From a virus, in the IMG/VR virus record IMGVR_UViG_3300035222_000020, positions 1 through 43,782 of that record: a DNA stretch of 43,782 nucleotides; one strand, given 5' to 3'. How positions within the stretch are numbered: the first letter of the stretch is position 1; each line of letters begins with the position of its first letter. Below, piece by piece: positions 1-43,782 of the stretch. The notes under the pieces were generated by a model. It did no database searches, had not been told where the DNA came from, and worked only from the letters and a program-made list of their open reading frames with translations. A program made the translations under genes and the position numbers.

Positions 1-55
1 TGTCGCAGGAAGTTCAGACGCTGGAGTTGGTTATACAACAACAAGTGCTTACTAA
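1..55 (+). CDS. C-terminal end of an upstream gene (partial)
   Basis: An open frame enters from the left edge and reads 17 codons (last residues GVGYTTTSAY) before a TAA at 53-55. The next gene starts three bases later. In T4-like marine phages the gene before this baseplate block is often gp6 or a related wedge protein. The fragment is too short to identify, so that is a guess from position only. Confidence 0.5.
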   Translation, partial: VAGSSDAGVGYTTTSAY

Positions 56-58
56 CCA

Positions 59-2614
59 ATGGCAAAGTTTACTAAAAAGATTACCAGTCTTATTCAAGGT
101 CAGGTACCTGAATTTGTACTATCAGAACATCCTAAATTTGTAGAATTTATAAAAGCATATTTCACTTTTATGGAATCTGCTGAATTAGGTATTATTGAAT
201 CAGAATCTACTGAAGGTATTTTATTAGAAACAGAAACAGGTCAAGCTAACAATTTATTGTTAGACGCAAGTAGACTTGGTTCAGAAGCAACTCAAATAGA
301 CGCTGGTAATAAAATATTACAAGAAAGTTCTACTTATGGAAAATTCACGCAAGGTGAAATAATAAAAGGTCAAACTTCTAATGCCGAAACTGCTATATTA
401 GCAGAAGACTTAGCAACTAATAGATTATTCATAAATGCAAATGATAGTTTTATAAAAGGTGAAACAATTGTTGGATTAGTTTCTGGTGCGTCAGGTGTTG
501 CAGGAACTTATAGACCTAATCCAGTAAAACATATACAAGATTTGTTAAACTTTAGGGATCCTGATAAAGTTATACAACATTTCTTATCTCAATTTAGAAA
601 CGAAGTTTTAAACACAATACCAGAAGACTTACACGATAGTGTTAACAAAAGAGAATTAATTAAAAGAGTTAAAACTTTATATCGTACTAAAGGTACTGCA
701 AAAGGACACGAATTATTTTTTAGATTATTGTTTGGTGAAAACTCCGAAATCTTTTATCCAAAAGAACAAATGTTAAGAGTATCAGATGGAGAGTTTACTT
801 CTAATAAAGTTTTAAGAACAATTAATAGTGTTGGTAATACAGGACAATTAGTTGGAAGAACAATTACAGGTTTAACTTCTAATACAACTGCTGTTGTAGA
901 AAACTTAAATAGATTCCAAATTGGTGACCAACTTGTATCAGAATTATTATTAAATGAAGACAATATAGTAGGAACTTTTCAAGTTGGTGAAACAATTAGA
1001 GGTACTGCTACAGATACAGATGACATTTATATTAAGGCAACGGTTACAGGTGTTCCTGGAACATTTACAATTACAAATAATGGTTCACATTTTAAAATTG
1101 GAGACAATGTTAGTTTAGTAGGTGGTGGTCAAGCTTCTATTTGTCAAGTTGGAGAAATTGGAAGTGGACCAATAACAGATTTTTATATAAACGCTTCTGG
1201 TACACAATATCAAATAGGTGACCCAATAGTTTTTAGTAATGCAAATACAAATGGTGGTGGTGCCGTTGCTGAAATTGCTGTTGTTAATGGTGCCATTGGT
1301 AACGAAACAGGAACCGATGGACATATTGTTTATGAAACTGCAACAAGCACACACGATATTAGCCCAGGTAATAAAATTGCTTTAGAAACTGGACTAGGAG
1401 ATATTACAGACATAAGATTAATTAGTGGTGGTTCTGGTTATACAACAACACCTACAGCTACTATTACAAGTACAAATGGTGTTAACGCTGAATTACTTAC
1501 ATACGGAGATGGAATTGGAAATTTATTAGGAGTTACTATAGTAGAAAGTGGTCGCTCACACGAAACAGCACCAACACCTCCAACGGTTTCACTTATAGAA
1601 TCAATAGTTGTATTACAATCAAACGGAAGTTATGTTGCAACTGAAACGGTTACAGGTTCTTCTTCTAGTGCAACTGGTGTTGTAGTAAGTTGGGATAATG
1701 ATAGAAAATTATTAAGATTAAAAAATAGAAATGCTACTGCATTTACTTTAAATGAAACTTTGACTGGTGGTACTTCAGGTACAACTGGTTTAATGGGTAA
1801 ATCGGATCCAGGTACTGCAACGATTGATGTTGTTGGATTAGCAACAAGTGAAGGTAAATATATTTCAGAAGACGGACACTTATCAGAAACAACAATGAAG
1901 GTACAAGATAGTTTATACTATCAGGACTTTTCTTATGTTGTTAAAGTGGGTCGTACTATTGATGAATGGCGAGACGCATTTAAAAAGACTATGCACCCTG
2001 CTGGTTTTTACTTTACAGGACAAGTTAATATTGAAAGTAGAATAGACGCACAAATTAATATGCCTGTTGTTGGAAGAGTTACTGGAATTTCAACAAGTCC
2101 ATTTATTTCATTAATGAACACACTATTTGGAAGTGTATTTGGTAGAAGATTAGGAACAACAACTGATGGTACATCATTAAGAGCTAATCCTCATTTTGGA
2201 GTTGCTGGTGATGTTGTACAAGGTTCTAAATCTCCTTTCTCTACAACAACTAGAGATATTACCTTAACACAATCTCCAATGCAATTTAGCTTTCAGTTTA
2301 AACCTTTCTATTATTTCAGAACGGTTCATACAAATTTTGGGTCTGTATATGCTGGTCCTAGATTAAAAGAATTTAATACACGATTCCAAGGTATGATGAA
2401 TTTAAGTGCTATGAATTGGGCAAGAGTAGCTGAATTAAAAGTAATAGGAACGAATACAATTGCTGATGGAACAGATGTTGAATATGGGGATTTAACTACT
2501 ATTGCAAAGACATATATTACATTACCTGCTGAAGTATTAATACCTCAAGGTAAATTCAGTAATACAAGTACAAAATTTAGTAGTGGTATATCAACTTTTG
2601 ACTCAACCGTATAA
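59..2614 (+). CDS. Large baseplate-associated virion protein
   Basis: This 851-residue protein resembles the structural proteins that precede gp8 in T4-like marine phages. The N-terminus has the pattern PEFV..EHPKFVEFIKAYFTFME (residues 17-39), which I recognise from that family. At least four short beta-rich modules of the form GE.(I/V/L).G.(T/S)S.A follow, near residues 94-117, 132-151, 261-282 and 532-580. A GGSGY...P stretch like those of other virion proteins is near residues 459-467. A conserved-looking segment DAFKKTMHPAGFYFTGQV lies near residues 640-657. The same modules recur in the proteins at 4330, 5803 and 14962. It is probably a baseplate wedge or wedge-periphery component (gp7-like by position). 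The role is inferred, and no enzymatic motif is seen. Confidence 0.72.
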   Translation: MAKFTKKITSLIQGQVPEFVLSEHPKFVEFIKAYFTFMESAELGIIESESTEGILLETETGQANNLLLDASRLGSEATQIDAGNKILQESSTYGKFTQGEIIKGQTSNAETAILAEDLATNRLFINANDSFIKGETIVGLVSGASGVAGTYRPNPVKHIQDLLNFRDPDKVIQHFLSQFRNEVLNTIPEDLHDSVNKRELIKRVKTLYRTKGTAKGHELFFRLLFGENSEIFYPKEQMLRVSDGEFTSNKVLRTINSVGNTGQLVGRTITGLTSNTTAVVENLNRFQIGDQLVSELLLNEDNIVGTFQVGETIRGTATDTDDIYIKATVTGVPGTFTITNNGSHFKIGDNVSLVGGGQASICQVGEIGSGPITDFYINASGTQYQIGDPIVFSNANTNGGGAVAEIAVVNGAIGNETGTDGHIVYETATSTHDISPGNKIALETGLGDITDIRLISGGSGYTTTPTATITSTNGVNAELLTYGDGIGNLLGVTIVESGRSHETAPTPPTVSLIESIVVLQSNGSYVATETVTGSSSSATGVVVSWDNDRKLLRLKNRNATAFTLNETLTGGTSGTTGLMGKSDPGTATIDVVGLATSEGKYISEDGHLSETTMKVQDSLYYQDFSYVVKVGRTIDEWRDAFKKTMHPAGFYFTGQVNIESRIDAQINMPVVGRVTGISTSPFISLMNTLFGSVFGRRLGTTTDGTSLRANPHFGVAGDVVQGSKSPFSTTTRDITLTQSPMQFSFQFKPFYYFRTVHTNFGSVYAGPRLKEFNTRFQGMMNLSAMNWARVAELKVIGTNTIADGTDVEYGDLTTIAKTYITLPAEVLIPQGKFSNTSTKFSSGISTFDSTV

Positions 2615-2621
2615 TACGGTG

Positions 2622-2629
2622 TATAAATA
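2622..2629 (+). promoter_or_regulatory. T4-type late promoter TATAAATA
   Basis: This is a perfect TATAAATA octamer 32 bases before the ATG at 2654. T4-like late promoters consist of this -10-like octamer, recognised by the phage sigma factor gp55. The short leader contains AGGAAATAAACA, shared with other late leaders in the window. Confidence 0.8.
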
Positions 2630-2653
2630 TTAGGATAGTAGGAAATAAACAAT

Positions 2654-4288
2654 ATGGCAAAACAGACAATCAATTTAGGAAGTTCTCCAAATGATGGCAC
2701 AGGTGATAACCTTCGTGCTGGTGGAGATAAAATTAATGACAATACAACTGAATTGTATACAGCTCTTGGAGATGGTACAGATTTAAAAATTGTCGTAGCA
2801 GGTGCTTCATCAAACCAAATTTTACAATGGGATACAGGTAATAGTAGATTTCAACCAACTGCTTCAGCAGCTGCTGGAGATATATCTGTAGATACCAGTC
2901 CACAGCTTGGTGGCGATTTAGATATAAACGCTTTTAATATTATTTCTGCTAATAACGAAAATATAGAATTTGTTCCACACGGAACAGGAGTAGTTAAGTT
3001 AGATGAACTAACTTTTCCAACAGGAGCAGGAACTACAGGTTATGTACTTGCAACTGATGGCGCAAGTGCAATGTATTGGAAACAAGTAGGAAGTACAATT
3101 ACTCTTTCTGCTGATACTGGTACTGATGATACATATACGGTAGGCAATGCACTTAACTTTGGTGGTGGTACAGGAATTGGAACAACCGTATCAGACGACA
3201 ATATTACAATAGCAATAGACGACACGGTTGCCGATTTAACAACCGCACAAACTTTTTCAAACAAAATTTATGATGACCCAAATATAACAGGTACATCAAC
3301 AGGAAATATTAAATTTAGATGTGCTACAATAGGTTCATTTATTGCTCAAGGTGCTACTGCTCTTGCAAGTTTTCAACCTGCGTCTGCTTATGCAGGTGCA
3401 TTTGGTGTTGATACATCAACATACAAAGCTTACTTTGCTGCTAATTCAGCTTGGAACCAAATCGCAAGTTCATTATCATCAATTGATATTTTAGCAGATG
3501 TTGATACTACTACAGCTGCCCCTACTAATAACCAAGTACTTACTTGGAATAGTGGAAGTTCACAATGGAAACCTACATCAATAACATCCGAGTTAAGTGA
3601 TGATACTAGTCCAGTTCTTGCTGGTAATTTAGATTCAGCAGGATTTACAATTAATGGAACAGGTAAACTTGATTTAACTGGTTCAGGTGGAAAAGCAAGA
3701 TTTGATTTTACAAATACTGCTTCATTTCCAACAGCGGCTACTTATGCTGGTGGTTTTGCTGTATCAACTTCAACAACTAAAGCATACTTTGCTACTTCTT
3801 CTGGTTGGATTAACTTATTATCAGAAAACGATAGTGTAGATATACTAACAGATGTTGATACTACTACGGTTACTCCAGTATATGGACAAGTATTAGTATA
3901 TGAAAATGTAAGTGGTACTGGAATATGGAGACCAAATGATTATGTTCCAGCTCAAAAAGTAGCTGCAAATTTTAATGTGGGCAATAGCGGAACAGCAGAT
4001 TTTACTTTTACAGGTGATGGATTTACAACTCATAATAGTGGTGGTTCACAAAACGATCCTGTACTTTATTTAAAGAGAGGTCACACTTATACTTTTACGG
4101 TATCTAGTGGTGGTAATGTATTTGAAATTAGATATTCAAGTGGTGGAAGTGCATATAACTTTGGTGTAGATGGTAATTCAACGAGTAGTGGAACAATAAC
4201 TTTCTGTCCTCTAATGAGTTCTCCATCAACCTTATATTATCAATGTCCAAGTCATGCAGGAATGGGAAATACAATAAATCTATCTTAA
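2654..4288 (+). CDS. Fibre-like virion protein with C-terminal cupredoxin-like domain
   Basis: This 544-residue protein begins INLGSSPNDGTGDNLRAGGDKINDN, an N-terminus common in marine phage fibre or baseplate proteins. Repeated blocks follow, including two copies of A.Y.GAF/GGFAV.TST.KAYFA (near residues 245-258 and 362-377) and repeated DILTDVDTTT segments. Residues about 435-544 form a domain with a plastocyanin-like pattern, ending YYQCPSHAGMGN. Its Cys-x2-His-x3-Met spacing matches the C-terminal ligands of blue copper proteins. The usual first His ligand seems replaced, because the segment reads GNVFEIRYS where related phage domains have a His. Copper binding is therefore doubtful, and the fold may serve only as a structural or adhesive tip. 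It has its own late promoter. Confidence 0.72.
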   Translation: MAKQTINLGSSPNDGTGDNLRAGGDKINDNTTELYTALGDGTDLKIVVAGASSNQILQWDTGNSRFQPTASAAAGDISVDTSPQLGGDLDINAFNIISANNENIEFVPHGTGVVKLDELTFPTGAGTTGYVLATDGASAMYWKQVGSTITLSADTGTDDTYTVGNALNFGGGTGIGTTVSDDNITIAIDDTVADLTTAQTFSNKIYDDPNITGTSTGNIKFRCATIGSFIAQGATALASFQPASAYAGAFGVDTSTYKAYFAANSAWNQIASSLSSIDILADVDTTTAAPTNNQVLTWNSGSSQWKPTSITSELSDDTSPVLAGNLDSAGFTINGTGKLDLTGSGGKARFDFTNTASFPTAATYAGGFAVSTSTTKAYFATSSGWINLLSENDSVDILTDVDTTTVTPVYGQVLVYENVSGTGIWRPNDYVPAQKVAANFNVGNSGTADFTFTGDGFTTHNSGGSQNDPVLYLKRGHTYTFTVSSGGNVFEIRYSSGGSAYNFGVDGNSTSSGTITFCPLMSSPSTLYYQCPSHAGMGNTINLS

Positions 4289-4298
4289 AGGAAAGATG

Positions 4299-4306
4299 TA
4301 TAAATA
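4299..4306 (+). promoter_or_regulatory. T4-type late promoter TATAAATA
   Basis: A perfect octamer lies 31 bases before the ATG at 4330. The following leader TTAGAAATAGGAAATAAACA is identical to the one at 31291-31310. I saw no other perfect octamer until 23531, so this promoter may drive about 19 kb, including the radical-SAM cassette. Confidence 0.82.
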
Positions 4307-4329
4307 GTGTTAGAAATAGGAAATAAACA

Positions 4330-5790
4330 ATGCCAGCAATTATAACAAGTAAATTTAGACGAAACAATGCTCAACAATTTGAGGAATCTTTTGGTGAGGC
4401 AGCTCCAAATGTCTATTACCTAGGAATAGGAAAACCAACTGCGTTTGGAACAAAAACTAGAGCAGATGGAAGGACAGATAACATAGGAACTGATTCAGCT
4501 CCTATAACACCAGCAGATTCAGTACAAGATGAATATGATACTTTTGATGATTTACTGGCTGCTAAAAAAATTACAAGCTCAGATGTTGCTTTTGCTTGTC
4601 CTAGAATAAATTGGGCAACAGGAACAACTTATGATATTTACAGAAACGATTATGGTAATAGAATAACAGGTACTACTACTACTCAATCTGCAAATTCAGG
4701 AGCAACAAATTTATATGACGCAAACTTCTATGTATTGAATACAAATTTTAAAGTCTATAAATGTTTAGACAATAATGACAACTCAGCGTCAACGGTTGAA
4801 CCAACTGGAGAAAGTGTTAATATATTAGAAACAGCAGATAGTTATAAATGGAAATATATGTTTACTTTATCTGCAAGTTCACAAGCAAATTTCTTATCAA
4901 CAGATTTTATGGGAGTTTCTACAAACTCTTCTGTACAAAATGCTGCTGTAGATGGCGACATATCAATTATTAAAATTAAGGCTGCTGGTACAGGTGGTAC
5001 TGATGGAACACATACAGGCATTGCAATTAGAGGAGATGGTTCTGGAGGAACTTGTTCGGTAACTATTGCTTCAGGTTCGGTTACTACGGTTGTGGTTACA
5101 GGAACACCAATTAACTATTCTTTTGGATATGTTAGAGTGGCAGATATTGTTGCCGCTGGTGGTACAAATTTAATAGGTGCTGAGTTAGATGTAATTACAG
5201 AACCAAAAGGCGGACACGGTTTTGACCCATTTGAAGAATTAGGTGCTTTCTTTATAATACTTAATACTTCTTTTGAAGGTGCTGAAACTGCTAACTCTGG
5301 AGACTTTGCTACACAAAACGATTTTAGAAGAGTTGCTTTAATTAGAGACCCTTTAGCTGGTGGTTCGGCTGCTAGTACAACAACATTAAGAGGAACTAAA
5401 GCAATTAGATTTGACGCAGGTGCAGGAACTTTTGTTGCTGACGAAAAGATTACACAAACAAATACAGGTGCTGTTGGTAAAGTCGTACAATGGGATACTG
5501 CAAATTTAATTTTATATTATATACAAACAAGATATGATGATGAAGGTGTTGACGCAAATGGAAATATGACTGCTTTTTCTGGTACCAATGTGGTAACAGG
5601 AGGCACTTCAACTGCAACAGGCACACCAACAGGCACAACCGAAACGGTTAACAATGTTTCTTTAGTTTCAGGTTATTCTACTTCCGAAATAGACGCTGAC
5701 TCTGGCGATGTAATGTACATTGAAAACAGAGCGCCAGTAACCCGAAGTGTTGACCAAACGGAGAATGTTAAGTTAATCATAGAATTTTAA
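4330..5790 (+). CDS. 8: Baseplate wedge subunit gp8-like
   Basis: This 486-residue protein begins MPAIITSKFRRNNAQQFEESF and continues with NVYYLGIGKPTAF, DDLLAAKKITSSDVAFACPRINW and GTTYDIYRNDYG. These are the hallmark segments of gp8-like wedge proteins of T4-like cyanophages and pelagiphages. gp8 is part of the baseplate wedge that changes conformation on adsorption. The C-terminal half (residues about 365-455) carries GTFVADEKITQTNTGAVGKV and a TGGTSTATGTPTGTTE run, the same short module seen in neighbouring virion proteins. The start follows a strong leader and late promoter. The next gene begins 12 bases after the stop. Confidence 0.85.
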   Translation: MPAIITSKFRRNNAQQFEESFGEAAPNVYYLGIGKPTAFGTKTRADGRTDNIGTDSAPITPADSVQDEYDTFDDLLAAKKITSSDVAFACPRINWATGTTYDIYRNDYGNRITGTTTTQSANSGATNLYDANFYVLNTNFKVYKCLDNNDNSASTVEPTGESVNILETADSYKWKYMFTLSASSQANFLSTDFMGVSTNSSVQNAAVDGDISIIKIKAAGTGGTDGTHTGIAIRGDGSGGTCSVTIASGSVTTVVVTGTPINYSFGYVRVADIVAAGGTNLIGAELDVITEPKGGHGFDPFEELGAFFIILNTSFEGAETANSGDFATQNDFRRVALIRDPLAGGSAASTTTLRGTKAIRFDAGAGTFVADEKITQTNTGAVGKVVQWDTANLILYYIQTRYDDEGVDANGNMTAFSGTNVVTGGTSTATGTPTGTTETVNNVSLVSGYSTSEIDADSGDVMYIENRAPVTRSVDQTENVKLIIEF

Positions 5791-5802
5791 AGAGGGAAAT
5801 GA

Positions 5803-8800
5803 ATGCCAAGTCCAACTGACTTTAATCTCTCGCCTTATTATGATGATTTCTCGGAAAGTAAAAGCTTCCATAGAATATTATTCAGACCAGCTTTTGCTGT
5901 ACAGGCTAGAGAGTTAACACAATCACAGACAATCTTACAAAATCAGATTGAAAAAATGGGTAACCACATATTTGAAAGTGGTGCTCAGATGATACCTGGT
6001 GAGATTACTTATGACTTGCAATACTATTCTGTTAAGTTAACTTCATTTACAGGTACAAGTACATTATCAGATTTTGTTGGACTTACTTTAATAGGACAAA
6101 CTTCTGCTGTTGAAGCGAAGATTGTTGCTGTTGATATTGCAACTTCAACTGACCCAAATACTTTATATGTTAAATATAATAAAACTGGTGTAGGTAATAA
6201 TACAAACGACTTTGTTGCTGGTGAATCAATGGTAGCAGTACACGCAAGTTTAGGTAATCTAACTGCTGTATGTACAGAATCATATACAGGTTCAGCTGCT
6301 TCAGTTGCTGCTGGTACTTATTACATTAATGGGTATGCTGTTAATGTTGATAAACAAACTTTAGTATTAGACAAATATACAAACGAACCATCATATAGAA
6401 TTGGTTTAACAATCACAGAAAGTTTTGTAACACCTAACAACGATAGTACACTTGTAGATAATGCTCAAGGTTCTTCAAATGTAAATGCTCCAGGTGCTCA
6501 CAGATTTAAAATTGCATTAACACTTAGTAAACTTGCTTTAACTGCAATTACAGATACAAACTTTATAGAATTATTAAGATTAAGTAGTGGTGCTTTACAA
6601 AATATAGTTAGAAGTACTGAATATGCTATTTTAGAAGATACTCTTGCTCGTAGAACAAGTGATGAAAGTGGAGATTATACTATAAGAACTTTTGATTTAG
6701 ATGTTAGAGAACATTTAAGTTCAGGAGATAATAGAGGAATTTATACATCAGGAAATGGTGGTTTAGAAACTAAACTTGCATTAGGATTATCTCCAGGAAA
6801 AGCATATGTTAAAGGATACGAAATAGAAAAAGTAGGAACCGAATTTGTTACAATAGATAAGGCAAGAACATTTGGAACTGAAAGTGGTTTCCCTACAAAA
6901 TTTGATGTTGGAAATTATGTTAATGTATCTAATGTATATGGTTCTCCAGATGTAAATTTTATAACAGGAGAAACAGAAGCCTTTAAAGCATTACAATTAA
7001 AACTTTCTTCACCAACTTATGCTGCTGGAACAATTACTGCAAATAATGAAAATTTAATATTAGATATTGGTCGTGCCAAATCTAAAGGTTTTGAATATAA
7101 CGCAAGTACAGGAGCCGCAATATCAGGTTCAGGAAATATAAGTCCATCAACAAGTGAAATTTATAAACATTATCTATTTGATATAGAAATGTTTAGTCAT
7201 ATAGGTATTACTACTAGCCAAGCATTTACAACTGGTGAAACTTTAACAGGTTCTTCTTCTGGTGCAACTGCTGTTGTTGAAAGTGTATCTACAAATACAA
7301 CTTCTACAATCTCTTCATCTACAGCTGCTGATCCTGTTGTTATAACAATGGCTGCTGATTTAGATATTAAAAATGGTGACGCAATAACAATTACTAGTGT
7401 TAGTACACAAACAGAATTAAATGATAATGTTTATTATGTTAAACAAGTAATTGGTGGTACTGCTAAAAGAGAATTTGCATTATATGACTCAAGCGGAACT
7501 GCTGTTGACGGAACTGGTCACACAGGCGCAGGTACAGGTGGAAATATTGCAACTTCTAAAGTAGTTGTATCAAATGTACAAGGAGATTTTTTACCTAATG
7601 AAACGGTTACAGGTGGTACTTCTTCTAATACTGCAACAACTAAAACAGATGTATTTGAAAACAAAGCATTTACAAGTTATGGTTCTAGTGATGTAAAAGA
7701 AATTACAATGGCAGGAAGTCCAACTTATACTGCTCAAACAGAATTATCATCAGCGTATGGAGAAAATGTACAACTATCTGGAACAATTTCAGTATCAGGT
7801 GGTGGACAATCTGTAGTAGGTTTCAATTCTAAATTTAATACAGAATTAAAAGTTGGAGATTCAATCCAATTTGCTGATACAGGTGGAACAATTACAACAA
7901 GAGAAGTTATAGAAATTATATCTTCTTCAGCATTAACACTAGGAAGTGCTATTGGTGGAACTGCTGTGTCTAGTTCAATTGTAATTAGACGAAGAACAAA
8001 ATTACAAGAAGCTGATAAAAATATTGGTATCTTTGAATTACCTTATAGTACAATTAAAACATTAAAGACAATTGTAAATTCAGGTATAAGTGATACTGCA
8101 TTTACGGTTAGAAAATCTTTTGTTGGAACATTAACTTCAACAGGAGATATTACTATTACTGCAAATACTGGAGAGACTTTTATATCTCAATCAGAAGCAG
8201 ATTATTCAGTAACCATAATGACAAAAGGCGGTTCTTCTTCTGCTGGTGTTGTTGGAGATAAATTATCTACAACTGGAAACCAACACGAAGGTGACGCTTG
8301 TTTTGCGTTATCTGGTTCACCTGTTGGTCGTACTTTAACTTTAGATTTTGGTGCTAATCATCAAGGACACAAAGTAAAAATTATTGGAACTTTAAGTAAA
8401 ACAGCACAAAACGAAAAAACAAAAACTTTAACTTCAAATGCGACTTCAACTATTACAACTCAAGCAGATTGTGAAGCAAGTACTATCTCTTTAGGCAAAG
8501 CTGATATTTACTCTCTTGCTTCTGTTAAAATGGCTGCTGACTTTTCAACAACACCTGTTTCTGGAGATACAGACATTACAGATAGATTTTCTTTAGACAA
8601 TGGTCAAAGAGATAACTTCTATGATATTGGAAGATTAAAAAGAGTTGATGGAAGTTTAAATCCAACTGGACAATTACTAATTACATTTAATTATTTTACA
8701 CATGGTAATGGAGATTTCTTTAGTGTAGATAGTTATTCAGGACAAATAGATTATACATTAATTCCAACTTATACTTCTGATACAACTGGTGACGATTATA

Positions 8801-11800
8801 GATTAAGAGATTGTTTAGATTTCAGACCTAGAGTAGATGACGCAACTACAATTAATGCTGGTACACAAAATAGGAGTTATGATGGTACAGGTGCTTCAAC
8901 TATTGATATTGTTAAATTTGGAACTTCTGTTAATTCAGACCACGAATTTTATAAAGGAAGAATAGATAAATTATTCTTAACAAAAGATGGTGAGTTTAAA
9001 GTATTATCTGGTGCTCCAGATGTTAAACCACAAGCGCCTGATATAATTGATAATGCTATGCACCTATACACAATTTCATTACCTGCTTATAACTTAACAA
9101 CGGATGATGTAATTTTTGAAACAATTAATAATAGAAGATATACAATGAGAGATATTGGTTCTATTGAAAAGAAAGTTGATAGAGTTGAATATTATACTCA
9201 ATTATCTTTATTAGAAACTGCTGCTCAATCATTACAAATACAAGACGCTGATGGCTTTGATAGATTTAAAAATGGATTTATAGTAGATAATTTTAAAGGT
9301 CACGGTATTGGTGAGGTTACAAATAGCGATTACAGATGTTCAGTTGATTATGCAAAAGGAGAATTAAGACCTCATTTTAACCAAGACGCTGTTGAGTTGG
9401 AAGAAGTAGATGAAGACGGAACAGCTTTAGTTGACGCTGATAGAACGGCTGCTAACTATCAAAAGATTGGTGATTGTTTATTATTACCATTTGTAGAAAA
9501 AGATTTAATTAATCAACCTTTCGCTTCTAAAGCGATTAATGTTAATCCATTTGCAATTTTTAGTTGGATGGGAACAATAGAATTAACTCCAAGTTCAGAT
9601 GAATGGAGAGAAACACAACGAACACCTGAACTAGTAGTAAATTCTACTACTGGTGCTTGGGACCAATTGTTAAGAGAAGGAAGAGTTCCTAATCAAAATG
9701 AAATAGCACTTGGTACGGTTTGGAACGAATGGCAAACAAATTGGACTGGAAGTCCAATAATGGATATTGGTAGTCAAAGAACAGGTAGTACTTGGAGACA
9801 CGGTAGAGCAGTTAGACAAAGAGTTAACATTACTTCTATCAACCAAGTTAACCAAAGTAGAACAGGAATTACAACAACTGCTGTACCTCAAACGGTTAGA
9901 ACAAGTATGGGAGATAGAGTAATTGATGTTGCTTTTGTTCCATTTATTAGAAGCAGGGATGTTGCTTTTGTTGCAACGAGATTAAAACCAAATGCTAGAG
10001 TTTATCCTTTCTTTGATAATGTAGATATAACTTCTTATGTAACTCCAACAAGTGGTTCACTTGGAGGTAATTTAGTTACGGATGCTAATGGTGCTGTATC
10101 TGGTGTTTTCTCAATACCTGATCCAAAAATTGATACAAATCCAAGATGGCGTACAGGTGAAAGAACATTTAGATTAACTTCATCAAGTACTAACTCTATG
10201 GATGCTGCTGCTGTTTCTACAGCTGCTAATGCTGAATATATTGCTAGAGGTCTATTGAATACGGTTAGAGATACAATTGTTTCAACTAGAGAATTTAGAG
10301 GTGTAAACACAACGGTAACAGACCAACAATCGGTTATTAGAACAAGTACAAGACAAGTAGTACAAACGGTTGGATGGGTTGACCCATTATCACAAACTTT
10401 TATGACAGATGAAAAGGGTGGAGTATGTTTATCTTCTATAGATTTATATTTCTCTACTAAAGACGCAAATATTCCTGTAACCGTACAAATTAGAAATACG
10501 GTTAATGGTTATCCTGGAAGTAAAATACTTCCATTTGGAGAGGTTACTTTAATTCCTTCTGCTGTTAATACAAGTTCAGACGCTTCAGTAAAAACAACAT
10601 TTACTTTTCCTAGTCCTGTTTATATACAAGACCAAGTAGAGTATTCTTTTGTTATTATGTCTAACTCAAATGATTATGAAACTTATGTTGCGAGATTAGG
10701 CGAAACAAATATAGGTTCTAGTAGAACAATATCAAAACAACCATATGCTGGTGTTATGTTTAAATCTCAAAATGGTTCAACTTGGACTGCTGAGAATAAC
10801 GAAGATATTAAATTCACAATGAAAAGATGTGAGTTTTCTGCTGTTACTGGAACGGTTCACTTATCAAATAAAACTTTAAGTGCTAAAACATTAAAACAAA
10901 ATCCAATTAGAACAACAAATAGTTCTGGTGTAGTTAGAGTGTATCATAAAAATCATAATTTACACGATACAAATTCGTGTGTTACTATTGCAGGAGTTCC
11001 AAATGGTACTCACAATGGTATTGCTCATACAGATATTAATGGTGATTATACTGCTATAACAAATGTAACTTTAGACACTTATGATGTAACAACTAGCGGA
11101 ACTGCAACTTCATCAGGAGATGTTGGAGGTACAGCGGTTACTGCTACAGAAAATAGACAATTTGATGTATTGAATTTAGGTGGTCTACAATCACTATCAG
11201 TTCCTGGAACTTCAATTGTTCCATTTGTAAGAACAACAACATCAAAATCAATTCACGGAACACAAACACCATATAGTTTACTTAGTGAAGCTAATAGACA
11301 ATCGGTTACTTTGGCAGATGATATATACTTTACTCAACCACAAGCAGTTATGTCAACACCAAATGAAACTACTCGTATGGCTGGTGCAAAATCTTTTTAT
11401 GTTATTATGGAGATGTCAACAACAAATCCAAAAATTTCTCCAATTATTGACTTAGCTAGAAGAAGTGTTTTTTGTATTACAAACAGATTAAATAATCCAA
11501 CTTCAGGAAATACACCTTCGTTTCAATCAGAAACAGCAGCTAATGGTTCTTCAAGTGCTTCAAAATATATTACAAAACCTGTAGTGTTAACAAACAACTC
11601 AACAGCGTTAGATATTAGATTGACGCAAGTAGTAAGAACAAGTGCTAAAGTAGAAGTTTATTATAGAACAACAAGTGCTGATGAAGTTAGAAATATAAAT
11701 GAGATTAACTGGACACCATTTAATACTGCTGGTGAAGCAGACAAAACGGTTACTGCTTCTGAAGCTGATGATGACTTTAGAGAATATCAATATTCAGCAA

Positions 11801-11910
11801 GTAATGTAAATACATTTACAGCATTCCAAACTAAAATAGTATTAAAAGGAAACAATAGTTCTTATCCACCAATAGTACGAGATATGAGAGGAATTGCGCT
11901 TGCGATATAA
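5803..11910 (+). CDS. Giant virion structural protein, DUF4815-type
   Basis: At 2035 residues this is the largest gene here. The N-terminus (PSPTDFNLSPYYDDFSESK, then FRPAFAVQARELTQSQ and LQNQIEKMGNHIFESGAQMIPGEI) matches the DUF4815 family of marine T4-like phage structural proteins that follow gp8. Short modules ETLTGSSSGATAVV (about 477-491) and NETVTGGTSSNTAT (about 600-613) link it to the other baseplate proteins here. The middle has LPAYNLTTDDV and a YTMRDIGSIEKKVDRVEYYTQLSLLE helix (about 1105-1135). The C-terminal third is beta-rich and ends FREYQYSASN...NSSYPPIVRDMRGIAL. A likely role is an outer baseplate or fibre-network protein in the place of T4 gp9/gp10. The start has a GAGGGAAAT ribosome site. 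No promoter lies between this gene and gp8. Confidence 0.78.
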   Translation: MPSPTDFNLSPYYDDFSESKSFHRILFRPAFAVQARELTQSQTILQNQIEKMGNHIFESGAQMIPGEITYDLQYYSVKLTSFTGTSTLSDFVGLTLIGQTSAVEAKIVAVDIATSTDPNTLYVKYNKTGVGNNTNDFVAGESMVAVHASLGNLTAVCTESYTGSAASVAAGTYYINGYAVNVDKQTLVLDKYTNEPSYRIGLTITESFVTPNNDSTLVDNAQGSSNVNAPGAHRFKIALTLSKLALTAITDTNFIELLRLSSGALQNIVRSTEYAILEDTLARRTSDESGDYTIRTFDLDVREHLSSGDNRGIYTSGNGGLETKLALGLSPGKAYVKGYEIEKVGTEFVTIDKARTFGTESGFPTKFDVGNYVNVSNVYGSPDVNFITGETEAFKALQLKLSSPTYAAGTITANNENLILDIGRAKSKGFEYNASTGAAISGSGNISPSTSEIYKHYLFDIEMFSHIGITTSQAFTTGETLTGSSSGATAVVESVSTNTTSTISSSTAADPVVITMAADLDIKNGDAITITSVSTQTELNDNVYYVKQVIGGTAKREFALYDSSGTAVDGTGHTGAGTGGNIATSKVVVSNVQGDFLPNETVTGGTSSNTATTKTDVFENKAFTSYGSSDVKEITMAGSPTYTAQTELSSAYGENVQLSGTISVSGGGQSVVGFNSKFNTELKVGDSIQFADTGGTITTREVIEIISSSALTLGSAIGGTAVSSSIVIRRRTKLQEADKNIGIFELPYSTIKTLKTIVNSGISDTAFTVRKSFVGTLTSTGDITITANTGETFISQSEADYSVTIMTKGGSSSAGVVGDKLSTTGNQHEGDACFALSGSPVGRTLTLDFGANHQGHKVKIIGTLSKTAQNEKTKTLTSNATSTITTQADCEASTISLGKADIYSLASVKMAADFSTTPVSGDTDITDRFSLDNGQRDNFYDIGRLKRVDGSLNPTGQLLITFNYFTHGNGDFFSVDSYSGQIDYTLIPTYTSDTTGDDYRLRDCLDFRPRVDDATTINAGTQNRSYDGTGASTIDIVKFGTSVNSDHEFYKGRIDKLFLTKDGEFKVLSGAPDVKPQAPDIIDNAMHLYTISLPAYNLTTDDVIFETINNRRYTMRDIGSIEKKVDRVEYYTQLSLLETAAQSLQIQDADGFDRFKNGFIVDNFKGHGIGEVTNSDYRCSVDYAKGELRPHFNQDAVELEEVDEDGTALVDADRTAANYQKIGDCLLLPFVEKDLINQPFASKAINVNPFAIFSWMGTIELTPSSDEWRETQRTPELVVNSTTGAWDQLLREGRVPNQNEIALGTVWNEWQTNWTGSPIMDIGSQRTGSTWRHGRAVRQRVNITSINQVNQSRTGITTTAVPQTVRTSMGDRVIDVAFVPFIRSRDVAFVATRLKPNARVYPFFDNVDITSYVTPTSGSLGGNLVTDANGAVSGVFSIPDPKIDTNPRWRTGERTFRLTSSSTNSMDAAAVSTAANAEYIARGLLNTVRDTIVSTREFRGVNTTVTDQQSVIRTSTRQVVQTVGWVDPLSQTFMTDEKGGVCLSSIDLYFSTKDANIPVTVQIRNTVNGYPGSKILPFGEVTLIPSAVNTSSDASVKTTFTFPSPVYIQDQVEYSFVIMSNSNDYETYVARLGETNIGSSRTISKQPYAGVMFKSQNGSTWTAENNEDIKFTMKRCEFSAVTGTVHLSNKTLSAKTLKQNPIRTTNSSGVVRVYHKNHNLHDTNSCVTIAGVPNGTHNGIAHTDINGDYTAITNVTLDTYDVTTSGTATSSGDVGGTAVTATENRQFDVLNLGGLQSLSVPGTSIVPFVRTTTSKSIHGTQTPYSLLSEANRQSVTLADDIYFTQPQAVMSTPNETTRMAGAKSFYVIMEMSTTNPKISPIIDLARRSVFCITNRLNNPTSGNTPSFQSETAANGSSSASKYITKPVVLTNNSTALDIRLTQVVRTSAKVEVYYRTTSADEVRNINEINWTPFNTAGEADKTVTASEADDDFREYQYSASNVNTFTAFQTKIVLKGNNSSYPPIVRDMRGIALAI

Positions 11911-11914
11911 TTAA

Positions 11915-12148
11915 ATGATAAACAATTTGGTTAAAGTATTGAAGTTTGAAAGTTTACAAAGAGATATAAGTTCAAATGCTATTGTAAATACAAGTTCTAG
12001 TGATTATGAAATTTATATAGCTAGAAAACAACAACGAGAAGTAGATAAAAATAAAATGCAAGATATATGTAGAGAAATAAATACTTTGAAAGCAGAATTA
12101 ATAGAAATTAAAAATATAATAAAGAACGGTAACGGAAATGGCAGTTAG
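11915..12148 (+). CDS. Small coiled-coil protein, unknown
   Basis: This 77-residue protein begins four bases after the DUF4815 gene and overlaps the next gene by 11 bases. The sequence is mostly charged and helical. Residues about 38-70 (QQREVDKNKMQDICREINTLKAE...) have heptad-like spacing consistent with a coiled coil, and the end is NGNGNGS. No clear ribosome site precedes it, so translation is probably coupled to the upstream stop. Small coiled-coil proteins in this place may act as assembly chaperones or fibre connectors, but that is speculation. Confidence 0.6.
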   Translation: MINNLVKVLKFESLQRDISSNAIVNTSSSDYEIYIARKQQREVDKNKMQDICREINTLKAELIEIKNIIKNGNGNGS

Positions 12149-13436
12149 ACAAGTAGCAACGACAGATAGTTTAGACAAGTTAAGGATAGAGTTTAATGCT
12201 CTAGCTTTATCTGACTTTGGTGATATTGCAACATTGGACGCTTCATTATCAGCAACTACGGTTATAGGTGCTGTTAACGAAATTAATGGAATTGCAATTG
12301 CCGCTGCTGGTTTCACATTAACAGATGGCCAAAACTCACAAGCGGTTGCTTCTGGTAATACATTAACCGTAAGTACAACAACAGGAATAACTGCGTTAGT
12401 TTCAGCACCAGATACATTAACACTTGGTATAAACACAGATTTAACAGGTATTAATACTATAGATGTTGCAACTTCTGTTGAGATAGGAGATTTAACCCTT
12501 TCAAGTGGTTCAATAATTGCAACAGGTGGTGCTATAAGTTTCGGTAACGAAAACCTAACTACTACTGGTGGAATTACTGGTGGAGCAATAGTTGGTACAG
12601 GATTAACAATCAATGGTGCTGAATTTTTAATGGAAGGCGCTACTTCGGATGCTTTTGCAACAACGATAAGGGTTACTGACCCAACTGCTGCTAATACAAT
12701 TACTATACCAGATATATCAGGAACCGTAATTACTACTGCTGATACAGGTACGGTTACTCAAACTATGTTAGCAAATTCTGCTGTAAGTACAGACCAAATA
12801 GCTGACGCTTCAATAACGATTGCTAAATTAAAAGATTTTCCAACTTCAACATTAACCGTAGACACTTTAATTGCAAATAATATTACAGGTCTTGCTGCTA
12901 CTGCAAGTCAAGTTGCTTTAACTGCTGATAATAGTACTAACGCAACAAGATTTATTACCTTTAGTGATAATGCTACAGGTAACAATGGATTAAAAACAGA
13001 TACAGATTTTTATTACAATCCTTCTACTAATACATTAACTACAACTTCTACACAAGCAAATTATGCTGACTTGGCAGAAAAATATCTTGTTGATAAAGAA
13101 TACGAAGTAGGAACGGTATTATGTATAGGTGGAACTGCCGAGGTAACTCAATGTAAAGATAATCATTGTTCAAAAGTTGTTGGTGTTGTATCAGAAAAAC
13201 CAGCGTTTATAATGAACGGAAGTTTAGAAGGAATGTCAGTTGCTGTTGCATTAACAGGAAGAGTTTCTTGTAAAGTATGTGGACCAGTTAAAAAAGGTGA
13301 TATGATAGTAAGTTGTGAACAAGCAGGTTGTGGTAGAGCAGAAGCAGAACCAAGACCAGGAACATTAATTGGTAAATCTTTAGTCAATGACGATTCAACA
13401 GGAGAAAGATTAGTTGAAATAGTTGTTGGTAAGTAG
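12138..13436 (+). CDS. Fibre-like virion protein with peptidase-G2-like, Cys-rich C-terminus
   Basis: This 432-residue protein has a repetitive fibre-type N-terminus (VGAVNEINGIAIAAAGFTL, TSVEIGDLTLSSGSI). A C-terminal domain begins near residue 310 with QANYADLAEKYLVDKEYEVGTVL. The series YADLAE.Y, EVGTV, VVGVVSEKPAFIMN, VAVALTGRVSCKV and GPVKKGDMI resembles the intramolecular autoproteolytic chaperone domain (peptidase G2 type) of phage fibres and spikes. If active, it would trimerise the fibre and cut itself off. The domain holds seven Cys residues, including CKDNHC and CKVCG...SCEQAGCG, which is unusual for an otherwise Cys-poor virion protein and suggests metal binding or modification. 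The family call is from pattern memory, and I cannot confirm the catalytic residues. Confidence 0.62.
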   Translation: MAVRQVATTDSLDKLRIEFNALALSDFGDIATLDASLSATTVIGAVNEINGIAIAAAGFTLTDGQNSQAVASGNTLTVSTTTGITALVSAPDTLTLGINTDLTGINTIDVATSVEIGDLTLSSGSIIATGGAISFGNENLTTTGGITGGAIVGTGLTINGAEFLMEGATSDAFATTIRVTDPTAANTITIPDISGTVITTADTGTVTQTMLANSAVSTDQIADASITIAKLKDFPTSTLTVDTLIANNITGLAATASQVALTADNSTNATRFITFSDNATGNNGLKTDTDFYYNPSTNTLTTTSTQANYADLAEKYLVDKEYEVGTVLCIGGTAEVTQCKDNHCSKVVGVVSEKPAFIMNGSLEGMSVAVALTGRVSCKVCGPVKKGDMIVSCEQAGCGRAEAEPRPGTLIGKSLVNDDSTGERLVEIVVGK

Positions 13437-13445
13437 GAGTAGATT

Positions 13446-13934
13446 ATGAGTAGTAAAGACGAACAAACTCTATTATGGATTAAGAGATTAAGAGAAGAAA
13501 TCCAATCACACACTAGATACGAAGCAAGACAACTATTTTACATAGACGAGAATGGACTTGACCGTGAGGCTAAAGAACATATGAGTTATGGTGAATGGTT
13601 GAGAGAGTATAACAGGTTTAAAATTGTTAAGGTGGAAGGTTTAGAAGATGTTGTTTGGTTAAAAGAAGTATTAGATGAAGTAGTAAAGAATATCACAGGT
13701 AAGACAAGACAAGATATTCATTTATTTGTTAATCAAACTGCTGGCATTAGTTTCAAACCTCATAAAGATGATAAAGATGTTTACTTATATGTTGTAAAAG
13801 GAAAAAAGAAAGTAAATATTAATAATGAGGTTAAACCTTTATATGATGATGAAGGAATTATCATTGAACAAGGTGTTGAACACTTTGTTGAAAGTGAAGC
13901 TGATACCTGGGGGTTAAGTATTGGAGTTATATAA
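13446..13934 (+). CDS. Small JmjC/cupin-like Fe(II) oxygenase candidate
   Basis: This 162-residue protein is preceded by a good TAGGAG ribosome site. The core reads LFVNQTAGISFKPHKDDKDVYLYVVKGKKKV, with H106-x-D108 and a downstream EQGVEHFVES containing H146. This is the layout of cupin-fold, 2-oxoglutarate/Fe(II) hydroxylases of the JmjC/YcfD type (PH.D..DV.L.V.GKK). YcfD-type enzymes hydroxylate protein side chains. Here the length is short, and a canonical 2-oxoglutarate-binding Lys or Arg is not obvious, so it could also be a non-catalytic cupin. Its stop overlaps the start of the first radical-SAM gene by one base (TAATG). It is the first gene of the accessory cassette, and I infer a role in peptide modification. 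Confidence 0.62.
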   Translation: MSSKDEQTLLWIKRLREEIQSHTRYEARQLFYIDENGLDREAKEHMSYGEWLREYNRFKIVKVEGLEDVVWLKEVLDEVVKNITGKTRQDIHLFVNQTAGISFKPHKDDKDVYLYVVKGKKKVNINNEVKPLYDDEGIIIEQGVEHFVESEADTWGLSIGVI

Positions 13935-14968
13935 TGAATTGGATGTTTTATTTAAAAACAACCGAAACTTGTAATTTAAATTGTAAACATTGTTTCACTT
14001 CTGGCATTAATGGACCTAAAGTATATTGGGATACTACAAAGGTTATTAAATGGTTAAACGATTTCCGTAAATACAATTCACAAAAAAACGATAGCGCTCA
14101 TTTAGAGTTTCACGGTGGGGAACCATTTTTAGTTCCTGTATCTGAAATGCAATATGTGTATGACGCAACTAAAGATTTGTGGGGCAATCAATCTTATGGT
14201 GTAACCACTAACTTGGTTTTCAAACTAAAACAAGAACATATAGATTTTATAAAGGGACCATTAGGGAATAGATGTGGAACTAGTTGGGATCCTGATATTC
14301 GTTTTGAAAATGAGAAACAATTAAACTTATGGAAACGAAATGTTGCTACTTTAATTGATGAAGGTGTAGACATTAAACTCTTTATATCAGTAACCAAAGA
14401 TACGATAGCAATTGAGCCAATTGAATTATTAAAATGGGTGCAAGATTTGGGTGTTAAAGAAATGGCACTTGAACGATTGACTGGTAATGGTAACGCTAAC
14501 TTACATCCTGAAATATTCCCTTCAAATATAGAACAAGACAAGTGGTTTCTAAAAATGCACGAACAAATGATACAATATAAGGCAAGAAAGTGGTTTGATA
14601 ATGAATTTTTAGAAACTATTTACTCAAAGTTTACTTCTGGTGATACGGAGCAAGGAACTTTTTGTAGAAATTGTGAACAAAAGCTCTTTACACTTAACGC
14701 AACTGGCACAATAGGTGGTTGTCCGAATGCTGCTCCTGAATTCAACTTTGGTACTTTGGATGACCCTTTAGTTGGTCTTATAAATAATCCAAAGAGATTA
14801 GAAGTCATTGCTTGTGAAGTGGCAAGAAACCCAATTTGTTGGGAATGTCCTGTTTTCAAGTATTGTGGTGGCGATTGTCACCAATTAGGATGGCAAGGAG
14901 ACATATGTGGTGCTCCTAAATCTCTTATGAAACATTTGGCGCAAAATAAAAGTGAGGCGATATGGTAA
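13934..14968 (+). CDS. Radical SAM/SPASM peptide-maturase-like enzyme 1
   Basis: This 344-residue protein has CNLNCKHC (C13, C17, C20), the CX3CX2C motif that holds the catalytic 4Fe-4S cluster and binds S-adenosylmethionine. HGGEPFLVP at 60-68 is the GGEP SAM-binding motif. The C-terminus is Cys-rich and SPASM-like, with FCRNCEQKLFTLNATGTIGGCPN followed by NPICWECPVFKYCGGDCHQLGWQGDICG. This resembles anaerobic sulfatase-maturase and RiPP-maturase enzymes, which bind auxiliary Fe-S clusters there. It overlaps the candidate substrate gene by seven bases, so it is the best candidate for the enzyme acting on that substrate. An anaerobic-SME-like oxidation of Cys or Ser is plausible, but the actual reaction is unknown. 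Confidence 0.85.
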   Translation: MNWMFYLKTTETCNLNCKHCFTSGINGPKVYWDTTKVIKWLNDFRKYNSQKNDSAHLEFHGGEPFLVPVSEMQYVYDATKDLWGNQSYGVTTNLVFKLKQEHIDFIKGPLGNRCGTSWDPDIRFENEKQLNLWKRNVATLIDEGVDIKLFISVTKDTIAIEPIELLKWVQDLGVKEMALERLTGNGNANLHPEIFPSNIEQDKWFLKMHEQMIQYKARKWFDNEFLETIYSKFTSGDTEQGTFCRNCEQKLFTLNATGTIGGCPNAAPEFNFGTLDDPLVGLINNPKRLEVIACEVARNPICWECPVFKYCGGDCHQLGWQGDICGAPKSLMKHLAQNKSEAIW

Positions 14969-15735
14969 CATTAACAAGTCCGATAACGGCACAGAACATA
15001 GTAGATAGATTTAAAGAATTGGTAACAGATGTAGCAGATACTAGTATAGTATGGGGTACAGATAACTTACCAGGACACTCAGCGTTTACCACCGCTGATT
15101 TTGGTGGAGTAGTTGATGGTATGTCTTTAGTCCTTATTAATACCACAGGAACATTTACGGTTAACGAAACGGTTACTGGAAGCATATCAGCTACAACAGG
15201 AGTTGTTGTATCTTATTCTAGTAATACATTGAAAGTTAGAAACATAGTTCCAGGTTCTGGACAAACGAATTTTTTACAAAATGATATTTTAACTGGTGCT
15301 TCTTCTGGAGCGATTGGAACGATTTCAACATTGACAGAAGTTTCAGCAGTTAGCGTTGGAGTAACTGGTGGTAATATTGGTAATACAGGAAGTCTTATTG
15401 ACGCTTATGATATTTACTCTACTTTAAAAAATGAAATGAATAATTACACTAATATTAAAAATTGCAATGCTGTAGTAAATTTAACAGGTGGTGCTCAACA
15501 ATATAATCAAACAGAAATTGCACATTTAACAACAGCACAAAGAGTCACCTTGACGCCTAGTCAACCAGGTGCATTATCAACAGGAGCACTTGCTACTTCA
15601 ACAAGTGTAGAAAATTATCTATCTACATTAGCAAGTAGTTATACCAGTGAAAGAGCTAACACATATACAATGACTAAAACGATTTGCCATTCAAGTTGCC
15701 ACTCTAGTTGCCACGGCAGTAGGAGTAGAAGATAA
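14962..15735 (+). CDS. Candidate modified virion protein with CHSS-repeat, Arg-rich tail
   Basis: This 257-residue protein is not an enzyme by any motif I see. Residues about 52-130 hold two copies of the short module found in the baseplate proteins (NETVTGSISATTGVVVSYS and NDILTGASSGAIGTI), so it is probably a virion component. Residues about 140-235 are helical and Thr/Ser-rich. The last 17 residues, 241-257, read ICHSSCHSSCHGSRSRR. This is a perfect four-residue C-H-S/G-S repeat with Cys at 242, 246 and 250, followed by an Arg-rich end. The gene lies between radical-SAM enzyme 1 and two unknown genes. It has a GAGG ribosome site, and its stop overlaps the next start (TAATG). The His-x-Ser spacing recalls the HxsA peptides modified by the HxsB/HxsC radical-SAM pair, but I claim no homology. 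I infer that this tail is the core modified by the cassette. Confidence 0.72.
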   Translation: MVTLTSPITAQNIVDRFKELVTDVADTSIVWGTDNLPGHSAFTTADFGGVVDGMSLVLINTTGTFTVNETVTGSISATTGVVVSYSSNTLKVRNIVPGSGQTNFLQNDILTGASSGAIGTISTLTEVSAVSVGVTGGNIGNTGSLIDAYDIYSTLKNEMNNYTNIKNCNAVVNLTGGAQQYNQTEIAHLTTAQRVTLTPSQPGALSTGALATSTSVENYLSTLASSYTSERANTYTMTKTICHSSCHSSCHGSRSRR

Positions 15736-16427
15736 TGATTGAAACTATAGTACCAATTGAATTAAAGAATTTAAAAAAATACTTTGAAGATAAAACACAA
15801 AGTTATATTATAGACTATCAAAAGAGTGAGTTACAAGGACAACAATTTTTAACTTATTTAAGTAATTTAGATATCCCTTGTGATGTGTCAAACTATGATG
15901 ATGAATTATTATTAGCATATTTTGAAACACAAATGTTAGTCAAAGTACCTATGTTAGAAAGAGTTGCTATACAAGTTCTCTTTGAACATAAAGGTTTAAT
16001 GAAAAATGTTGTTCACGGTGCTTTTATTTCTCAAAATTTAGAAATAATTGAACTATGGGCAAATAAATTAGAAAGTCTTCCTTTATATAATATGTCTATT
16101 ATTGGAGAAGGTGCTTTTAAAGAGTTTGTTGAGAGTTATCCTAAAGACGATAGTAATGATGTAAAAGGTATTAATTTTGTTAGTTTATTAAAACATAAAG
16201 ATTTTTACTTTTACTATAACAAAACTAATGAAAAAAATGTTAAATACTATACTAAATACTTCACAGAATATATGTTCAAAGGTAAAAGTCTATTTAATTT
16301 TTGGGGAGTTAAAGAAAACCCATTGTTCTTATTAACTTGGGCAGTTGCTGAAGGAAAATTTGATACTAAAAAATACAACGAAGCTAAAACAGCCGATATA
16401 GGAAAATTAAATGCTACACCTGTTTAA
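15735..16427 (+). CDS. Unknown cassette protein A
   Basis: This 230-residue protein starts at the overlapping TAATG of the CHSS-tail gene and overlaps the next gene by 17 bases. It appears mostly alpha-helical and acidic, with segments such as LLAYFETQMLVKVPMLERVAIQVLFEHKG (about 58-86) and Tyr/Lys-rich stretches (DFYFYYNKTNEKNVKYYTKYF). There is no signal peptide, no membrane segment and no Cys cluster. I do not recognise the family. Its position directly after the candidate substrate suggests a partner protein, such as a substrate-recognition or scaffold subunit, but no RRE-like (PqqD-like) winged helix is evident to me. Confidence 0.65.
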   Translation: MIETIVPIELKNLKKYFEDKTQSYIIDYQKSELQGQQFLTYLSNLDIPCDVSNYDDELLLAYFETQMLVKVPMLERVAIQVLFEHKGLMKNVVHGAFISQNLEIIELWANKLESLPLYNMSIIGEGAFKEFVESYPKDDSNDVKGINFVSLLKHKDFYFYYNKTNEKNVKYYTKYFTEYMFKGKSLFNFWGVKENPLFLLTWAVAEGKFDTKKYNEAKTADIGKLNATPV

Positions 16428-17526
16428 TAAAGTTTATTTAAATTTTGATGACTCAATAGATTGTCATACAAATAGATATGTTATTTCCGAAGATAAAGGA
16501 AATGCAATGCACGAACAATTAGGGACTGCTTATAGTGGTACACTAATTAACTATGCAACGAATAGAAATGAAATGTCAGGTAAGTATTCTGACTTAACTG
16601 GTTTCTTTGAAGATGTATGTACTAAACAAAAATCATTAAATAGTAAAGTTATTATATATTGCGATACACAAGCATTTTTAGAATACTCTATTATATGGTT
16701 AAAAACTATCTTACCTTTTGCTGATAGTGATAATATTGTAAAATACTTAGACCTATATCTACATAACGAAAGAATCACAGCAAATACTCAACTACAACCT
16801 ACACATACTTTAGATTTAACTAAATTGAATACAGGTTTAGGAGATGTTCTAGGATATGTTAATGTTCTACCTACTTTAGATTTAGATAGAGTTAAAGCGC
16901 TTAATTTAGATTTCTCAATTGAATTATTGCTTGGAGAGTACTTTGCTGGCGCTAATTCACACGAAGCTAATTTACTTACTACTTACCATATGTTTTTACA
17001 AAGATTTTATAAAGAAATATTAACAGATGTTAGAGAGGATGCGGCTCTAAATCTTTTAAATAAATCTCAACAAACTGCATTAGGTTATTCAGCAAATGAT
17101 GTTGTTATAAATGCTGATAACCCTTTTGAAGGAATTACAGAATTGGCTGCCTTTGCTGATACAGATGTTTTTACTGCTAAACCTGTTGCAAATGCTGGAT
17201 ATGTGAATACAATAACAATTGATAATTTGACAAGTGAAAAACAAACTGCATTAAAAACTTTAATTAGTACATTACAAACTTTTCAAAATATTCCAAATCC
17301 AGATTACTCAATGAGTCAATTTGATAAAGCTTGTGGTAATTCTTTATCATCAAGCGACTTTGATACAATAATTAATGAAACGGTGACGAATAGTCCGTCT
17401 TTGGCGTATATCCCAAGATTTGATGTTAGTAATGTTAACTACTCATTTTTACAATATCTTTTTTCTTTAAAGAAAGATAACGATTCAAATACGCTAGGAA
17501 AATTCAGACTATTCGCAAACTCGTAG
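16411..17526 (+). CDS. Unknown cassette protein B
   Basis: This 371-residue protein starts inside the end of protein A and ends eight bases before radical-SAM enzyme 2. It is predicted to be soluble. The N-terminal part has KVYLNFDDSIDCHTNRYVISEDKG and SKVIIYCDTQAFLEYSIIWLKTILPF (about 77-102), which look like a beta-strand and helix pair. The C-terminal part is helical, with QFDKACGNSLSSSDF and a SPSLAYIPRFDVSNVNYSFLQYLFSLKK end. I do not recognise the family. Scattered Cys residues occur but no metal-site spacing. It is tightly coupled to protein A, suggesting that the two work together. Confidence 0.65.
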   Translation: MLHLFNKVYLNFDDSIDCHTNRYVISEDKGNAMHEQLGTAYSGTLINYATNRNEMSGKYSDLTGFFEDVCTKQKSLNSKVIIYCDTQAFLEYSIIWLKTILPFADSDNIVKYLDLYLHNERITANTQLQPTHTLDLTKLNTGLGDVLGYVNVLPTLDLDRVKALNLDFSIELLLGEYFAGANSHEANLLTTYHMFLQRFYKEILTDVREDAALNLLNKSQQTALGYSANDVVINADNPFEGITELAAFADTDVFTAKPVANAGYVNTITIDNLTSEKQTALKTLISTLQTFQNIPNPDYSMSQFDKACGNSLSSSDFDTIINETVTNSPSLAYIPRFDVSNVNYSFLQYLFSLKKDNDSNTLGKFRLFANS

Positions 17527-17534
17527 GAGTTTAA

Positions 17535-18587
17535 ATGCGAGAATTTTTAATAGACCCCAAAAGAGATCCAGAGCAAGAGTACACAATTCATTTATTTGAA
17601 TTCTGTAATTTAAGGTGTGGGTTCTGTTGGCAAAATCACAACGACACGGTTGGAATAGATACCGTAATCAATAAAGTAATTCCTGTAGAAAAATTTATCA
17701 GAAGTGAATTAATGATGAGTGTTGTATTTAATATTATGGGTGGCGAAGTCTTTGCTCCTGCAATCTATAATACAGAATTAAATCACGCATATAAAACTTT
17801 ATCAAAAGGCATACAAATGATATGCAAACGCTATGATAAAAAATTAAAAATTAATTGGGTTAGTAATTTGGTTATGAGTGATGAAGGTAATGAGTTATTA
17901 AGAGATTTATTAAGTTGGTCTGAACAGGAAGGTATTGAAGCAACAATGACTACTAGTTATGACCCGAGAGGAAGATTTAACGAAAAAGATTTAGAACGAT
18001 TTAAACAACAAGTAATCTATTGGGGAAAAGAAATAAAATCTTTTTCAATGTTAATAACTAAACCAATGATAAAGTTTCATTTGGAAAAAGGCGATCCATA
18101 CTTCAAACATTTATATGATGAAGGTTATGAGATTTATTTTGATTATTATACACCAGACCAACACGCTAAAGTCTTTATGCCTAGCGATACGGAGTTATTA
18201 AAGTTCTTTAAGTATATAATAGATAACTATCCACAATGTTCGCCTGTAAGAGAATGGATATTTAAGAAAAGAAATTACGCTAGTTGTAGAACAAGTAAAT
18301 TAATATTACAAGACAATACATTATGTCAATGTGGTAATCTTGTACAGGACCCAAAAGATATAGTAGCATATGCTTCGCCTATAAAGAAAAGAGACAATTC
18401 AATTATTGAAAATAAATTTTTAGAAAAATATAATTGTGCTAGTTGTGAATTTTTGGATAGATGTACTTTAGGATGCTTTATGAACCACGATTATAAATGG
18501 AGGGAAGAATTGGATGAGTGTGTTTACAAACTTACGCACAGATATATTGAAAATGTACGAGTACAAAGAAACTTTATCGCAACCTGA
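17535..18587 (+). CDS. Radical SAM enzyme 2 with C-terminal Cys cluster
   Basis: This 350-residue protein has FCNLRCGFC (C24, C28, C31), the radical-SAM CX3CX2C motif, and IMGGEVF (GGE at 69-71), the SAM-binding motif. The C-terminus carries SCRTSKLILQDNTLCQCGN and later YNCASCEFLDRCTLGCFMNHD...DECVYKLTHRY, a SPASM/Twitch-like Cys set likely to hold one or two auxiliary Fe-S clusters. It has a GTAGGAG ribosome site. Its last 74 bases overlap the start of the next gene. It differs from the other three radical-SAM proteins outside the motifs, which argues for a separate step rather than recent duplication. The substrate is unknown. Confidence 0.83.
   Translation: MREFLIDPKRDPEQEYTIHLFEFCNLRCGFCWQNHNDTVGIDTVINKVIPVEKFIRSELMMSVVFNIMGGEVFAPAIYNTELNHAYKTLSKGIQMICKRYDKKLKINWVSNLVMSDEGNELLRDLLSWSEQEGIEATMTTSYDPRGRFNEKDLERFKQQVIYWGKEIKSFSMLITKPMIKFHLEKGDPYFKHLYDEGYEIYFDYYTPDQHAKVFMPSDTELLKFFKYIIDNYPQCSPVREWIFKKRNYASCRTSKLILQDNTLCQCGNLVQDPKDIVAYASPIKKRDNSIIENKFLEKYNCASCEFLDRCTLGCFMNHDYKWREELDECVYKLTHRYIENVRVQRNFIAT
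18499..18516 (+). promoter_or_regulatory. Ribosome binding site deciding an overlapping start
   Basis: GGAGGGA at 18499-18505 stands 8 to 10 bases before the ATG at 18514, inside the coding end of radical-SAM enzyme 2. The alternative ATG at 18553 has no such site. I therefore keep the start that gives a 74-base overlap. Confidence 0.6.
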
Positions 18588-19146
18588 TATTTCAAAACTA
18601 AAAATTAATAATACAGATATTGAAATTCAGTTAGATAAGTTTCCTATACAAACTCCGTTTATACCTAGAATAGATAGTAGACAAGCACATTTATTTTTAT
18701 GGTTAGGTAAGAAAGAAGAAGACATTGAAACATATAACCTTGCACAAAAGAATATTGGTGAAAAGATGTGGGTACATAATAAAACACCTAATACTTTTAT
18801 AAAAGGTGTAGGTATGTTTCATATCTATGATGATTATGTTATAGTAGGCTCTTTAAAGTACCCTGGTTATATGAGAAGTAAAAGCGCAATAGAAAGAAGA
18901 CGATTGATAAGAACAATGTGGTGTGAAACAATTAATATATTTAAAGATAGAAAGATATTATGTCCTTCTGGTTCTTATTTTGATTACTTACACTTATCTA
19001 TGAACCAAATGAAAGCACAAAAAGAACCTTACCATAGAGAGATAATGCAACAATTTGGTTTTGAAAAAGATGTAGTATATGACCACTTTTGGATTAGAGA
19101 TAAAGAAACAACAACTGGTTTGAATTGGATAAATTATGCAAATTAG
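18514..19146 (+). CDS. Unknown cassette protein C
   Basis: This 210-residue protein overlaps radical-SAM enzyme 2 by 74 bases and the next oxygenase by 11. Its middle has VGMFHIYDDYVIVGSLKYPGYMRSKSAIERRRLIRTMWCETINIFKDRKILCPSGSYFDYLHLSMNQ (about 98-165), a mix of beta strands and a basic helix. The end is YDHFWIRDKETTTGLNWINYAN. I do not recognise the family with confidence, and no HxD or CX3CX2C motif is present. In the cassette it may be a transferase or a binding partner, but the sequence does not show which. Confidence 0.62.
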   Translation: MSVFTNLRTDILKMYEYKETLSQPDISKLKINNTDIEIQLDKFPIQTPFIPRIDSRQAHLFLWLGKKEEDIETYNLAQKNIGEKMWVHNKTPNTFIKGVGMFHIYDDYVIVGSLKYPGYMRSKSAIERRRLIRTMWCETINIFKDRKILCPSGSYFDYLHLSMNQMKAQKEPYHREIMQQFGFEKDVVYDHFWIRDKETTTGLNWINYAN

Positions 19147-19714
19147 GTTTACAGATACAATAGATGTATTAGATAATTTCTTAACTGATAAAGAGTTAAT
19201 AAATCAGTTAAAAGAAGAAAGTAAAATTAATACTACAATTAAAGGACAAGATACATTTAATTTTACACCTTGTCAAAAGAAGTTTTGGGAAATTGCAAAT
19301 GTAACTATAGTAAATTATTGTCTTTCAAACAATATAGACTATAATAATATAGAGTTATCTAATTTTCAAAAAGGTAGATTAAAGAAGTACGACCAATCTA
19401 GTGTGACCAATCATCTATATGAACCACACCACGATAAGGTTGAAGGTGCTTTAATTTCTGCAATCTATTATATAGAAAGTGATTATACACCTGAAAAATG
19501 GGTAGGTGGTGAATTAAGTATATACAAAAATTTAACTTTTGCTGAATACCCTTATAATACCGTAAACATAGAACCTGTAGCTAATAGACTGATAATATTT
19601 CCTGGGTTTCTAGTACATAGAGTTAAACCATACTTTGGAATAAATCCGAGAACATCTTTAGTATTAGGATGGGAAGTAAAAGACCAACCAAAGACTGAAC
19701 CAATAATAGTGTAA
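19136..19714 (+). CDS. 2-oxoglutarate/Fe(II) oxygenase, prolyl-4-hydroxylase-like (1)
   Basis: This 192-residue protein has YEPHHDK (H98-x-D100), then GGELSIYKN, then FPGFLVHRVKPY (H161) and NPRTSLVLGWE (R172). This is the complete His-x-Asp...His iron triad plus the 2-oxoglutarate-binding Arg of the P4H-like double-stranded beta-helix family. The N-terminal IDVLDNFLTDKELINQLKEE is the usual leading helix of phage and bacterial P4H-like proteins. Such enzymes hydroxylate protein side chains or other substrates using O2. It overlaps the previous gene by 11 bases, and its stop shares a base with the next start (TAATG). In this context I infer hydroxylation of a peptide or a modified residue. 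Confidence 0.85.
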   Translation: MQIRFTDTIDVLDNFLTDKELINQLKEESKINTTIKGQDTFNFTPCQKKFWEIANVTIVNYCLSNNIDYNNIELSNFQKGRLKKYDQSSVTNHLYEPHHDKVEGALISAIYYIESDYTPEKWVGGELSIYKNLTFAEYPYNTVNIEPVANRLIIFPGFLVHRVKPYFGINPRTSLVLGWEVKDQPKTEPIIV

Positions 19715-20799
19715 TGGACTTAATAATTAAACCAACTGAATTGTGTAATTTCAAATGTACTTTTTGCTCAAGTACACAATTGACTAATGAGAAAAAGAAT
19801 TGGTTAAAACACGAACAAATATTTGAATTTCTAACAAGATTTCCACAAACTAAAACTATCATAGTAAATGGTGGGGATCCTTTGATGATGGAACCTGAAT
19901 ACTATTGGAAGATTATTAGATGGTTAGATGAAAGAGAATATACTACTTCACTTGCACTAACAACAAACTTATGGCCGTTTTATAAGAAACCTAGTTTATG
20001 GGTTGACTTATTTAATAACGATAGAATAGGAGTAACTACTTCTTTTCAATATGGTGGGGGAAGATTAAAAGGTGATTATTCTGAATTTACAGAAGAAGAC
20101 TTTTGGTTATGTTCAGACGCAATGAAAAAGTATGTTGGTTATAGACCAGATTTTATTTCAGTTATTACTAAAGAGAACGAACACAACGCAATTAAAAATG
20201 TTAAACTTGCAAAGTATATGTCAGAAGATAAAAAACCTGAAGGAACTTTACATACTTTTTGGAGAGAAGAGAAGACAGGTGTTGAGTGTAAGTTAAATTA
20301 TGCAATGATGAGTGGTGAACAAAAAGAACCATTTTTATTATCAGATATATATAATATATACACTAAAATTTATTTAGAAGGTTTAGCACCTTGGGAGTTT
20401 AATACAAAACAAATGATGTTGAGTATTAAAGATTGTTCTACTACTTGTCCTTTAAGTAGAAAGTGTGATGAAGGTATAAGATGTTTACAACCAGATGGAG
20501 ATTATTATAGTTGTGGTGCTTTCGGTGATGATAAAGATAAAGAGATAGATTTTAAAAAAGAAATGAAAGGTGAGTTTTTTACACCATTACAAGATGATGT
20601 TTCATTAATAAGTATGAAAAAATCTTGTTTTAGTTGTCCAATGTTTAATATATGTAATGGTTGTAGAAAGACAATAAAAGATTATCAACGAGCAGGAGTA
20701 ATAGAGAAACATTGTGAGAAAATGAAAAGATTAGGACCTGCAATATTAAAAGCAAATGGAAGTAATTTACAAATGACACCATATATAAGTGAAGCATAA
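19714..20799 (+). CDS. Radical SAM/SPASM enzyme 3
   Basis: This 361-residue protein has LCNFKCTFC (C11, C15, C18) and VNGGDPLMM (GGDP at 53-56), the radical-SAM cluster and SAM motifs. The C-terminus has CSTTCPLSRKCDEGIRCLQPDGDYYSCGAFGDD (from about residue 241) and CFSCPMFNICNGCRKTIKDY...EKHCEKMKRLG, a Cys-rich SPASM-like domain for auxiliary clusters. The stop TAA is directly followed by the ATG of the next oxygenase, so the two are likely co-translated. A radical-SAM plus P4H-like pair on each side suggests successive modification steps. Confidence 0.85.
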   Translation: MDLIIKPTELCNFKCTFCSSTQLTNEKKNWLKHEQIFEFLTRFPQTKTIIVNGGDPLMMEPEYYWKIIRWLDEREYTTSLALTTNLWPFYKKPSLWVDLFNNDRIGVTTSFQYGGGRLKGDYSEFTEEDFWLCSDAMKKYVGYRPDFISVITKENEHNAIKNVKLAKYMSEDKKPEGTLHTFWREEKTGVECKLNYAMMSGEQKEPFLLSDIYNIYTKIYLEGLAPWEFNTKQMMLSIKDCSTTCPLSRKCDEGIRCLQPDGDYYSCGAFGDDKDKEIDFKKEMKGEFFTPLQDDVSLISMKKSCFSCPMFNICNGCRKTIKDYQRAGVIEKHCEKMKRLGPAILKANGSNLQMTPYISEA

Positions 20800-21321
20800 A
20801 TGAGAAGAAGTCATTCCAATATAGAAAATGTTTTAATTAATGGAGTTTGGCCTACTTTGGATCCAGTACCATTTAGATTTTTTGATGGTATTGAAATACC
20901 ATTTAAAGCACAAGATGGATATAAAGTGGCAGTACATACACCAGATGTTGAGAAAGCTCTCAAAATGTGCCATACTTATTTAGGTGATAAATATATTAGT
21001 CAATTGTCTGGTAAGTTTAACTTATATGGACAACCAGAAATTATTAATGGAGTAGACAAAGGTTCGTTAAATTGGCATAATGATTTGAAAGAAGGAGCAA
21101 ATGTAGCAGCTCTTATGTATTTTACTGGAGCTAGTAATCCTGATACTGGAGGACATTTAGAAGTAAGAACTGCTGAGACAAAACAATTATCTGCTTTTTT
21201 ATATCCTGGTAAGTGTGATGTTATATTATTAAATCACAAAAGTACTTGGGAACATAAAATTGGAGAGTTTAAAGAAGCTGGGGTTGAAAGACTTACTGGT
21301 TATTTTGATTATAACATATGA
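20800..21321 (+). CDS. 2-oxoglutarate/Fe(II) oxygenase (2)
   Basis: This 173-residue protein has SLNWHNDLKEGANVAALMYF (H93-x-D95), TGGHLEVRT, KCDVILLNHKSTWEHKIGEF (H152) and GVERLTGYFDY (R164). That is the iron triad and the co-substrate Arg of the 2OG-Fe(II) superfamily. Little similarity to the oxygenase at 19136 is visible beyond the motifs, so it is a second, distinct enzyme. It starts immediately after the stop of radical-SAM enzyme 3, and its TGA overlaps the ATG of a 34-residue gene (ATGA). Confidence 0.8.
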   Translation: MRRSHSNIENVLINGVWPTLDPVPFRFFDGIEIPFKAQDGYKVAVHTPDVEKALKMCHTYLGDKYISQLSGKFNLYGQPEIINGVDKGSLNWHNDLKEGANVAALMYFTGASNPDTGGHLEVRTAETKQLSAFLYPGKCDVILLNHKSTWEHKIGEFKEAGVERLTGYFDYNI

Positions 21322-21422
21322 GCGAATTAGAGTTTTTTAAATTTATACAACAAATGGAAAAAGAAGTATACGATATTATACCATTCTTTGAGGAATTAGA
21401 TTATGACGAAGCAGAAAATTAA
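21318..21422 (+). CDS. 34-residue acidic small protein
   Basis: This short frame starts at an ATGA overlap with the oxygenase stop and ends 20 bases inside radical-SAM enzyme 4. The product is acidic and helical (begins MSELEFFKFIQQMEKEVYDI, ends EELDYDEAEN). Perfect stop-start coupling, in an operon where every other junction is coupled, argues that it is translated. It could be a small binding partner or leader-like peptide, or it may merely deliver ribosomes to the next start. It has no Cys and no repeat, so a RiPP core is unlikely. Confidence 0.55.
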   Translation: MSELEFFKFIQQMEKEVYDIIPFFEELDYDEAEN

Positions 21423-22374
21423 TTTATCAGTTAATCCATCTTATCATTGTAATTTTAGATGTTCTTGGTGTTATCTTACACCTGAACAATTAGGCGATAC
21501 TAAAACTATAAGTGATGAAAGATTAAATGAATTACTAGCAGAAGTTTCTGCTCATAGAGAAATTAATCATATTGATTTATATGGTGGTGAGATTGGTATA
21601 TTAAAGAAAGAACAATTAAAGAACATCACAGAAGTTATTAGACTTTATTATAAAGATAGAATTAATATCAATACAAATTTATCTGTATTAAGAGAAGAAT
21701 TTTTTAATCCCGATTATTATTTAAGTGTTAGTTATGATTTAGAGACTAGACAAGACTATGAAAAAGTTAAAGATAATATGGCGAAACTTCCAGTTGATTT
21801 TTCTATATTATGCTTAGCAACAAGAGAAGTGTTGAGCCGCTCTAGCGAACATTGGTGGCAAACATTTAATAATATTAACAAGTTGAGTATAGACCAACAT
21901 AAAGAATCTCATCTTAAAAGTGTAGAATTAAAACCTTATAGTTCTAATCAAGCAAATGACCAAAAGATAACACATACAGAATTTGAAAACAAAGTTTTAG
22001 ATTTATTAATGCTGGAAAAGGGATCAAAAGATGGTGATTATAATTTTGTAAATAGAGATAAAATAATAGACTCGTTAAGTGGAAAATATAACGCTTATAG
22101 TGATGACCACTTATATATTACACCAAATGGTAAATTCGCTGTATTGGAATTTGATAAAGACGATAGAGAATACTTTTTAGAATTAAATAGTTTTAAAGAA
22201 TACGAAGATTGGTGTATAAAAGAAAAAGAAAAGACCATATCAGATATTTGTAAAAAATGTGAATACCTAGGCGGTTGTTTAACTGAACATTACAAGTATG
22301 TTGATAATTTAAAAGATGGTTGTAATGGATACAAGTATGTTTTGGATACTTATCAGTTTAAATATGGCAAATAG
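21403..22374 (+). CDS. Radical SAM enzyme 4
   Basis: This 323-residue protein has HCNFRCSWCYL (C16, C20, C23) and LYGGEIGIL (GGE at 61-63). The core continues with ININTNLSVL and YLSVSYDLE, typical barrel strands. The C-terminal Cys set is reduced: ICKKCEYLGGCLTEHYKYVDNLKDGCNGYKYV (about 285-317), closer to a Twitch-type or single auxiliary-cluster domain than to a full SPASM domain. A GAGG ribosome site lies inside the small upstream gene. It is the fourth and shortest radical-SAM protein of the cassette. The substrate is unknown. Confidence 0.83.
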   Translation: MTKQKINLSVNPSYHCNFRCSWCYLTPEQLGDTKTISDERLNELLAEVSAHREINHIDLYGGEIGILKKEQLKNITEVIRLYYKDRININTNLSVLREEFFNPDYYLSVSYDLETRQDYEKVKDNMAKLPVDFSILCLATREVLSRSSEHWWQTFNNINKLSIDQHKESHLKSVELKPYSSNQANDQKITHTEFENKVLDLLMLEKGSKDGDYNFVNRDKIIDSLSGKYNAYSDDHLYITPNGKFAVLEFDKDDREYFLELNSFKEYEDWCIKEKEKTISDICKKCEYLGGCLTEHYKYVDNLKDGCNGYKYVLDTYQFKYGK

Positions 22375-23158
22375 AGCATTTTGTATTGGTAATGGAAGAA
22401 GTAGAAAAGGTTTTGATTTAAAAACTTTAAAACCTCGTGGTGTAATATTAGGTTGTAATAATCTTTATAAAGATTTTGTACCAGATATATTGGTTGCAAA
22501 AGACGCTCCAATTATGCACCACATTTATAATTCTGGATATTGTTATACAGCTAAATGTTTTTTTAAAAATTGGATAACGATACCTGAAGCTAAATTTGAA
22601 ACTACACTACACAAGTTATTTCCTGGGTATAGACATTTAAGAGCAATAAGAAAATCAGGTCAGTTAATAGAAAATGGTAGAGCAGGTTCAAGTGAGTTTG
22701 TATTACACGGATATAATGATGAAGAAACTAAAAAGAATATGGTATGTGTAAGTTGGTCTACAAAAGATTATGTTATTAATATAGCAGACATAGTAAGAGA
22801 CGCCGAACAAATGGATTGGTCATCAGGTCCTTTAAGTGGTTATATTGCTTGTAAAGATATTAGAGAATTAAAAGAAGTCTATCTAGTTGGACACGATTTA
22901 TATAGTGTGGGTAAAGGATTTAATAATATATATGCAGGACAGAAATTTTATAAAAAAGATACGCACCCTAGTAATTATTATGTACAAGGTTGGATACTAG
23001 AATGGAAACAATTGTTTAAGTGGTATCATTGGATTAAATTTTATAAAGTTAACAAAAAAAGTTATTTAAATATAAACATTCCTGAATGGAGCGATTGTAA
23101 AAATTTGGAGTATATAAGTTATGAAAGAATGGAAGCTCAAACAAGAAATTTACCATAG
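22364..23158 (+). CDS. Protein with nucleotide-binding-like IGNGRSRKG N-terminus
   Basis: I choose the ATG at 22364 (MANRAFCIGNGRSRKGFDL), giving 264 residues. An upstream ATG at 22316 would add 16 residues encoded by the end of radical-SAM enzyme 4, and it has no better ribosome site. The N-terminus, with FCIGNGRSRKGFDLKTLKPRGVILGCNNLYKDFVPDILVAKDAPIMHHI, recalls the DUF115/MptE-like and glycosyltransferase-associated fold (IGNGPS...G.N..Y....D..V..D). KDIRELKEVYLVGHDLYSVG is a second strand-helix unit, near residue 180. Related phage proteins exist, but no activity is established that I can cite. It may act on surface sugars or provide substrate for the cassette. Function is unknown. Confidence 0.65.
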   Translation: MANRAFCIGNGRSRKGFDLKTLKPRGVILGCNNLYKDFVPDILVAKDAPIMHHIYNSGYCYTAKCFFKNWITIPEAKFETTLHKLFPGYRHLRAIRKSGQLIENGRAGSSEFVLHGYNDEETKKNMVCVSWSTKDYVINIADIVRDAEQMDWSSGPLSGYIACKDIRELKEVYLVGHDLYSVGKGFNNIYAGQKFYKKDTHPSNYYVQGWILEWKQLFKWYHWIKFYKVNKKSYLNINIPEWSDCKNLEYISYERMEAQTRNLP

Positions 23159-23558
23159 ACTAAATCCTACTCACTCGGATATGTTAATGGATAAAGAGAT
23201 ATCCTTAATATGGGGTGACCAAGATATAATAGATTACGCTATTAAACATTGGAACGAAAGAGTAGATAAGTTTATATATCCTGCAAAGAGTTATTGTGTA
23301 GCGATATGTTATGCGAAGTGGATAGAGAGAGATTATGGAGATAACTTTTGGGACTTATTAAATGACCAAGCGTTATTGTATAGTAATGACCCATACTTTG
23401 AAATATATAAAGACAAGAAACATATTTACAATCCAATAATATCTGCTTTCCCAGAGGATGAAACTTTAGGAATGATACCTGATATTAGGGATTGGTATGA
23501 AAAAGAAATAAGATACGATACTGGAATTAGTATAAATAGTAAATATAAGGAGAAATAA
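23121..23558 (+). CDS. Unknown cassette protein D
   Basis: This 145-residue protein overlaps the previous gene by 38 bases and has a GGAG site 10 bases before its ATG. It is rich in Asp, Tyr and Trp, with DMLMDKEISLIWGDQDIIDYAIKHWNERVDKFIYPAKSYC and a DPYFEIYKDKKHIYNPIIS stretch. No known motif is visible and no membrane segment. The late promoter for the next transcription unit lies inside its last codons, which marks it as the last gene of the cassette. Confidence 0.6.
   Translation: MKEWKLKQEIYHRLNPTHSDMLMDKEISLIWGDQDIIDYAIKHWNERVDKFIYPAKSYCVAICYAKWIERDYGDNFWDLLNDQALLYSNDPYFEIYKDKKHIYNPIISAFPEDETLGMIPDIRDWYEKEIRYDTGISINSKYKEK
23531..23538 (+). promoter_or_regulatory. T4-type late promoter TATAAATA (intragenic)
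   Basis: A perfect octamer sits inside the end of the preceding gene, 30 bases before the ATG at 23561. This is the same spacing as at the other late promoters. It restarts late transcription after the cassette. Confidence 0.75.
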
Positions 23559-23560
23559 TT

Positions 23561-23821
23561 ATGGCTATTAAGATTAATGGAAAAGACTATGATGAAACGA
23601 AGTTTGACGACAAGACTAAAAATTATGTCATTGCTCGTCAGGAACTTGTTCAAAATCGTGCTAGGTTGGAGATTGAAGCGGAAAAAATTGAGGTATTGAT
23701 AAGATTTTATAATACTAAAATTTGTGAATTCTTAGGAATTGACCCCAATGCTCCTAAAGATAATACCGTAGAAACAAAAACACCAATATTAGAACCAAAA
23801 ACAGAAAATAAAGTAAAGTAG
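23561..23821 (+). CDS. Small DUF6447-like protein
   Basis: This 86-residue protein begins MAIKINGKDYDETKFDDKTKNYV, followed by a helix of about 35 residues (ARQELVQNRARLEIEAEKIEVLIRFYNTKI) and a Pro/Thr/Lys-rich tail. The short 'INGK.Y' hairpin plus helix resembles small proteins of T4-like marine phages (DUF6447 type). The function is not known. It has an AAGGAG ribosome site and its own late promoter. Confidence 0.62.
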   Translation: MAIKINGKDYDETKFDDKTKNYVIARQELVQNRARLEIEAEKIEVLIRFYNTKICEFLGIDPNAPKDNTVETKTPILEPKTENKVK

Positions 23822-23830
23822 AGATATTAA

Positions 23831-24172
23831 ATGGCGGCGATTGCTAACTTACGAATAGACCAAGGCACTACATTTTCAAGCAATATTAGTTTAGCAGGAG
23901 ATGATGGAAAGGCTTGGGATTTGACTGGATATACCATAGAAGCTAAATGTGCTAAAGGGTATGAAAGTACAAAAACAAGAATTGCTATGACGACTGCTGT
24001 AGCGAATCCACTAACAGGAATTATCACATTATCATTAACTTCAGCACAGACAGCGGCTTTAGACGCACCAACTAGATATGTCTATGATGTAGAAGTTACT
24101 AGGACAGCAGATAGCGTAGTTACCAGGGTTATAGAAGGGATTATAACCGTTCGCCCTAATGTTACCGTTTAA
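23831..24172 (+). CDS. Small beta-rich virion protein
   Basis: This 113-residue protein begins MAAIANLRIDQGTTFSSNISL, then WDLTGYTIEAKCAKGYEST and a repeated strand pattern ending VIEGIITVRPNVTV. RIDQGTTF...DLTGYT is typical of small beta-sandwich proteins in marine phage tail-fibre regions, similar in style to receptor-binding-protein adaptor domains. It probably forms part of the fibre or baseplate periphery. It starts 10 bases after the previous stop. Confidence 0.62.
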   Translation: MAAIANLRIDQGTTFSSNISLAGDDGKAWDLTGYTIEAKCAKGYESTKTRIAMTTAVANPLTGIITLSLTSAQTAALDAPTRYVYDVEVTRTADSVVTRVIEGIITVRPNVTV

Positions 24173-24209
24173 ATTCTTTAATAGTAATTAGTTTTCAGTT
24201 CCTAATTGG

Positions 24210-24217
24210 TATAAATA
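24210..24217 (+). promoter_or_regulatory. T4-type late promoter TATAAATA
   Basis: A perfect octamer lies 30 bases before the GTG start at 24240, with AAGGGAG as ribosome site. Confidence 0.78.
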
Positions 24218-24239
24218 TTAACAATAAGGGAGAAAACAA

Positions 24240-24497
24240 GTGTCTCAAATAAAAGCTAGAATAGACTCAACGATTAGTAGACCTCAGCAAGTATCAGTTA
24301 CTATGCCTGCAGGAGCAGCTGCTCAAACTGCTGTTACTAATTCAACTTTGAAGCTAAGACTTTTAGCAGATGTTGACTCAACTTCTTTATTAGATGGTTC
24401 AATGATTCAATATTCTTCAACAAGTGATAAATTTGTTGTAAGAGACGAAATCACAACTACAACAGGTTCAATAACACTAAACGGTGGTTCATATTAA
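24240..24497 (+). CDS. Small virion protein, GTG start
   Basis: This 85-residue protein uses GTG as start, supported by AAGGGAG nine bases upstream and by a late promoter at standard spacing. The sequence SQIKARIDSTISRPQQVSVTMPAGA and LADVDSTSLLDGSMIQYSSTSDKFVVRDEI resembles short marine phage fibre proteins. The motif LADVD.T....DG..I.Y....DKF is common in these fibre stalk segments. It probably belongs to the fibre. No other function can be seen. Confidence 0.65.
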   Translation: MSQIKARIDSTISRPQQVSVTMPAGAAAQTAVTNSTLKLRLLADVDSTSLLDGSMIQYSSTSDKFVVRDEITTTTGSITLNGGSY

Positions 24498-24513
24498 AGA
24501 GAGAGAATAATCT

Positions 24514-26256
24514 ATGTCAACAATAATAAAGATAAAAAGAAGTTCAACAACAGACAAACCTAGTATATTAAAACTTGGAGAATTAGCTTTATCATATGGA
24601 ACAGGAACTGCAGGAAATCATGGAGATAGATTATTTGCTGGTACAGGTGGGGTTGACGGAAGTGGTAACGCAAATGATATTGATGTAATTGGTGGTAAGT
24701 ATTTTACAACTTTATTTCCAACTACAAACGGTACCGTTACTGCTGAAAAATTAATAACAACAGATTCAAACAATAGAATTGACCAATTGGTAGTTGGTAA
24801 CGCACTTGCCGATTCAGGTCAATTGACATTTAACGAAGCATTAAACAACGGTTCAAATAATGTTGTTTTAAAAGCTCCGTTATCATTAACAAATTCATCT
24901 ACACTTTTATTACCTGATGGTGCTGGAAGTGCTGGACAATTTTTAAAAGTAACCACAGCAAGTGGTTCAGAAGCTCAATTAGGATTTGATGATGTAGATA
25001 CTACATTAACTATCCAAGATAGTGCTGCTGCTACAATTAACTATCAAACAAATGCTACTTTATTATTAACTGGTGATGGAACAATTGATACAGCGGTTAC
25101 TGCAAACACGGTTACAATAAAAGTACAAGACGCTTCAATTGGAACAACTCAACTTACAGACGGTGGTGTAACTAATGTTAAATTAGCAAATACTGACACA
25201 ACATTAGGTTCTACTGCTTTAACTCTTGGTCAAACGGTTACTGATATTGCAGGATTAACAAGTGCTGTTGTTGATGACTTGACTTTAAATGGAGTTGATA
25301 TTTCAACAACTGCTGGTAATAAAGACATTACTTTAACTCCACACGGAACTGGTGTTGTTACCGTACCTAGTGGATATAAAGATAGAGCAGGTTTTGGTTC
25401 TGACGCATTAGCAACTAAAGAGTATGTTGATGGATTTACTTCAGGATTAGATGTTAAAGAAAGTTGTAGAATTACTACAACAGCTAATTTAACGGTTACT
25501 TATGACCAAATAAATGCTAGATTAGATAATGCTGATACTCAAGCGGCTATAACATTGGATGGTGTTGCATTAGCATTAAACGATAGAGTTTTAGTTAAAG
25601 ACCAAACAGAAAAAAGACAAAATGGAATTTATTATGTATCAATCATAGGTGATGGTTCTACTAACTGGAGATTGGTAAGAGCTACAGACGCAAATAGTGG
25701 AGCTAAATTAACAGGTGGTTCATTTACTTTTGTTGAAGAAGGAACGGTTAATAGTGATAATGGTTATACATTTACTCACTCTGGTTCACCTACAATGTCT
25801 GATGGTACTTTATCAAACAATACAGAATTAGGAGTATCTCAATTTTCTGGTGCTGGACAAATAGTTGCTGGTTTAGCTCTTGTAAAAGCAGGAAATACTT
25901 TAGATGTAAATGTAGATGATTCTTCAATTCAAGTTATATCAGACAAAATACAAATTAAAGCTTTAGGAATTACAAACGCTATGTTAGCAGGAAGTATTAC
26001 TGCTGCTAAACTTGATAATCCTAACATTACATTAGCAAGTGATAGTGATACAGGTAGTCCTAGTACAGCTATAGAAGGAACTTTAACATTAACTGGTGGA
26101 GAAGGAATTGATACTTCTGCTTCTGGTTCAACAATAACAATTACTGGAGAAGACGCTACGATAACAAATAAAGGAATCGCTTCTTTTGATACTGACACTT
26201 TCACGGTAACAAGTGGTGCTGTTGCGGCACATACAATTGATGGTGGACCATACTAA
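24514..26256 (+). CDS. Tail-fibre-like protein
   Basis: This 580-residue protein starts TIIKIKRSSTTDKPSILKLGELALSYGTG, the N-terminal pattern (IKRSST...P..L..GELA.S) of many marine phage tail-fibre and tropism proteins. The body is Gly/Thr/Asn-rich with repeats such as QLTDGGVTNVKLAN, ALGITNAMLAGSITAAKLDNPNI and a VLVKDQTEKRQNGIYYV segment (about 365-381) typical of fibre domains. It ends in GAVAAHTIDGGPY. The last base of its stop is the first base of the next ATG, so the two are probably made together. Confidence 0.75.
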   Translation: MSTIIKIKRSSTTDKPSILKLGELALSYGTGTAGNHGDRLFAGTGGVDGSGNANDIDVIGGKYFTTLFPTTNGTVTAEKLITTDSNNRIDQLVVGNALADSGQLTFNEALNNGSNNVVLKAPLSLTNSSTLLLPDGAGSAGQFLKVTTASGSEAQLGFDDVDTTLTIQDSAAATINYQTNATLLLTGDGTIDTAVTANTVTIKVQDASIGTTQLTDGGVTNVKLANTDTTLGSTALTLGQTVTDIAGLTSAVVDDLTLNGVDISTTAGNKDITLTPHGTGVVTVPSGYKDRAGFGSDALATKEYVDGFTSGLDVKESCRITTTANLTVTYDQINARLDNADTQAAITLDGVALALNDRVLVKDQTEKRQNGIYYVSIIGDGSTNWRLVRATDANSGAKLTGGSFTFVEEGTVNSDNGYTFTHSGSPTMSDGTLSNNTELGVSQFSGAGQIVAGLALVKAGNTLDVNVDDSSIQVISDKIQIKALGITNAMLAGSITAAKLDNPNITLASDSDTGSPSTAIEGTLTLTGGEGIDTSASGSTITITGEDATITNKGIASFDTDTFTVTSGAVAAHTIDGGPY

Positions 26257-26639
26257 TGGCTTATCAAGTAATAAAACCAAAACGAAGTTTTACCGCTTCA
26301 TCTATTCCTGGGACAGGTGATTTAGAAATTGGTGAATTAGCAATGAATCTTACTGATGGTAAGTTTTATTCTAAACTCAATTCAAGTACCGTTAAAGAAA
26401 TGGGTGGTGCTACAGCAATTGATATAGACACCGTATTAAGTGCAGGAGCTATTTCAACAAATGATTTAGTTTTTAATAATGCAAATATAGTATTTGAAGG
26501 TGCTACAGCTGATTCGTATGAAACAACTTTATCGGTTGAGGATCCAACAGGAGATAGAACCGTTAAGTTACCAGATTCAAGTGGAACATTAGCTTTAGCA
26601 GGAGATATTCTTGCTTTTGCTGTTGTATTTGGAGGATAA
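26256..26639 (+). CDS. Short fibre-like protein
   Basis: This 127-residue protein is translationally coupled to the previous fibre gene (TAATG). It starts AYQVIKPKRSFTASSIPGTGDLEIGELAMNLTDGKFYSKL, again the GELA...DGK.Y.K pattern, and ends in a hydrophobic AGDILAFAVVFGG. It also contains FEGATADSYETTLSVEDPTGDRTVKLPDSSGTL, a stalk repeat like that in the protein at 12138. It may be a short fibre or a connector. Confidence 0.68.
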   Translation: MAYQVIKPKRSFTASSIPGTGDLEIGELAMNLTDGKFYSKLNSSTVKEMGGATAIDIDTVLSAGAISTNDLVFNNANIVFEGATADSYETTLSVEDPTGDRTVKLPDSSGTLALAGDILAFAVVFGG

Positions 26640-26645
26640 TAAGAT

Positions 26646-26975
26646 ATGGCTAGTGCTTTTAAAAATACTGGACAGGAAAATGTGATAGTTAATGACGCTA
26701 CAGCAGATGTATACACTTGTCCTGCTAATGCGACTGCTGTATTACACGCTGTTTATATTTCTAATACAAATCCTGCTACTCAAGCAGTAGTAGATGTTTC
26801 AGCAACGATTGATGGTGGAACAACTTTTAGGAGTATAATAAAAGGATGCGTTATTCCACAAAATAACACATTTATATTGGATAAACCAATAAATTTAGAG
26901 GCAAGTGATAAGTTAAGAGTAGTGAGTAATGTAACTCTCACGGATACATTTTTATCCATATTAGAGAACACATAG
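26646..26975 (+). CDS. Small virion protein
   Basis: This 109-residue beta-rich protein begins MASAFKNTGQENVIVNDATADVYTCPANATAVLHAVYISN and ends NLEASDKLRVVSNVTLTDTFLSILENT. Its pattern (A.LHAVYISN, IPQNNTFILDKPINLEASDKLRV) matches small marine T4-like phage proteins found among fibre genes, possibly a beta-sandwich domain. Cys at 25 is unpaired. The exact location in the particle is unknown. Confidence 0.62.
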   Translation: MASAFKNTGQENVIVNDATADVYTCPANATAVLHAVYISNTNPATQAVVDVSATIDGGTTFRSIIKGCVIPQNNTFILDKPINLEASDKLRVVSNVTLTDTFLSILENT

Positions 26976-26989
26976 GTCATAAGATAGAT

Positions 26990-27006
26990 TATAAATAGTA
27001 TAAATA
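26990..27006 (+). promoter_or_regulatory. Tandem late promoters TATAAATA x2
   Basis: Two perfect octamers lie one base apart, at 26990-26997 and 26999-27006. The second is 29 bases before the ATG at 27028. The tandem may raise expression of the following gene or give alternative start points. Confidence 0.75.
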
Positions 27007-27027
27007 TAAGGAAGAGGAATTAAATTT

Positions 27028-27522
27028 ATGGGATTAGCATTACCAACAGGAGCAAGTCAGGCAGTTGCAACAGACGCTGCTGGATTTCAGATTTCTAATG
27101 AGTATGCCATGCACGCCATGAACCGTGATGAGAATGGACTATTAATTTACTCTTTGACAAAATTAGATAGTACAGATTTGATTGAAGTTAATGACGGACA
27201 AGGATTTGGTTATAATGGTTTTGAAGGTCTTGCAATTGGGAAAACGAGTGCAGGAGTTGTTCAGAATACTTTACAGAATACTTATGATGAAGGTTCGGAT
27301 GACCATTTTGAAACGAATGCTAAATATAGAAAGTATCAACAAGTTAGATTTGACGGATTGAAACTTTTTTATTTTCTTAATGATGATGGTATGTTAGTTG
27401 CTAGATACCAACACGATTTTTTATATGCAACTGGTGACCAAGAAAGTGCAACAACAAATAGTAATTGGATACCACCTGGTGGAAATTATTACACACAAGC
27501 AAATCAGGAAAGGTATTTCTAA
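27028..27522 (+). CDS. Virion-associated protein, unknown
   Basis: This 164-residue protein has GLALPTGASQAVATDAAGFQISNEYAMHAMNRDENGLLIYSLTKLDS and YRKYQQVRFDGLKLFYFLNDDGMLVARYQHDFLY. It ends NWIPPGGNYYTQANQERYF. Related short proteins occur near fibre genes of T4-like marine phages, but I do not know a function. Expression from tandem late promoters suggests a structural protein needed in quantity. Confidence 0.65.
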   Translation: MGLALPTGASQAVATDAAGFQISNEYAMHAMNRDENGLLIYSLTKLDSTDLIEVNDGQGFGYNGFEGLAIGKTSAGVVQNTLQNTYDEGSDDHFETNAKYRKYQQVRFDGLKLFYFLNDDGMLVARYQHDFLYATGDQESATTNSNWIPPGGNYYTQANQERYF

Positions 27523-27546
27523 AACAAAAATTAGAGAGATTTAAAA

Positions 27547-30500
27547 ATGGCAGATTTTATTTTAGGTAGACTTAAATTTCACTTTAAAGGTGATTGGGTT
27601 ACCGCAACAGCTTATATTAAAGATGATGTAGTTAGATATGGTGGTAATACTTTTGTCGCAATAGTAAACCATACTTCTTCTGCACTTTTTGAAACAGAAC
27701 TTGTAGCAACAAAATGGAAAAAATTCGCAGCTGGTACTGAATGGAAAGGTGTTTGGACAGCTACTACTTTCTATAAAGTAGATGATGTAGTACAATGGGG
27801 AGGTTCTACCTTCGCCTGCAATACTGCTCACACTTCACAAGCAGATTTATATGACGACACAGCAAAATGGACATCTTTTGTTCCAGGGTTTGCGTGGAAA
27901 GGTACCTACACAAATGGTACTGCTTACAAAGTTAATGATTTAGCAAAATATGGTGCTAATGTTTATATCTGTACCGTAGAACATACTGCCGCTTCTACAA
28001 TAGATACAGCAAAATTCGCCGTATTCGTTTCTGGATTAGAATTTGAAGATTCTTGGAATTCAGGAACAGCTTATCAAGCTGGTGACATTGTAACTTACGG
28101 TGGTTATAATTATGTTGCTGAACAACAAAATTCAAATGAAATACCATACAACAACGCTTCCAATTGGGTAGTATTAACTACTGGTTGGAAAATGCAAGGC
28201 ACATACGCTGGTGCAACTGCATATAAAACTGGTGATGTTGTTAGATACGGTGGTCATACATATGTTGCAACAACAGACGCACAAGGAATAGTTCCAACAA
28301 CAACTGCAAATTGGGATTTATTAAATGAAGGATTTAATTGGAGGGATGATTGGACAGACGCAACTGATTATGCTCCAGGAGATGGTGTTAACTATGGTTC
28401 ATCATCTTATAGATGTAAATTAGCTCACACTTCTTCTGCTGTTGCAGGAGACGCTAAACGACCAGATTACGATAGTGGTGGAGTTTATTGGGATTTACTT
28501 GCTGAAGGTGATACAAACGCAACTCTAACTACAAGAGGTGATATTTTAACAAGAGACGCAACTCAACGAGCTAGATTAGCTGTTGGTACTACTGGTTCAT
28601 TATTAAAATCAGATGGTACAGATGTCGCTTGGGCAGTACCTGGAGTTACAACAGCTGTTTATTTTGTTGGCAAACACGGTGCTGATAACGATCCTGCTTC
28701 TGATTCAGGAAGAGGAACATCTTTAGAAAAACCTTGGTTAACAATTCAATACGCATTAACTTGGATGGCAGTAACAGGTAATATTGCTGCTGCTACAAAC
28801 AAAATACTTTATGTTAAAACAGGAGAATATGAGGAGGCATTGCCACTTATAGTTCCTGCTAATACAGCTTTAATTGGTGACGCATTAAGAAGTACAAAAA
28901 TTGCTCCTGCTTCAGGAAATTCAACTGCTTCAGGATTAACAAGTACACCTAACGCAAGAGCAGATATGCTTAGAGTTAGAAATGGAACTACGGTTAGAAA
29001 CTTTACATTTTCAGGAATGCTTGGAACAAATGGAAGTGATGACTCTTTTGGAGTAGCACGACCAAATACTGCTGACGGTGCAAGTCGTTCAGGAGTATGT
29101 ATTGCTTTAGATCCAGGTTCTGGAGTATCAGATACTTCCGTTCACATTACAGATAAAGAACCTTCTATAGAAAATTGTACACACATTGGTACTGGTTCTG
29201 TTGGAATTAAAGTTGATGGTTCATTACACAACGCTGGATTCATATCAATTTTTGCAAATGATTTTACACAAGTTAGTTCTGACGGTGTTGGAGTATGGAC
29301 TTTATCAAACGCTGTAGCTGAATTAGATTCAGTATTCACTTATTACTGCCACCACGGCTATCTTGCTGATAGTGGTTCTTTAATTAGAGGTTTGAACTCA
29401 AACAACTCTTATGGAGAATATGGTTCAACAGCTGCTGGTATTGACGCTGCTGAAACAGCTTATACTGGTGCTGTAGATTTACAAAACAACGAGGCAATAG
29501 TTGGAAGAACATTAATTGCTGATGGTAAAATTGGAAGATTAGAAATGGAATATGCTGGGGAAGGTTATTCTTCTTCAACAATAACTATTGGTGGAAGTGG
29601 AACTTCTGCTGCTGTTACTGGAGATTTAAGTGATGGTGCTATAGAACATATTACGGTAAATACTACTGGCGCAACACAATTCTCATCTTCTTCTGCTTTA
29701 GATTTTAGATATGCACAAGGAGGAACTACAAGTACAATTATCCTTAATGCTAGTGATACACAAGCAGATGACTTTTATAATGGAATGAGAATTAACATTT
29801 ATCAAGGTACTGGTTATGGTAGTACTGGAACGATAAGTGATTATGTTTCTTCTACAAAAACTGCTACGGTACAAAAAAATAATAGTAGTGCAGGATTTGA
29901 TGTCTGGGTAAATTCTGGATTATCAGCTGCTACTACTTTTGATTCAAGTACTGGATATGAAATAGAACCAAAAGTTGCTATCTCTGGTGGAGGTTCTCCA
30001 AGTAGAGAAGCTCTAGTTAGAGCAGTTATAGTAGATGGATTACTTTCAAAAGTTTTAATTTTAGATGGTGGTGCTGGATATTCTTCTGCACCTACGGTTA
30101 CATTAACAGACCCTAGTGCTGGAACGCTTGGTACTGCAACAGCAACAATCGGAGATGGAGTTATATCTCGTACAACGGTTGGTACTGCTGGTACAGGATA
30201 CAAACAAGAAGACACAACTGCTACGGTTGCTGGAGATGGTTATGCTGAAATATCAAGTGAAGGAACTGCCTTTGTTAGAGTAGATGGATTATCTAAAGAA
30301 CCTGCAGGTGGAGATGTAATAGAGTTTGCTGGAATATCTGGACAAGCTTATTATGTTGTTGGAGTTACAGGATATTCTGCTGGTGCTGGAACGGTTAGAG
30401 TTAGTCCTAAATTTACAACTTCTAATAAACCAACTAATAATGAAACAGCAACTTTAAGAAGTAATTACTCAAATATCAGATTAACTGGACACGACTTCCA

Positions 30501-31284
30501 AGATGTTGGTACTGGAGATAGTACAACAACTAATTATCCAGGTACACCAAGTCAATCTGCGGATTCAAATGATGAAATAATTGAAGTAGATAGAGGAAGA
30601 GTATTCTATTCTGCAACTGACCAAACTGGTAACTATAAAGTAAGTAACTTATTAAATGTTGACCAATCAACTGGTAAAGCAACATTAACTGCTGAAGACC
30701 TTGCACTTTCTGGATTACAAACATTAAGTTTGGGTTCAACTGCTCAAGGAAATTTTGGCGCTACAATTAACGAATTTAGTACTGACGGAACACTATCAGG
30801 TAATTCTGATACTGCTCTTGTAACTGAAAAAGGTATTAAAACTTATGTAGCTGAACGACTTGGAGGAGGACAAAACGATTTATCTGTTAATTCAATAACA
30901 GCTGGTAGTGTTTATACTTCAGGTGGAACAATAACAACAACAGGATTAAGTGGAACAGATGTAAACTTAACTATCGGAACACAAAACTCTGGTATAATTA
31001 CTCTTGCTGCTCAATCACAAACAAGTATTACACCAACAACTGCAAACGACCTAGTTAATAAGTCATATGTTGACGCACAAGGAACACCAACATTACAAAC
31101 ACTTTCAATTGATGATATGGATTTAGCATTAAAAAGAAGAGTTATTACTAATGCTAATGAACTTGTACAGAAAGAAAGTGTGTTTTTTGATGGAACGGAT
31201 GCGACTGAAGGGTTTGAATTTATTAACGGCACTATGCACATAAACATAGATAATGCTGGGGATTTGGTAATAGAAACAATATAA
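27547..31284 (+). CDS. Tail spike/fibre 1: carbohydrate-binding-like repeats plus beta-helix
   Basis: This 1245-residue protein has an N-terminal LGRLKFHFKGDW module. About six repeats of roughly 50 residues follow with W.....Y..GDVV.YGG..Y....HTS (residues about 10-310), similar to type 5/12 chitin-binding-like modules. Next, VYFVGKHGADNDPASDSGRGTSLEKPWLTIQYAL (about 373-406) and LYVKTGEYEEALPLIVPANTALIGD begin a right-handed beta-helix of pectate-lyase type, so this may be a spike that binds or cuts host glycans. GEGYSS and GGAGYSSAP stretches follow. The C-terminus has TPTTANDLVNKSYVDAQGTP, common in phage fibres. The lytic residues cannot be assigned by eye. Confidence 0.8.
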   Translation: MADFILGRLKFHFKGDWVTATAYIKDDVVRYGGNTFVAIVNHTSSALFETELVATKWKKFAAGTEWKGVWTATTFYKVDDVVQWGGSTFACNTAHTSQADLYDDTAKWTSFVPGFAWKGTYTNGTAYKVNDLAKYGANVYICTVEHTAASTIDTAKFAVFVSGLEFEDSWNSGTAYQAGDIVTYGGYNYVAEQQNSNEIPYNNASNWVVLTTGWKMQGTYAGATAYKTGDVVRYGGHTYVATTDAQGIVPTTTANWDLLNEGFNWRDDWTDATDYAPGDGVNYGSSSYRCKLAHTSSAVAGDAKRPDYDSGGVYWDLLAEGDTNATLTTRGDILTRDATQRARLAVGTTGSLLKSDGTDVAWAVPGVTTAVYFVGKHGADNDPASDSGRGTSLEKPWLTIQYALTWMAVTGNIAAATNKILYVKTGEYEEALPLIVPANTALIGDALRSTKIAPASGNSTASGLTSTPNARADMLRVRNGTTVRNFTFSGMLGTNGSDDSFGVARPNTADGASRSGVCIALDPGSGVSDTSVHITDKEPSIENCTHIGTGSVGIKVDGSLHNAGFISIFANDFTQVSSDGVGVWTLSNAVAELDSVFTYYCHHGYLADSGSLIRGLNSNNSYGEYGSTAAGIDAAETAYTGAVDLQNNEAIVGRTLIADGKIGRLEMEYAGEGYSSSTITIGGSGTSAAVTGDLSDGAIEHITVNTTGATQFSSSSALDFRYAQGGTTSTIILNASDTQADDFYNGMRINIYQGTGYGSTGTISDYVSSTKTATVQKNNSSAGFDVWVNSGLSAATTFDSSTGYEIEPKVAISGGGSPSREALVRAVIVDGLLSKVLILDGGAGYSSAPTVTLTDPSAGTLGTATATIGDGVISRTTVGTAGTGYKQEDTTATVAGDGYAEISSEGTAFVRVDGLSKEPAGGDVIEFAGISGQAYYVVGVTGYSAGAGTVRVSPKFTTSNKPTNNETATLRSNYSNIRLTGHDFQDVGTGDSTTTNYPGTPSQSADSNDEIIEVDRGRVFYSATDQTGNYKVSNLLNVDQSTGKATLTAEDLALSGLQTLSLGSTAQGNFGATINEFSTDGTLSGNSDTALVTEKGIKTYVAERLGGGQNDLSVNSITAGSVYTSGGTITTTGLSGTDVNLTIGTQNSGIITLAAQSQTSITPTTANDLVNKSYVDAQGTPTLQTLSIDDMDLALKRRVITNANELVQKESVFFDGTDATEGFEFINGTMHINIDNAGDLVIETI

Positions 31285-31287
31285 ATA
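31280..31287 (+). promoter_or_regulatory. T4-type late promoter TATAAATA
   Basis: A perfect octamer overlaps the end of the spike gene and lies 31 bases before the ATG at 31311. The leader is nearly identical to that at 4299-4329. Confidence 0.8.
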
Positions 31288-31310
31288 ATATTAGAAATAG
31301 GAAATAAACA

Positions 31311-34300
31311 ATGGCAACAACAAAAACTAGAATCGGTAACTTGTTTTTCAATTATCAAGGTGAATATTCAAGTACAAAGACCTATCATAAAGATGATGTT
31401 GTTATATACAACAACACAGATTGGATTTGTACTAAAAATTCATCAACAACTGGAACTGCACCAGTAGATAATCAACGAAGATATGTTAGATTGACTAAAG
31501 CTGTTTCTGCTGGAACAGGTGCAAACGCATATAAATGGGATGGTGAAGCAACTTGGCCGCAAGAAGAAGTACAATATAAAGTTGGCGATACATTGGTTTT
31601 ATACCAAGATGGTGCCGACTTTGATGATAACCGAGTAGCATTTTCTAACTCTTCTTCAAATAAAGCTACAAATCTTTGGCATACAGATGTAACTTATTTA
31701 CTAGATGGAAAAGCTGTAGGTGCTGGAACTGCTGTTGGAGATTATTTTAACGACACTACTTTCAACAATGCTGCTACTAGAGAAATAAGAATAGATTTTA
31801 CAAAAGAAACACCTAAAGAAATTTATGTGTTTAATTTTCAAAACGCTTCTGCTTTTTGGGGTCCTAAAATAGTTGTTGCTGACCATGCAATTTGGAAACC
31901 AATTAGACAATCATTTAATTGGAGAGGCGAACACGATAACACTAACGATACTGGTTCATATTTAACTTACTACACAAATGATATAGTTAAAGTATTTGTA
32001 GATGTAGATAATGATTATCTTCATTCTACAATGAACCAAGAGCATATTCAAAGAGTAAGAGCTACTTATATTTGTATAAGAGAACATACTTGTGATGGTA
32101 CTAACAAATTTTTACCTTGGGACCAAGAAAAAGATACAGACGATTGGAAATATTGGGAAAGAGTTTCAGAAGAAATGCAATTTGATGATGAGGTTATTAC
32201 CGATAGTGGTGCTGTTGCAACAATTACTAATGTATCAGCTGGTTCTCCAAGTAGACAACCAGGATATTATGAAAGTGTTAATTGTATTAATGTAACTGCT
32301 GCTGCTGAAAATTCAGGTGCAGGAAGAACTGGTGGATATAATACACCAATGTTTGATGTTGAAATAGAAGGATATCAATCTGCAAAAACTTGGACGGTTG
32401 AAAGTGGTGCTCATTACAAAAGAAAAAAAGGAATTTATAAAAATTTAACTCACACTTCTTCAACTGGTGGTGGTGGAAACTGCTATTGGGATTTTGAAGT
32501 AGACCAAGACGGTGAAGTTATTGTTTCAACACTTACTAAAAAACTTCTTAATGGTCAAATGGGTGGACTTGGATACGCTATAGACGAAGAATTAACTTTC
32601 GCTGACGCAGGTTTTGGTGGCGGTGGTGCTCCAGATGTTGTATTAAAAATATCTGCAATAGGAACTTGGGGTGCTTTACTTATTAAAGTATCTCCAGACC
32701 AAAGACACGGAAGACAAAGAAGTAAGTGGGACAACGACAATGACACTCCTTTAATGGGCGGTGAAAATAACGCTGTTTCTGACCAACTAAAATTTGATGG
32801 ATATATATTTTATGCTTCTTCATCTCCAACCTTTGATGTTGCAAGTACACAGAAAAAAGCTAGAGGATATCAACATAGATATTCAGGTAATAGATTAGAG
32901 TGTATGAGTTTATGTAATACAAGTGGTCCACTTGGAGACGATAACAAATATTACAGATTGCCAGGACAATTCCAACAAGCGAATTGTGTTAACTGGCCTT
33001 GTTTCATAAATGGTCGTGGTGGAATTACAAGTTGGGGTTCAAACTCAACTGGACAAGCTGGACTTTATATAGATGGTGTACTATCAGGAGTTGGAATGAC
33101 ATTCCCATTCCTAGATTGGTATAGAAGTTCTGATAATGGAGGTTCTGGTATTCATACAACTCCAGATAAAGAAACGCCAAAAGCAATTCAATTAATATCT
33201 GGATATGAGTGTGGTATGGCATTATTTAATAATGGCGAAATATACCATTGGGGTTACGGAGGTCAAGGACAAAGTGGTGACGCTTCTACTACAAGCAGAA
33301 ATTTTCCAGTTAGACCTGGTGGAACATACCAAGAAGTTTATGCTGCTGCTAATACTTCAACACATACATTAATGGAAACTAGAATAAATAGAATTTGGAT
33401 GTCTAATTGGGGTGGAAACAATAATGTTAACTCTCATAGTTGCTATGCGTTAGATTCGGATGGCGAAATGTGGGCTTGGGGTTATAACAACTATGGTCAA
33501 TTAGGAGATAATACAACAACTGATAAAACTAGACCACAAAAAATTTCAAAAAGTACTTATTTTAATAATAATAAAATTCTTGCTTTCTGGACTGCTGGTG
33601 CTCAACACGCTTTCTGTTATGCGCTTGATGACGCAGGAAAATTATATAGTTGGGGATACAATGGATATGGACAACTTGCAAACGGTAACACAACTAATCT
33701 CCATGTACCAACTGAAATAACAAGTCCTGTTTTTGATAATGTTGGAGCGTCAAGTATAGGTGGTATTAAAAAATTATTAATAGATTCTGAAGCTTCATAT
33801 GGAAGAGTTGCTATTCTTACTGACAAAGGCCAAATATTTTGGACAGGAAGAAACGAATTTGGATGGGCGATGATGGGAAATACTACAGATGTTAGTACAT
33901 TTACAAAAATGTCTAGTGGACCTGGATCCGGAAGTTATGGAACTTGTTCTAATATGTGGTTTACTGGAAATGGAAGATATGCTTCTTTCTATACAAAAGA
34001 CCAAGTTGGTAATATTAAGTGTTGTGGATACAATGCTAACTATGAACTTGGTATAGGAAATTCAACTAACCAAACTTCGCCAGTAACACCTAAATGGCAG
34101 ATTAATGGAACAACAGCAACTGATTTAGAAAACATTAAAGACATTGGTTGCAATAGTGAATATGGTAACGAATGGATGTGTAATGTTTGGGTATTAACTT
34201 ATGACGGATTTATGTTTAATGTTGGAAGAAACAACTATGGATTAGGATGTCAAGGTTGGTCTTCTAGTTATAACGACAGACAATCTACAAATGGAATAGA

Positions 34301-34532
34301 AGAAACAGATGATTATTATTTCCAAATGCAAAGAATGCCTAATTTCGCACATGGCAGAATTGAAGATGTAAGAGGAAGAGGATATTACTCTAGTGATGGT
34401 AATAGATACCACTTTAGAGAAGTTAGAACTTTTGATAACAGGTACTTATTGTGGGGTTATGGTGGATCTTATATTATGGGACAAAATGATGGTGATTACC
34501 ACTCAATGGCACAACCACCTGTGTTATGTTAA
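31311..34532 (+). CDS. Tail fibre 2 with RCC1-like beta-propeller
   Basis: This 1073-residue protein starts with RIGNLFFNYQGEYSSTKTYHKDDVVIYNNTDWICTKNSS, the same attachment-type module as the spikes at 27547, 34563 and 39119. The middle is beta-rich, with a Gly-rich YAIDEELTFADAGFGGGGAPDVVLKI segment. From about residue 560 to the end there are about eight RCC1-type repeats, such as SWGSNSTGQAG, HWGYGGQGQSGD, AWGYNNYGQLGDNTTTD, SWGYNGYGQLANGNTT and CCGYNANYELGIGNST. RCC1 repeats form a seven-bladed propeller in eukaryotic RCC1, where it acts as a protein-binding platform. Here it is probably the receptor-binding tip. Confidence 0.82.
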   Translation: MATTKTRIGNLFFNYQGEYSSTKTYHKDDVVIYNNTDWICTKNSSTTGTAPVDNQRRYVRLTKAVSAGTGANAYKWDGEATWPQEEVQYKVGDTLVLYQDGADFDDNRVAFSNSSSNKATNLWHTDVTYLLDGKAVGAGTAVGDYFNDTTFNNAATREIRIDFTKETPKEIYVFNFQNASAFWGPKIVVADHAIWKPIRQSFNWRGEHDNTNDTGSYLTYYTNDIVKVFVDVDNDYLHSTMNQEHIQRVRATYICIREHTCDGTNKFLPWDQEKDTDDWKYWERVSEEMQFDDEVITDSGAVATITNVSAGSPSRQPGYYESVNCINVTAAAENSGAGRTGGYNTPMFDVEIEGYQSAKTWTVESGAHYKRKKGIYKNLTHTSSTGGGGNCYWDFEVDQDGEVIVSTLTKKLLNGQMGGLGYAIDEELTFADAGFGGGGAPDVVLKISAIGTWGALLIKVSPDQRHGRQRSKWDNDNDTPLMGGENNAVSDQLKFDGYIFYASSSPTFDVASTQKKARGYQHRYSGNRLECMSLCNTSGPLGDDNKYYRLPGQFQQANCVNWPCFINGRGGITSWGSNSTGQAGLYIDGVLSGVGMTFPFLDWYRSSDNGGSGIHTTPDKETPKAIQLISGYECGMALFNNGEIYHWGYGGQGQSGDASTTSRNFPVRPGGTYQEVYAAANTSTHTLMETRINRIWMSNWGGNNNVNSHSCYALDSDGEMWAWGYNNYGQLGDNTTTDKTRPQKISKSTYFNNNKILAFWTAGAQHAFCYALDDAGKLYSWGYNGYGQLANGNTTNLHVPTEITSPVFDNVGASSIGGIKKLLIDSEASYGRVAILTDKGQIFWTGRNEFGWAMMGNTTDVSTFTKMSSGPGSGSYGTCSNMWFTGNGRYASFYTKDQVGNIKCCGYNANYELGIGNSTNQTSPVTPKWQINGTTATDLENIKDIGCNSEYGNEWMCNVWVLTYDGFMFNVGRNNYGLGCQGWSSSYNDRQSTNGIEETDDYYFQMQRMPNFAHGRIEDVRGRGYYSSDGNRYHFREVRTFDNRYLLWGYGGSYIMGQNDGDYHSMAQPPVLC

Positions 34533-34538
34533 TAAATA
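34531..34538 (+). promoter_or_regulatory. Possible weak late promoter (AATAAATA)
   Basis: This octamer differs from TATAAATA at its first base and lies 32 bases before the ATG at 34563, the spacing of the perfect promoters. It is a likely but weaker late promoter. Read-through from 31280 is the alternative. Confidence 0.4.
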
Positions 34539-34562
34539 TAATTAAGATAGGGAAAAATTAAA

Positions 34563-37500
34563 ATGGCAAAAATAAATCTCGGAAGAATTAAATTACAATT
34601 CCAAGGGGAATACGATAGAGAACAACTATACAGAAGAGACGATATAGTATACCATTCTAACGCAATGTGGATACTAACAAATGAATATCTTGCTGATGGT
34701 TCAAGCGCATATGCTCCTGGAAGTAAAGTAGTTGGATATAATGTAAAAGAAAGAACTGGTGGTAACTGGTCGCAAGATCCAGATTACAACGGTGCTGACG
34801 CATTTAACTATACACAATATTGGACAGAAAACGAAAGAAAAGGCGAAAGACAAAGAACCGACCAAGATGGAAACCCTATCAAATATAATTCTACTTACGG
34901 TTCTAACGAAGAAGGCGCAAATGAACAATCTTGGAATCAAATAGATACAGCATTGGGAACGGTTGTTCGTCATCAAACTCACTTAATGGATGAATATGAT
35001 TCTATGTTTAGAGAAACAGAAGATGATTATTCAGAAATGGATACTTACAATGGTTATGAACAAACTTATTTTAGATACCACTACAGACCAATAGATAATT
35101 CTTTTGAAGTACAGGTTTCTATTTCAGGTGGTGTAGCAGATTTTAAAATTGATAACAGACTAGGTTCTGATACTAAAGGTAGACAATTCGCTGGATATAG
35201 AAACTTTGAGTTTGTTAGAGAAGGTCATAGATACAATTTTATTCAACAAAAAAATTCAAACAAATACTATCCAATAGGATTTTCTTATACTGCTGATGGT
35301 ATTCATAATGCAAATAATTTAGGTAAGTCATTAGGACAGGATCCTGATGGACCTTATTATGTAAAAGGAACAACTTCAACTGGTGATAGTGGTTTCTTTT
35401 CACCAATGTATAAAACAGAAGCTTCTGCTATCGCTGAAGATACAAGACGAGGTGGTGGTGGTGCTGCTCACAAATTAACTTTTGACCAAGGTGATGTACC
35501 TGGTTGGGAAACTCAATCAGTTGCTTTACAAGGTCATAAACACGCTGATGGCACACAAAGAAAAGATACGCAAGTTTCAGTATTAACAGACGCAAGTAAT
35601 AACACTTATTTACAAGTTTCAAATTCTTGGAAAGGAACAACTACTGGTGGAGTTGCTTCTTCTGAAAGAAAAACGATTTATTTACATACTGGCGATACTA
35701 CAGAACATCACGCACAAACAGGAACAACATATTCTTATGTTTATGTTGACGGTGCATTACAAGTTAATTCTAATATAACAGCTGTAGTAACACAAAGTAG
35801 AGACGATACAACAACTTTAAATGCTGGTGCTGGAAGACAAAGATTATTAATTAATGGAAAACCAGTTTATCAATTAGTTGCTGAAGCTTCTACCGTTGTT
35901 GTTGGTGGTATATCTGGTGATTATCAAGGAATAGATAAGACTGGAACTGGAACAACTACTGCATTGGGTTCAACTCCAACTTCTAACGAAGATAAGATTG
36001 AACTTTATATGCCGAAACTTACGGATTCAACAGAAAATACTGAAAGAACTTTTGAAGTTTCTGTATCAGGAAGTAAATTTCATATAGATGGTTCATTGGC
36101 AACTGCTGAAACGGTTAAATTAGAAGAAGGAAAAACTTATAAGTTTGACCAATCTGATTCAACTAACGCAGGACAAACATTAACTTTCTCAACAACTAGT
36201 GATGGAACACACGCTAGTGGTTCTGCATACACAACTGGAGTAACCCATTATGGTACTCCTGGAAGTGCTGGTGCTCATACAATAATTAAATTACAAGCTG
36301 GTGTAGCTAAACTTTATACTTACTCAGCTGAAACAGCTTCCTATGGATTCGCAACAGAAACTTATGATATGTCTGCAAATCTTGGTAAATCATATGCTCC
36401 TGGTAATCTACCAAAATGGAGAGGATATGGTAAAAACGGATGGGTTAAATATTACCTAGACGGATATCAAGTAGATGAAAATACTTACATTGAATGTTTC
36501 TTTAAATCGGATCAAGCAGATTACGATTATCAATACCCACAAGAAATGGATAATGGAAGATGGAAAGGTGGAAATCAATACAATTTCTTAAACAAAGGTG
36601 AGAGAACGGTTGAATTAACGGTTCCTTATCAAACAACTCAATCTGAAGCTGAAAAAACGGTTATCTATCCATTCTGTTTAGAACCAACTACTGCTACTAG
36701 AGCAACTACTGGTATGTACAATAGTTCTGGTTTCTCAATTGAGAAATCTTGGAGAGGTTTCAAACATTGGGACAAAATACAATCATCTTTAAGATTTAGA
36801 GGTGAATATTCTACTAACACACAATACAATTACAATGATGTTGTGTCTTACAAACCTTTCAAAAAATTAACAAATGAAAAATGGTATACACAAGGTACTG
36901 GATTATACAAAGCAATAAGAGATAGTAAAGGTAGACCACCTCAACACGGTCACCAAGAACCAACAAGGTCTCCTTTAATGACAAAATCTTCTGTTACTGC
37001 TGGAAAATTAACTGGATACGGTGAACACGAAAATAATAATACAACAGGAAAAAATTATCCTCCACATATTCAATCATATCATAATGCTTGGGAATCCTTT
37101 GCAGGTATGAATGCACAAGAACAATGTGCTGGAGTTTGGTTCCCGAATAGGGGTCCAATCGGATGGCCGTTTAAACATGGTCGGTCTGAATCTGCCAATA
37201 CTTACAGAAACCATATGTACATAGATAAAAATGGTGCATTATGGACAATTGGGGAAGGTAGTTCAAGCTCCGATATGCACCACGCTAGGTCGTCTTCATA
37301 CTTTAGAGAAGTATGTTTTAGATGGAGAGATTTTTACAATTCTGAAAGCAGAAACGAAGGTGGTTATAATAATAGACGAGGACCTAAATGGTCTCGTTAT
37401 GACAGAATGAGAACACCTCGCTGTATACAGATTGAACAAGGATACGATTATACAACCGTTCTATTTGATAATGGTGAATTATTCCACGGTGGTTATGGTG

Positions 37501-38648
37501 GTCACGGTCAACAAGGTACTGGTTTTGATGGTAATCCTAATGTTCCTGTATCACCTGATGGTGTTGAAAATGTACACTTTATTAAAATCACTCATAATAT
37601 TCAAAATGAAGATAGTACTCATACGATATGCTGTTTAACAGATGAAGGTGATGTATACACTTGGGGATTCAATAGTTATGGTGAAGTTGGTGATGGTAGA
37701 GCTACGCATACTTATGGACCTAAAAGAATTCCAAGAGAATGGTTTAATGACGAAAAAATTATAGACATTACTTGTCAAGGAACAGATGGTACTAGTTTTT
37801 ATGCTAGAACTTCACAAGACAACATTTATGCTTGGGGATATAATAACATTGGTCAATTAGGAGATACAACAACCGTTAACAAATATAGACCAATATTACA
37901 GACAGGATTTAACGCTTCAGATAACGGCGGTATCGCTGTATGGCAAGCTAATTCAGGAACATCACACTCCTCTTTCCATATATTAGATGGAGATGGATAC
38001 ATTTGGAGTACAGGTTATAACAACTATAGTCATTTCTTTGATAATACAACAACTGATAGAAATACTATGACAAAAGCAGATATTGCTCCTGGTGGAGATA
38101 TAGTTGACTTTTGGACAATGAGATACAATGGTTATCATACATCTTTTGTTAGATTGAAAAATGGAGAAACTTGGACTGCTGGATTCTCTGGAACTTATTA
38201 CAATTCAGGTGATGGTGGACAAGGAACAAACACAGCTCCAGTTCAAGTAGATAAAATTAATAACTTGAAAGAAGTTGCACTTTGCAATACTTATTCTGAC
38301 CAATGTAGAAGTTATTGGTTAACAGATAACGGTGAATTCTTTTGTCAAGGTAGGGATGTTTACGAATCTATGCCTAATCCTCTTGCTGGAGATAGTTGGA
38401 ATGGTGAAGATGGAACATACAAACCATACCACGCTTATGTACCTGCAGGAACTAGAATAAGAACAATGTGTATTCAAGGTATTGACCAAGGTACTTCCTA
38501 TTATGGATTACAACCTTGGGTAGGAACCGAAGACGGACAATGTTTACTTTGGGGATTTTCTAATGCTAATAACTTGGGACATCATGGACCTGCTACTTAT
38601 TCAAATACAGGAAGACCTTTGATGTGGGGTGCTTGTAATGGAAGATAA
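34563..38648 (+). CDS. Tail fibre 3 with cupredoxin-like relic and RCC1-like propeller
   Basis: This 1361-residue protein begins LGRIKLQFQGEYDREQLYRRDDIVYHSNAMWILTNEY, and a second copy of that module (FRGEYSTNTQYNYNDVVSYK) lies near residue 744. Two beta-domains related to the phage cupredoxin-like fold appear: REGHRYNFIQQKNSNKYYPIGFSYTADG near 220-247, and KLEEGKTYKFDQSDSTNAGQTLTFSTTSDGTH...YTTGVT near 520-560. In the second, the copper-ligand positions are lost. The part after residue about 845 has RCC1-like repeats such as GGYGGHGQQGTG, WGFNSYGEVGDGR and WGYNNIGQLGDTTT. It is one of four fibres with a common N-terminal module. Confidence 0.82.
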   Translation: MAKINLGRIKLQFQGEYDREQLYRRDDIVYHSNAMWILTNEYLADGSSAYAPGSKVVGYNVKERTGGNWSQDPDYNGADAFNYTQYWTENERKGERQRTDQDGNPIKYNSTYGSNEEGANEQSWNQIDTALGTVVRHQTHLMDEYDSMFRETEDDYSEMDTYNGYEQTYFRYHYRPIDNSFEVQVSISGGVADFKIDNRLGSDTKGRQFAGYRNFEFVREGHRYNFIQQKNSNKYYPIGFSYTADGIHNANNLGKSLGQDPDGPYYVKGTTSTGDSGFFSPMYKTEASAIAEDTRRGGGGAAHKLTFDQGDVPGWETQSVALQGHKHADGTQRKDTQVSVLTDASNNTYLQVSNSWKGTTTGGVASSERKTIYLHTGDTTEHHAQTGTTYSYVYVDGALQVNSNITAVVTQSRDDTTTLNAGAGRQRLLINGKPVYQLVAEASTVVVGGISGDYQGIDKTGTGTTTALGSTPTSNEDKIELYMPKLTDSTENTERTFEVSVSGSKFHIDGSLATAETVKLEEGKTYKFDQSDSTNAGQTLTFSTTSDGTHASGSAYTTGVTHYGTPGSAGAHTIIKLQAGVAKLYTYSAETASYGFATETYDMSANLGKSYAPGNLPKWRGYGKNGWVKYYLDGYQVDENTYIECFFKSDQADYDYQYPQEMDNGRWKGGNQYNFLNKGERTVELTVPYQTTQSEAEKTVIYPFCLEPTTATRATTGMYNSSGFSIEKSWRGFKHWDKIQSSLRFRGEYSTNTQYNYNDVVSYKPFKKLTNEKWYTQGTGLYKAIRDSKGRPPQHGHQEPTRSPLMTKSSVTAGKLTGYGEHENNNTTGKNYPPHIQSYHNAWESFAGMNAQEQCAGVWFPNRGPIGWPFKHGRSESANTYRNHMYIDKNGALWTIGEGSSSSDMHHARSSSYFREVCFRWRDFYNSESRNEGGYNNRRGPKWSRYDRMRTPRCIQIEQGYDYTTVLFDNGELFHGGYGGHGQQGTGFDGNPNVPVSPDGVENVHFIKITHNIQNEDSTHTICCLTDEGDVYTWGFNSYGEVGDGRATHTYGPKRIPREWFNDEKIIDITCQGTDGTSFYARTSQDNIYAWGYNNIGQLGDTTTVNKYRPILQTGFNASDNGGIAVWQANSGTSHSSFHILDGDGYIWSTGYNNYSHFFDNTTTDRNTMTKADIAPGGDIVDFWTMRYNGYHTSFVRLKNGETWTAGFSGTYYNSGDGGQGTNTAPVQVDKINNLKEVALCNTYSDQCRSYWLTDNGEFFCQGRDVYESMPNPLAGDSWNGEDGTYKPYHAYVPAGTRIRTMCIQGIDQGTSYYGLQPWVGTEDGQCLLWGFSNANNLGHHGPATYSNTGRPLMWGACNGR

Positions 38649-38657
38649 CATTAATAG

Positions 38658-38665
38658 TATAAATA
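38658..38665 (+). promoter_or_regulatory. T4-type late promoter TATAAATA
   Basis: A perfect octamer lies 41 bases before the ATG at 38699, with CGGAG as ribosome site. The leader is about 10 bases longer than at the other late promoters. Confidence 0.75.
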
Positions 38666-38698
38666 GAAGTATTAACAAACAATAACGGAGAAAATAAA

Positions 38699-39088
38699 AT
38701 GGCAAAAGTAATATATTCAATGACTGCTGGAATAGCGCAGGATGCTGATTATACTGCACCTGTAGGTGATACGCCAATTAGTTTAGGAGAAGTAGAAGGT
38801 AAAACTTATTTTTCTATAGATGATGGTAATACTACTATCACAACTGATGGCACAAACGCTTCAAAATATGGTGTGGCTGTAGTATCAGACGCTGATGAAA
38901 AAGTAAAAGTCAAAAATGCAAGTTCTCATGTAACACAAGGACTAAGCACTTTAGATAATGAGTTCCTTACAGGAAAAAGTATGATAGACCTTTTAGCAGA
39001 TGTCGCTGACTCAACAGGAGCAACAACAACTGCAATAGCAAATCATAAAACAGCAAAAGCTACATTTTTAACAGATTTAGGATTTTAA
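38699..39088 (+). CDS. Small protein between fibre genes
   Basis: This 129-residue protein has AKVIYSMTAGIAQDADYTAPVGDTPISLGEVEGKTYFSIDDGNTTITTDGTNASKYGVAVVSDADEKVKV and a helical end (LTGKSMIDLLADVADSTGATTTAIANHKTAKATFLTDLGF). It could be a fibre-associated protein or a chaperone for the neighbouring fibres. I do not recognise the family. It has its own late promoter. Confidence 0.62.
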   Translation: MAKVIYSMTAGIAQDADYTAPVGDTPISLGEVEGKTYFSIDDGNTTITTDGTNASKYGVAVVSDADEKVKVKNASSHVTQGLSTLDNEFLTGKSMIDLLADVADSTGATTTAIANHKTAKATFLTDLGF

Positions 39089-39118
39089 TTAATAAATTTA
39101 GAAAATAGGTAATAGTAA

Positions 39119-41317
39119 ATGGCATTAGATATTAAAAATTTTAAAGTAACCTGGAAAGGCTCTTGGAAAGATAAAGAATCTTACGATAAAAATGATGTGG
39201 TTTATTGGAGAGGTAAAAGTTATAGATGTATAGAAGATACACCTACTCACTATACAATTTCTTCTGAAGCTCCACAAAATACTAATTCGTATGGTAATTA
39301 TCAACCAACGCTAGTCAAAAGAAGTTACAGACCAGATAATAGAAGATATTGGACATTACTATTAGCAGGTAACGATAACATTGAAACTTGGCAATATTGG
39401 AGACAATATGAAAGAGGCGAAATGGTTAAAGTTGCTGACAAAATTTATCTATGTTTACAAAGAACAAGATATTGTAATACTTGGGTAGAAGAACACGATG
39501 GAAGACCATCAAAATATTGGACATTAATATATGTTAATGAAAACAAGTGGTGTACTAGAAACGAAGTTGTATCATTTAACAACCGTGCTCCGTTAGGTTG
39601 GAGATACAATATGGGAGTTTCACACACTGGTTGTGCTGACCAATCATATAGAACTGCTACAATATGCTCAGATGGTTCTGATATGTGGGTTGGTTCTTCT
39701 GACTCATCCCAATGTTCTGGATTAGGAGAAGGTACTGCTGGAAATGACGAACCTGCAAAACATATGTCAACAGGTTTCACATTTACAGATTGGATGGCTT
39801 CTACAGATAATCAAAATTGGAATATTAATGCGACTGGAAGGATGACAACTCCTGACGGTAAAGCACCAAGAGTAATACAAATAGCACATAATTATCAAAG
39901 AACAATGTGGTTAATGAATAATGGTGAAGTATATGCTGCTGGTAATAATGGAAATTACAATTTAGGAAATTCTGAAACTACAGATAGACCTTATGCTGTA
40001 AGATGTACTGCAACAGATACACAAGACTGGCAAGGAAATACAATTGGAAAAACTTTCAATCAAACTAGAATGGTTAAAGTTGGATTTTCAGACGAAGCAA
40101 AAGACCAAGGAACAACTTGTTCACAATACGCACTCGGTTCCGATGGTTCAGTATGGGTATGGGGATACAATAATGAAGGTCAACTTGGACTAGGTAATCC
40201 AGGAATTAATGCTCTTGCTGACGCTGTTGGCGGACCAACTTCAACTGCTTTCTATTCTGTAAACATACCAAGACCAGTAAGATTACCACAATCATATTTT
40301 GATGGACGAAGAATTGTAGATATGTGGGCTTCTGGTTCACAGAATGCTTATTGGCACGCTTTAGATGACACAGGACAATTATGGGCTTGGGGTCACAATA
40401 TTTACGGTGAATTAGGATTAGGTAATAGAGTTGGATCTCATTACTATACGGTACCTTATAGAGTTGGAATTAACTGGAATAGATACGGTGGAATTAAATT
40501 ATATAGAACTACTCACTCTAACGGTGACCAACACTCTACACACATTTTAGATGGTGAAGGATATATGTGGTTCACAGGTTATACGACTTCTGGTAACTGG
40601 CCAATTGGTTCTCCAGGATTAACAACAACTCATCACATTGGTTCATTTAGAAGAGAAGGTCACTTTATAAACGGTGATATAGATTTCTTCTGGTGCGGTG
40701 GCGATGAAGAAAAATGGTTGTATATAAGACAAAAATCAACAGGTATGTTATGGGTACACGATGGAAACTATGGAACTTATGGTGGTCGTGGACAATCAGT
40801 AGAAAACAACGCATACACTTATTTTTCTGGTGGACATCCAGGAAGCTTTATACATCAAAAAGGTCCTAAATGGGCTGTCAATGTATGTGATGTTGGACAA
40901 AATAGAGGTGATGGAACTTATACTTACTCTTTCCCAATGATACTTGATGACGAAGGATTAATATGGGGTGGTTCTCCATATAGTAATGAAGAACAAGGAC
41001 TTGGTGGTCCGTCTTCAAATGAAGAACATTGGAATAATGGTGGTCGTAATGACACGCAAGGTGCTATGGAAGACAATGAAATGTTTAGAACAAGAAAAAG
41101 AATTGTATTCCAACCTTCAGGTGGTCATAGATGGACAGATTTATTCTATTCAGGAACTAGTTCTTCAAATATACCAAGAGCTATTAACCAAAGAGGTCAA
41201 GTATACTGGACTGGTTATGATGGAAGTACTTCAGTAACTCAACACTATGATTATTATAGTGAAGGTGCTGCTAGTAACCAAACACAATACTTCTTCCACT
41301 TGGGTCCTAGAGACTAA
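39119..41317 (+). CDS. Tail fibre 4 with RCC1-like beta-propeller
   Basis: This 732-residue protein begins IKNFKVTWKGSWKDKESYDKNDVVYWRGKSYRCIEDTPTH, the shared module, with a second similar WQYWRQYERGEMVKVADKIYLCLQR unit near residue 91. Residues about 178-730 carry RCC1-like repeats: AAGNNGNYNLGNSETTD, VWGYNNEGQLGLGNPG, AWGHNIYGELGLGNRVG, WFTGYTTSGNWPIGS, WGGSPYSNEEQGLGG. It is the shortest of the fibre set and lacks the long middle domain of the others. No TATAAATA precedes it, so it is probably co-transcribed with the small upstream gene. Confidence 0.82.
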   Translation: MALDIKNFKVTWKGSWKDKESYDKNDVVYWRGKSYRCIEDTPTHYTISSEAPQNTNSYGNYQPTLVKRSYRPDNRRYWTLLLAGNDNIETWQYWRQYERGEMVKVADKIYLCLQRTRYCNTWVEEHDGRPSKYWTLIYVNENKWCTRNEVVSFNNRAPLGWRYNMGVSHTGCADQSYRTATICSDGSDMWVGSSDSSQCSGLGEGTAGNDEPAKHMSTGFTFTDWMASTDNQNWNINATGRMTTPDGKAPRVIQIAHNYQRTMWLMNNGEVYAAGNNGNYNLGNSETTDRPYAVRCTATDTQDWQGNTIGKTFNQTRMVKVGFSDEAKDQGTTCSQYALGSDGSVWVWGYNNEGQLGLGNPGINALADAVGGPTSTAFYSVNIPRPVRLPQSYFDGRRIVDMWASGSQNAYWHALDDTGQLWAWGHNIYGELGLGNRVGSHYYTVPYRVGINWNRYGGIKLYRTTHSNGDQHSTHILDGEGYMWFTGYTTSGNWPIGSPGLTTTHHIGSFRREGHFINGDIDFFWCGGDEEKWLYIRQKSTGMLWVHDGNYGTYGGRGQSVENNAYTYFSGGHPGSFIHQKGPKWAVNVCDVGQNRGDGTYTYSFPMILDDEGLIWGGSPYSNEEQGLGGPSSNEEHWNNGGRNDTQGAMEDNEMFRTRKRIVFQPSGGHRWTDLFYSGTSSSNIPRAINQRGQVYWTGYDGSTSVTQHYDYYSEGAASNQTQYFFHLGPRD

Positions 41318-41327
41318 TAAACAACAA

Positions 41328-41335
41328 TATAAATA
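41328..41335 (+). promoter_or_regulatory. T4-type late promoter TATAAATA with long leader
   Basis: A perfect octamer lies 61 bases before the ATG at 41389, about twice the usual distance. The extra leader contains a palindrome at 41347-41362. Confidence 0.75.
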
Positions 41336-41346
41336 ACTATATTATA

Positions 41347-41362
41347 GACCTGTTAACAGGTC
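41347..41362 (+). promoter_or_regulatory. Perfect palindrome/hairpin in leader of bilin genes
   Basis: GACCTGTTAACAGGTC is a 16-base perfect palindrome. As RNA it can form a six-pair stem (GACCTG/CAGGTC) closed by UUAA. It lies between the late promoter and the ribosome site (TTGGAG, 41377-41382). No T-run follows, so it is not a classic terminator. It could protect or process the 5' end, be a regulator's operator, or control translation. Confidence 0.6.
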
Positions 41363-41388
41363 ACTATATAAAAAACTTGGAGTGAAAA

Positions 41389-42195
41389 ATGAAAGACCTA
41401 GAAACCTTTATAGACAAGGCTCGTAAAGTATATGACGCCTTACCATTCATAGAAGAATATATAAACAACAAATTAATTAGAGAGGTAAAGGCAACTTTTC
41501 TCTATAATCAATCGTTGATTATATCATCAATAGAAAATCTTTGTAGTGAATATACTAAAGACTCTCCCGAAGTACTAATACAAAACAAATTAAACGAAGC
41601 TTGGAAACAAGAATGGCCTTATGAGGCTGATGATGTTAGTAAGCCTTGGGTACAACCATCAATGATGTATGCAACTCAAAATTGGGTTGAACATATAAAT
41701 TCTATTAAAGACATACCACACAAAATAATTTCTCACCTATACGCTACTCATAGCGAGATACATAAACATCAAAAATCTTCTGTATTATATGAAAAGTTAG
41801 AAACAAAATTTAACGAATATTACAAAGACCATAAAGATGAAATGTTAGCTGAGATTAAAACATCTTGGGATTTTAAACAAAGTTTAGTATGGGATTTAGA
41901 AGCACATAAAGAATATATGGATGAAGTGTTACCTAGAATTAATCTATTTAAAGTTGGTGCAAAAGAAATAATGGAAGATAAGTCTGGTAAAAATGATATG
42001 TCTGCTGGTAATAGAGACGAAACAGAAGATATGAAAGTAAGAGCAGAATTAATGAAAAATGCGGTTACTATGAAAGAAATGAATATTGATGATTTACCAG
42101 AAGAATATAAAGAGTATGTTGAAGAAGATTTAAAACAAGAAGAACTAAAGAAAAAAGAAACAGATAAGAAATTTGAAGACGCTCCTAAAAGATGA
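41389..42195 (+). CDS. Degenerate heme-oxygenase-like protein
   Basis: This 268-residue protein aligns by eye with the true heme oxygenase that follows it. Compare FIEEYINNKLIREVKATFLYNQSLIISSIENL with FVKTLMSGKINPEIYAVYLFNQHQCYNIVESL, and QPSMMYATQNWVEHINSI...HKIISHLYATH with QPAMMTSTKKYLDHCNENL...DKIAAHIYVRH. The heme-ligand His of the neighbour (HHKEAE) is missing here (KARKVYD). The glycine-rich distal GDLSGGQ is replaced by SEIHKHQ at 122-128. A charged C-terminal extension (about 190-268) is probably disordered. It is thus a non-canonical heme-oxygenase fold that may not bind heme in the usual way. Its stop overlaps the next start (ATGA). A helper or regulatory partner is possible. Confidence 0.68.
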   Translation: MKDLETFIDKARKVYDALPFIEEYINNKLIREVKATFLYNQSLIISSIENLCSEYTKDSPEVLIQNKLNEAWKQEWPYEADDVSKPWVQPSMMYATQNWVEHINSIKDIPHKIISHLYATHSEIHKHQKSSVLYEKLETKFNEYYKDHKDEMLAEIKTSWDFKQSLVWDLEAHKEYMDEVLPRINLFKVGAKEIMEDKSGKNDMSAGNRDETEDMKVRAELMKNAVTMKEMNIDDLPEEYKEYVEEDLKQEELKKKETDKKFEDAPKR

Positions 42196-42857
42196 AAACA
42201 TTAAAGGAACTTACTTGGGAACATCATAAAGAAGCTGAAAGACAACATTTTGTAAAAACTCTTATGTCAGGTAAAATAAATCCAGAGATTTATGCTGTCT
42301 ATCTTTTCAATCAACATCAATGTTATAATATAGTAGAATCATTAGCAATGTCAGAAGGTATCCTTGATGATATGCCTGAATTGCGAAGAGCAAAATTTAT
42401 TAAAGCAGACTTTGATGAATTGTGGACATATAAATGGCAACCTGCAATGATGACTTCTACAAAGAAATATTTGGACCATTGTAATGAAAATTTAATGGAT
42501 AATCCTGATAAGATAGCTGCTCACATTTATGTAAGACATATGGGAGATTTATCTGGTGGTCAAATGATAAAATCAAAAGTACCAGGTCAAGGAACATATT
42601 ATAATTTTAATATTAGATATGTTGAAGGAAGAAGACAATTGTATAAAAATATTAAAGAATTAGAAGAAGCATTAAAAGTAAAAGTAAATAGTTATCAAAA
42701 ATATTCAGACCAAAGTACTTTAACTGAAAATATTAATAGTGTTGTTTATGAAGCAAGAATGTGTTTTGGATTTGCAACAGAACTATTTAAGGATATGCAA
42801 AAATTTATAAAAGATAATGAAAAGAGGTTTGGCGATGGCTTACTATCAGCGAAATAG
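42192..42857 (+). CDS. hemO: Heme oxygenase
   Basis: This 221-residue protein has LTWEHHKEAERQHF, with H12 in the HxxAE context of the heme proximal ligand. AHIYVRHMGDLSGGQMI (GDLSGG at 118-123) is the distal helix that positions heme and O2. The length is usual for bacterial and phage HO-1. It would open heme to biliverdin IXalpha, CO and iron using reduced ferredoxin. It is coupled to the degenerate paralogue upstream (ATGA) and overlaps the bilin reductase downstream. In oceanic phages ho genes sit beside bilin reductases, and biliverdin made here would feed the next enzyme. Confidence 0.9.
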   Translation: MKTLKELTWEHHKEAERQHFVKTLMSGKINPEIYAVYLFNQHQCYNIVESLAMSEGILDDMPELRRAKFIKADFDELWTYKWQPAMMTSTKKYLDHCNENLMDNPDKIAAHIYVRHMGDLSGGQMIKSKVPGQGTYYNFNIRYVEGRRQLYKNIKELEEALKVKVNSYQKYSDQSTLTENINSVVYEARMCFGFATELFKDMQKFIKDNEKRFGDGLLSAK

Positions 42858-43425
42858 AATATGGGAAATGGTAGAAGGTGTAACTACACATATTCAAGCA
42901 ATTTTTAAAAGAGAAGGTAAATGGATTGGTAAAGGAGTATGGAAAACACCAGAAGCAAGAAGATGTCAATTAAAGGTTGTTGACGAAAAAGAAACAAAAG
43001 GATTCTATATGCTTCATTGTTGTGTATTTCCAAAATATAATAGTCCTATTTACGGATTAAGTATATGTGCGACTACAAAAAGAGTTGATGTCTTCCACGA
43101 TTTTACTCCAGTACAGAAAGACCACTCTATGGTTCCTTGGTTTGCTAAAGAAGTAAAGGGATATACACCATCTAAAGTAAGAGAGTTACCTGATTGGGCA
43201 ACTAAAATTTATAGTCCTAATGTAATAGCTGCTACTAATATAACAAAAGAAAGCGAACTTATGAATGCTTTGAGTTTAGTAGAATGCAATCTAGGTGTTT
43301 ACTTTACACTATTAAGAAGATATGATAAAGAAGTACAAAATACACAGGAAATAGAAGACACTCAAAATAGATATAAAGCAACGATTGAAGATAATGTCAA
43401 ATGGATAACAAATGACTACCAATAA
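42835..43425 (+). CDS. pcyX: Ferredoxin-dependent bilin reductase, PcyX-like
   Basis: I choose the ATG at 42835 because GAGG (42824-42827) precedes it by seven bases. An ATG at 42817 would add six residues. The 196-residue product has MLHCCVFPKYNSPIYGLSICATTKRVDVFHDFTPVQ, the core of the bilin-reductase fold (F.....P..G..I.A...RV....D..P). The end, LVECNLGVYFTLLRRYD...IEDTQNRYKATIEDNVKWI, matches the C-terminal helix of these enzymes. They reduce biliverdin with reduced ferredoxin. It looks nearer to the oceanic-virus PcyX group (phycoerythrobilin-forming) than to cyanophage PebS or PcyA, but that assignment is from memory and needs a tree. The short length and divergence are noted. Confidence 0.78.
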   Translation: MAYYQRNRIWEMVEGVTTHIQAIFKREGKWIGKGVWKTPEARRCQLKVVDEKETKGFYMLHCCVFPKYNSPIYGLSICATTKRVDVFHDFTPVQKDHSMVPWFAKEVKGYTPSKVRELPDWATKIYSPNVIAATNITKESELMNALSLVECNLGVYFTLLRRYDKEVQNTQEIEDTQNRYKATIEDNVKWITNDYQ

Positions 43426-43427
43426 AT

Positions 43428-43435
43428 TATAAATA
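43428..43435 (+). promoter_or_regulatory. T4-type late promoter TATAAATA
   Basis: A perfect octamer lies 33 bases before the ATG at 43461, just after the bilin reductase stop. AAGGAAATAA is the ribosome site. Confidence 0.78.
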
Positions 43436-43460
43436 TAGCAGAAGATAAAAGGAAATAACT

Positions 43461-43782
43461 ATGGCAACTCCAAATACGAGACAAACATTAATATCTTATG
43501 CTAAAAGAGCATTAGGACATCCTGTTATAGAGATAAATGTAGATGATGACCAACTAGATGATAGAGTAGATGAAGCAGTACAATACTATTCACAATATCA
43601 CTATGATGGAATCAGAAGAACATATTTAAAATATCAGTATACTCAAGCAGACCAAAATAGAATTTTAGCAGATGGTACCGAAGGCGCAACAAAAAATTCT
43701 GTAACTAGTACCTGGAAAGAAGGTAATAATTATATTATAGTACCTGAAACCGTATTTGCGGTTACAAATATATTTCCTTTCT
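43461..43782 (+). CDS. 13: Neck protein gp13-like (partial, runs off the window)
   Basis: The open frame gives 107 residues to the window edge, starting MATPNTRQTLISYAKRALGHPV and IEINVDDDQLDDRVDEAVQYYSQYHYDG. This is the typical N-terminus of the gp13 neck protein of T4-like marine phages (ATPN.RQTLI.YA.RALG.PV.E.NVD.DQL.DR.DEA.QYY). gp13 with gp14 closes the head-tail connector. The 3' end is outside the window. It confirms that the fibre and bilin genes lie between baseplate and neck genes. Confidence 0.88.
   Translation, partial: MATPNTRQTLISYAKRALGHPVIEINVDDDQLDDRVDEAVQYYSQYHYDGIRRTYLKYQYTQADQNRILADGTEGATKNSVTSTWKEGNNYIIVPETVFAVTNIFPF

Follow-up and report, generated by a model that had tools for sequence, protein, structure and literature searches.

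Short palindromic words, ACWGT among them, are missing from a T4-like phage fragment whose likely host is SAR11

Introduction

Lytic double-stranded DNA phages avoid Type II restriction sites (Rusinov et al., 2018; PMC6286503), and since such avoidance is an established strategy, the kind of phenomenon described here is already known. Among SAR11 phages, depletion of GANTC splits the phage phylogeny, which has been considered a puzzle, as restriction-modification (R-M) was not found in the studied SAR11 genomes and a published survey found none in SAR11 MAGs (PMC9516812). In lactococcal 936-type phages, acquired methyltransferases block restriction (PMC4190342).

In this study, we analyzed a stretch of 43,782 bases, hereafter the window, which is all that the IMG/VR record IMGVR_UViG_3300035222_000020 contains, and which PHROG matches identify as a fragment of a T4-like phage carrying structural genes. 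Like the phages surveyed by Rusinov et al. (PMC6286503), the window phage is nearly or fully devoid of several short palindromes in a strand-symmetric manner; unlike them, it avoids many sites at once, including one (ACWGT) for which no enzyme can be named, and its avoided set is clade-specific, with survivors in protective contexts. With the pelagiphages of PMC9516812 it shares a probable SAR11 host and a motif depletion that splits the phylogeny. It differs in that the words missing from the window clade are ACWGT and ACGT, and for the most part TCGA and CATG, rather than GANTC, while R-M pairs were present in the SAR11 genomes analyzed here, and the GANTC remnants of phage HTVC008M were all GGANTC or GANTCC. 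As in the 936-type phages (PMC4190342), relatives of the window encode methylases (MT-A70 and N6/N4 families, in family scans) and surviving sites look shielded; unlike in those phages, the putative shield is read from GGA sequence context alone, no methylase being tied to it, and HTVC008M has no MT-A70 homologue.

The word ACWGT was not found in the open literature searched. Judged against that literature, the new points are the ACWGT site, how broad and complete the avoided set is, the protective contexts, and the SAR11 R-M pairs.

Results and discussion

Absence of ACWGT from the window

Neither ACAGT nor ACTGT occurs on the + strand of the window (0 each in all 43,782 bases), as a sequence-only reading of this DNA had claimed, and ACGGT and ACCGT, which it had described as abundant, were counted 78 and 24 times. 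The few tens of each missing word that it had expected proved an underestimate, since the models give more: a maximal-order Markov model expects 56 of the two words combined and a dinucleotide model 127, and in the coding DNA, where none was observed, 85-88 are expected under a synonymous shuffle in which codons are exchanged among synonymous positions with amino acids and codon usage fixed. In this shuffle ACWGT was the most extreme of all 5-mers (z = -17), and its depletion in the window held against both Markov and codon-shuffled models.

Codon choice follows the same pattern. All 67 Thr-Val pairs in the window, i.e., Thr codons before GTN, use ACG (47) or ACC (20) and never ACA or ACT, in agreement with the earlier reading, whereas before any other codon Thr is written ACA 675, ACT 600, ACG 47, and ACC 40 times, with ACA and ACT making up 1,275 of these 1,362 codons (94%). 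The remaining two reading frames are likewise without ACAGT and ACTGT. Consequently, the avoidance is strand-symmetric and frame-independent, the site being palindromic and both words equally missing. In contrast, ACSGT is enriched in the coding DNA (100 vs. 44 expected from the synonymous shuffle), because ACGGT and ACCGT are the sole alternatives to the forbidden words. Cleavage at the RNA level was considered and rejected: every large gene is encoded on the + strand, so that a single RNA site does not explain why ACAGT is missing as well as ACTGT.

Marine T4-like phages and SAR11 are AT-rich and strongly biased in codon use, so that codon-pair, dinucleotide, or mutational bias alone might be thought to remove ACWGT. 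However, shuffles that preserve protein and codon usage still expect the 85-88 sites given above, the words are missing in all three frames and equally on both strands, and near relatives and hosts have normal ACWGT counts. Moreover, mutation alone would leave non-synonymous products, and the replacements observed (ACG or ACC before GTN) are synonymous. Host-like composition also failed as a cause, since SAR11 genomes contain the words: in a sample of 80 loci with 249 kb of coding DNA, observed and expected counts were 262/288 for ACWGT, 220/269 for ACGT, 442/475 for TCGA, and 277/317 for CATG, and GANTC was the only low word (322/535). Together with the 259 and 361 ACWGT sites of the cultured relatives Mosig and HTVC008M, the SAR11 count rules out both host composition and the codon use of T4-like phages as an explanation. 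Bias as the sole cause is scarcely credible and, for practical purposes, is refuted by the SAR11, Mosig/HTVC008M, and frame counts.

Phage lineage and likely host

T4-like baseplate wedge genes occupy positions 59 to 11910 of the + strand (PHROG matches and ORFs), their coding DNA being free of the words. Within this region, gp8 (positions 4330-5790, + strand; PHROG match, ORFs, and tree) served as the tree marker. Pelagibacter phage Mosig was the sole phage with DNA similarity to the window in a nucleotide similarity search, and at the gp8 protein level the closest phages in culture were Mosig (66%) and HTVC008M (51%), followed by OM43 and cyanobacterial phages (<40%). Both Mosig and HTVC008M come from isolations on HTCC1062, a SAR11 strain, so the nearest cultured relatives infect SAR11 (Pelagibacterales), as the window phage likely does.

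Among 79 IMG/VR loci with gp8, all those at ≥76% gp8 identity were without ACWGT, and also without ACGT except for one single site. At ≤66% identity, most loci had normal ACWGT numbers and avoided other words, such as TCGA (L030-L043) and TGCA (L032, L038, L044-L046, and L056). The gp8 tree placed the window in a clade of 27 rows (support 100/100), all ACWGT-free; the trait changed at least four times on the tree, with separate losses in L053, L038, and L056. No ACWGT was found in 31 clade loci totaling 487 kb of partly overlapping sequence. In the coding DNA of four long relatives, whose ACWGT-free DNA totals more than 280 kb, observed and expected counts were 0/185 (G001, 110 kb), 0/195 (G002, 120 kb), 0/111 (G011), and 0/93 (G006). 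The only two ACWGT sites of G006 lie within its first 650 bases, alongside six other forbidden words; since the ACGT, CATG, and TCWWGA words held there are nearly absent from the rest of G006, this contig end is probably foreign sequence.

A second gene, encoding an MT-A70 methylase, gives the same ACWGT boundary as gp8. Among the scanned loci, the nine at ≥86% identity had no ACWGT, and nearly all of those at ≤76% contained it, with L286 (0/20) as the exception.

Further avoided words and other SAR11 phages

ACWGT, the only avoided word that the earlier reading had named, belongs to a larger set: at least eight short sites are avoided in the window phage. Word counts over positions 1 to 43782 found, on either strand, no ACWGT, ACGT (71-82 expected), TCGA (46-53), CGCG (7-9), TCAAGA/TCTTGA (29-33), TCTAGA, or TCATGA, and far fewer than expected of CCGG (1), CASTG (2), GATGC (8), CATG (11), and GATC (20).

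Podophages of SAR11 that are unrelated to the window, HTVC010P, HTVC011P, and HTVC019P, each avoid a palindrome set of their own. GATC is absent from HTVC011P (0/76) and HTVC019P (0/88), and HTVC010P (34.9 kb) lacks CTNAG (0/59), ACSGT (0/21), and TCTAGA (0/12) but keeps ACWGT (51/53), being the mirror case of the window. Since HTVC010P loses ACSGT and keeps ACWGT, W- and S-specific selection exist separately. This bears on whether the true site could be ACNGT, a known Type II specificity (HpyCH4III/Tsp4CI-like) that the earlier reading had also named as one to search for, with ACSGT shielded by a methylase as GATC would be by GGA. Protected contexts do exist for other sites, and ACSGT is the sole surviving ACNGT class; however, its enrichment in the window is the opposite of avoidance, and lineages with zero ACWGT arose several times and always kept ACSGT, so that the same shield would be needed each time. 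We consider ACNGT very improbable as the site.

A further question is who would make the cutter. The earlier reading had also suggested a nuclease of the phage itself that degrades host DNA; such an enzyme might instead exclude rival phages, the phage's own genome staying site-free in either case. Such a self-encoded cutter would enforce an avoidance as total and constant across the clade as that observed, SAR11 DNA is rich in targets (the 262 ACWGT sites above), and several proteins specific to the clade are without a functional assignment. Nevertheless, among about 120 accessory proteins of relatives, with the best 25 families considered per scan, there were several DNA methylases and no restriction endonuclease, in a set that misses border-crossing ORFs and for a window that is itself a fragment. 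At least eight avoided sites would require equally many nucleases, which is less parsimonious than host defence, and ACWGT was lost independently elsewhere on the tree. The small SAR11 phages (35-42 kb) avoid palindromes in equal number though of other kinds, and there is hardly room for that many nucleases in about 35 kb, as in HTVC010P, so cutters met in cells are favored. We therefore regard a phage-encoded ACWGT endonuclease as unlikely.

Restriction-modification genes in SAR11

In a profile search, the m5C methylase family PF00145 was above cut-off in 54 of 297 SAR11-family genomes. Neighbors of these genes matched PADLOC REase_II models in L243, L244, and L248, and weakly in L252; further neighbors were an HNH protein (L254) and an AIPR protein (L245). 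One restriction endonuclease family was present in five of the 297 genomes, each among the PF00145 carriers. Since PF00145 methylases stand beside REase_II-type neighbors, SAR11 carries Type II R-M sporadically, in a minority of genomes.

The cutters themselves could not be matched to the avoided words. A search of the phage and candidate hosts for an endonuclease of ACWGT or ACNGT specificity, as the sequence-only reading had suggested, identified none with ACWGT specificity in the SAR11 family scans or among the accessory proteins of relatives. NCBIfam, and PDB for one SAR11 endonuclease, yielded no specificity, and an NlaIII/ICEA-type CATG enzyme gave one weak match only across the 297 SAR11-family genomes.

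The enzymes might belong to past or non-SAR11 hosts, e.g., R-M-rich marine bacteria, with the restriction mechanism unchanged. HTCC1062, the isolation host of Mosig and HTVC008M, is not known to carry such enzymes, and R-M is sporadic in SAR11. On the other hand, zero sites over hundreds of kb needs ongoing selection, and unrelated SAR11 podophages avoid palindromes too; we give this attribution a minor but real chance.

Surviving sites and their flanks

GATC and GATGC survive in the window only in particular contexts. All 20 GATC sites (positions 557 to 40437, either strand) have G before or C after, and eight are GGATCC; they start at 557, 1805, 4055, 7330, 10120, 14288, 17565, 18093, 19876, 20860, 22022, 26541, 28690, 29110, 33925, 34465, 34776, 35340, 36510, and 40434. 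Similarly, the eight GATGC sites (10081 to 38745, + strand; starts 10081, 10201, 12648, 17038, 18472, 26845, 31198, and 38741) are all GGATGC, with HGATGC at 0 vs. 57 expected. The 11 CATG sites (4253 to 38930, either strand) are scattered, starting at 4253, 8701, 24619, 27108, 27117, 31884, 33702, 34350, 37176, 38583, and 38927, and close relatives (L007-L011) have none. Both CASTG sites (15645 to 39629, either strand; starts 15645 and 39625) were counted in CCAGTG/CACTGG context, and CASTG survivors in general are mostly of the CCAGTG form. ACWGT, ACGT, and CGCG have no surviving context.

The same contexts recur in other phages. HGATCD was absent from the coding DNA of seven of seven phage sequences, with 55 expected in the window, 144 in G001, 163 in G002, 72 in G006, 74 in G011, 193 in Mosig, and 207 in HTVC008M. 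Survival of GATC is graded, GGATCC being at or above expectation, half-flanked sites reduced, and unflanked sites missing; in Mosig, GGATCC is the sole form remaining. Across the window clade, HGATGC occurs 0-1 times vs. 57-146 expected and GGATGC is near expectation, and GANTC in HTVC008M is always preceded by G or followed by C (HGANTCD 0/210).

Because three different sites (GATC, GATGC, and GANTC) share the preceding G, we infer a modification at GGA. The pattern is best read as such a modification blocking the cutters, more strongly when both strands are protected than when one is, so that GGA-context survivors would be shielded; the contexts could instead be flank preferences of the cutters. 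No methylase of the relatives could be linked to GGA, and a Dam-type MethyltransfD12 was found in none of 17 phage records. MT-A70 as the sole shield was not supported, given that HTVC008M has the context without a homologue and that many MT-A70 carriers show unrestricted GATC.

Selection by restriction as the best explanation

Taken together, ACWGT has probably been lost through selection by Type II-like restriction that the phage meets in its host population, which is most likely SAR11. A Type II-like endonuclease of that population would cut double-stranded ACWGT, phages of the lineage bearing the site would be killed or disadvantaged, synonymous substitution (e.g., ACA/ACT to ACG/ACC before Val) would have removed every site, and continuing selection would hold the count at zero. 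The same process would act on ACGT, TCGA, CGCG, TCWWGA-type words, CATG, GATC, GATGC, and CASTG, with a set that differs per lineage. Restriction as the agent of loss is thus put forward from the pattern of sites, and the reading is backed by the absence, symmetry, and clade limits of the words, their independence from codon use, the lack of avoidance in SAR11 DNA, and the SAR11 R-M pairs. The palindromic, restriction-type site and the host defence proposed earlier are accordingly upheld in kind, clade-wide absence, further palindromes, and protected contexts adding to symmetry and R-M pairs; an ACWGT enzyme was not found. More tentatively, and with somewhat less than even confidence, SAR11 may hold a diverse pool of Type II enzymes, including an undescribed ACWGT specificity and potent enough to remove eight or more sites from T4-like phages, against which a GGA-directed phage modification would shield GATC, GATGC, and GANTC where G stands before them.

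Conclusion

SAR11 outnumbers every other bacterial group of the surface ocean, and the phage genomes speak for restriction as a strong force acting on its phages today. Avoided sites can now be named, including one without a nameable enzyme, so the enzymes should be findable, and the survivor contexts are a testable prediction of the modified positions in virion DNA. If the proposed enzyme pool and phage modification are real, the survival of sites in phage genomes would read out both the hidden cutters of the host and the phage's own modification.

Accessory genes

Positions 13934-22374 of the window encode four radical-SAM proteins (phrog_1802), between which lie a 2OG-Fe(II) oxygenase as well as proteins with no assigned function, and this block is conserved across the window clade (G001, G002, and G011); it is absent from the nearest cultured relatives, Mosig and HTVC008M. 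Weak matches to viperin (pVip) models were also observed among the accessory proteins of the clade. Adjoining the tail fibre genes, three large proteins with RCC1-like repeats follow in succession (31311-41317), the third (39119-41317) being assigned by eye only; these proteins are probably receptor-binding modules. Additionally, a ferredoxin-dependent bilin reductase-like gene was identified at 42817-43425, and PF05996 and heme oxygenase are present in relatives, although the likely host is non-photosynthetic.

Avoided sites and assembly

In HTVC010P, a small podophage cultivated on SAR11 HTCC1062, the window-clade pattern is reversed, with ACSGT missing (0 observed/21 expected) and ACWGT near expectation (51/53); CTNAG is also absent (0/59). 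In a separate clade of related loci (L032, L038, L044-L046, and L056), TGCA is almost missing (e.g., 1/49 and 4/90), and ACWGT is zero in only some members. Regarding SAR11 itself, the m5C methylases at four loci (L245, L251, L254, and L255) neighbor AIPR, MrfA-type zinc-binding (MZB), and HNH_2 proteins and a second methylase; these may be further restriction-modification or abortive-infection systems.

Finally, eight forbidden words, the short sites avoided by the window clade, lie within positions 1-650 of L100 (G006), a 60 kb phage contig otherwise nearly free of them, denoting a probable chimeric end; as here, forbidden words can make misassembly detectable.

Follow-up and report, generated by a model that had tools for sequence, protein, structure and literature searches.

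The DNA examined was the viral stretch IMGVR_UViG_3300035222_000020 (43,782 nt, hereafter the window), in which a cassette of 13 genes, all on the plus strand, occupies positions 13446-23558. The initial annotation had counted fourteen genes here; the 14th is a small ORF (23561-23821) that lies 3' of the cassette and outside its conserved membership. The elements it had named, namely four radical-SAM proteins, two 2OG-Fe(II) oxygenases, a JmjC/cupin-like protein and a protein ending in Cys, His and Ser, were all found in place, and the gene junctions overlap or touch as it had described. The cassette as seen in the sequence was confirmed as genuine and as far wider in occurrence than the window. 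Its ORFs are intact, and dN/dS values of 0.09-0.45 against four relatives place them, by comparison, under purifying selection.

G+C at 16-24 kb was 0.29-0.30, versus 0.33-0.38 in the flanks. The VrlC and neck proteins of the window are 56% and 69% identical, respectively, to their counterparts in Pelagibacter phage Mosig, and on sequence grounds the window is a host-recognition region of the pelagimyophage type. Genes for a heme oxygenase and a bilin reductase lie in the same island at 42192-43425. The upstream neighbour (12138-13436, plus strand, 432 aa) is a tail-fibre-like protein and not an enzyme; it matched phrog_19602, a tail fibre protein, at 4.6e-6 and Peptidase_G2 below the cut-off (0.004). 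Its family, which often adjoins the cassette, was present in 27 of 31 long stretches, a set that was selected by the radical-SAM enzyme rSAM3 and that serves for all frequencies in long stretches given below.

Enzymes and partner proteins of the cassette

The radical-SAM proteins are rSAM1 (13934-14968, 344 aa), a radical SAM/SPASM protein normally encoded directly upstream of the substrate gene; rSAM2 (17535-18587, 350 aa), with a CX2CX5CX3C C-terminus; rSAM3 (19714-20799, 361 aa), SPASM-like and the most conserved enzyme; and rSAM4 (21403-22374, 323 aa). rSAM1, rSAM2 and rSAM4 are core members. The CX3CX2C motif previously ascribed to all four was present in each, as CNLNCKHC, CNLRCGFC, CNFKCTFC and CNFRCSWC, respectively. 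A complete SPASM Cys set (CX10GX4C ... CX2CX5CX3C ... C) was found in rSAM1, and five C-terminal Cys of rSAM2 were invariant in 14 relatives. Against TIGR04085 (SPASM, NCBIfam, cut-off 27 bits), rSAM1 scored 29.0, rSAM3 21.8 and rSAM2 14.8, while rSAM4 was not among the matches listed. Against PF04055 (cut-off 29.5), rSAM3 (30.2, E = 6.2e-7) and rSAM4 (30.5, E = 5.1e-7) scored above the threshold, and rSAM1 (23.5) and rSAM2 (18.8) below it. Both rSAM1 (6.5e-65) and rSAM2 (6.7e-38) matched phrog_1802. In profile comparisons rSAM1 matched CteB (5wgg, 9e-9) and anSME (4k37, 3.5e-7), and rSAM3 matched anSME across nearly its full length. Identity of rSAM3 to its jumbo-phage relatives was 52-60%.

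Sugar-pathway matches would have told against the original proposal, but the HMM search returned no sugar pathways; the matches were to SPASM enzymes that act on peptides and proteins (CteB, DynA, PapB, HxsB and anaerobic sulfatase maturase). Antiviral or anti-defence chemistry of the viperin type was also considered. PADLOC pVip models did match, at 24-36 bits, but the alignments were restricted to a radical-SAM core segment of ~60-90 residues. We find this explanation scarcely credible. A prokaryotic viperin or defence role was rejected as a candidate, at 33 of 180 bits (equivalog cut-off) and in the radical-SAM core only.

The first gene of the cassette (13446-13934, 162 aa) encodes a core member, a cupin/JmjC-like putative Fe(II)/2OG hydroxylase present in 30 of the 31 long stretches. 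Its Pfam matches to Cupin_2 (2e-5, 24.7 of 27.2 bits) and JmjC_2 (0.003, 17.6 of 22 bits) were both below cut-off. The JmjC/cupin-like assignment made earlier nevertheless stood, with H106, D108, K121 and H146 (HxD...K...H) invariant in 23 relatives; the profile also matched the histidyl-hydroxylase MINA (1.6e-5). Two accessory 2OG-Fe(II) oxygenases retain the HxD...H...R pattern, in agreement with the initial annotation. Oxygenase a (19136-19714, 192 aa; HHD, a distal H and R) is prolyl-4-hydroxylase-like, matching PF13640 above cut-off (2.2e-8) and the PDB P4H 6t8m (8e-4), with its family in 11 of 31 long stretches. Oxygenase b (20800-21321, 173 aa; HND and a distal H) matched PF13640 below cut-off (1e-3), and its family occurred in 23 of 31.

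Five further proteins complete the cassette. P4 (15735-16427, 230 aa; phrog_20767, 6e-58) and P145 (23121-23558, 145 aa; phrog_20737, 1.3e-37) were each present in all 31 long stretches. P145 is a conserved core member with a YPAKSYxVAICYA motif and 23 invariant columns in 14 sequences. P4 is a conserved partner without a known fold. Its model was confident (pLDDT 90), but the best PDB overlap covered 50-odd alpha/beta residues (Z up to 3.4), no PDB match was convincing, and no useful family was found among the matches listed. It is possible that P4 presents the substrate. P5 (16411-17526, 371 aa) is a frequent partner (28/31) with no Pfam or NCBIfam match, and the accessory P210 (18514-19146, 210 aa; 13/31) had no family match in Pfam, phrog or NCBIfam. 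P280 (22316-23158, 280 aa; phrog_30607, 4.7e-40) is a lineage-specific accessory found in 7 of 31.

The putative substrate tail and its coupling to the enzymes

The remaining gene (14962-15735, 257 aa) encodes the putative substrate, a folded body followed by a 16-residue C-terminal core. As first noticed, its C-terminus is a Cys/His/Ser repeat, CHSSCHSSCHGSRSRR; the CHxS core and RxRR terminus (15685-15732, plus strand) are proposed as the tail that is modified and the end that is recognised. The body was modelled with pLDDT ~90 and the tail with values below 62. No match was found for the window substrate to S74 in Pfam or to any NCBIfam family at E 1, and the match to the PDB was confined to an inserted beta domain. 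By comparison of structure models, this insert (residues ~52-129) is of phage-fibre type; similar structures are a jumbo-phage baseplate protein (9f4a, 71 residues superposed at 2.2 A, Z 7.8) and cyanophage fibre and baseplate models.

When substrates were aligned (rows picked by motif), mean column identity of the bodies was ~25%, and all 11 invariant columns fell within the last 16 residues; three Cys-His pairs and three Arg showed no variation. The invariance of the tail was also established without selecting for it, since in 69 tails encoded by the next gene, collected via rSAM1 and not by the motif, conservation of the C, H and R positions was 100%. A tblastn search of isolate phages with the window substrate came up empty, conservation being limited to the tail, and a tandem-type substrate sought in isolates was likewise not matched.

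Viral contigs were scanned with the pattern CHxSCHxSCHx(S/A)RxRR-stop. At least 119 stretches bear the motif; among the 119 listed, 116 contained other cassette genes. With a looser four-unit CH-repeat pattern, used as a negative control, 65 of 74 matches were simple repeats that lacked a cassette enzyme in their neighbourhood, and 3 of 15 matches in a genome-wide motif scan (L127, L130 and L137) were chance hits lacking the motif end or a cassette neighbour. The reverse comparison gave the same picture. A clear three-unit motif lay downstream in 46 of the 47 rSAM1 loci with enough sequence, the remaining one being a Hint-fused variant. Among rSAM1 relatives, again only those with enough downstream sequence, a motif gene was in the same stretch for 76/76 and was the very next gene in 69. 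Enzymes occurring without a CHSS-type substrate would have refuted the initial proposal; for rSAM1 this was not the case in any of the 76 relatives. In the rSAM3-selected long stretches, rSAM1, rSAM2, rSAM4, P4 and P145 were present in 31/31 and the motif gene in 29/31. The set of genes that travels together in many large phages and in some predatory bacteria numbers about eight. Obligate coupling of motif and enzymes is thus well supported by genome comparison, and the RiPP criterion of a conserved-core precursor encoded beside its modifying enzymes is met.

This two-way coupling was complete across marine T4-like phages, jumbo phages and predatory bacteria, which is difficult to reconcile with auxiliary metabolism, in which the product of the enzymes would be a small molecule or a modified surface sugar and the motif gene would be a passenger of a variable host-recognition island. 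The island does carry the heme oxygenase and bilin reductase, and pelagimyophage islands contain glycosyltransferases (PMC7029224), but the best full-length matches of the enzymes are protein and peptide maturases. We regard this explanation as very improbable.

A further possibility is that the CH tail carries no modification and serves as a metal-binding tip, with Cys/His ligands along a three-fold axis, much as HxH motifs bind Fe in known phage fibre and spike tips. The enzymes would then act elsewhere, either on this protein or on a fibre encoded close by. Regular CH dyads would suit metal binding, the bodies are fibre-like and fibre genes lie next door. However, in two tail/body types and in the predator versions, retention of the same enzymes is confined to cases that have the tail, and the tail is the sole invariant feature that the enzymes could share. 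We consider a purely metal-binding tip unlikely, though not to be dismissed.

Structural context and the proposed machine

The cassette was found in jumbo phages of Agrobacterium, Sinorhizobium, Burkholderia and Pseudomonas. In Sinorhizobium phage Phosso the putative substrate is the product of gene 289 (XYS97446.1). For the Agrobacterium phage Atu_ph07, the published text gives a virion gene cluster defined by mass spectrometry as CDS 170-215 (PMC6102473); by those limits, and with the numbering checked, the motif protein gp170 is the first gene of the cluster. The cassette is also present on chromosomes of predatory bacteria, including a single contig of 4,153,408 bp in which rpsB and tsf lie close to it. 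A search of the predator genomes for phage-sheath families gave nothing. Their cassettes adjoin a pilin-like N_methyl+S74 fibre gene, and the S74 SDxxxK motif is present in this neighbour. A 184-209-aa protein also lies beside predator cassettes; its proposed homology to the 12138 fibre neighbour was dropped (hhalign probability 3%).

Several substrate variants were found. In one (L363) an S74 chaperone of endosialidase is fused behind the core (E = 1.5e-11, over cut-off), with the Peptidase_S74 SDxxxK motif present as SDERLK; another (L410) has a Hint domain after the core; and in L115 and L400 the core is repeated. The RxRR end is missing from two variants (L358 and L370), and in several predator substrates the CH units number only two, so that neither a recognition role for RxRR nor the number of units is fixed. 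The Atu_ph07 cluster, the beta insert, the S74 fusion in L363 and the S74 fibre neighbour in predators support a place for the substrate among virion or fibre components, in line with the earlier suggestion of a tail component, and this structural context is well supported by comparison.

These variants bear on whether the cassette makes a true RiPP, with the CH tail cleaved and released as a bioactive peptide (for superinfection exclusion or killing of competitors, for example) and the body serving only as leader. The layout, a large leader with a C-terminal core, is that of a RiPP precursor, and the multi-core forms and autoprocessing domains after the core would fit. Yet S74 or Hint in that place would leave the core attached to the body, no leader peptidase or exporter was identified by Pfam among the cassette ORFs of the window, the body contains a virion-type insert, and gp170 belongs to a virion cluster. 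Release of a free peptide therefore seems improbable.

We consider it probable that the cassette is a dedicated post-translational machine, RiPP-like in kind, that modifies the tail of one virion (fibre- or baseplate-associated) protein; no mass-spectrometric or biochemical data are at hand. The initial proposal of a RiPP-like cassette modifying a tail component is supported by the coupling, the HMM matches and the fibre context, with any covalent modification unproven. The body of the substrate would be folded and evolve fast; its C-terminal tail would be flexible and built from C-H-x-S units, with R-x-R-R-COOH at the end. The four radical-SAM enzymes and the JmjC/cupin-type hydroxylase may act in sequence on Cys, His and Ser/Asn of the tail, probably recognising its RxRR end, with P4 and P145 as obligatory partners; covalent modification, the tail as its site and the order of steps are all inferred. 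The extra 2OG oxygenases would add lineage-specific oxidations. The finished tail would be retained on the particle and displayed at or near the host-recognition structure, its position at the fibre tip again being inference. The chemistry is undetermined; His-x-Ser/Asn cyclophane or Cys thioether links together with hydroxylation are guesses from the enzyme classes. More tentatively, at a confidence somewhat short of even, phages and predatory bacteria may share a machine of four radical-SAM enzymes and a JmjC protein that remodels a Cys-His-Ser needle at the C-terminus of adhesion fibres, a new class of modification for host or prey recognition.

If the proposed modification is real, extensive enzymatic alteration of the tail of a virion protein would be widespread among jumbo phages and certain of the ocean's most abundant phages, and the machine would have been transferred, in one direction or the other, between phages and bacteria that prey on bacteria. 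Members of the unknown phage families phrog_1802, 20767, 20737 and 35144 would gain a function, enzymes would become available for installing unknown modifications on a 16-residue tag that works on very different bodies, and fibre chemistry would be linked testably to host range. Cultured carriers exist, and the central claim can therefore be settled by mass spectrometry.

Comparison with known systems

No description of the motif or of its coupling to the enzymes was found in the open-access literature searched, where the gene classes are mentioned; subscription papers and preprints were outside its scope. Radical-SAM gene cassettes of the same gene class are known from the pelagimyophage host recognition cluster, where they occupy the corresponding site, with VrlC on one side and the neck gene on the other. 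In the passages of that report consulted (PMC7029224) they are recorded only as a difference between two phages, with no substrate, motif or function given.

Mosaic adhesive trimer (MAT) fibres of Bdellovibrio are S74-terminated and serve prey recognition (PMC10769870); the main text of this 2024 paper makes no mention of radical-SAM enzymes. Membership of the MAT family calls for a signal peptide and, after it, a conserved beta domain of ~130 aa; the comparison made here covers the S74 part alone. Predator cassettes resemble this system in adjoining an S74 protein with SDxxxK, but the proteins next to them begin with a pilin-type N-methylation signal and reach only 345-430 aa.

In the Hxs system, a repeat protein, HxsA, occurs with the radical-SAM proteins HxsB and HxsC, and its function is given as unknown (Haft and Basu, as cited in PMC9062424). 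The likeness lies in a His-x-Ser repeat protein encoded with radical-SAM enzymes. Identity of the cassette with Hxs was rejected, with no match to HxsA and scores of 36 of 370 bits for HxsB and 32 of 268 bits for HxsC. Unlike Hxs, the cassette has its C-H-x-S unit at the extreme C-terminus together with RxRR, and four radical-SAM enzymes plus a JmjC-like protein in virion operons.

SCIFF/CteB, ranthipeptide PapB, dynobactin DynA and anSME share with the cassette SPASM enzymes and a ribosomal substrate encoded nearby, and the profiles of rSAM1 and rSAM3 matched anSME, with rSAM1 also matching CteB. In contrast to these systems, the cassette enzymes fall far below every equivalog cut-off, four obligate radical-SAM enzymes serve one tail, and the substrate is structural, a protein of the phage or of a fibre.

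Organization of the cassette and its genomic setting

Thirteen closely packed plus-strand genes occupy positions 13446-23558 of the window. They encode, in order, a cupin/JmjC-like protein, the radical-SAM protein rSAM1, the substrate (the 257-aa product of 14962-15735, proposed in the initial annotation as the target of modification), P4, P5, rSAM2, P210, the 2OG-Fe(II) oxygenase 2OGa (19136), rSAM3, a second such oxygenase, 2OGb (20800), rSAM4, P280 and P145, the P-numbers denoting proteins of unknown function. CX3CX2C was retained by all four radical-SAM proteins. rSAM1 had the complete SPASM cysteine pattern and exceeded the NCBIfam SPASM cut-off; rSAM3 and rSAM4 were above the Pfam Radical_SAM cut-off, with rSAM1 and rSAM2 below it, and these last two matched phrog_1802 (6.5e-65 and 6.7e-38, respectively). 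The first gene product has a cupin fold with the JmjC-type hydroxylase residues H-x-D, K and H; its profile matched the histidyl hydroxylase MINA (1.6e-5), and ordinary cupins as well.

The cassette is flanked by a VrlC gene (56% identity to Pelagibacter phage Mosig) and a neck gene (69%). This interval is the 'host recognition cluster' of pelagimyophages, where radical-SAM cassettes distinguish two pelagimyophages; the available passages of that source offer no interpretation (PMC7029224). The fibre-like protein at 12138-13436 has an unusually Cys-rich C-terminal domain (13100-13390; CIGG, CKDNHC, CKVC, CEQAGC), and its relatives in stretches L002 and L003 differ. RCC1-like propeller repeats are C-terminal in three consecutive large structural proteins (31311-41317), preceded by a protein with five carbohydrate-binding module 5/12 matches (27547-31284); these proteins (27547-41317) are likely receptor-binding fibres. 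A heme oxygenase gene (42192-42857; PF01126, 1.8e-23) lies directly upstream of a ferredoxin-dependent bilin reductase gene (42817-43425; PF05996, 2.1e-12), a bilin-making pair (42192-43425) within a pelagimyophage-like structural region.

Coupling of the substrate tail to the enzymes

The substrate ends in CHSSCHSSCHGSRSRR, a tail of CHxS units closing with RxRR at the stop. A viral-contig scan for the exact motif pattern gave at least 119 stretches. Among the 119 listed, a radical-SAM family gene was present in 114 and some cassette gene in 116; the other three were only 3.0-8.6 kb long. The 119 stretches listed held 149 motif proteins, with a tandem pair in 30. In a second layout (L030, L049, L064, L108 and other tandem-type loci) the two motif proteins are small (124-140 aa) and are followed by several diverged rSAM5-like genes, the core set being close by where seen, in some cases on the opposite strand.

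The reverse search started from rSAM1. Five of 52 relatives were cut off close to rSAM1; a clear three-unit motif lay downstream in 46 of the remaining 47, and the last (L186) had CHSSCHSSCHSSCHWA followed by a Hint domain. A 13-sequence rSAM1 alignment found 280 relatives, of which the best 80 were examined, very distant ones being less well represented. The motif was present in 76 of these 80, and in the other four the sequence stops about 280 bases or less from rSAM1. The motif gene was the immediate next gene in 69 of the 76. These 69 tails were retrieved via rSAM1, without the motif as a selection criterion, and all had C1, H2, C5, H6, C9, H10, R13, R15 and R16; positions 4, 8 and 12 were Ser, Asn or Ala, and position 14 mostly Gly or Ser. 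Seven isolate records matched rSAM1, all of jumbo phages (Sinorhizobium Phosso, Agrobacterium Atu_ph07 in two records, Burkholderia SURPRISE13, FLC6, FLC8 and Pseudomonas pPa_SNUABM_DT01). In all four phages that were fully read, the gene directly after rSAM1 ends in CHxSCHxSCHx(S/A)RxRR on differing bodies. In SURPRISE13, two genes annotated as dihydrofolate reductase lie between rSAM2 and rSAM3 (L004:18406-19583).

In 31 stretches longer than 20 kb, selected by rSAM3, rSAM1-4, P4 and P145 were each present in 31/31, the cupin in 30, the motif gene in 29, P5 in 28 and the fibre-like neighbour in 27; 2OG oxygenases numbered from none to four per stretch. The two motif-less stretches had the tandem layout, and for one (L329) the same contig carries two motif genes (L073) just beyond the stretch limits. 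All cassette genes were under purifying selection, the substrate body evolving faster (dN/dS 0.20-0.42) than rSAM1 or P145 (0.09-0.14). At the level of sequence, these comparisons showed that substrate and enzyme set are coupled and that the tail is the sole conserved part of the substrate.

Among SPASM enzymes, formation of thioether or carbon-carbon links and oxidation of Cys or Ser are common; some known JmjC enzymes are His or Arg hydroxylases, and H-x-S/N is similar to the three-residue unit of cyclophane-forming enzymes. We infer that the tail may be modified by the cassette enzymes, with the substrate perhaps presented or guided by P4 and P145. The RxRR end would be a recognition or follower element, yet L358 and L370 lack it. 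A competing explanation to be taken seriously is that the tail serves as a metal-binding tip instead of being modified.

A probable structural or fibre protein in phages and predators

In the AlphaFold2 model of the substrate (pLDDT 90.4) the body is folded, with residues from about 52 to 129 forming a beta insert, and the tail is unstructured. Among solved structures the insert best matched 9f4a, the baseplate protein from Klebsiella phage KP1 variant Lilla1 (Z 7.8, 71 residues, 2.2 A); translation factors ranked lower, tied at Z about 6. Matched viral models include cyanophage fibre and baseplate-wedge proteins. In L363 a fibre chaperone of the Peptidase_S74 family (E 1.5e-11, SDERLK) comes after the core (tail), and we infer that cleavage by S74 would leave the core attached at the C-terminus of the body. 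In L410 it is followed by Hint domains (Hom_end_hint 2e-15), and Hint autoproteolysis could release the finished tail; the Hint/intein-like domain (12417 onward, contig minus strand) begins with Cys two residues past the last CH unit. L115 and L400 have repeated core blocks ahead of a single RGRR end. The motif protein of Atu_ph07 is FDI40_gp170. According to the portion of the source available, the majority of the virion proteins identified by ESI-MS/MS fall into three clusters, among them CDS 170-215 (PMC6102473); the numbering is consistent (gp215 major head protein, gp198 portal), and detection of gp170 is inferred from the cluster limit, not from an individual entry. Comparison showed the substrate's setting to be structural or fibre-related.

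A genome-wide motif scan gave 12 real matches; three further matches were due to chance. One of the real matches comes from a predatory bacterium: in a Halobacteriovoraceae MAG it is located on a 382-kb contig, with genes for thiolase, acyl-CoA dehydrogenase, a globin and Dps on either side. The rSAM1 profile matched in 13 of 129 Halobacteriovoraceae genomes, and in one of the 13 the cassette is close to rpsB and tsf on a contig of 4,153,408 bases. Fully read predator cassettes contain rSAM1, rSAM3, rSAM4, P4 and P145, and mostly the cupin and rSAM2. Their substrates close with CHxSRGRR, frequently on a tail of two CH units, or, in genome G051, with SNHGSRGRR. Most of these cassettes adjoin the gene for a protein that has an N-methylation start of the type-IV-pilin kind and ends in an S74 chaperone; S74 (MAT) fibres of Bdellovibrio are prey-recognition fibres (PMC10769870). 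In the rSAM3 tree most predator sequences grouped in a single cluster (support 94/89), a lone long-branch sequence being the exception, and the direction of transfer was not shown. The G001 cassette also encodes a protein that matches radical-SAM (PF04055) and, weakly, B12-binding domains (L434:4571-6307), whose start is resembled by that of a G005 cassette protein (L452:10568-12280); an extra methylation step is possible.

Relation to known systems

We found no description in the open-access literature searched of a CHxS-RxRR substrate, of a four-radical-SAM set serving one protein, or of a cassette common to phages and predators; jumbo-phage papers give the cassette enzymes as accessory genes (PMC11898562, PMC8066314, PMC5468394). 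The closest named system, the His-Xaa-Ser system, was rejected because the cassette proteins failed its family models. The enzyme classes of the cassette are already known, and there is a fair chance that the underlying biology represents a new category.

Follow-up and report, generated by a model that had tools for sequence, protein, structure and literature searches.

A Cys-His protein end linked to radical SAM genes in phage tail regions: a putative modified core on a predicted virion tip protein

In the tail region of a T4-like phage, a protein ending in three Cys-His units is encoded among radical SAM (rSAM) and oxygenase genes. Is this end (the CH tail) a substrate of the enzymes encoded around it, and what could a modified end do on a phage particle? 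The locus lies in an IMG/VR virus record of 43,782 b, analysed over its whole length (the window) and assigned to a T4-like tail region from family matches and gene order. A preliminary description, made from the sequence alone, had presented the CH tail as a probable modified core of the RiPP type.

The CH tail and its gene module

ORF 14962-15735 (+ strand) encodes 257 aa and its C-terminus is ICHSSCHSSCHGSRSRR. As described earlier, this sequence fills the last 17 codons (15682-15732) and is followed by a TAA stop (15733-15735). The three repeat units had been recognized correctly (CHSS, CHSS and CHGS); the end had been read as SRSRR and is RSRR, directly after the units. The rest of the protein, said to be free of Cys, contains Cys168 within NCNAVVN. 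No further Cys is present in 110 of 157 distinct CH-tail proteins. Pairwise DNA matches between the three units were 10/12, 8/12 and 9/12; since the units differ at some bases, the tail is not merely a fresh DNA repeat.

Genes for a baseplate-wedge protein, a gp9/10-type protein and gp8 occupy window positions 59-5790. They are followed by a gene for a 2,035-aa protein, the fibre-like gene at 12138, the module and tail-fibre genes. The features of the module are as follows.

12138..13436, +: fibre-like protein, 432 aa, directly 5' of the module; weak tail-fibre match to phrog_19602 (4.6e-6), phrog_22593 (1.1e-14), sub-threshold Peptidase_G2
13446..13934, +: cupin-like protein, 162 aa, possible oxygenase; Cupin_2 2e-5, 24.7 bits, below the cut-off of 27.2
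13934..14968, +: rSAM/SPASM enzyme A, 344 aa, candidate tail-coupled maturase; phrog_1802 6.5e-65, SPASM TIGR04085 29.0 bits (cut-off 27)
14962..15735, +: CH-tail protein, 257 aa, putative virion tip protein and precursor, from its ORF, tail and neighbours
15115..15348, +: inserted beta domain of the CH-tail protein, residues about 52-129; AF2 model and structure matches
15682..15735, +: C-terminal tail ICHSSCHSSCHGSRSRR and stop, putative modified core; 17 codons and TAA
15735..16427, +: phrog_20767 protein, 230 aa, conserved partner; 6.3e-58
16411..17526, +: conserved companion, 371 aa, without family match
17535..18587, +: rSAM enzyme B, 350 aa; phrog_1802 6.7e-38
18514..19146, +: protein without family match, ORF of 210 aa, true start probably further 3'; ORF only
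19136..19714, +: 2OG-Fe(II) oxygenase, 192 aa; PF13640 2.2e-8, 35.4 bits (cut-off 27)
19714..20799, +: rSAM enzyme C, 361 aa; phrog_1802 4.2e-54, PF04055 30.2 bits (cut-off 29.5)
20800..21321, +: 2OG-Fe(II) oxygenase-like protein, 173 aa; PF13640 9.6e-4, below cut-off
21403..22374, +: rSAM enzyme D, 323 aa; phrog_1802 6.2e-31, PF04055 30.5 bits (cut-off 29.5)

The CH-tail gene overlaps the rSAM A gene by 7 b at its start and the phrog_20767 gene by 1 b at its stop. The genes of rSAM A, the CH-tail protein and the phrog_20767 protein are translationally coupled, and further rSAM genes and 2OG oxygenase genes come after them. The rSAM neighbourhood noticed earlier was confirmed and is larger than the two-enzyme system that had been evoked: four genes match phrog_1802 (starting at 13934, 17535, 19714 and 21403), accompanied by two genes of 2OG-Fe(II) oxygenase type, one scoring above the Pfam threshold and the other under it, and by a sub-threshold cupin. 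Cupin genes are annotated at the matching place in phages DT01 and FLC6. Starts like that of the companion (M-x-x-L-F-K-x-x-Y, judged by eye) were seen in loci L164, L074 and L195. A phrog_30607 protein (FCIGNGRSRKGFDL) is encoded at 22316-23158, right after the fourth rSAM gene.

Linkage and conservation of the tail

The pattern CHxxCHxxCHxxRxRR* was found in at least 120 stretches of IMG/VR viral contigs, and the scrambled pattern HCxxHCxxHCxxRxRR* in none. Among the matches listed, 119 of 120 stretches were in-frame ORF C-termini; the tail of the exception (L114) is also in frame, but the stretch has no ORF of 40 aa that includes a start. The CH tail is therefore far from a chance occurrence. 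The pattern was also found in 19 stretches of genome contigs (bacteria and MAGs).

A search for the tail and for co-occurring rSAM genes had been recommended, and tails in phages lacking rSAM genes had been named as the result that would speak against a modified core. Fifty of the at least 120 stretches were followed up, some of them on near-duplicate contigs. The rSAM family phrog_1802 was present in all 50 tail-bearing virus records, usually in 4-5 copies, and no tail without it was found. The partner phrog_20767 was recognized in 44 of these 50 records and in 0/14 control genomes; the six records without a match count against the explanation preferred below. Thirteen tail-less T4-like contigs of at least 20 kb, hand-picked from 79 gp8-bearing loci for their length and for the lack of a tail in the locus, contained neither the CH motif (0/13) nor a phrog_1802 match above about 21 bits (0/13), faint matches being obtained in 4/13.

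The linkage was also examined from the enzyme side. An rSAM A alignment was built from 15 upstream rSAM proteins, viral contigs were searched with it and the best 80 of 390 relatives were kept. A protein ending in CH..CH..CH and R-x-RR was encoded at 75 of these 80 loci. At the other five, no more than about 300 b separate the rSAM gene from the contig end, too little to be judged, so that no counterexample was found among the loci open to judgement. Tails in this rSAM-selected set were recognized by CH..CH..CH, and the weight lies on the absence of a complete counterexample. Among 50,697 phage records, rSAM A and phrog_20767 matched the identical seven: Atu_ph07 (two records), Phosso, DT01, FLC6, FLC8 and SURPRISE13. 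The tail was read in four of the seven; in FLC8 and SURPRISE13 full-length matches extend over it. In all four regions read, the order was rSAM gene, tail protein gene and phrog_20767 relative, with one additional gene ahead of the phrog_20767 match in FLC6. Jumbo phages, marine T4-like phages and Bdellovibrionota all show this order. The conserved linkage of a virion-type protein tail with a multi-rSAM cluster is real and strong, and a search of open-licence PMC papers found no description of it.

The phrog_20767 protein, a partner nearly as constant as the rSAM enzyme, was modelled with a pLDDT of 88.8. Its model gave no match at E <= 0.001 by Foldseek against the PDB and, in a VIA search, common arrangements only (best Z 3.4). 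The module of FLC6, a Burkholderia phage, includes two genes annotated as dihydrofolate reductase (L148, 10930-12143). A large cluster protein with a NPPHADWSLANNMTYL-like start, perhaps another type of rSAM enzyme, recurs at L277:9569-11281, L278:15572-17311 and L195:10197. Two tandem tail proteins of 124-140 aa follow a large fibre-like protein in L026, L049, L077, L099 and similar phage contigs, and in several contigs with such short tail proteins phrog_20767 was not matched.

Poor conservation of the tail among homologues had been named as a second adverse outcome, and the opposite was observed. In an alignment of 77 body-linked proteins with a mean column identity of 23%, the only invariant columns were nine in the tail (C, H, C, H, C, H, R, R, R). 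Because the pattern presets C, H and R, their invariance is built into any set found with it; the 77 proteins were found by pattern or body, so selection partly dictated their tail residues, and a fairer test comes from the rSAM-selected set. A profile of the body only retrieved 232 ORFs, with the tail in 219 and five cut by contig ends. The others were two bacterial HxS variants and six ORFs of one clade with a Gly-rich C-terminus (PF21722, 41.7 bits), adjoining a separate 140-aa tail gene. The clade suggests that the N-terminal part of the body is a docking domain carrying interchangeable tips. At L195:6016-6942, a paralogue with the N-terminal body and the Gly-rich PF21722 end lies beside the 140-aa CH-tail gene.

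The tail is covered by the profile of phrog_35144, which matched the FLC6 protein at 2.4e-124 and the window tail at 6.6e-6; in the window protein only the last 35 residues or so match this family. Neither the window protein nor its 35-aa end nor the L015 homologue had a tblastn match in phages; the short end was probably missed owing to the low-complexity filter.

Residue rules, enzyme families and the predicted modification

In phages the C-x3-C-x3-C spacing is strict and C and H are invariant. Position x4 of the unit (two residues after His, three after Cys) was never Gly in 471 units from 157 distinct proteins, whereas Gly occupied x3 in 78 of them; T, V and I were also never found at x4. 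In the 63 distinct rSAM-selected proteins x4 is S, N or A only. Over the 471 units the motif is H-x-[S/N/A/Q/K/R], in keeping with the triceptide core rule (aromatic-x-X with a beta carbon at i+2). A position free of Gly and of beta-branched residues is the acceptor rule expected if three-residue His cyclophanes were formed. In passages of PMC11002830, known His cyclophanes made by HaaB and YhhB link His i to the beta carbon of residue i+2 (Ala, Arg), and related cyclophane enzymes take Ser and Asn acceptors. Binding of heme c (CxxCH) was rejected, since the tail has the spacing CxxxCH.

The CxxxCxxC motif and the SPASM cysteines of rSAM A are invariant in 15 relatives, and a SPASM rSAM enzyme is encoded beside the putative substrate; the neighbouring tail protein would be what rSAM A acts on. 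rSAM A resembles the peptide maturases DynA, PapB and HxsB, and its DT01 counterpart the cyclophane enzymes YhhB and FxsB, all far below the NCBIfam cut-offs; rSAM A passes no NCBIfam equivalog cut-off. The family searches recognized no RRE peptide-recognition domain, which counts against the reading preferred below.

Three known systems were compared. In Hxs (TIGR03979, TIGR03978, TIGR03977), the repeat protein HxsA goes with the rSAM pair HxsB/HxsC; a passage of PMC9062424 calls maturation in this system putative. Like HxsA, CH-tail proteins carry C-terminal His-x-Ser repeats near several rSAM genes, and the bacterial homologue L275, which ends in CHSSHSSHSSHSSRGRR, has contiguous HSS; this lends support to the proposed His-Xaa-Ser likeness. 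Unlike Hxs, the phage repeat has a spacing of 4, a Cys before each His, an R-x-RR end and four rSAM enzymes with oxygenases, and both enzymes and precursor fall outside the Hxs families: scores were 36.1 vs 370 bits for HxsB and 31.7 vs 267.9 for HxsC, the window protein matched no NCBIfam model, HxsA included, and L275 matched HxsA faintly and below cut-off (16 vs 121.65 bits). The triceptide enzymes (XncB, OscB, MscB, HaaB and YhhB) are also SPASM rSAM enzymes, and their bond, which in the passages of PMC11002830 joins an aromatic residue i (His included) to the beta carbon of Ala, Asn, Ser or Arg at i+2, fits H-x-[SNA]. Unlike triceptides, the core here sits on a protein of 100-360 aa, the bond is predicted and the family models were not reached (YhhB 31.3 vs 445 bits for the window rSAM A and 49.5 vs 445 for that of DT01; FxsB 44.1 vs 370 for the latter). 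Ranthipeptides (PapB/freyrasin) also have repeated Cys motifs in the core, and PapB is among the best matches of rSAM A; unlike them, the tail has no Asp acceptor and rSAM A stays outside the family (PapB 40.8 vs 340 bits). The CH-tail system thus resembles Hxs or triceptide systems and by the models tested is a member of neither.

We infer that the CH tail, found almost always beside a peptide-modifying rSAM in unrelated phages and some predatory bacteria, is probably a chemically modified contact tip. Of the earlier proposal of a modified core, the linkage with rSAM genes and the conservation of the tail were borne out by the data above; the modification is our interpretation of them. It is reasonably likely that the tail is a RiPP-like core which is carried by a virion tip protein, undergoes maturation by the cluster of four rSAM enzymes and 2OG oxygenases and probably stays attached, and covalent modification of some sort is given the same likelihood. 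The last 16 residues of the ORF would be the substrate core of a dedicated maturation system, in which rSAM A may act on the repeated H-x-S/N units. The most likely bond would join each His to the beta carbon two positions on (three-residue cyclophane type); it is suggested by the x4 rule and by the persistence of H-x-[S/N] where Cys has been lost, and as an exact chemistry it is put forward tentatively. The other rSAM enzymes and the oxygenases may work on Cys, Ser or linkers. The invariant Cys of phages, unexplained by a His-only bond, counts against this scheme, and the rSAM enzymes could instead act on another product of the cluster.

The Cys residues could themselves form thioether rings of the ranthipeptide or sactipeptide type; CXXX spacing would then be the core rule and His would play a secondary part. 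The strict C-x3-C-x3-C of phages agrees with such rings, as do two NCBIfam matches of rSAM A far below cut-off, PapB in second place (40.8 bits) and the CXXX-repeat maturase (21.9 bits). However, L275 has one Cys yet four H-x-S units, and the exclusion of Gly and beta-branched residues is registered two residues after His and three after Cys; thioether rings as the core rule are somewhat unlikely. With the same invariant C and H, three Cys-His pairs might instead clamp Zn, Fe or Cu, unmodified, at a spike tip, the rSAM cluster serving otherwise. Iron- or zinc-bearing phage spike tips are on record. Such a clamp would leave unexplained both the near-perfect coupling with rSAM A and the absence of Gly at x4, and the mode of metal binding would have to be quite another in the bacterial variants that have CHGNFPPPCHGS or a single Cys with four HSS; the metal tip is speculation and very unlikely. 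The tail might also be a recognition or sorting tag bound by the cluster enzymes, the modification taking place elsewhere, on the body or on an adjacent fibre. Its high conservation on diverse bodies and its basic C-terminal end are like those of sorting tags in general, and a fibre-like gene lies 5' in several systems. A tag would not need a triple repeat, though, or the four units of L056, and in the 77 members the rest of the body has no invariant segment, which makes a mere tag distinctly unlikely. The four C-H-x-N units of L056 (8105-8878) are encoded by a 231-kb virus with many rSAM genes, in which phrog_20767 was not recognized.

Virion context and relatives in predatory bacteria

The modified tip favoured here would be displayed on the particle. 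The CH-tail module is flanked by baseplate genes (gp8, gp9/10 type) 5' and by tail fibres 3'. In the AF2 model of the CH-tail protein the tail has low confidence (pLDDT 54-63), and Foldseek against the PDB gave no match at E <= 0.001. A VIA search, which covered residues 52-127 only, matched the inserted beta domain best to the baseplate cup of phage KP1 (9f4a_A0, Z 7.7, rmsd 2.3, 71 aligned), a modest match since Z is below 8. This domain also matches many cyanophage baseplate, fibre and neck models in BFVD and is 38% identical to window 1598-1804, in the window's own baseplate-wedge protein. The homologue in Atu_ph07 is gp170. According to a passage of Attai et al. (PMC6102473), most virion proteins identified by MS in this phage fall in CDS 31-76, 170-215 and 284-329; gp215 is the major head protein, so the gp numbering agrees with the CDS numbering. 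All three ranges are 46 wide and 170 may be a drawn edge, so that detection of gp170 is unproven by this passage. Gene context and domain matches nevertheless make the CH-tail protein a putative virion component at the baseplate or a fibre tip. The body would dock it onto the particle, and a rigid, Arg-capped tip would contact the Gram-negative envelope. This function is suggested by the location, the Gram-negative hosts of the isolated phages and the setting of the module in predatory bacteria.

If this holds, many phages carry a chemically crosslinked tip made by a dedicated enzyme cluster, a phage structural protein is a RiPP-like substrate, and rSAM enzymes with a simple core of three CHxS units become available. 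The rSAM and 2OG-oxygenase genes among the tail genes of jumbo and marine phages would have a concrete reason, and one module would serve phages and predatory bacteria. The proposal is directly testable because isolated phages with culturable hosts (DT01, FLC6 and Atu_ph07) carry the module. As a bolder and tentative extension, phages and predatory bacteria may share an enzyme-crosslinked, Arg-capped tip with three to four His cyclophanes, perhaps metal-binding, as a displayed RiPP machine part that grips or enters the Gram-negative envelope.

Of the bacterial and MAG genomes in which the motif was matched, 17 were searched for rSAM A; it was present in 13 and absent from four. All 13 genomes with a tail ORF carry rSAM A and all four without one carry none; having the motif and no tail ORF, these four are chance matches. 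In the phylum of a Bacteriovorax MAG, 16 of 290 genomes contain rSAM A relatives; in one of the 16 (G215) no tail was found in the 27.9-kb contig read. Among the bacterial tails are the canonical form and the variants CHSSHSSHSSHSSRGRR (L275), CHSNHCSHSNHGSRGRR (L272), CHGNFPPPCHGSRGRR (L269, L270 and L274), CHTNVPTPPPCHASRGRR (L271) and CHSNCYTPPPKSRSRR (L268). In the divergent Bdellovibrionota tails Cys is lost or moved, and H-x-[S/N] and R-x-RR are mostly kept. L275 has one Cys with four H-x-S units in contiguous HSS repeats. Two points count against the preferred reading: a pure HxS repeat was found in only one Bdellovibrionota homologue, and in L268 a single H-x-N unit remains and the last His is missing.

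In an rSAM A tree of 63 viral and bacterial rows, enzymes with variant tails stand on long or separate branches (L264 1.44, L265 0.82), and those with PPP-type tails group at 100/100, which fits a joint change of enzyme and substrate. Viral and bacterial rows are intermixed, with seven label changes, at least six of them forced by well-supported branches, and the module has thus been transferred between phages and bacteria; part of the intermixing is due to phage contigs within MAGs (L155 and L157).

Long contigs that also carry pilin-like genes contain several of the bacterial loci, and pilin-like starts of similar kind were seen in several of the loci L268-L278. At L276:15956-17143, a Bacteriovorax protein in which an S74 fibre chaperone domain is combined with a pilin-type N-methylation motif adjoins the rSAM/CH-tail cluster. 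A passage of PMC10769870 describes the MAT fibres of Bdellovibrio as phage-fibre-like surface proteins that touch the prey and have S74 tips. The Bacteriovorax CH-tail locus is like them in adjoining the S74 and N-methylation protein; unlike them, the CH-tail protein is not itself an S74 fibre.
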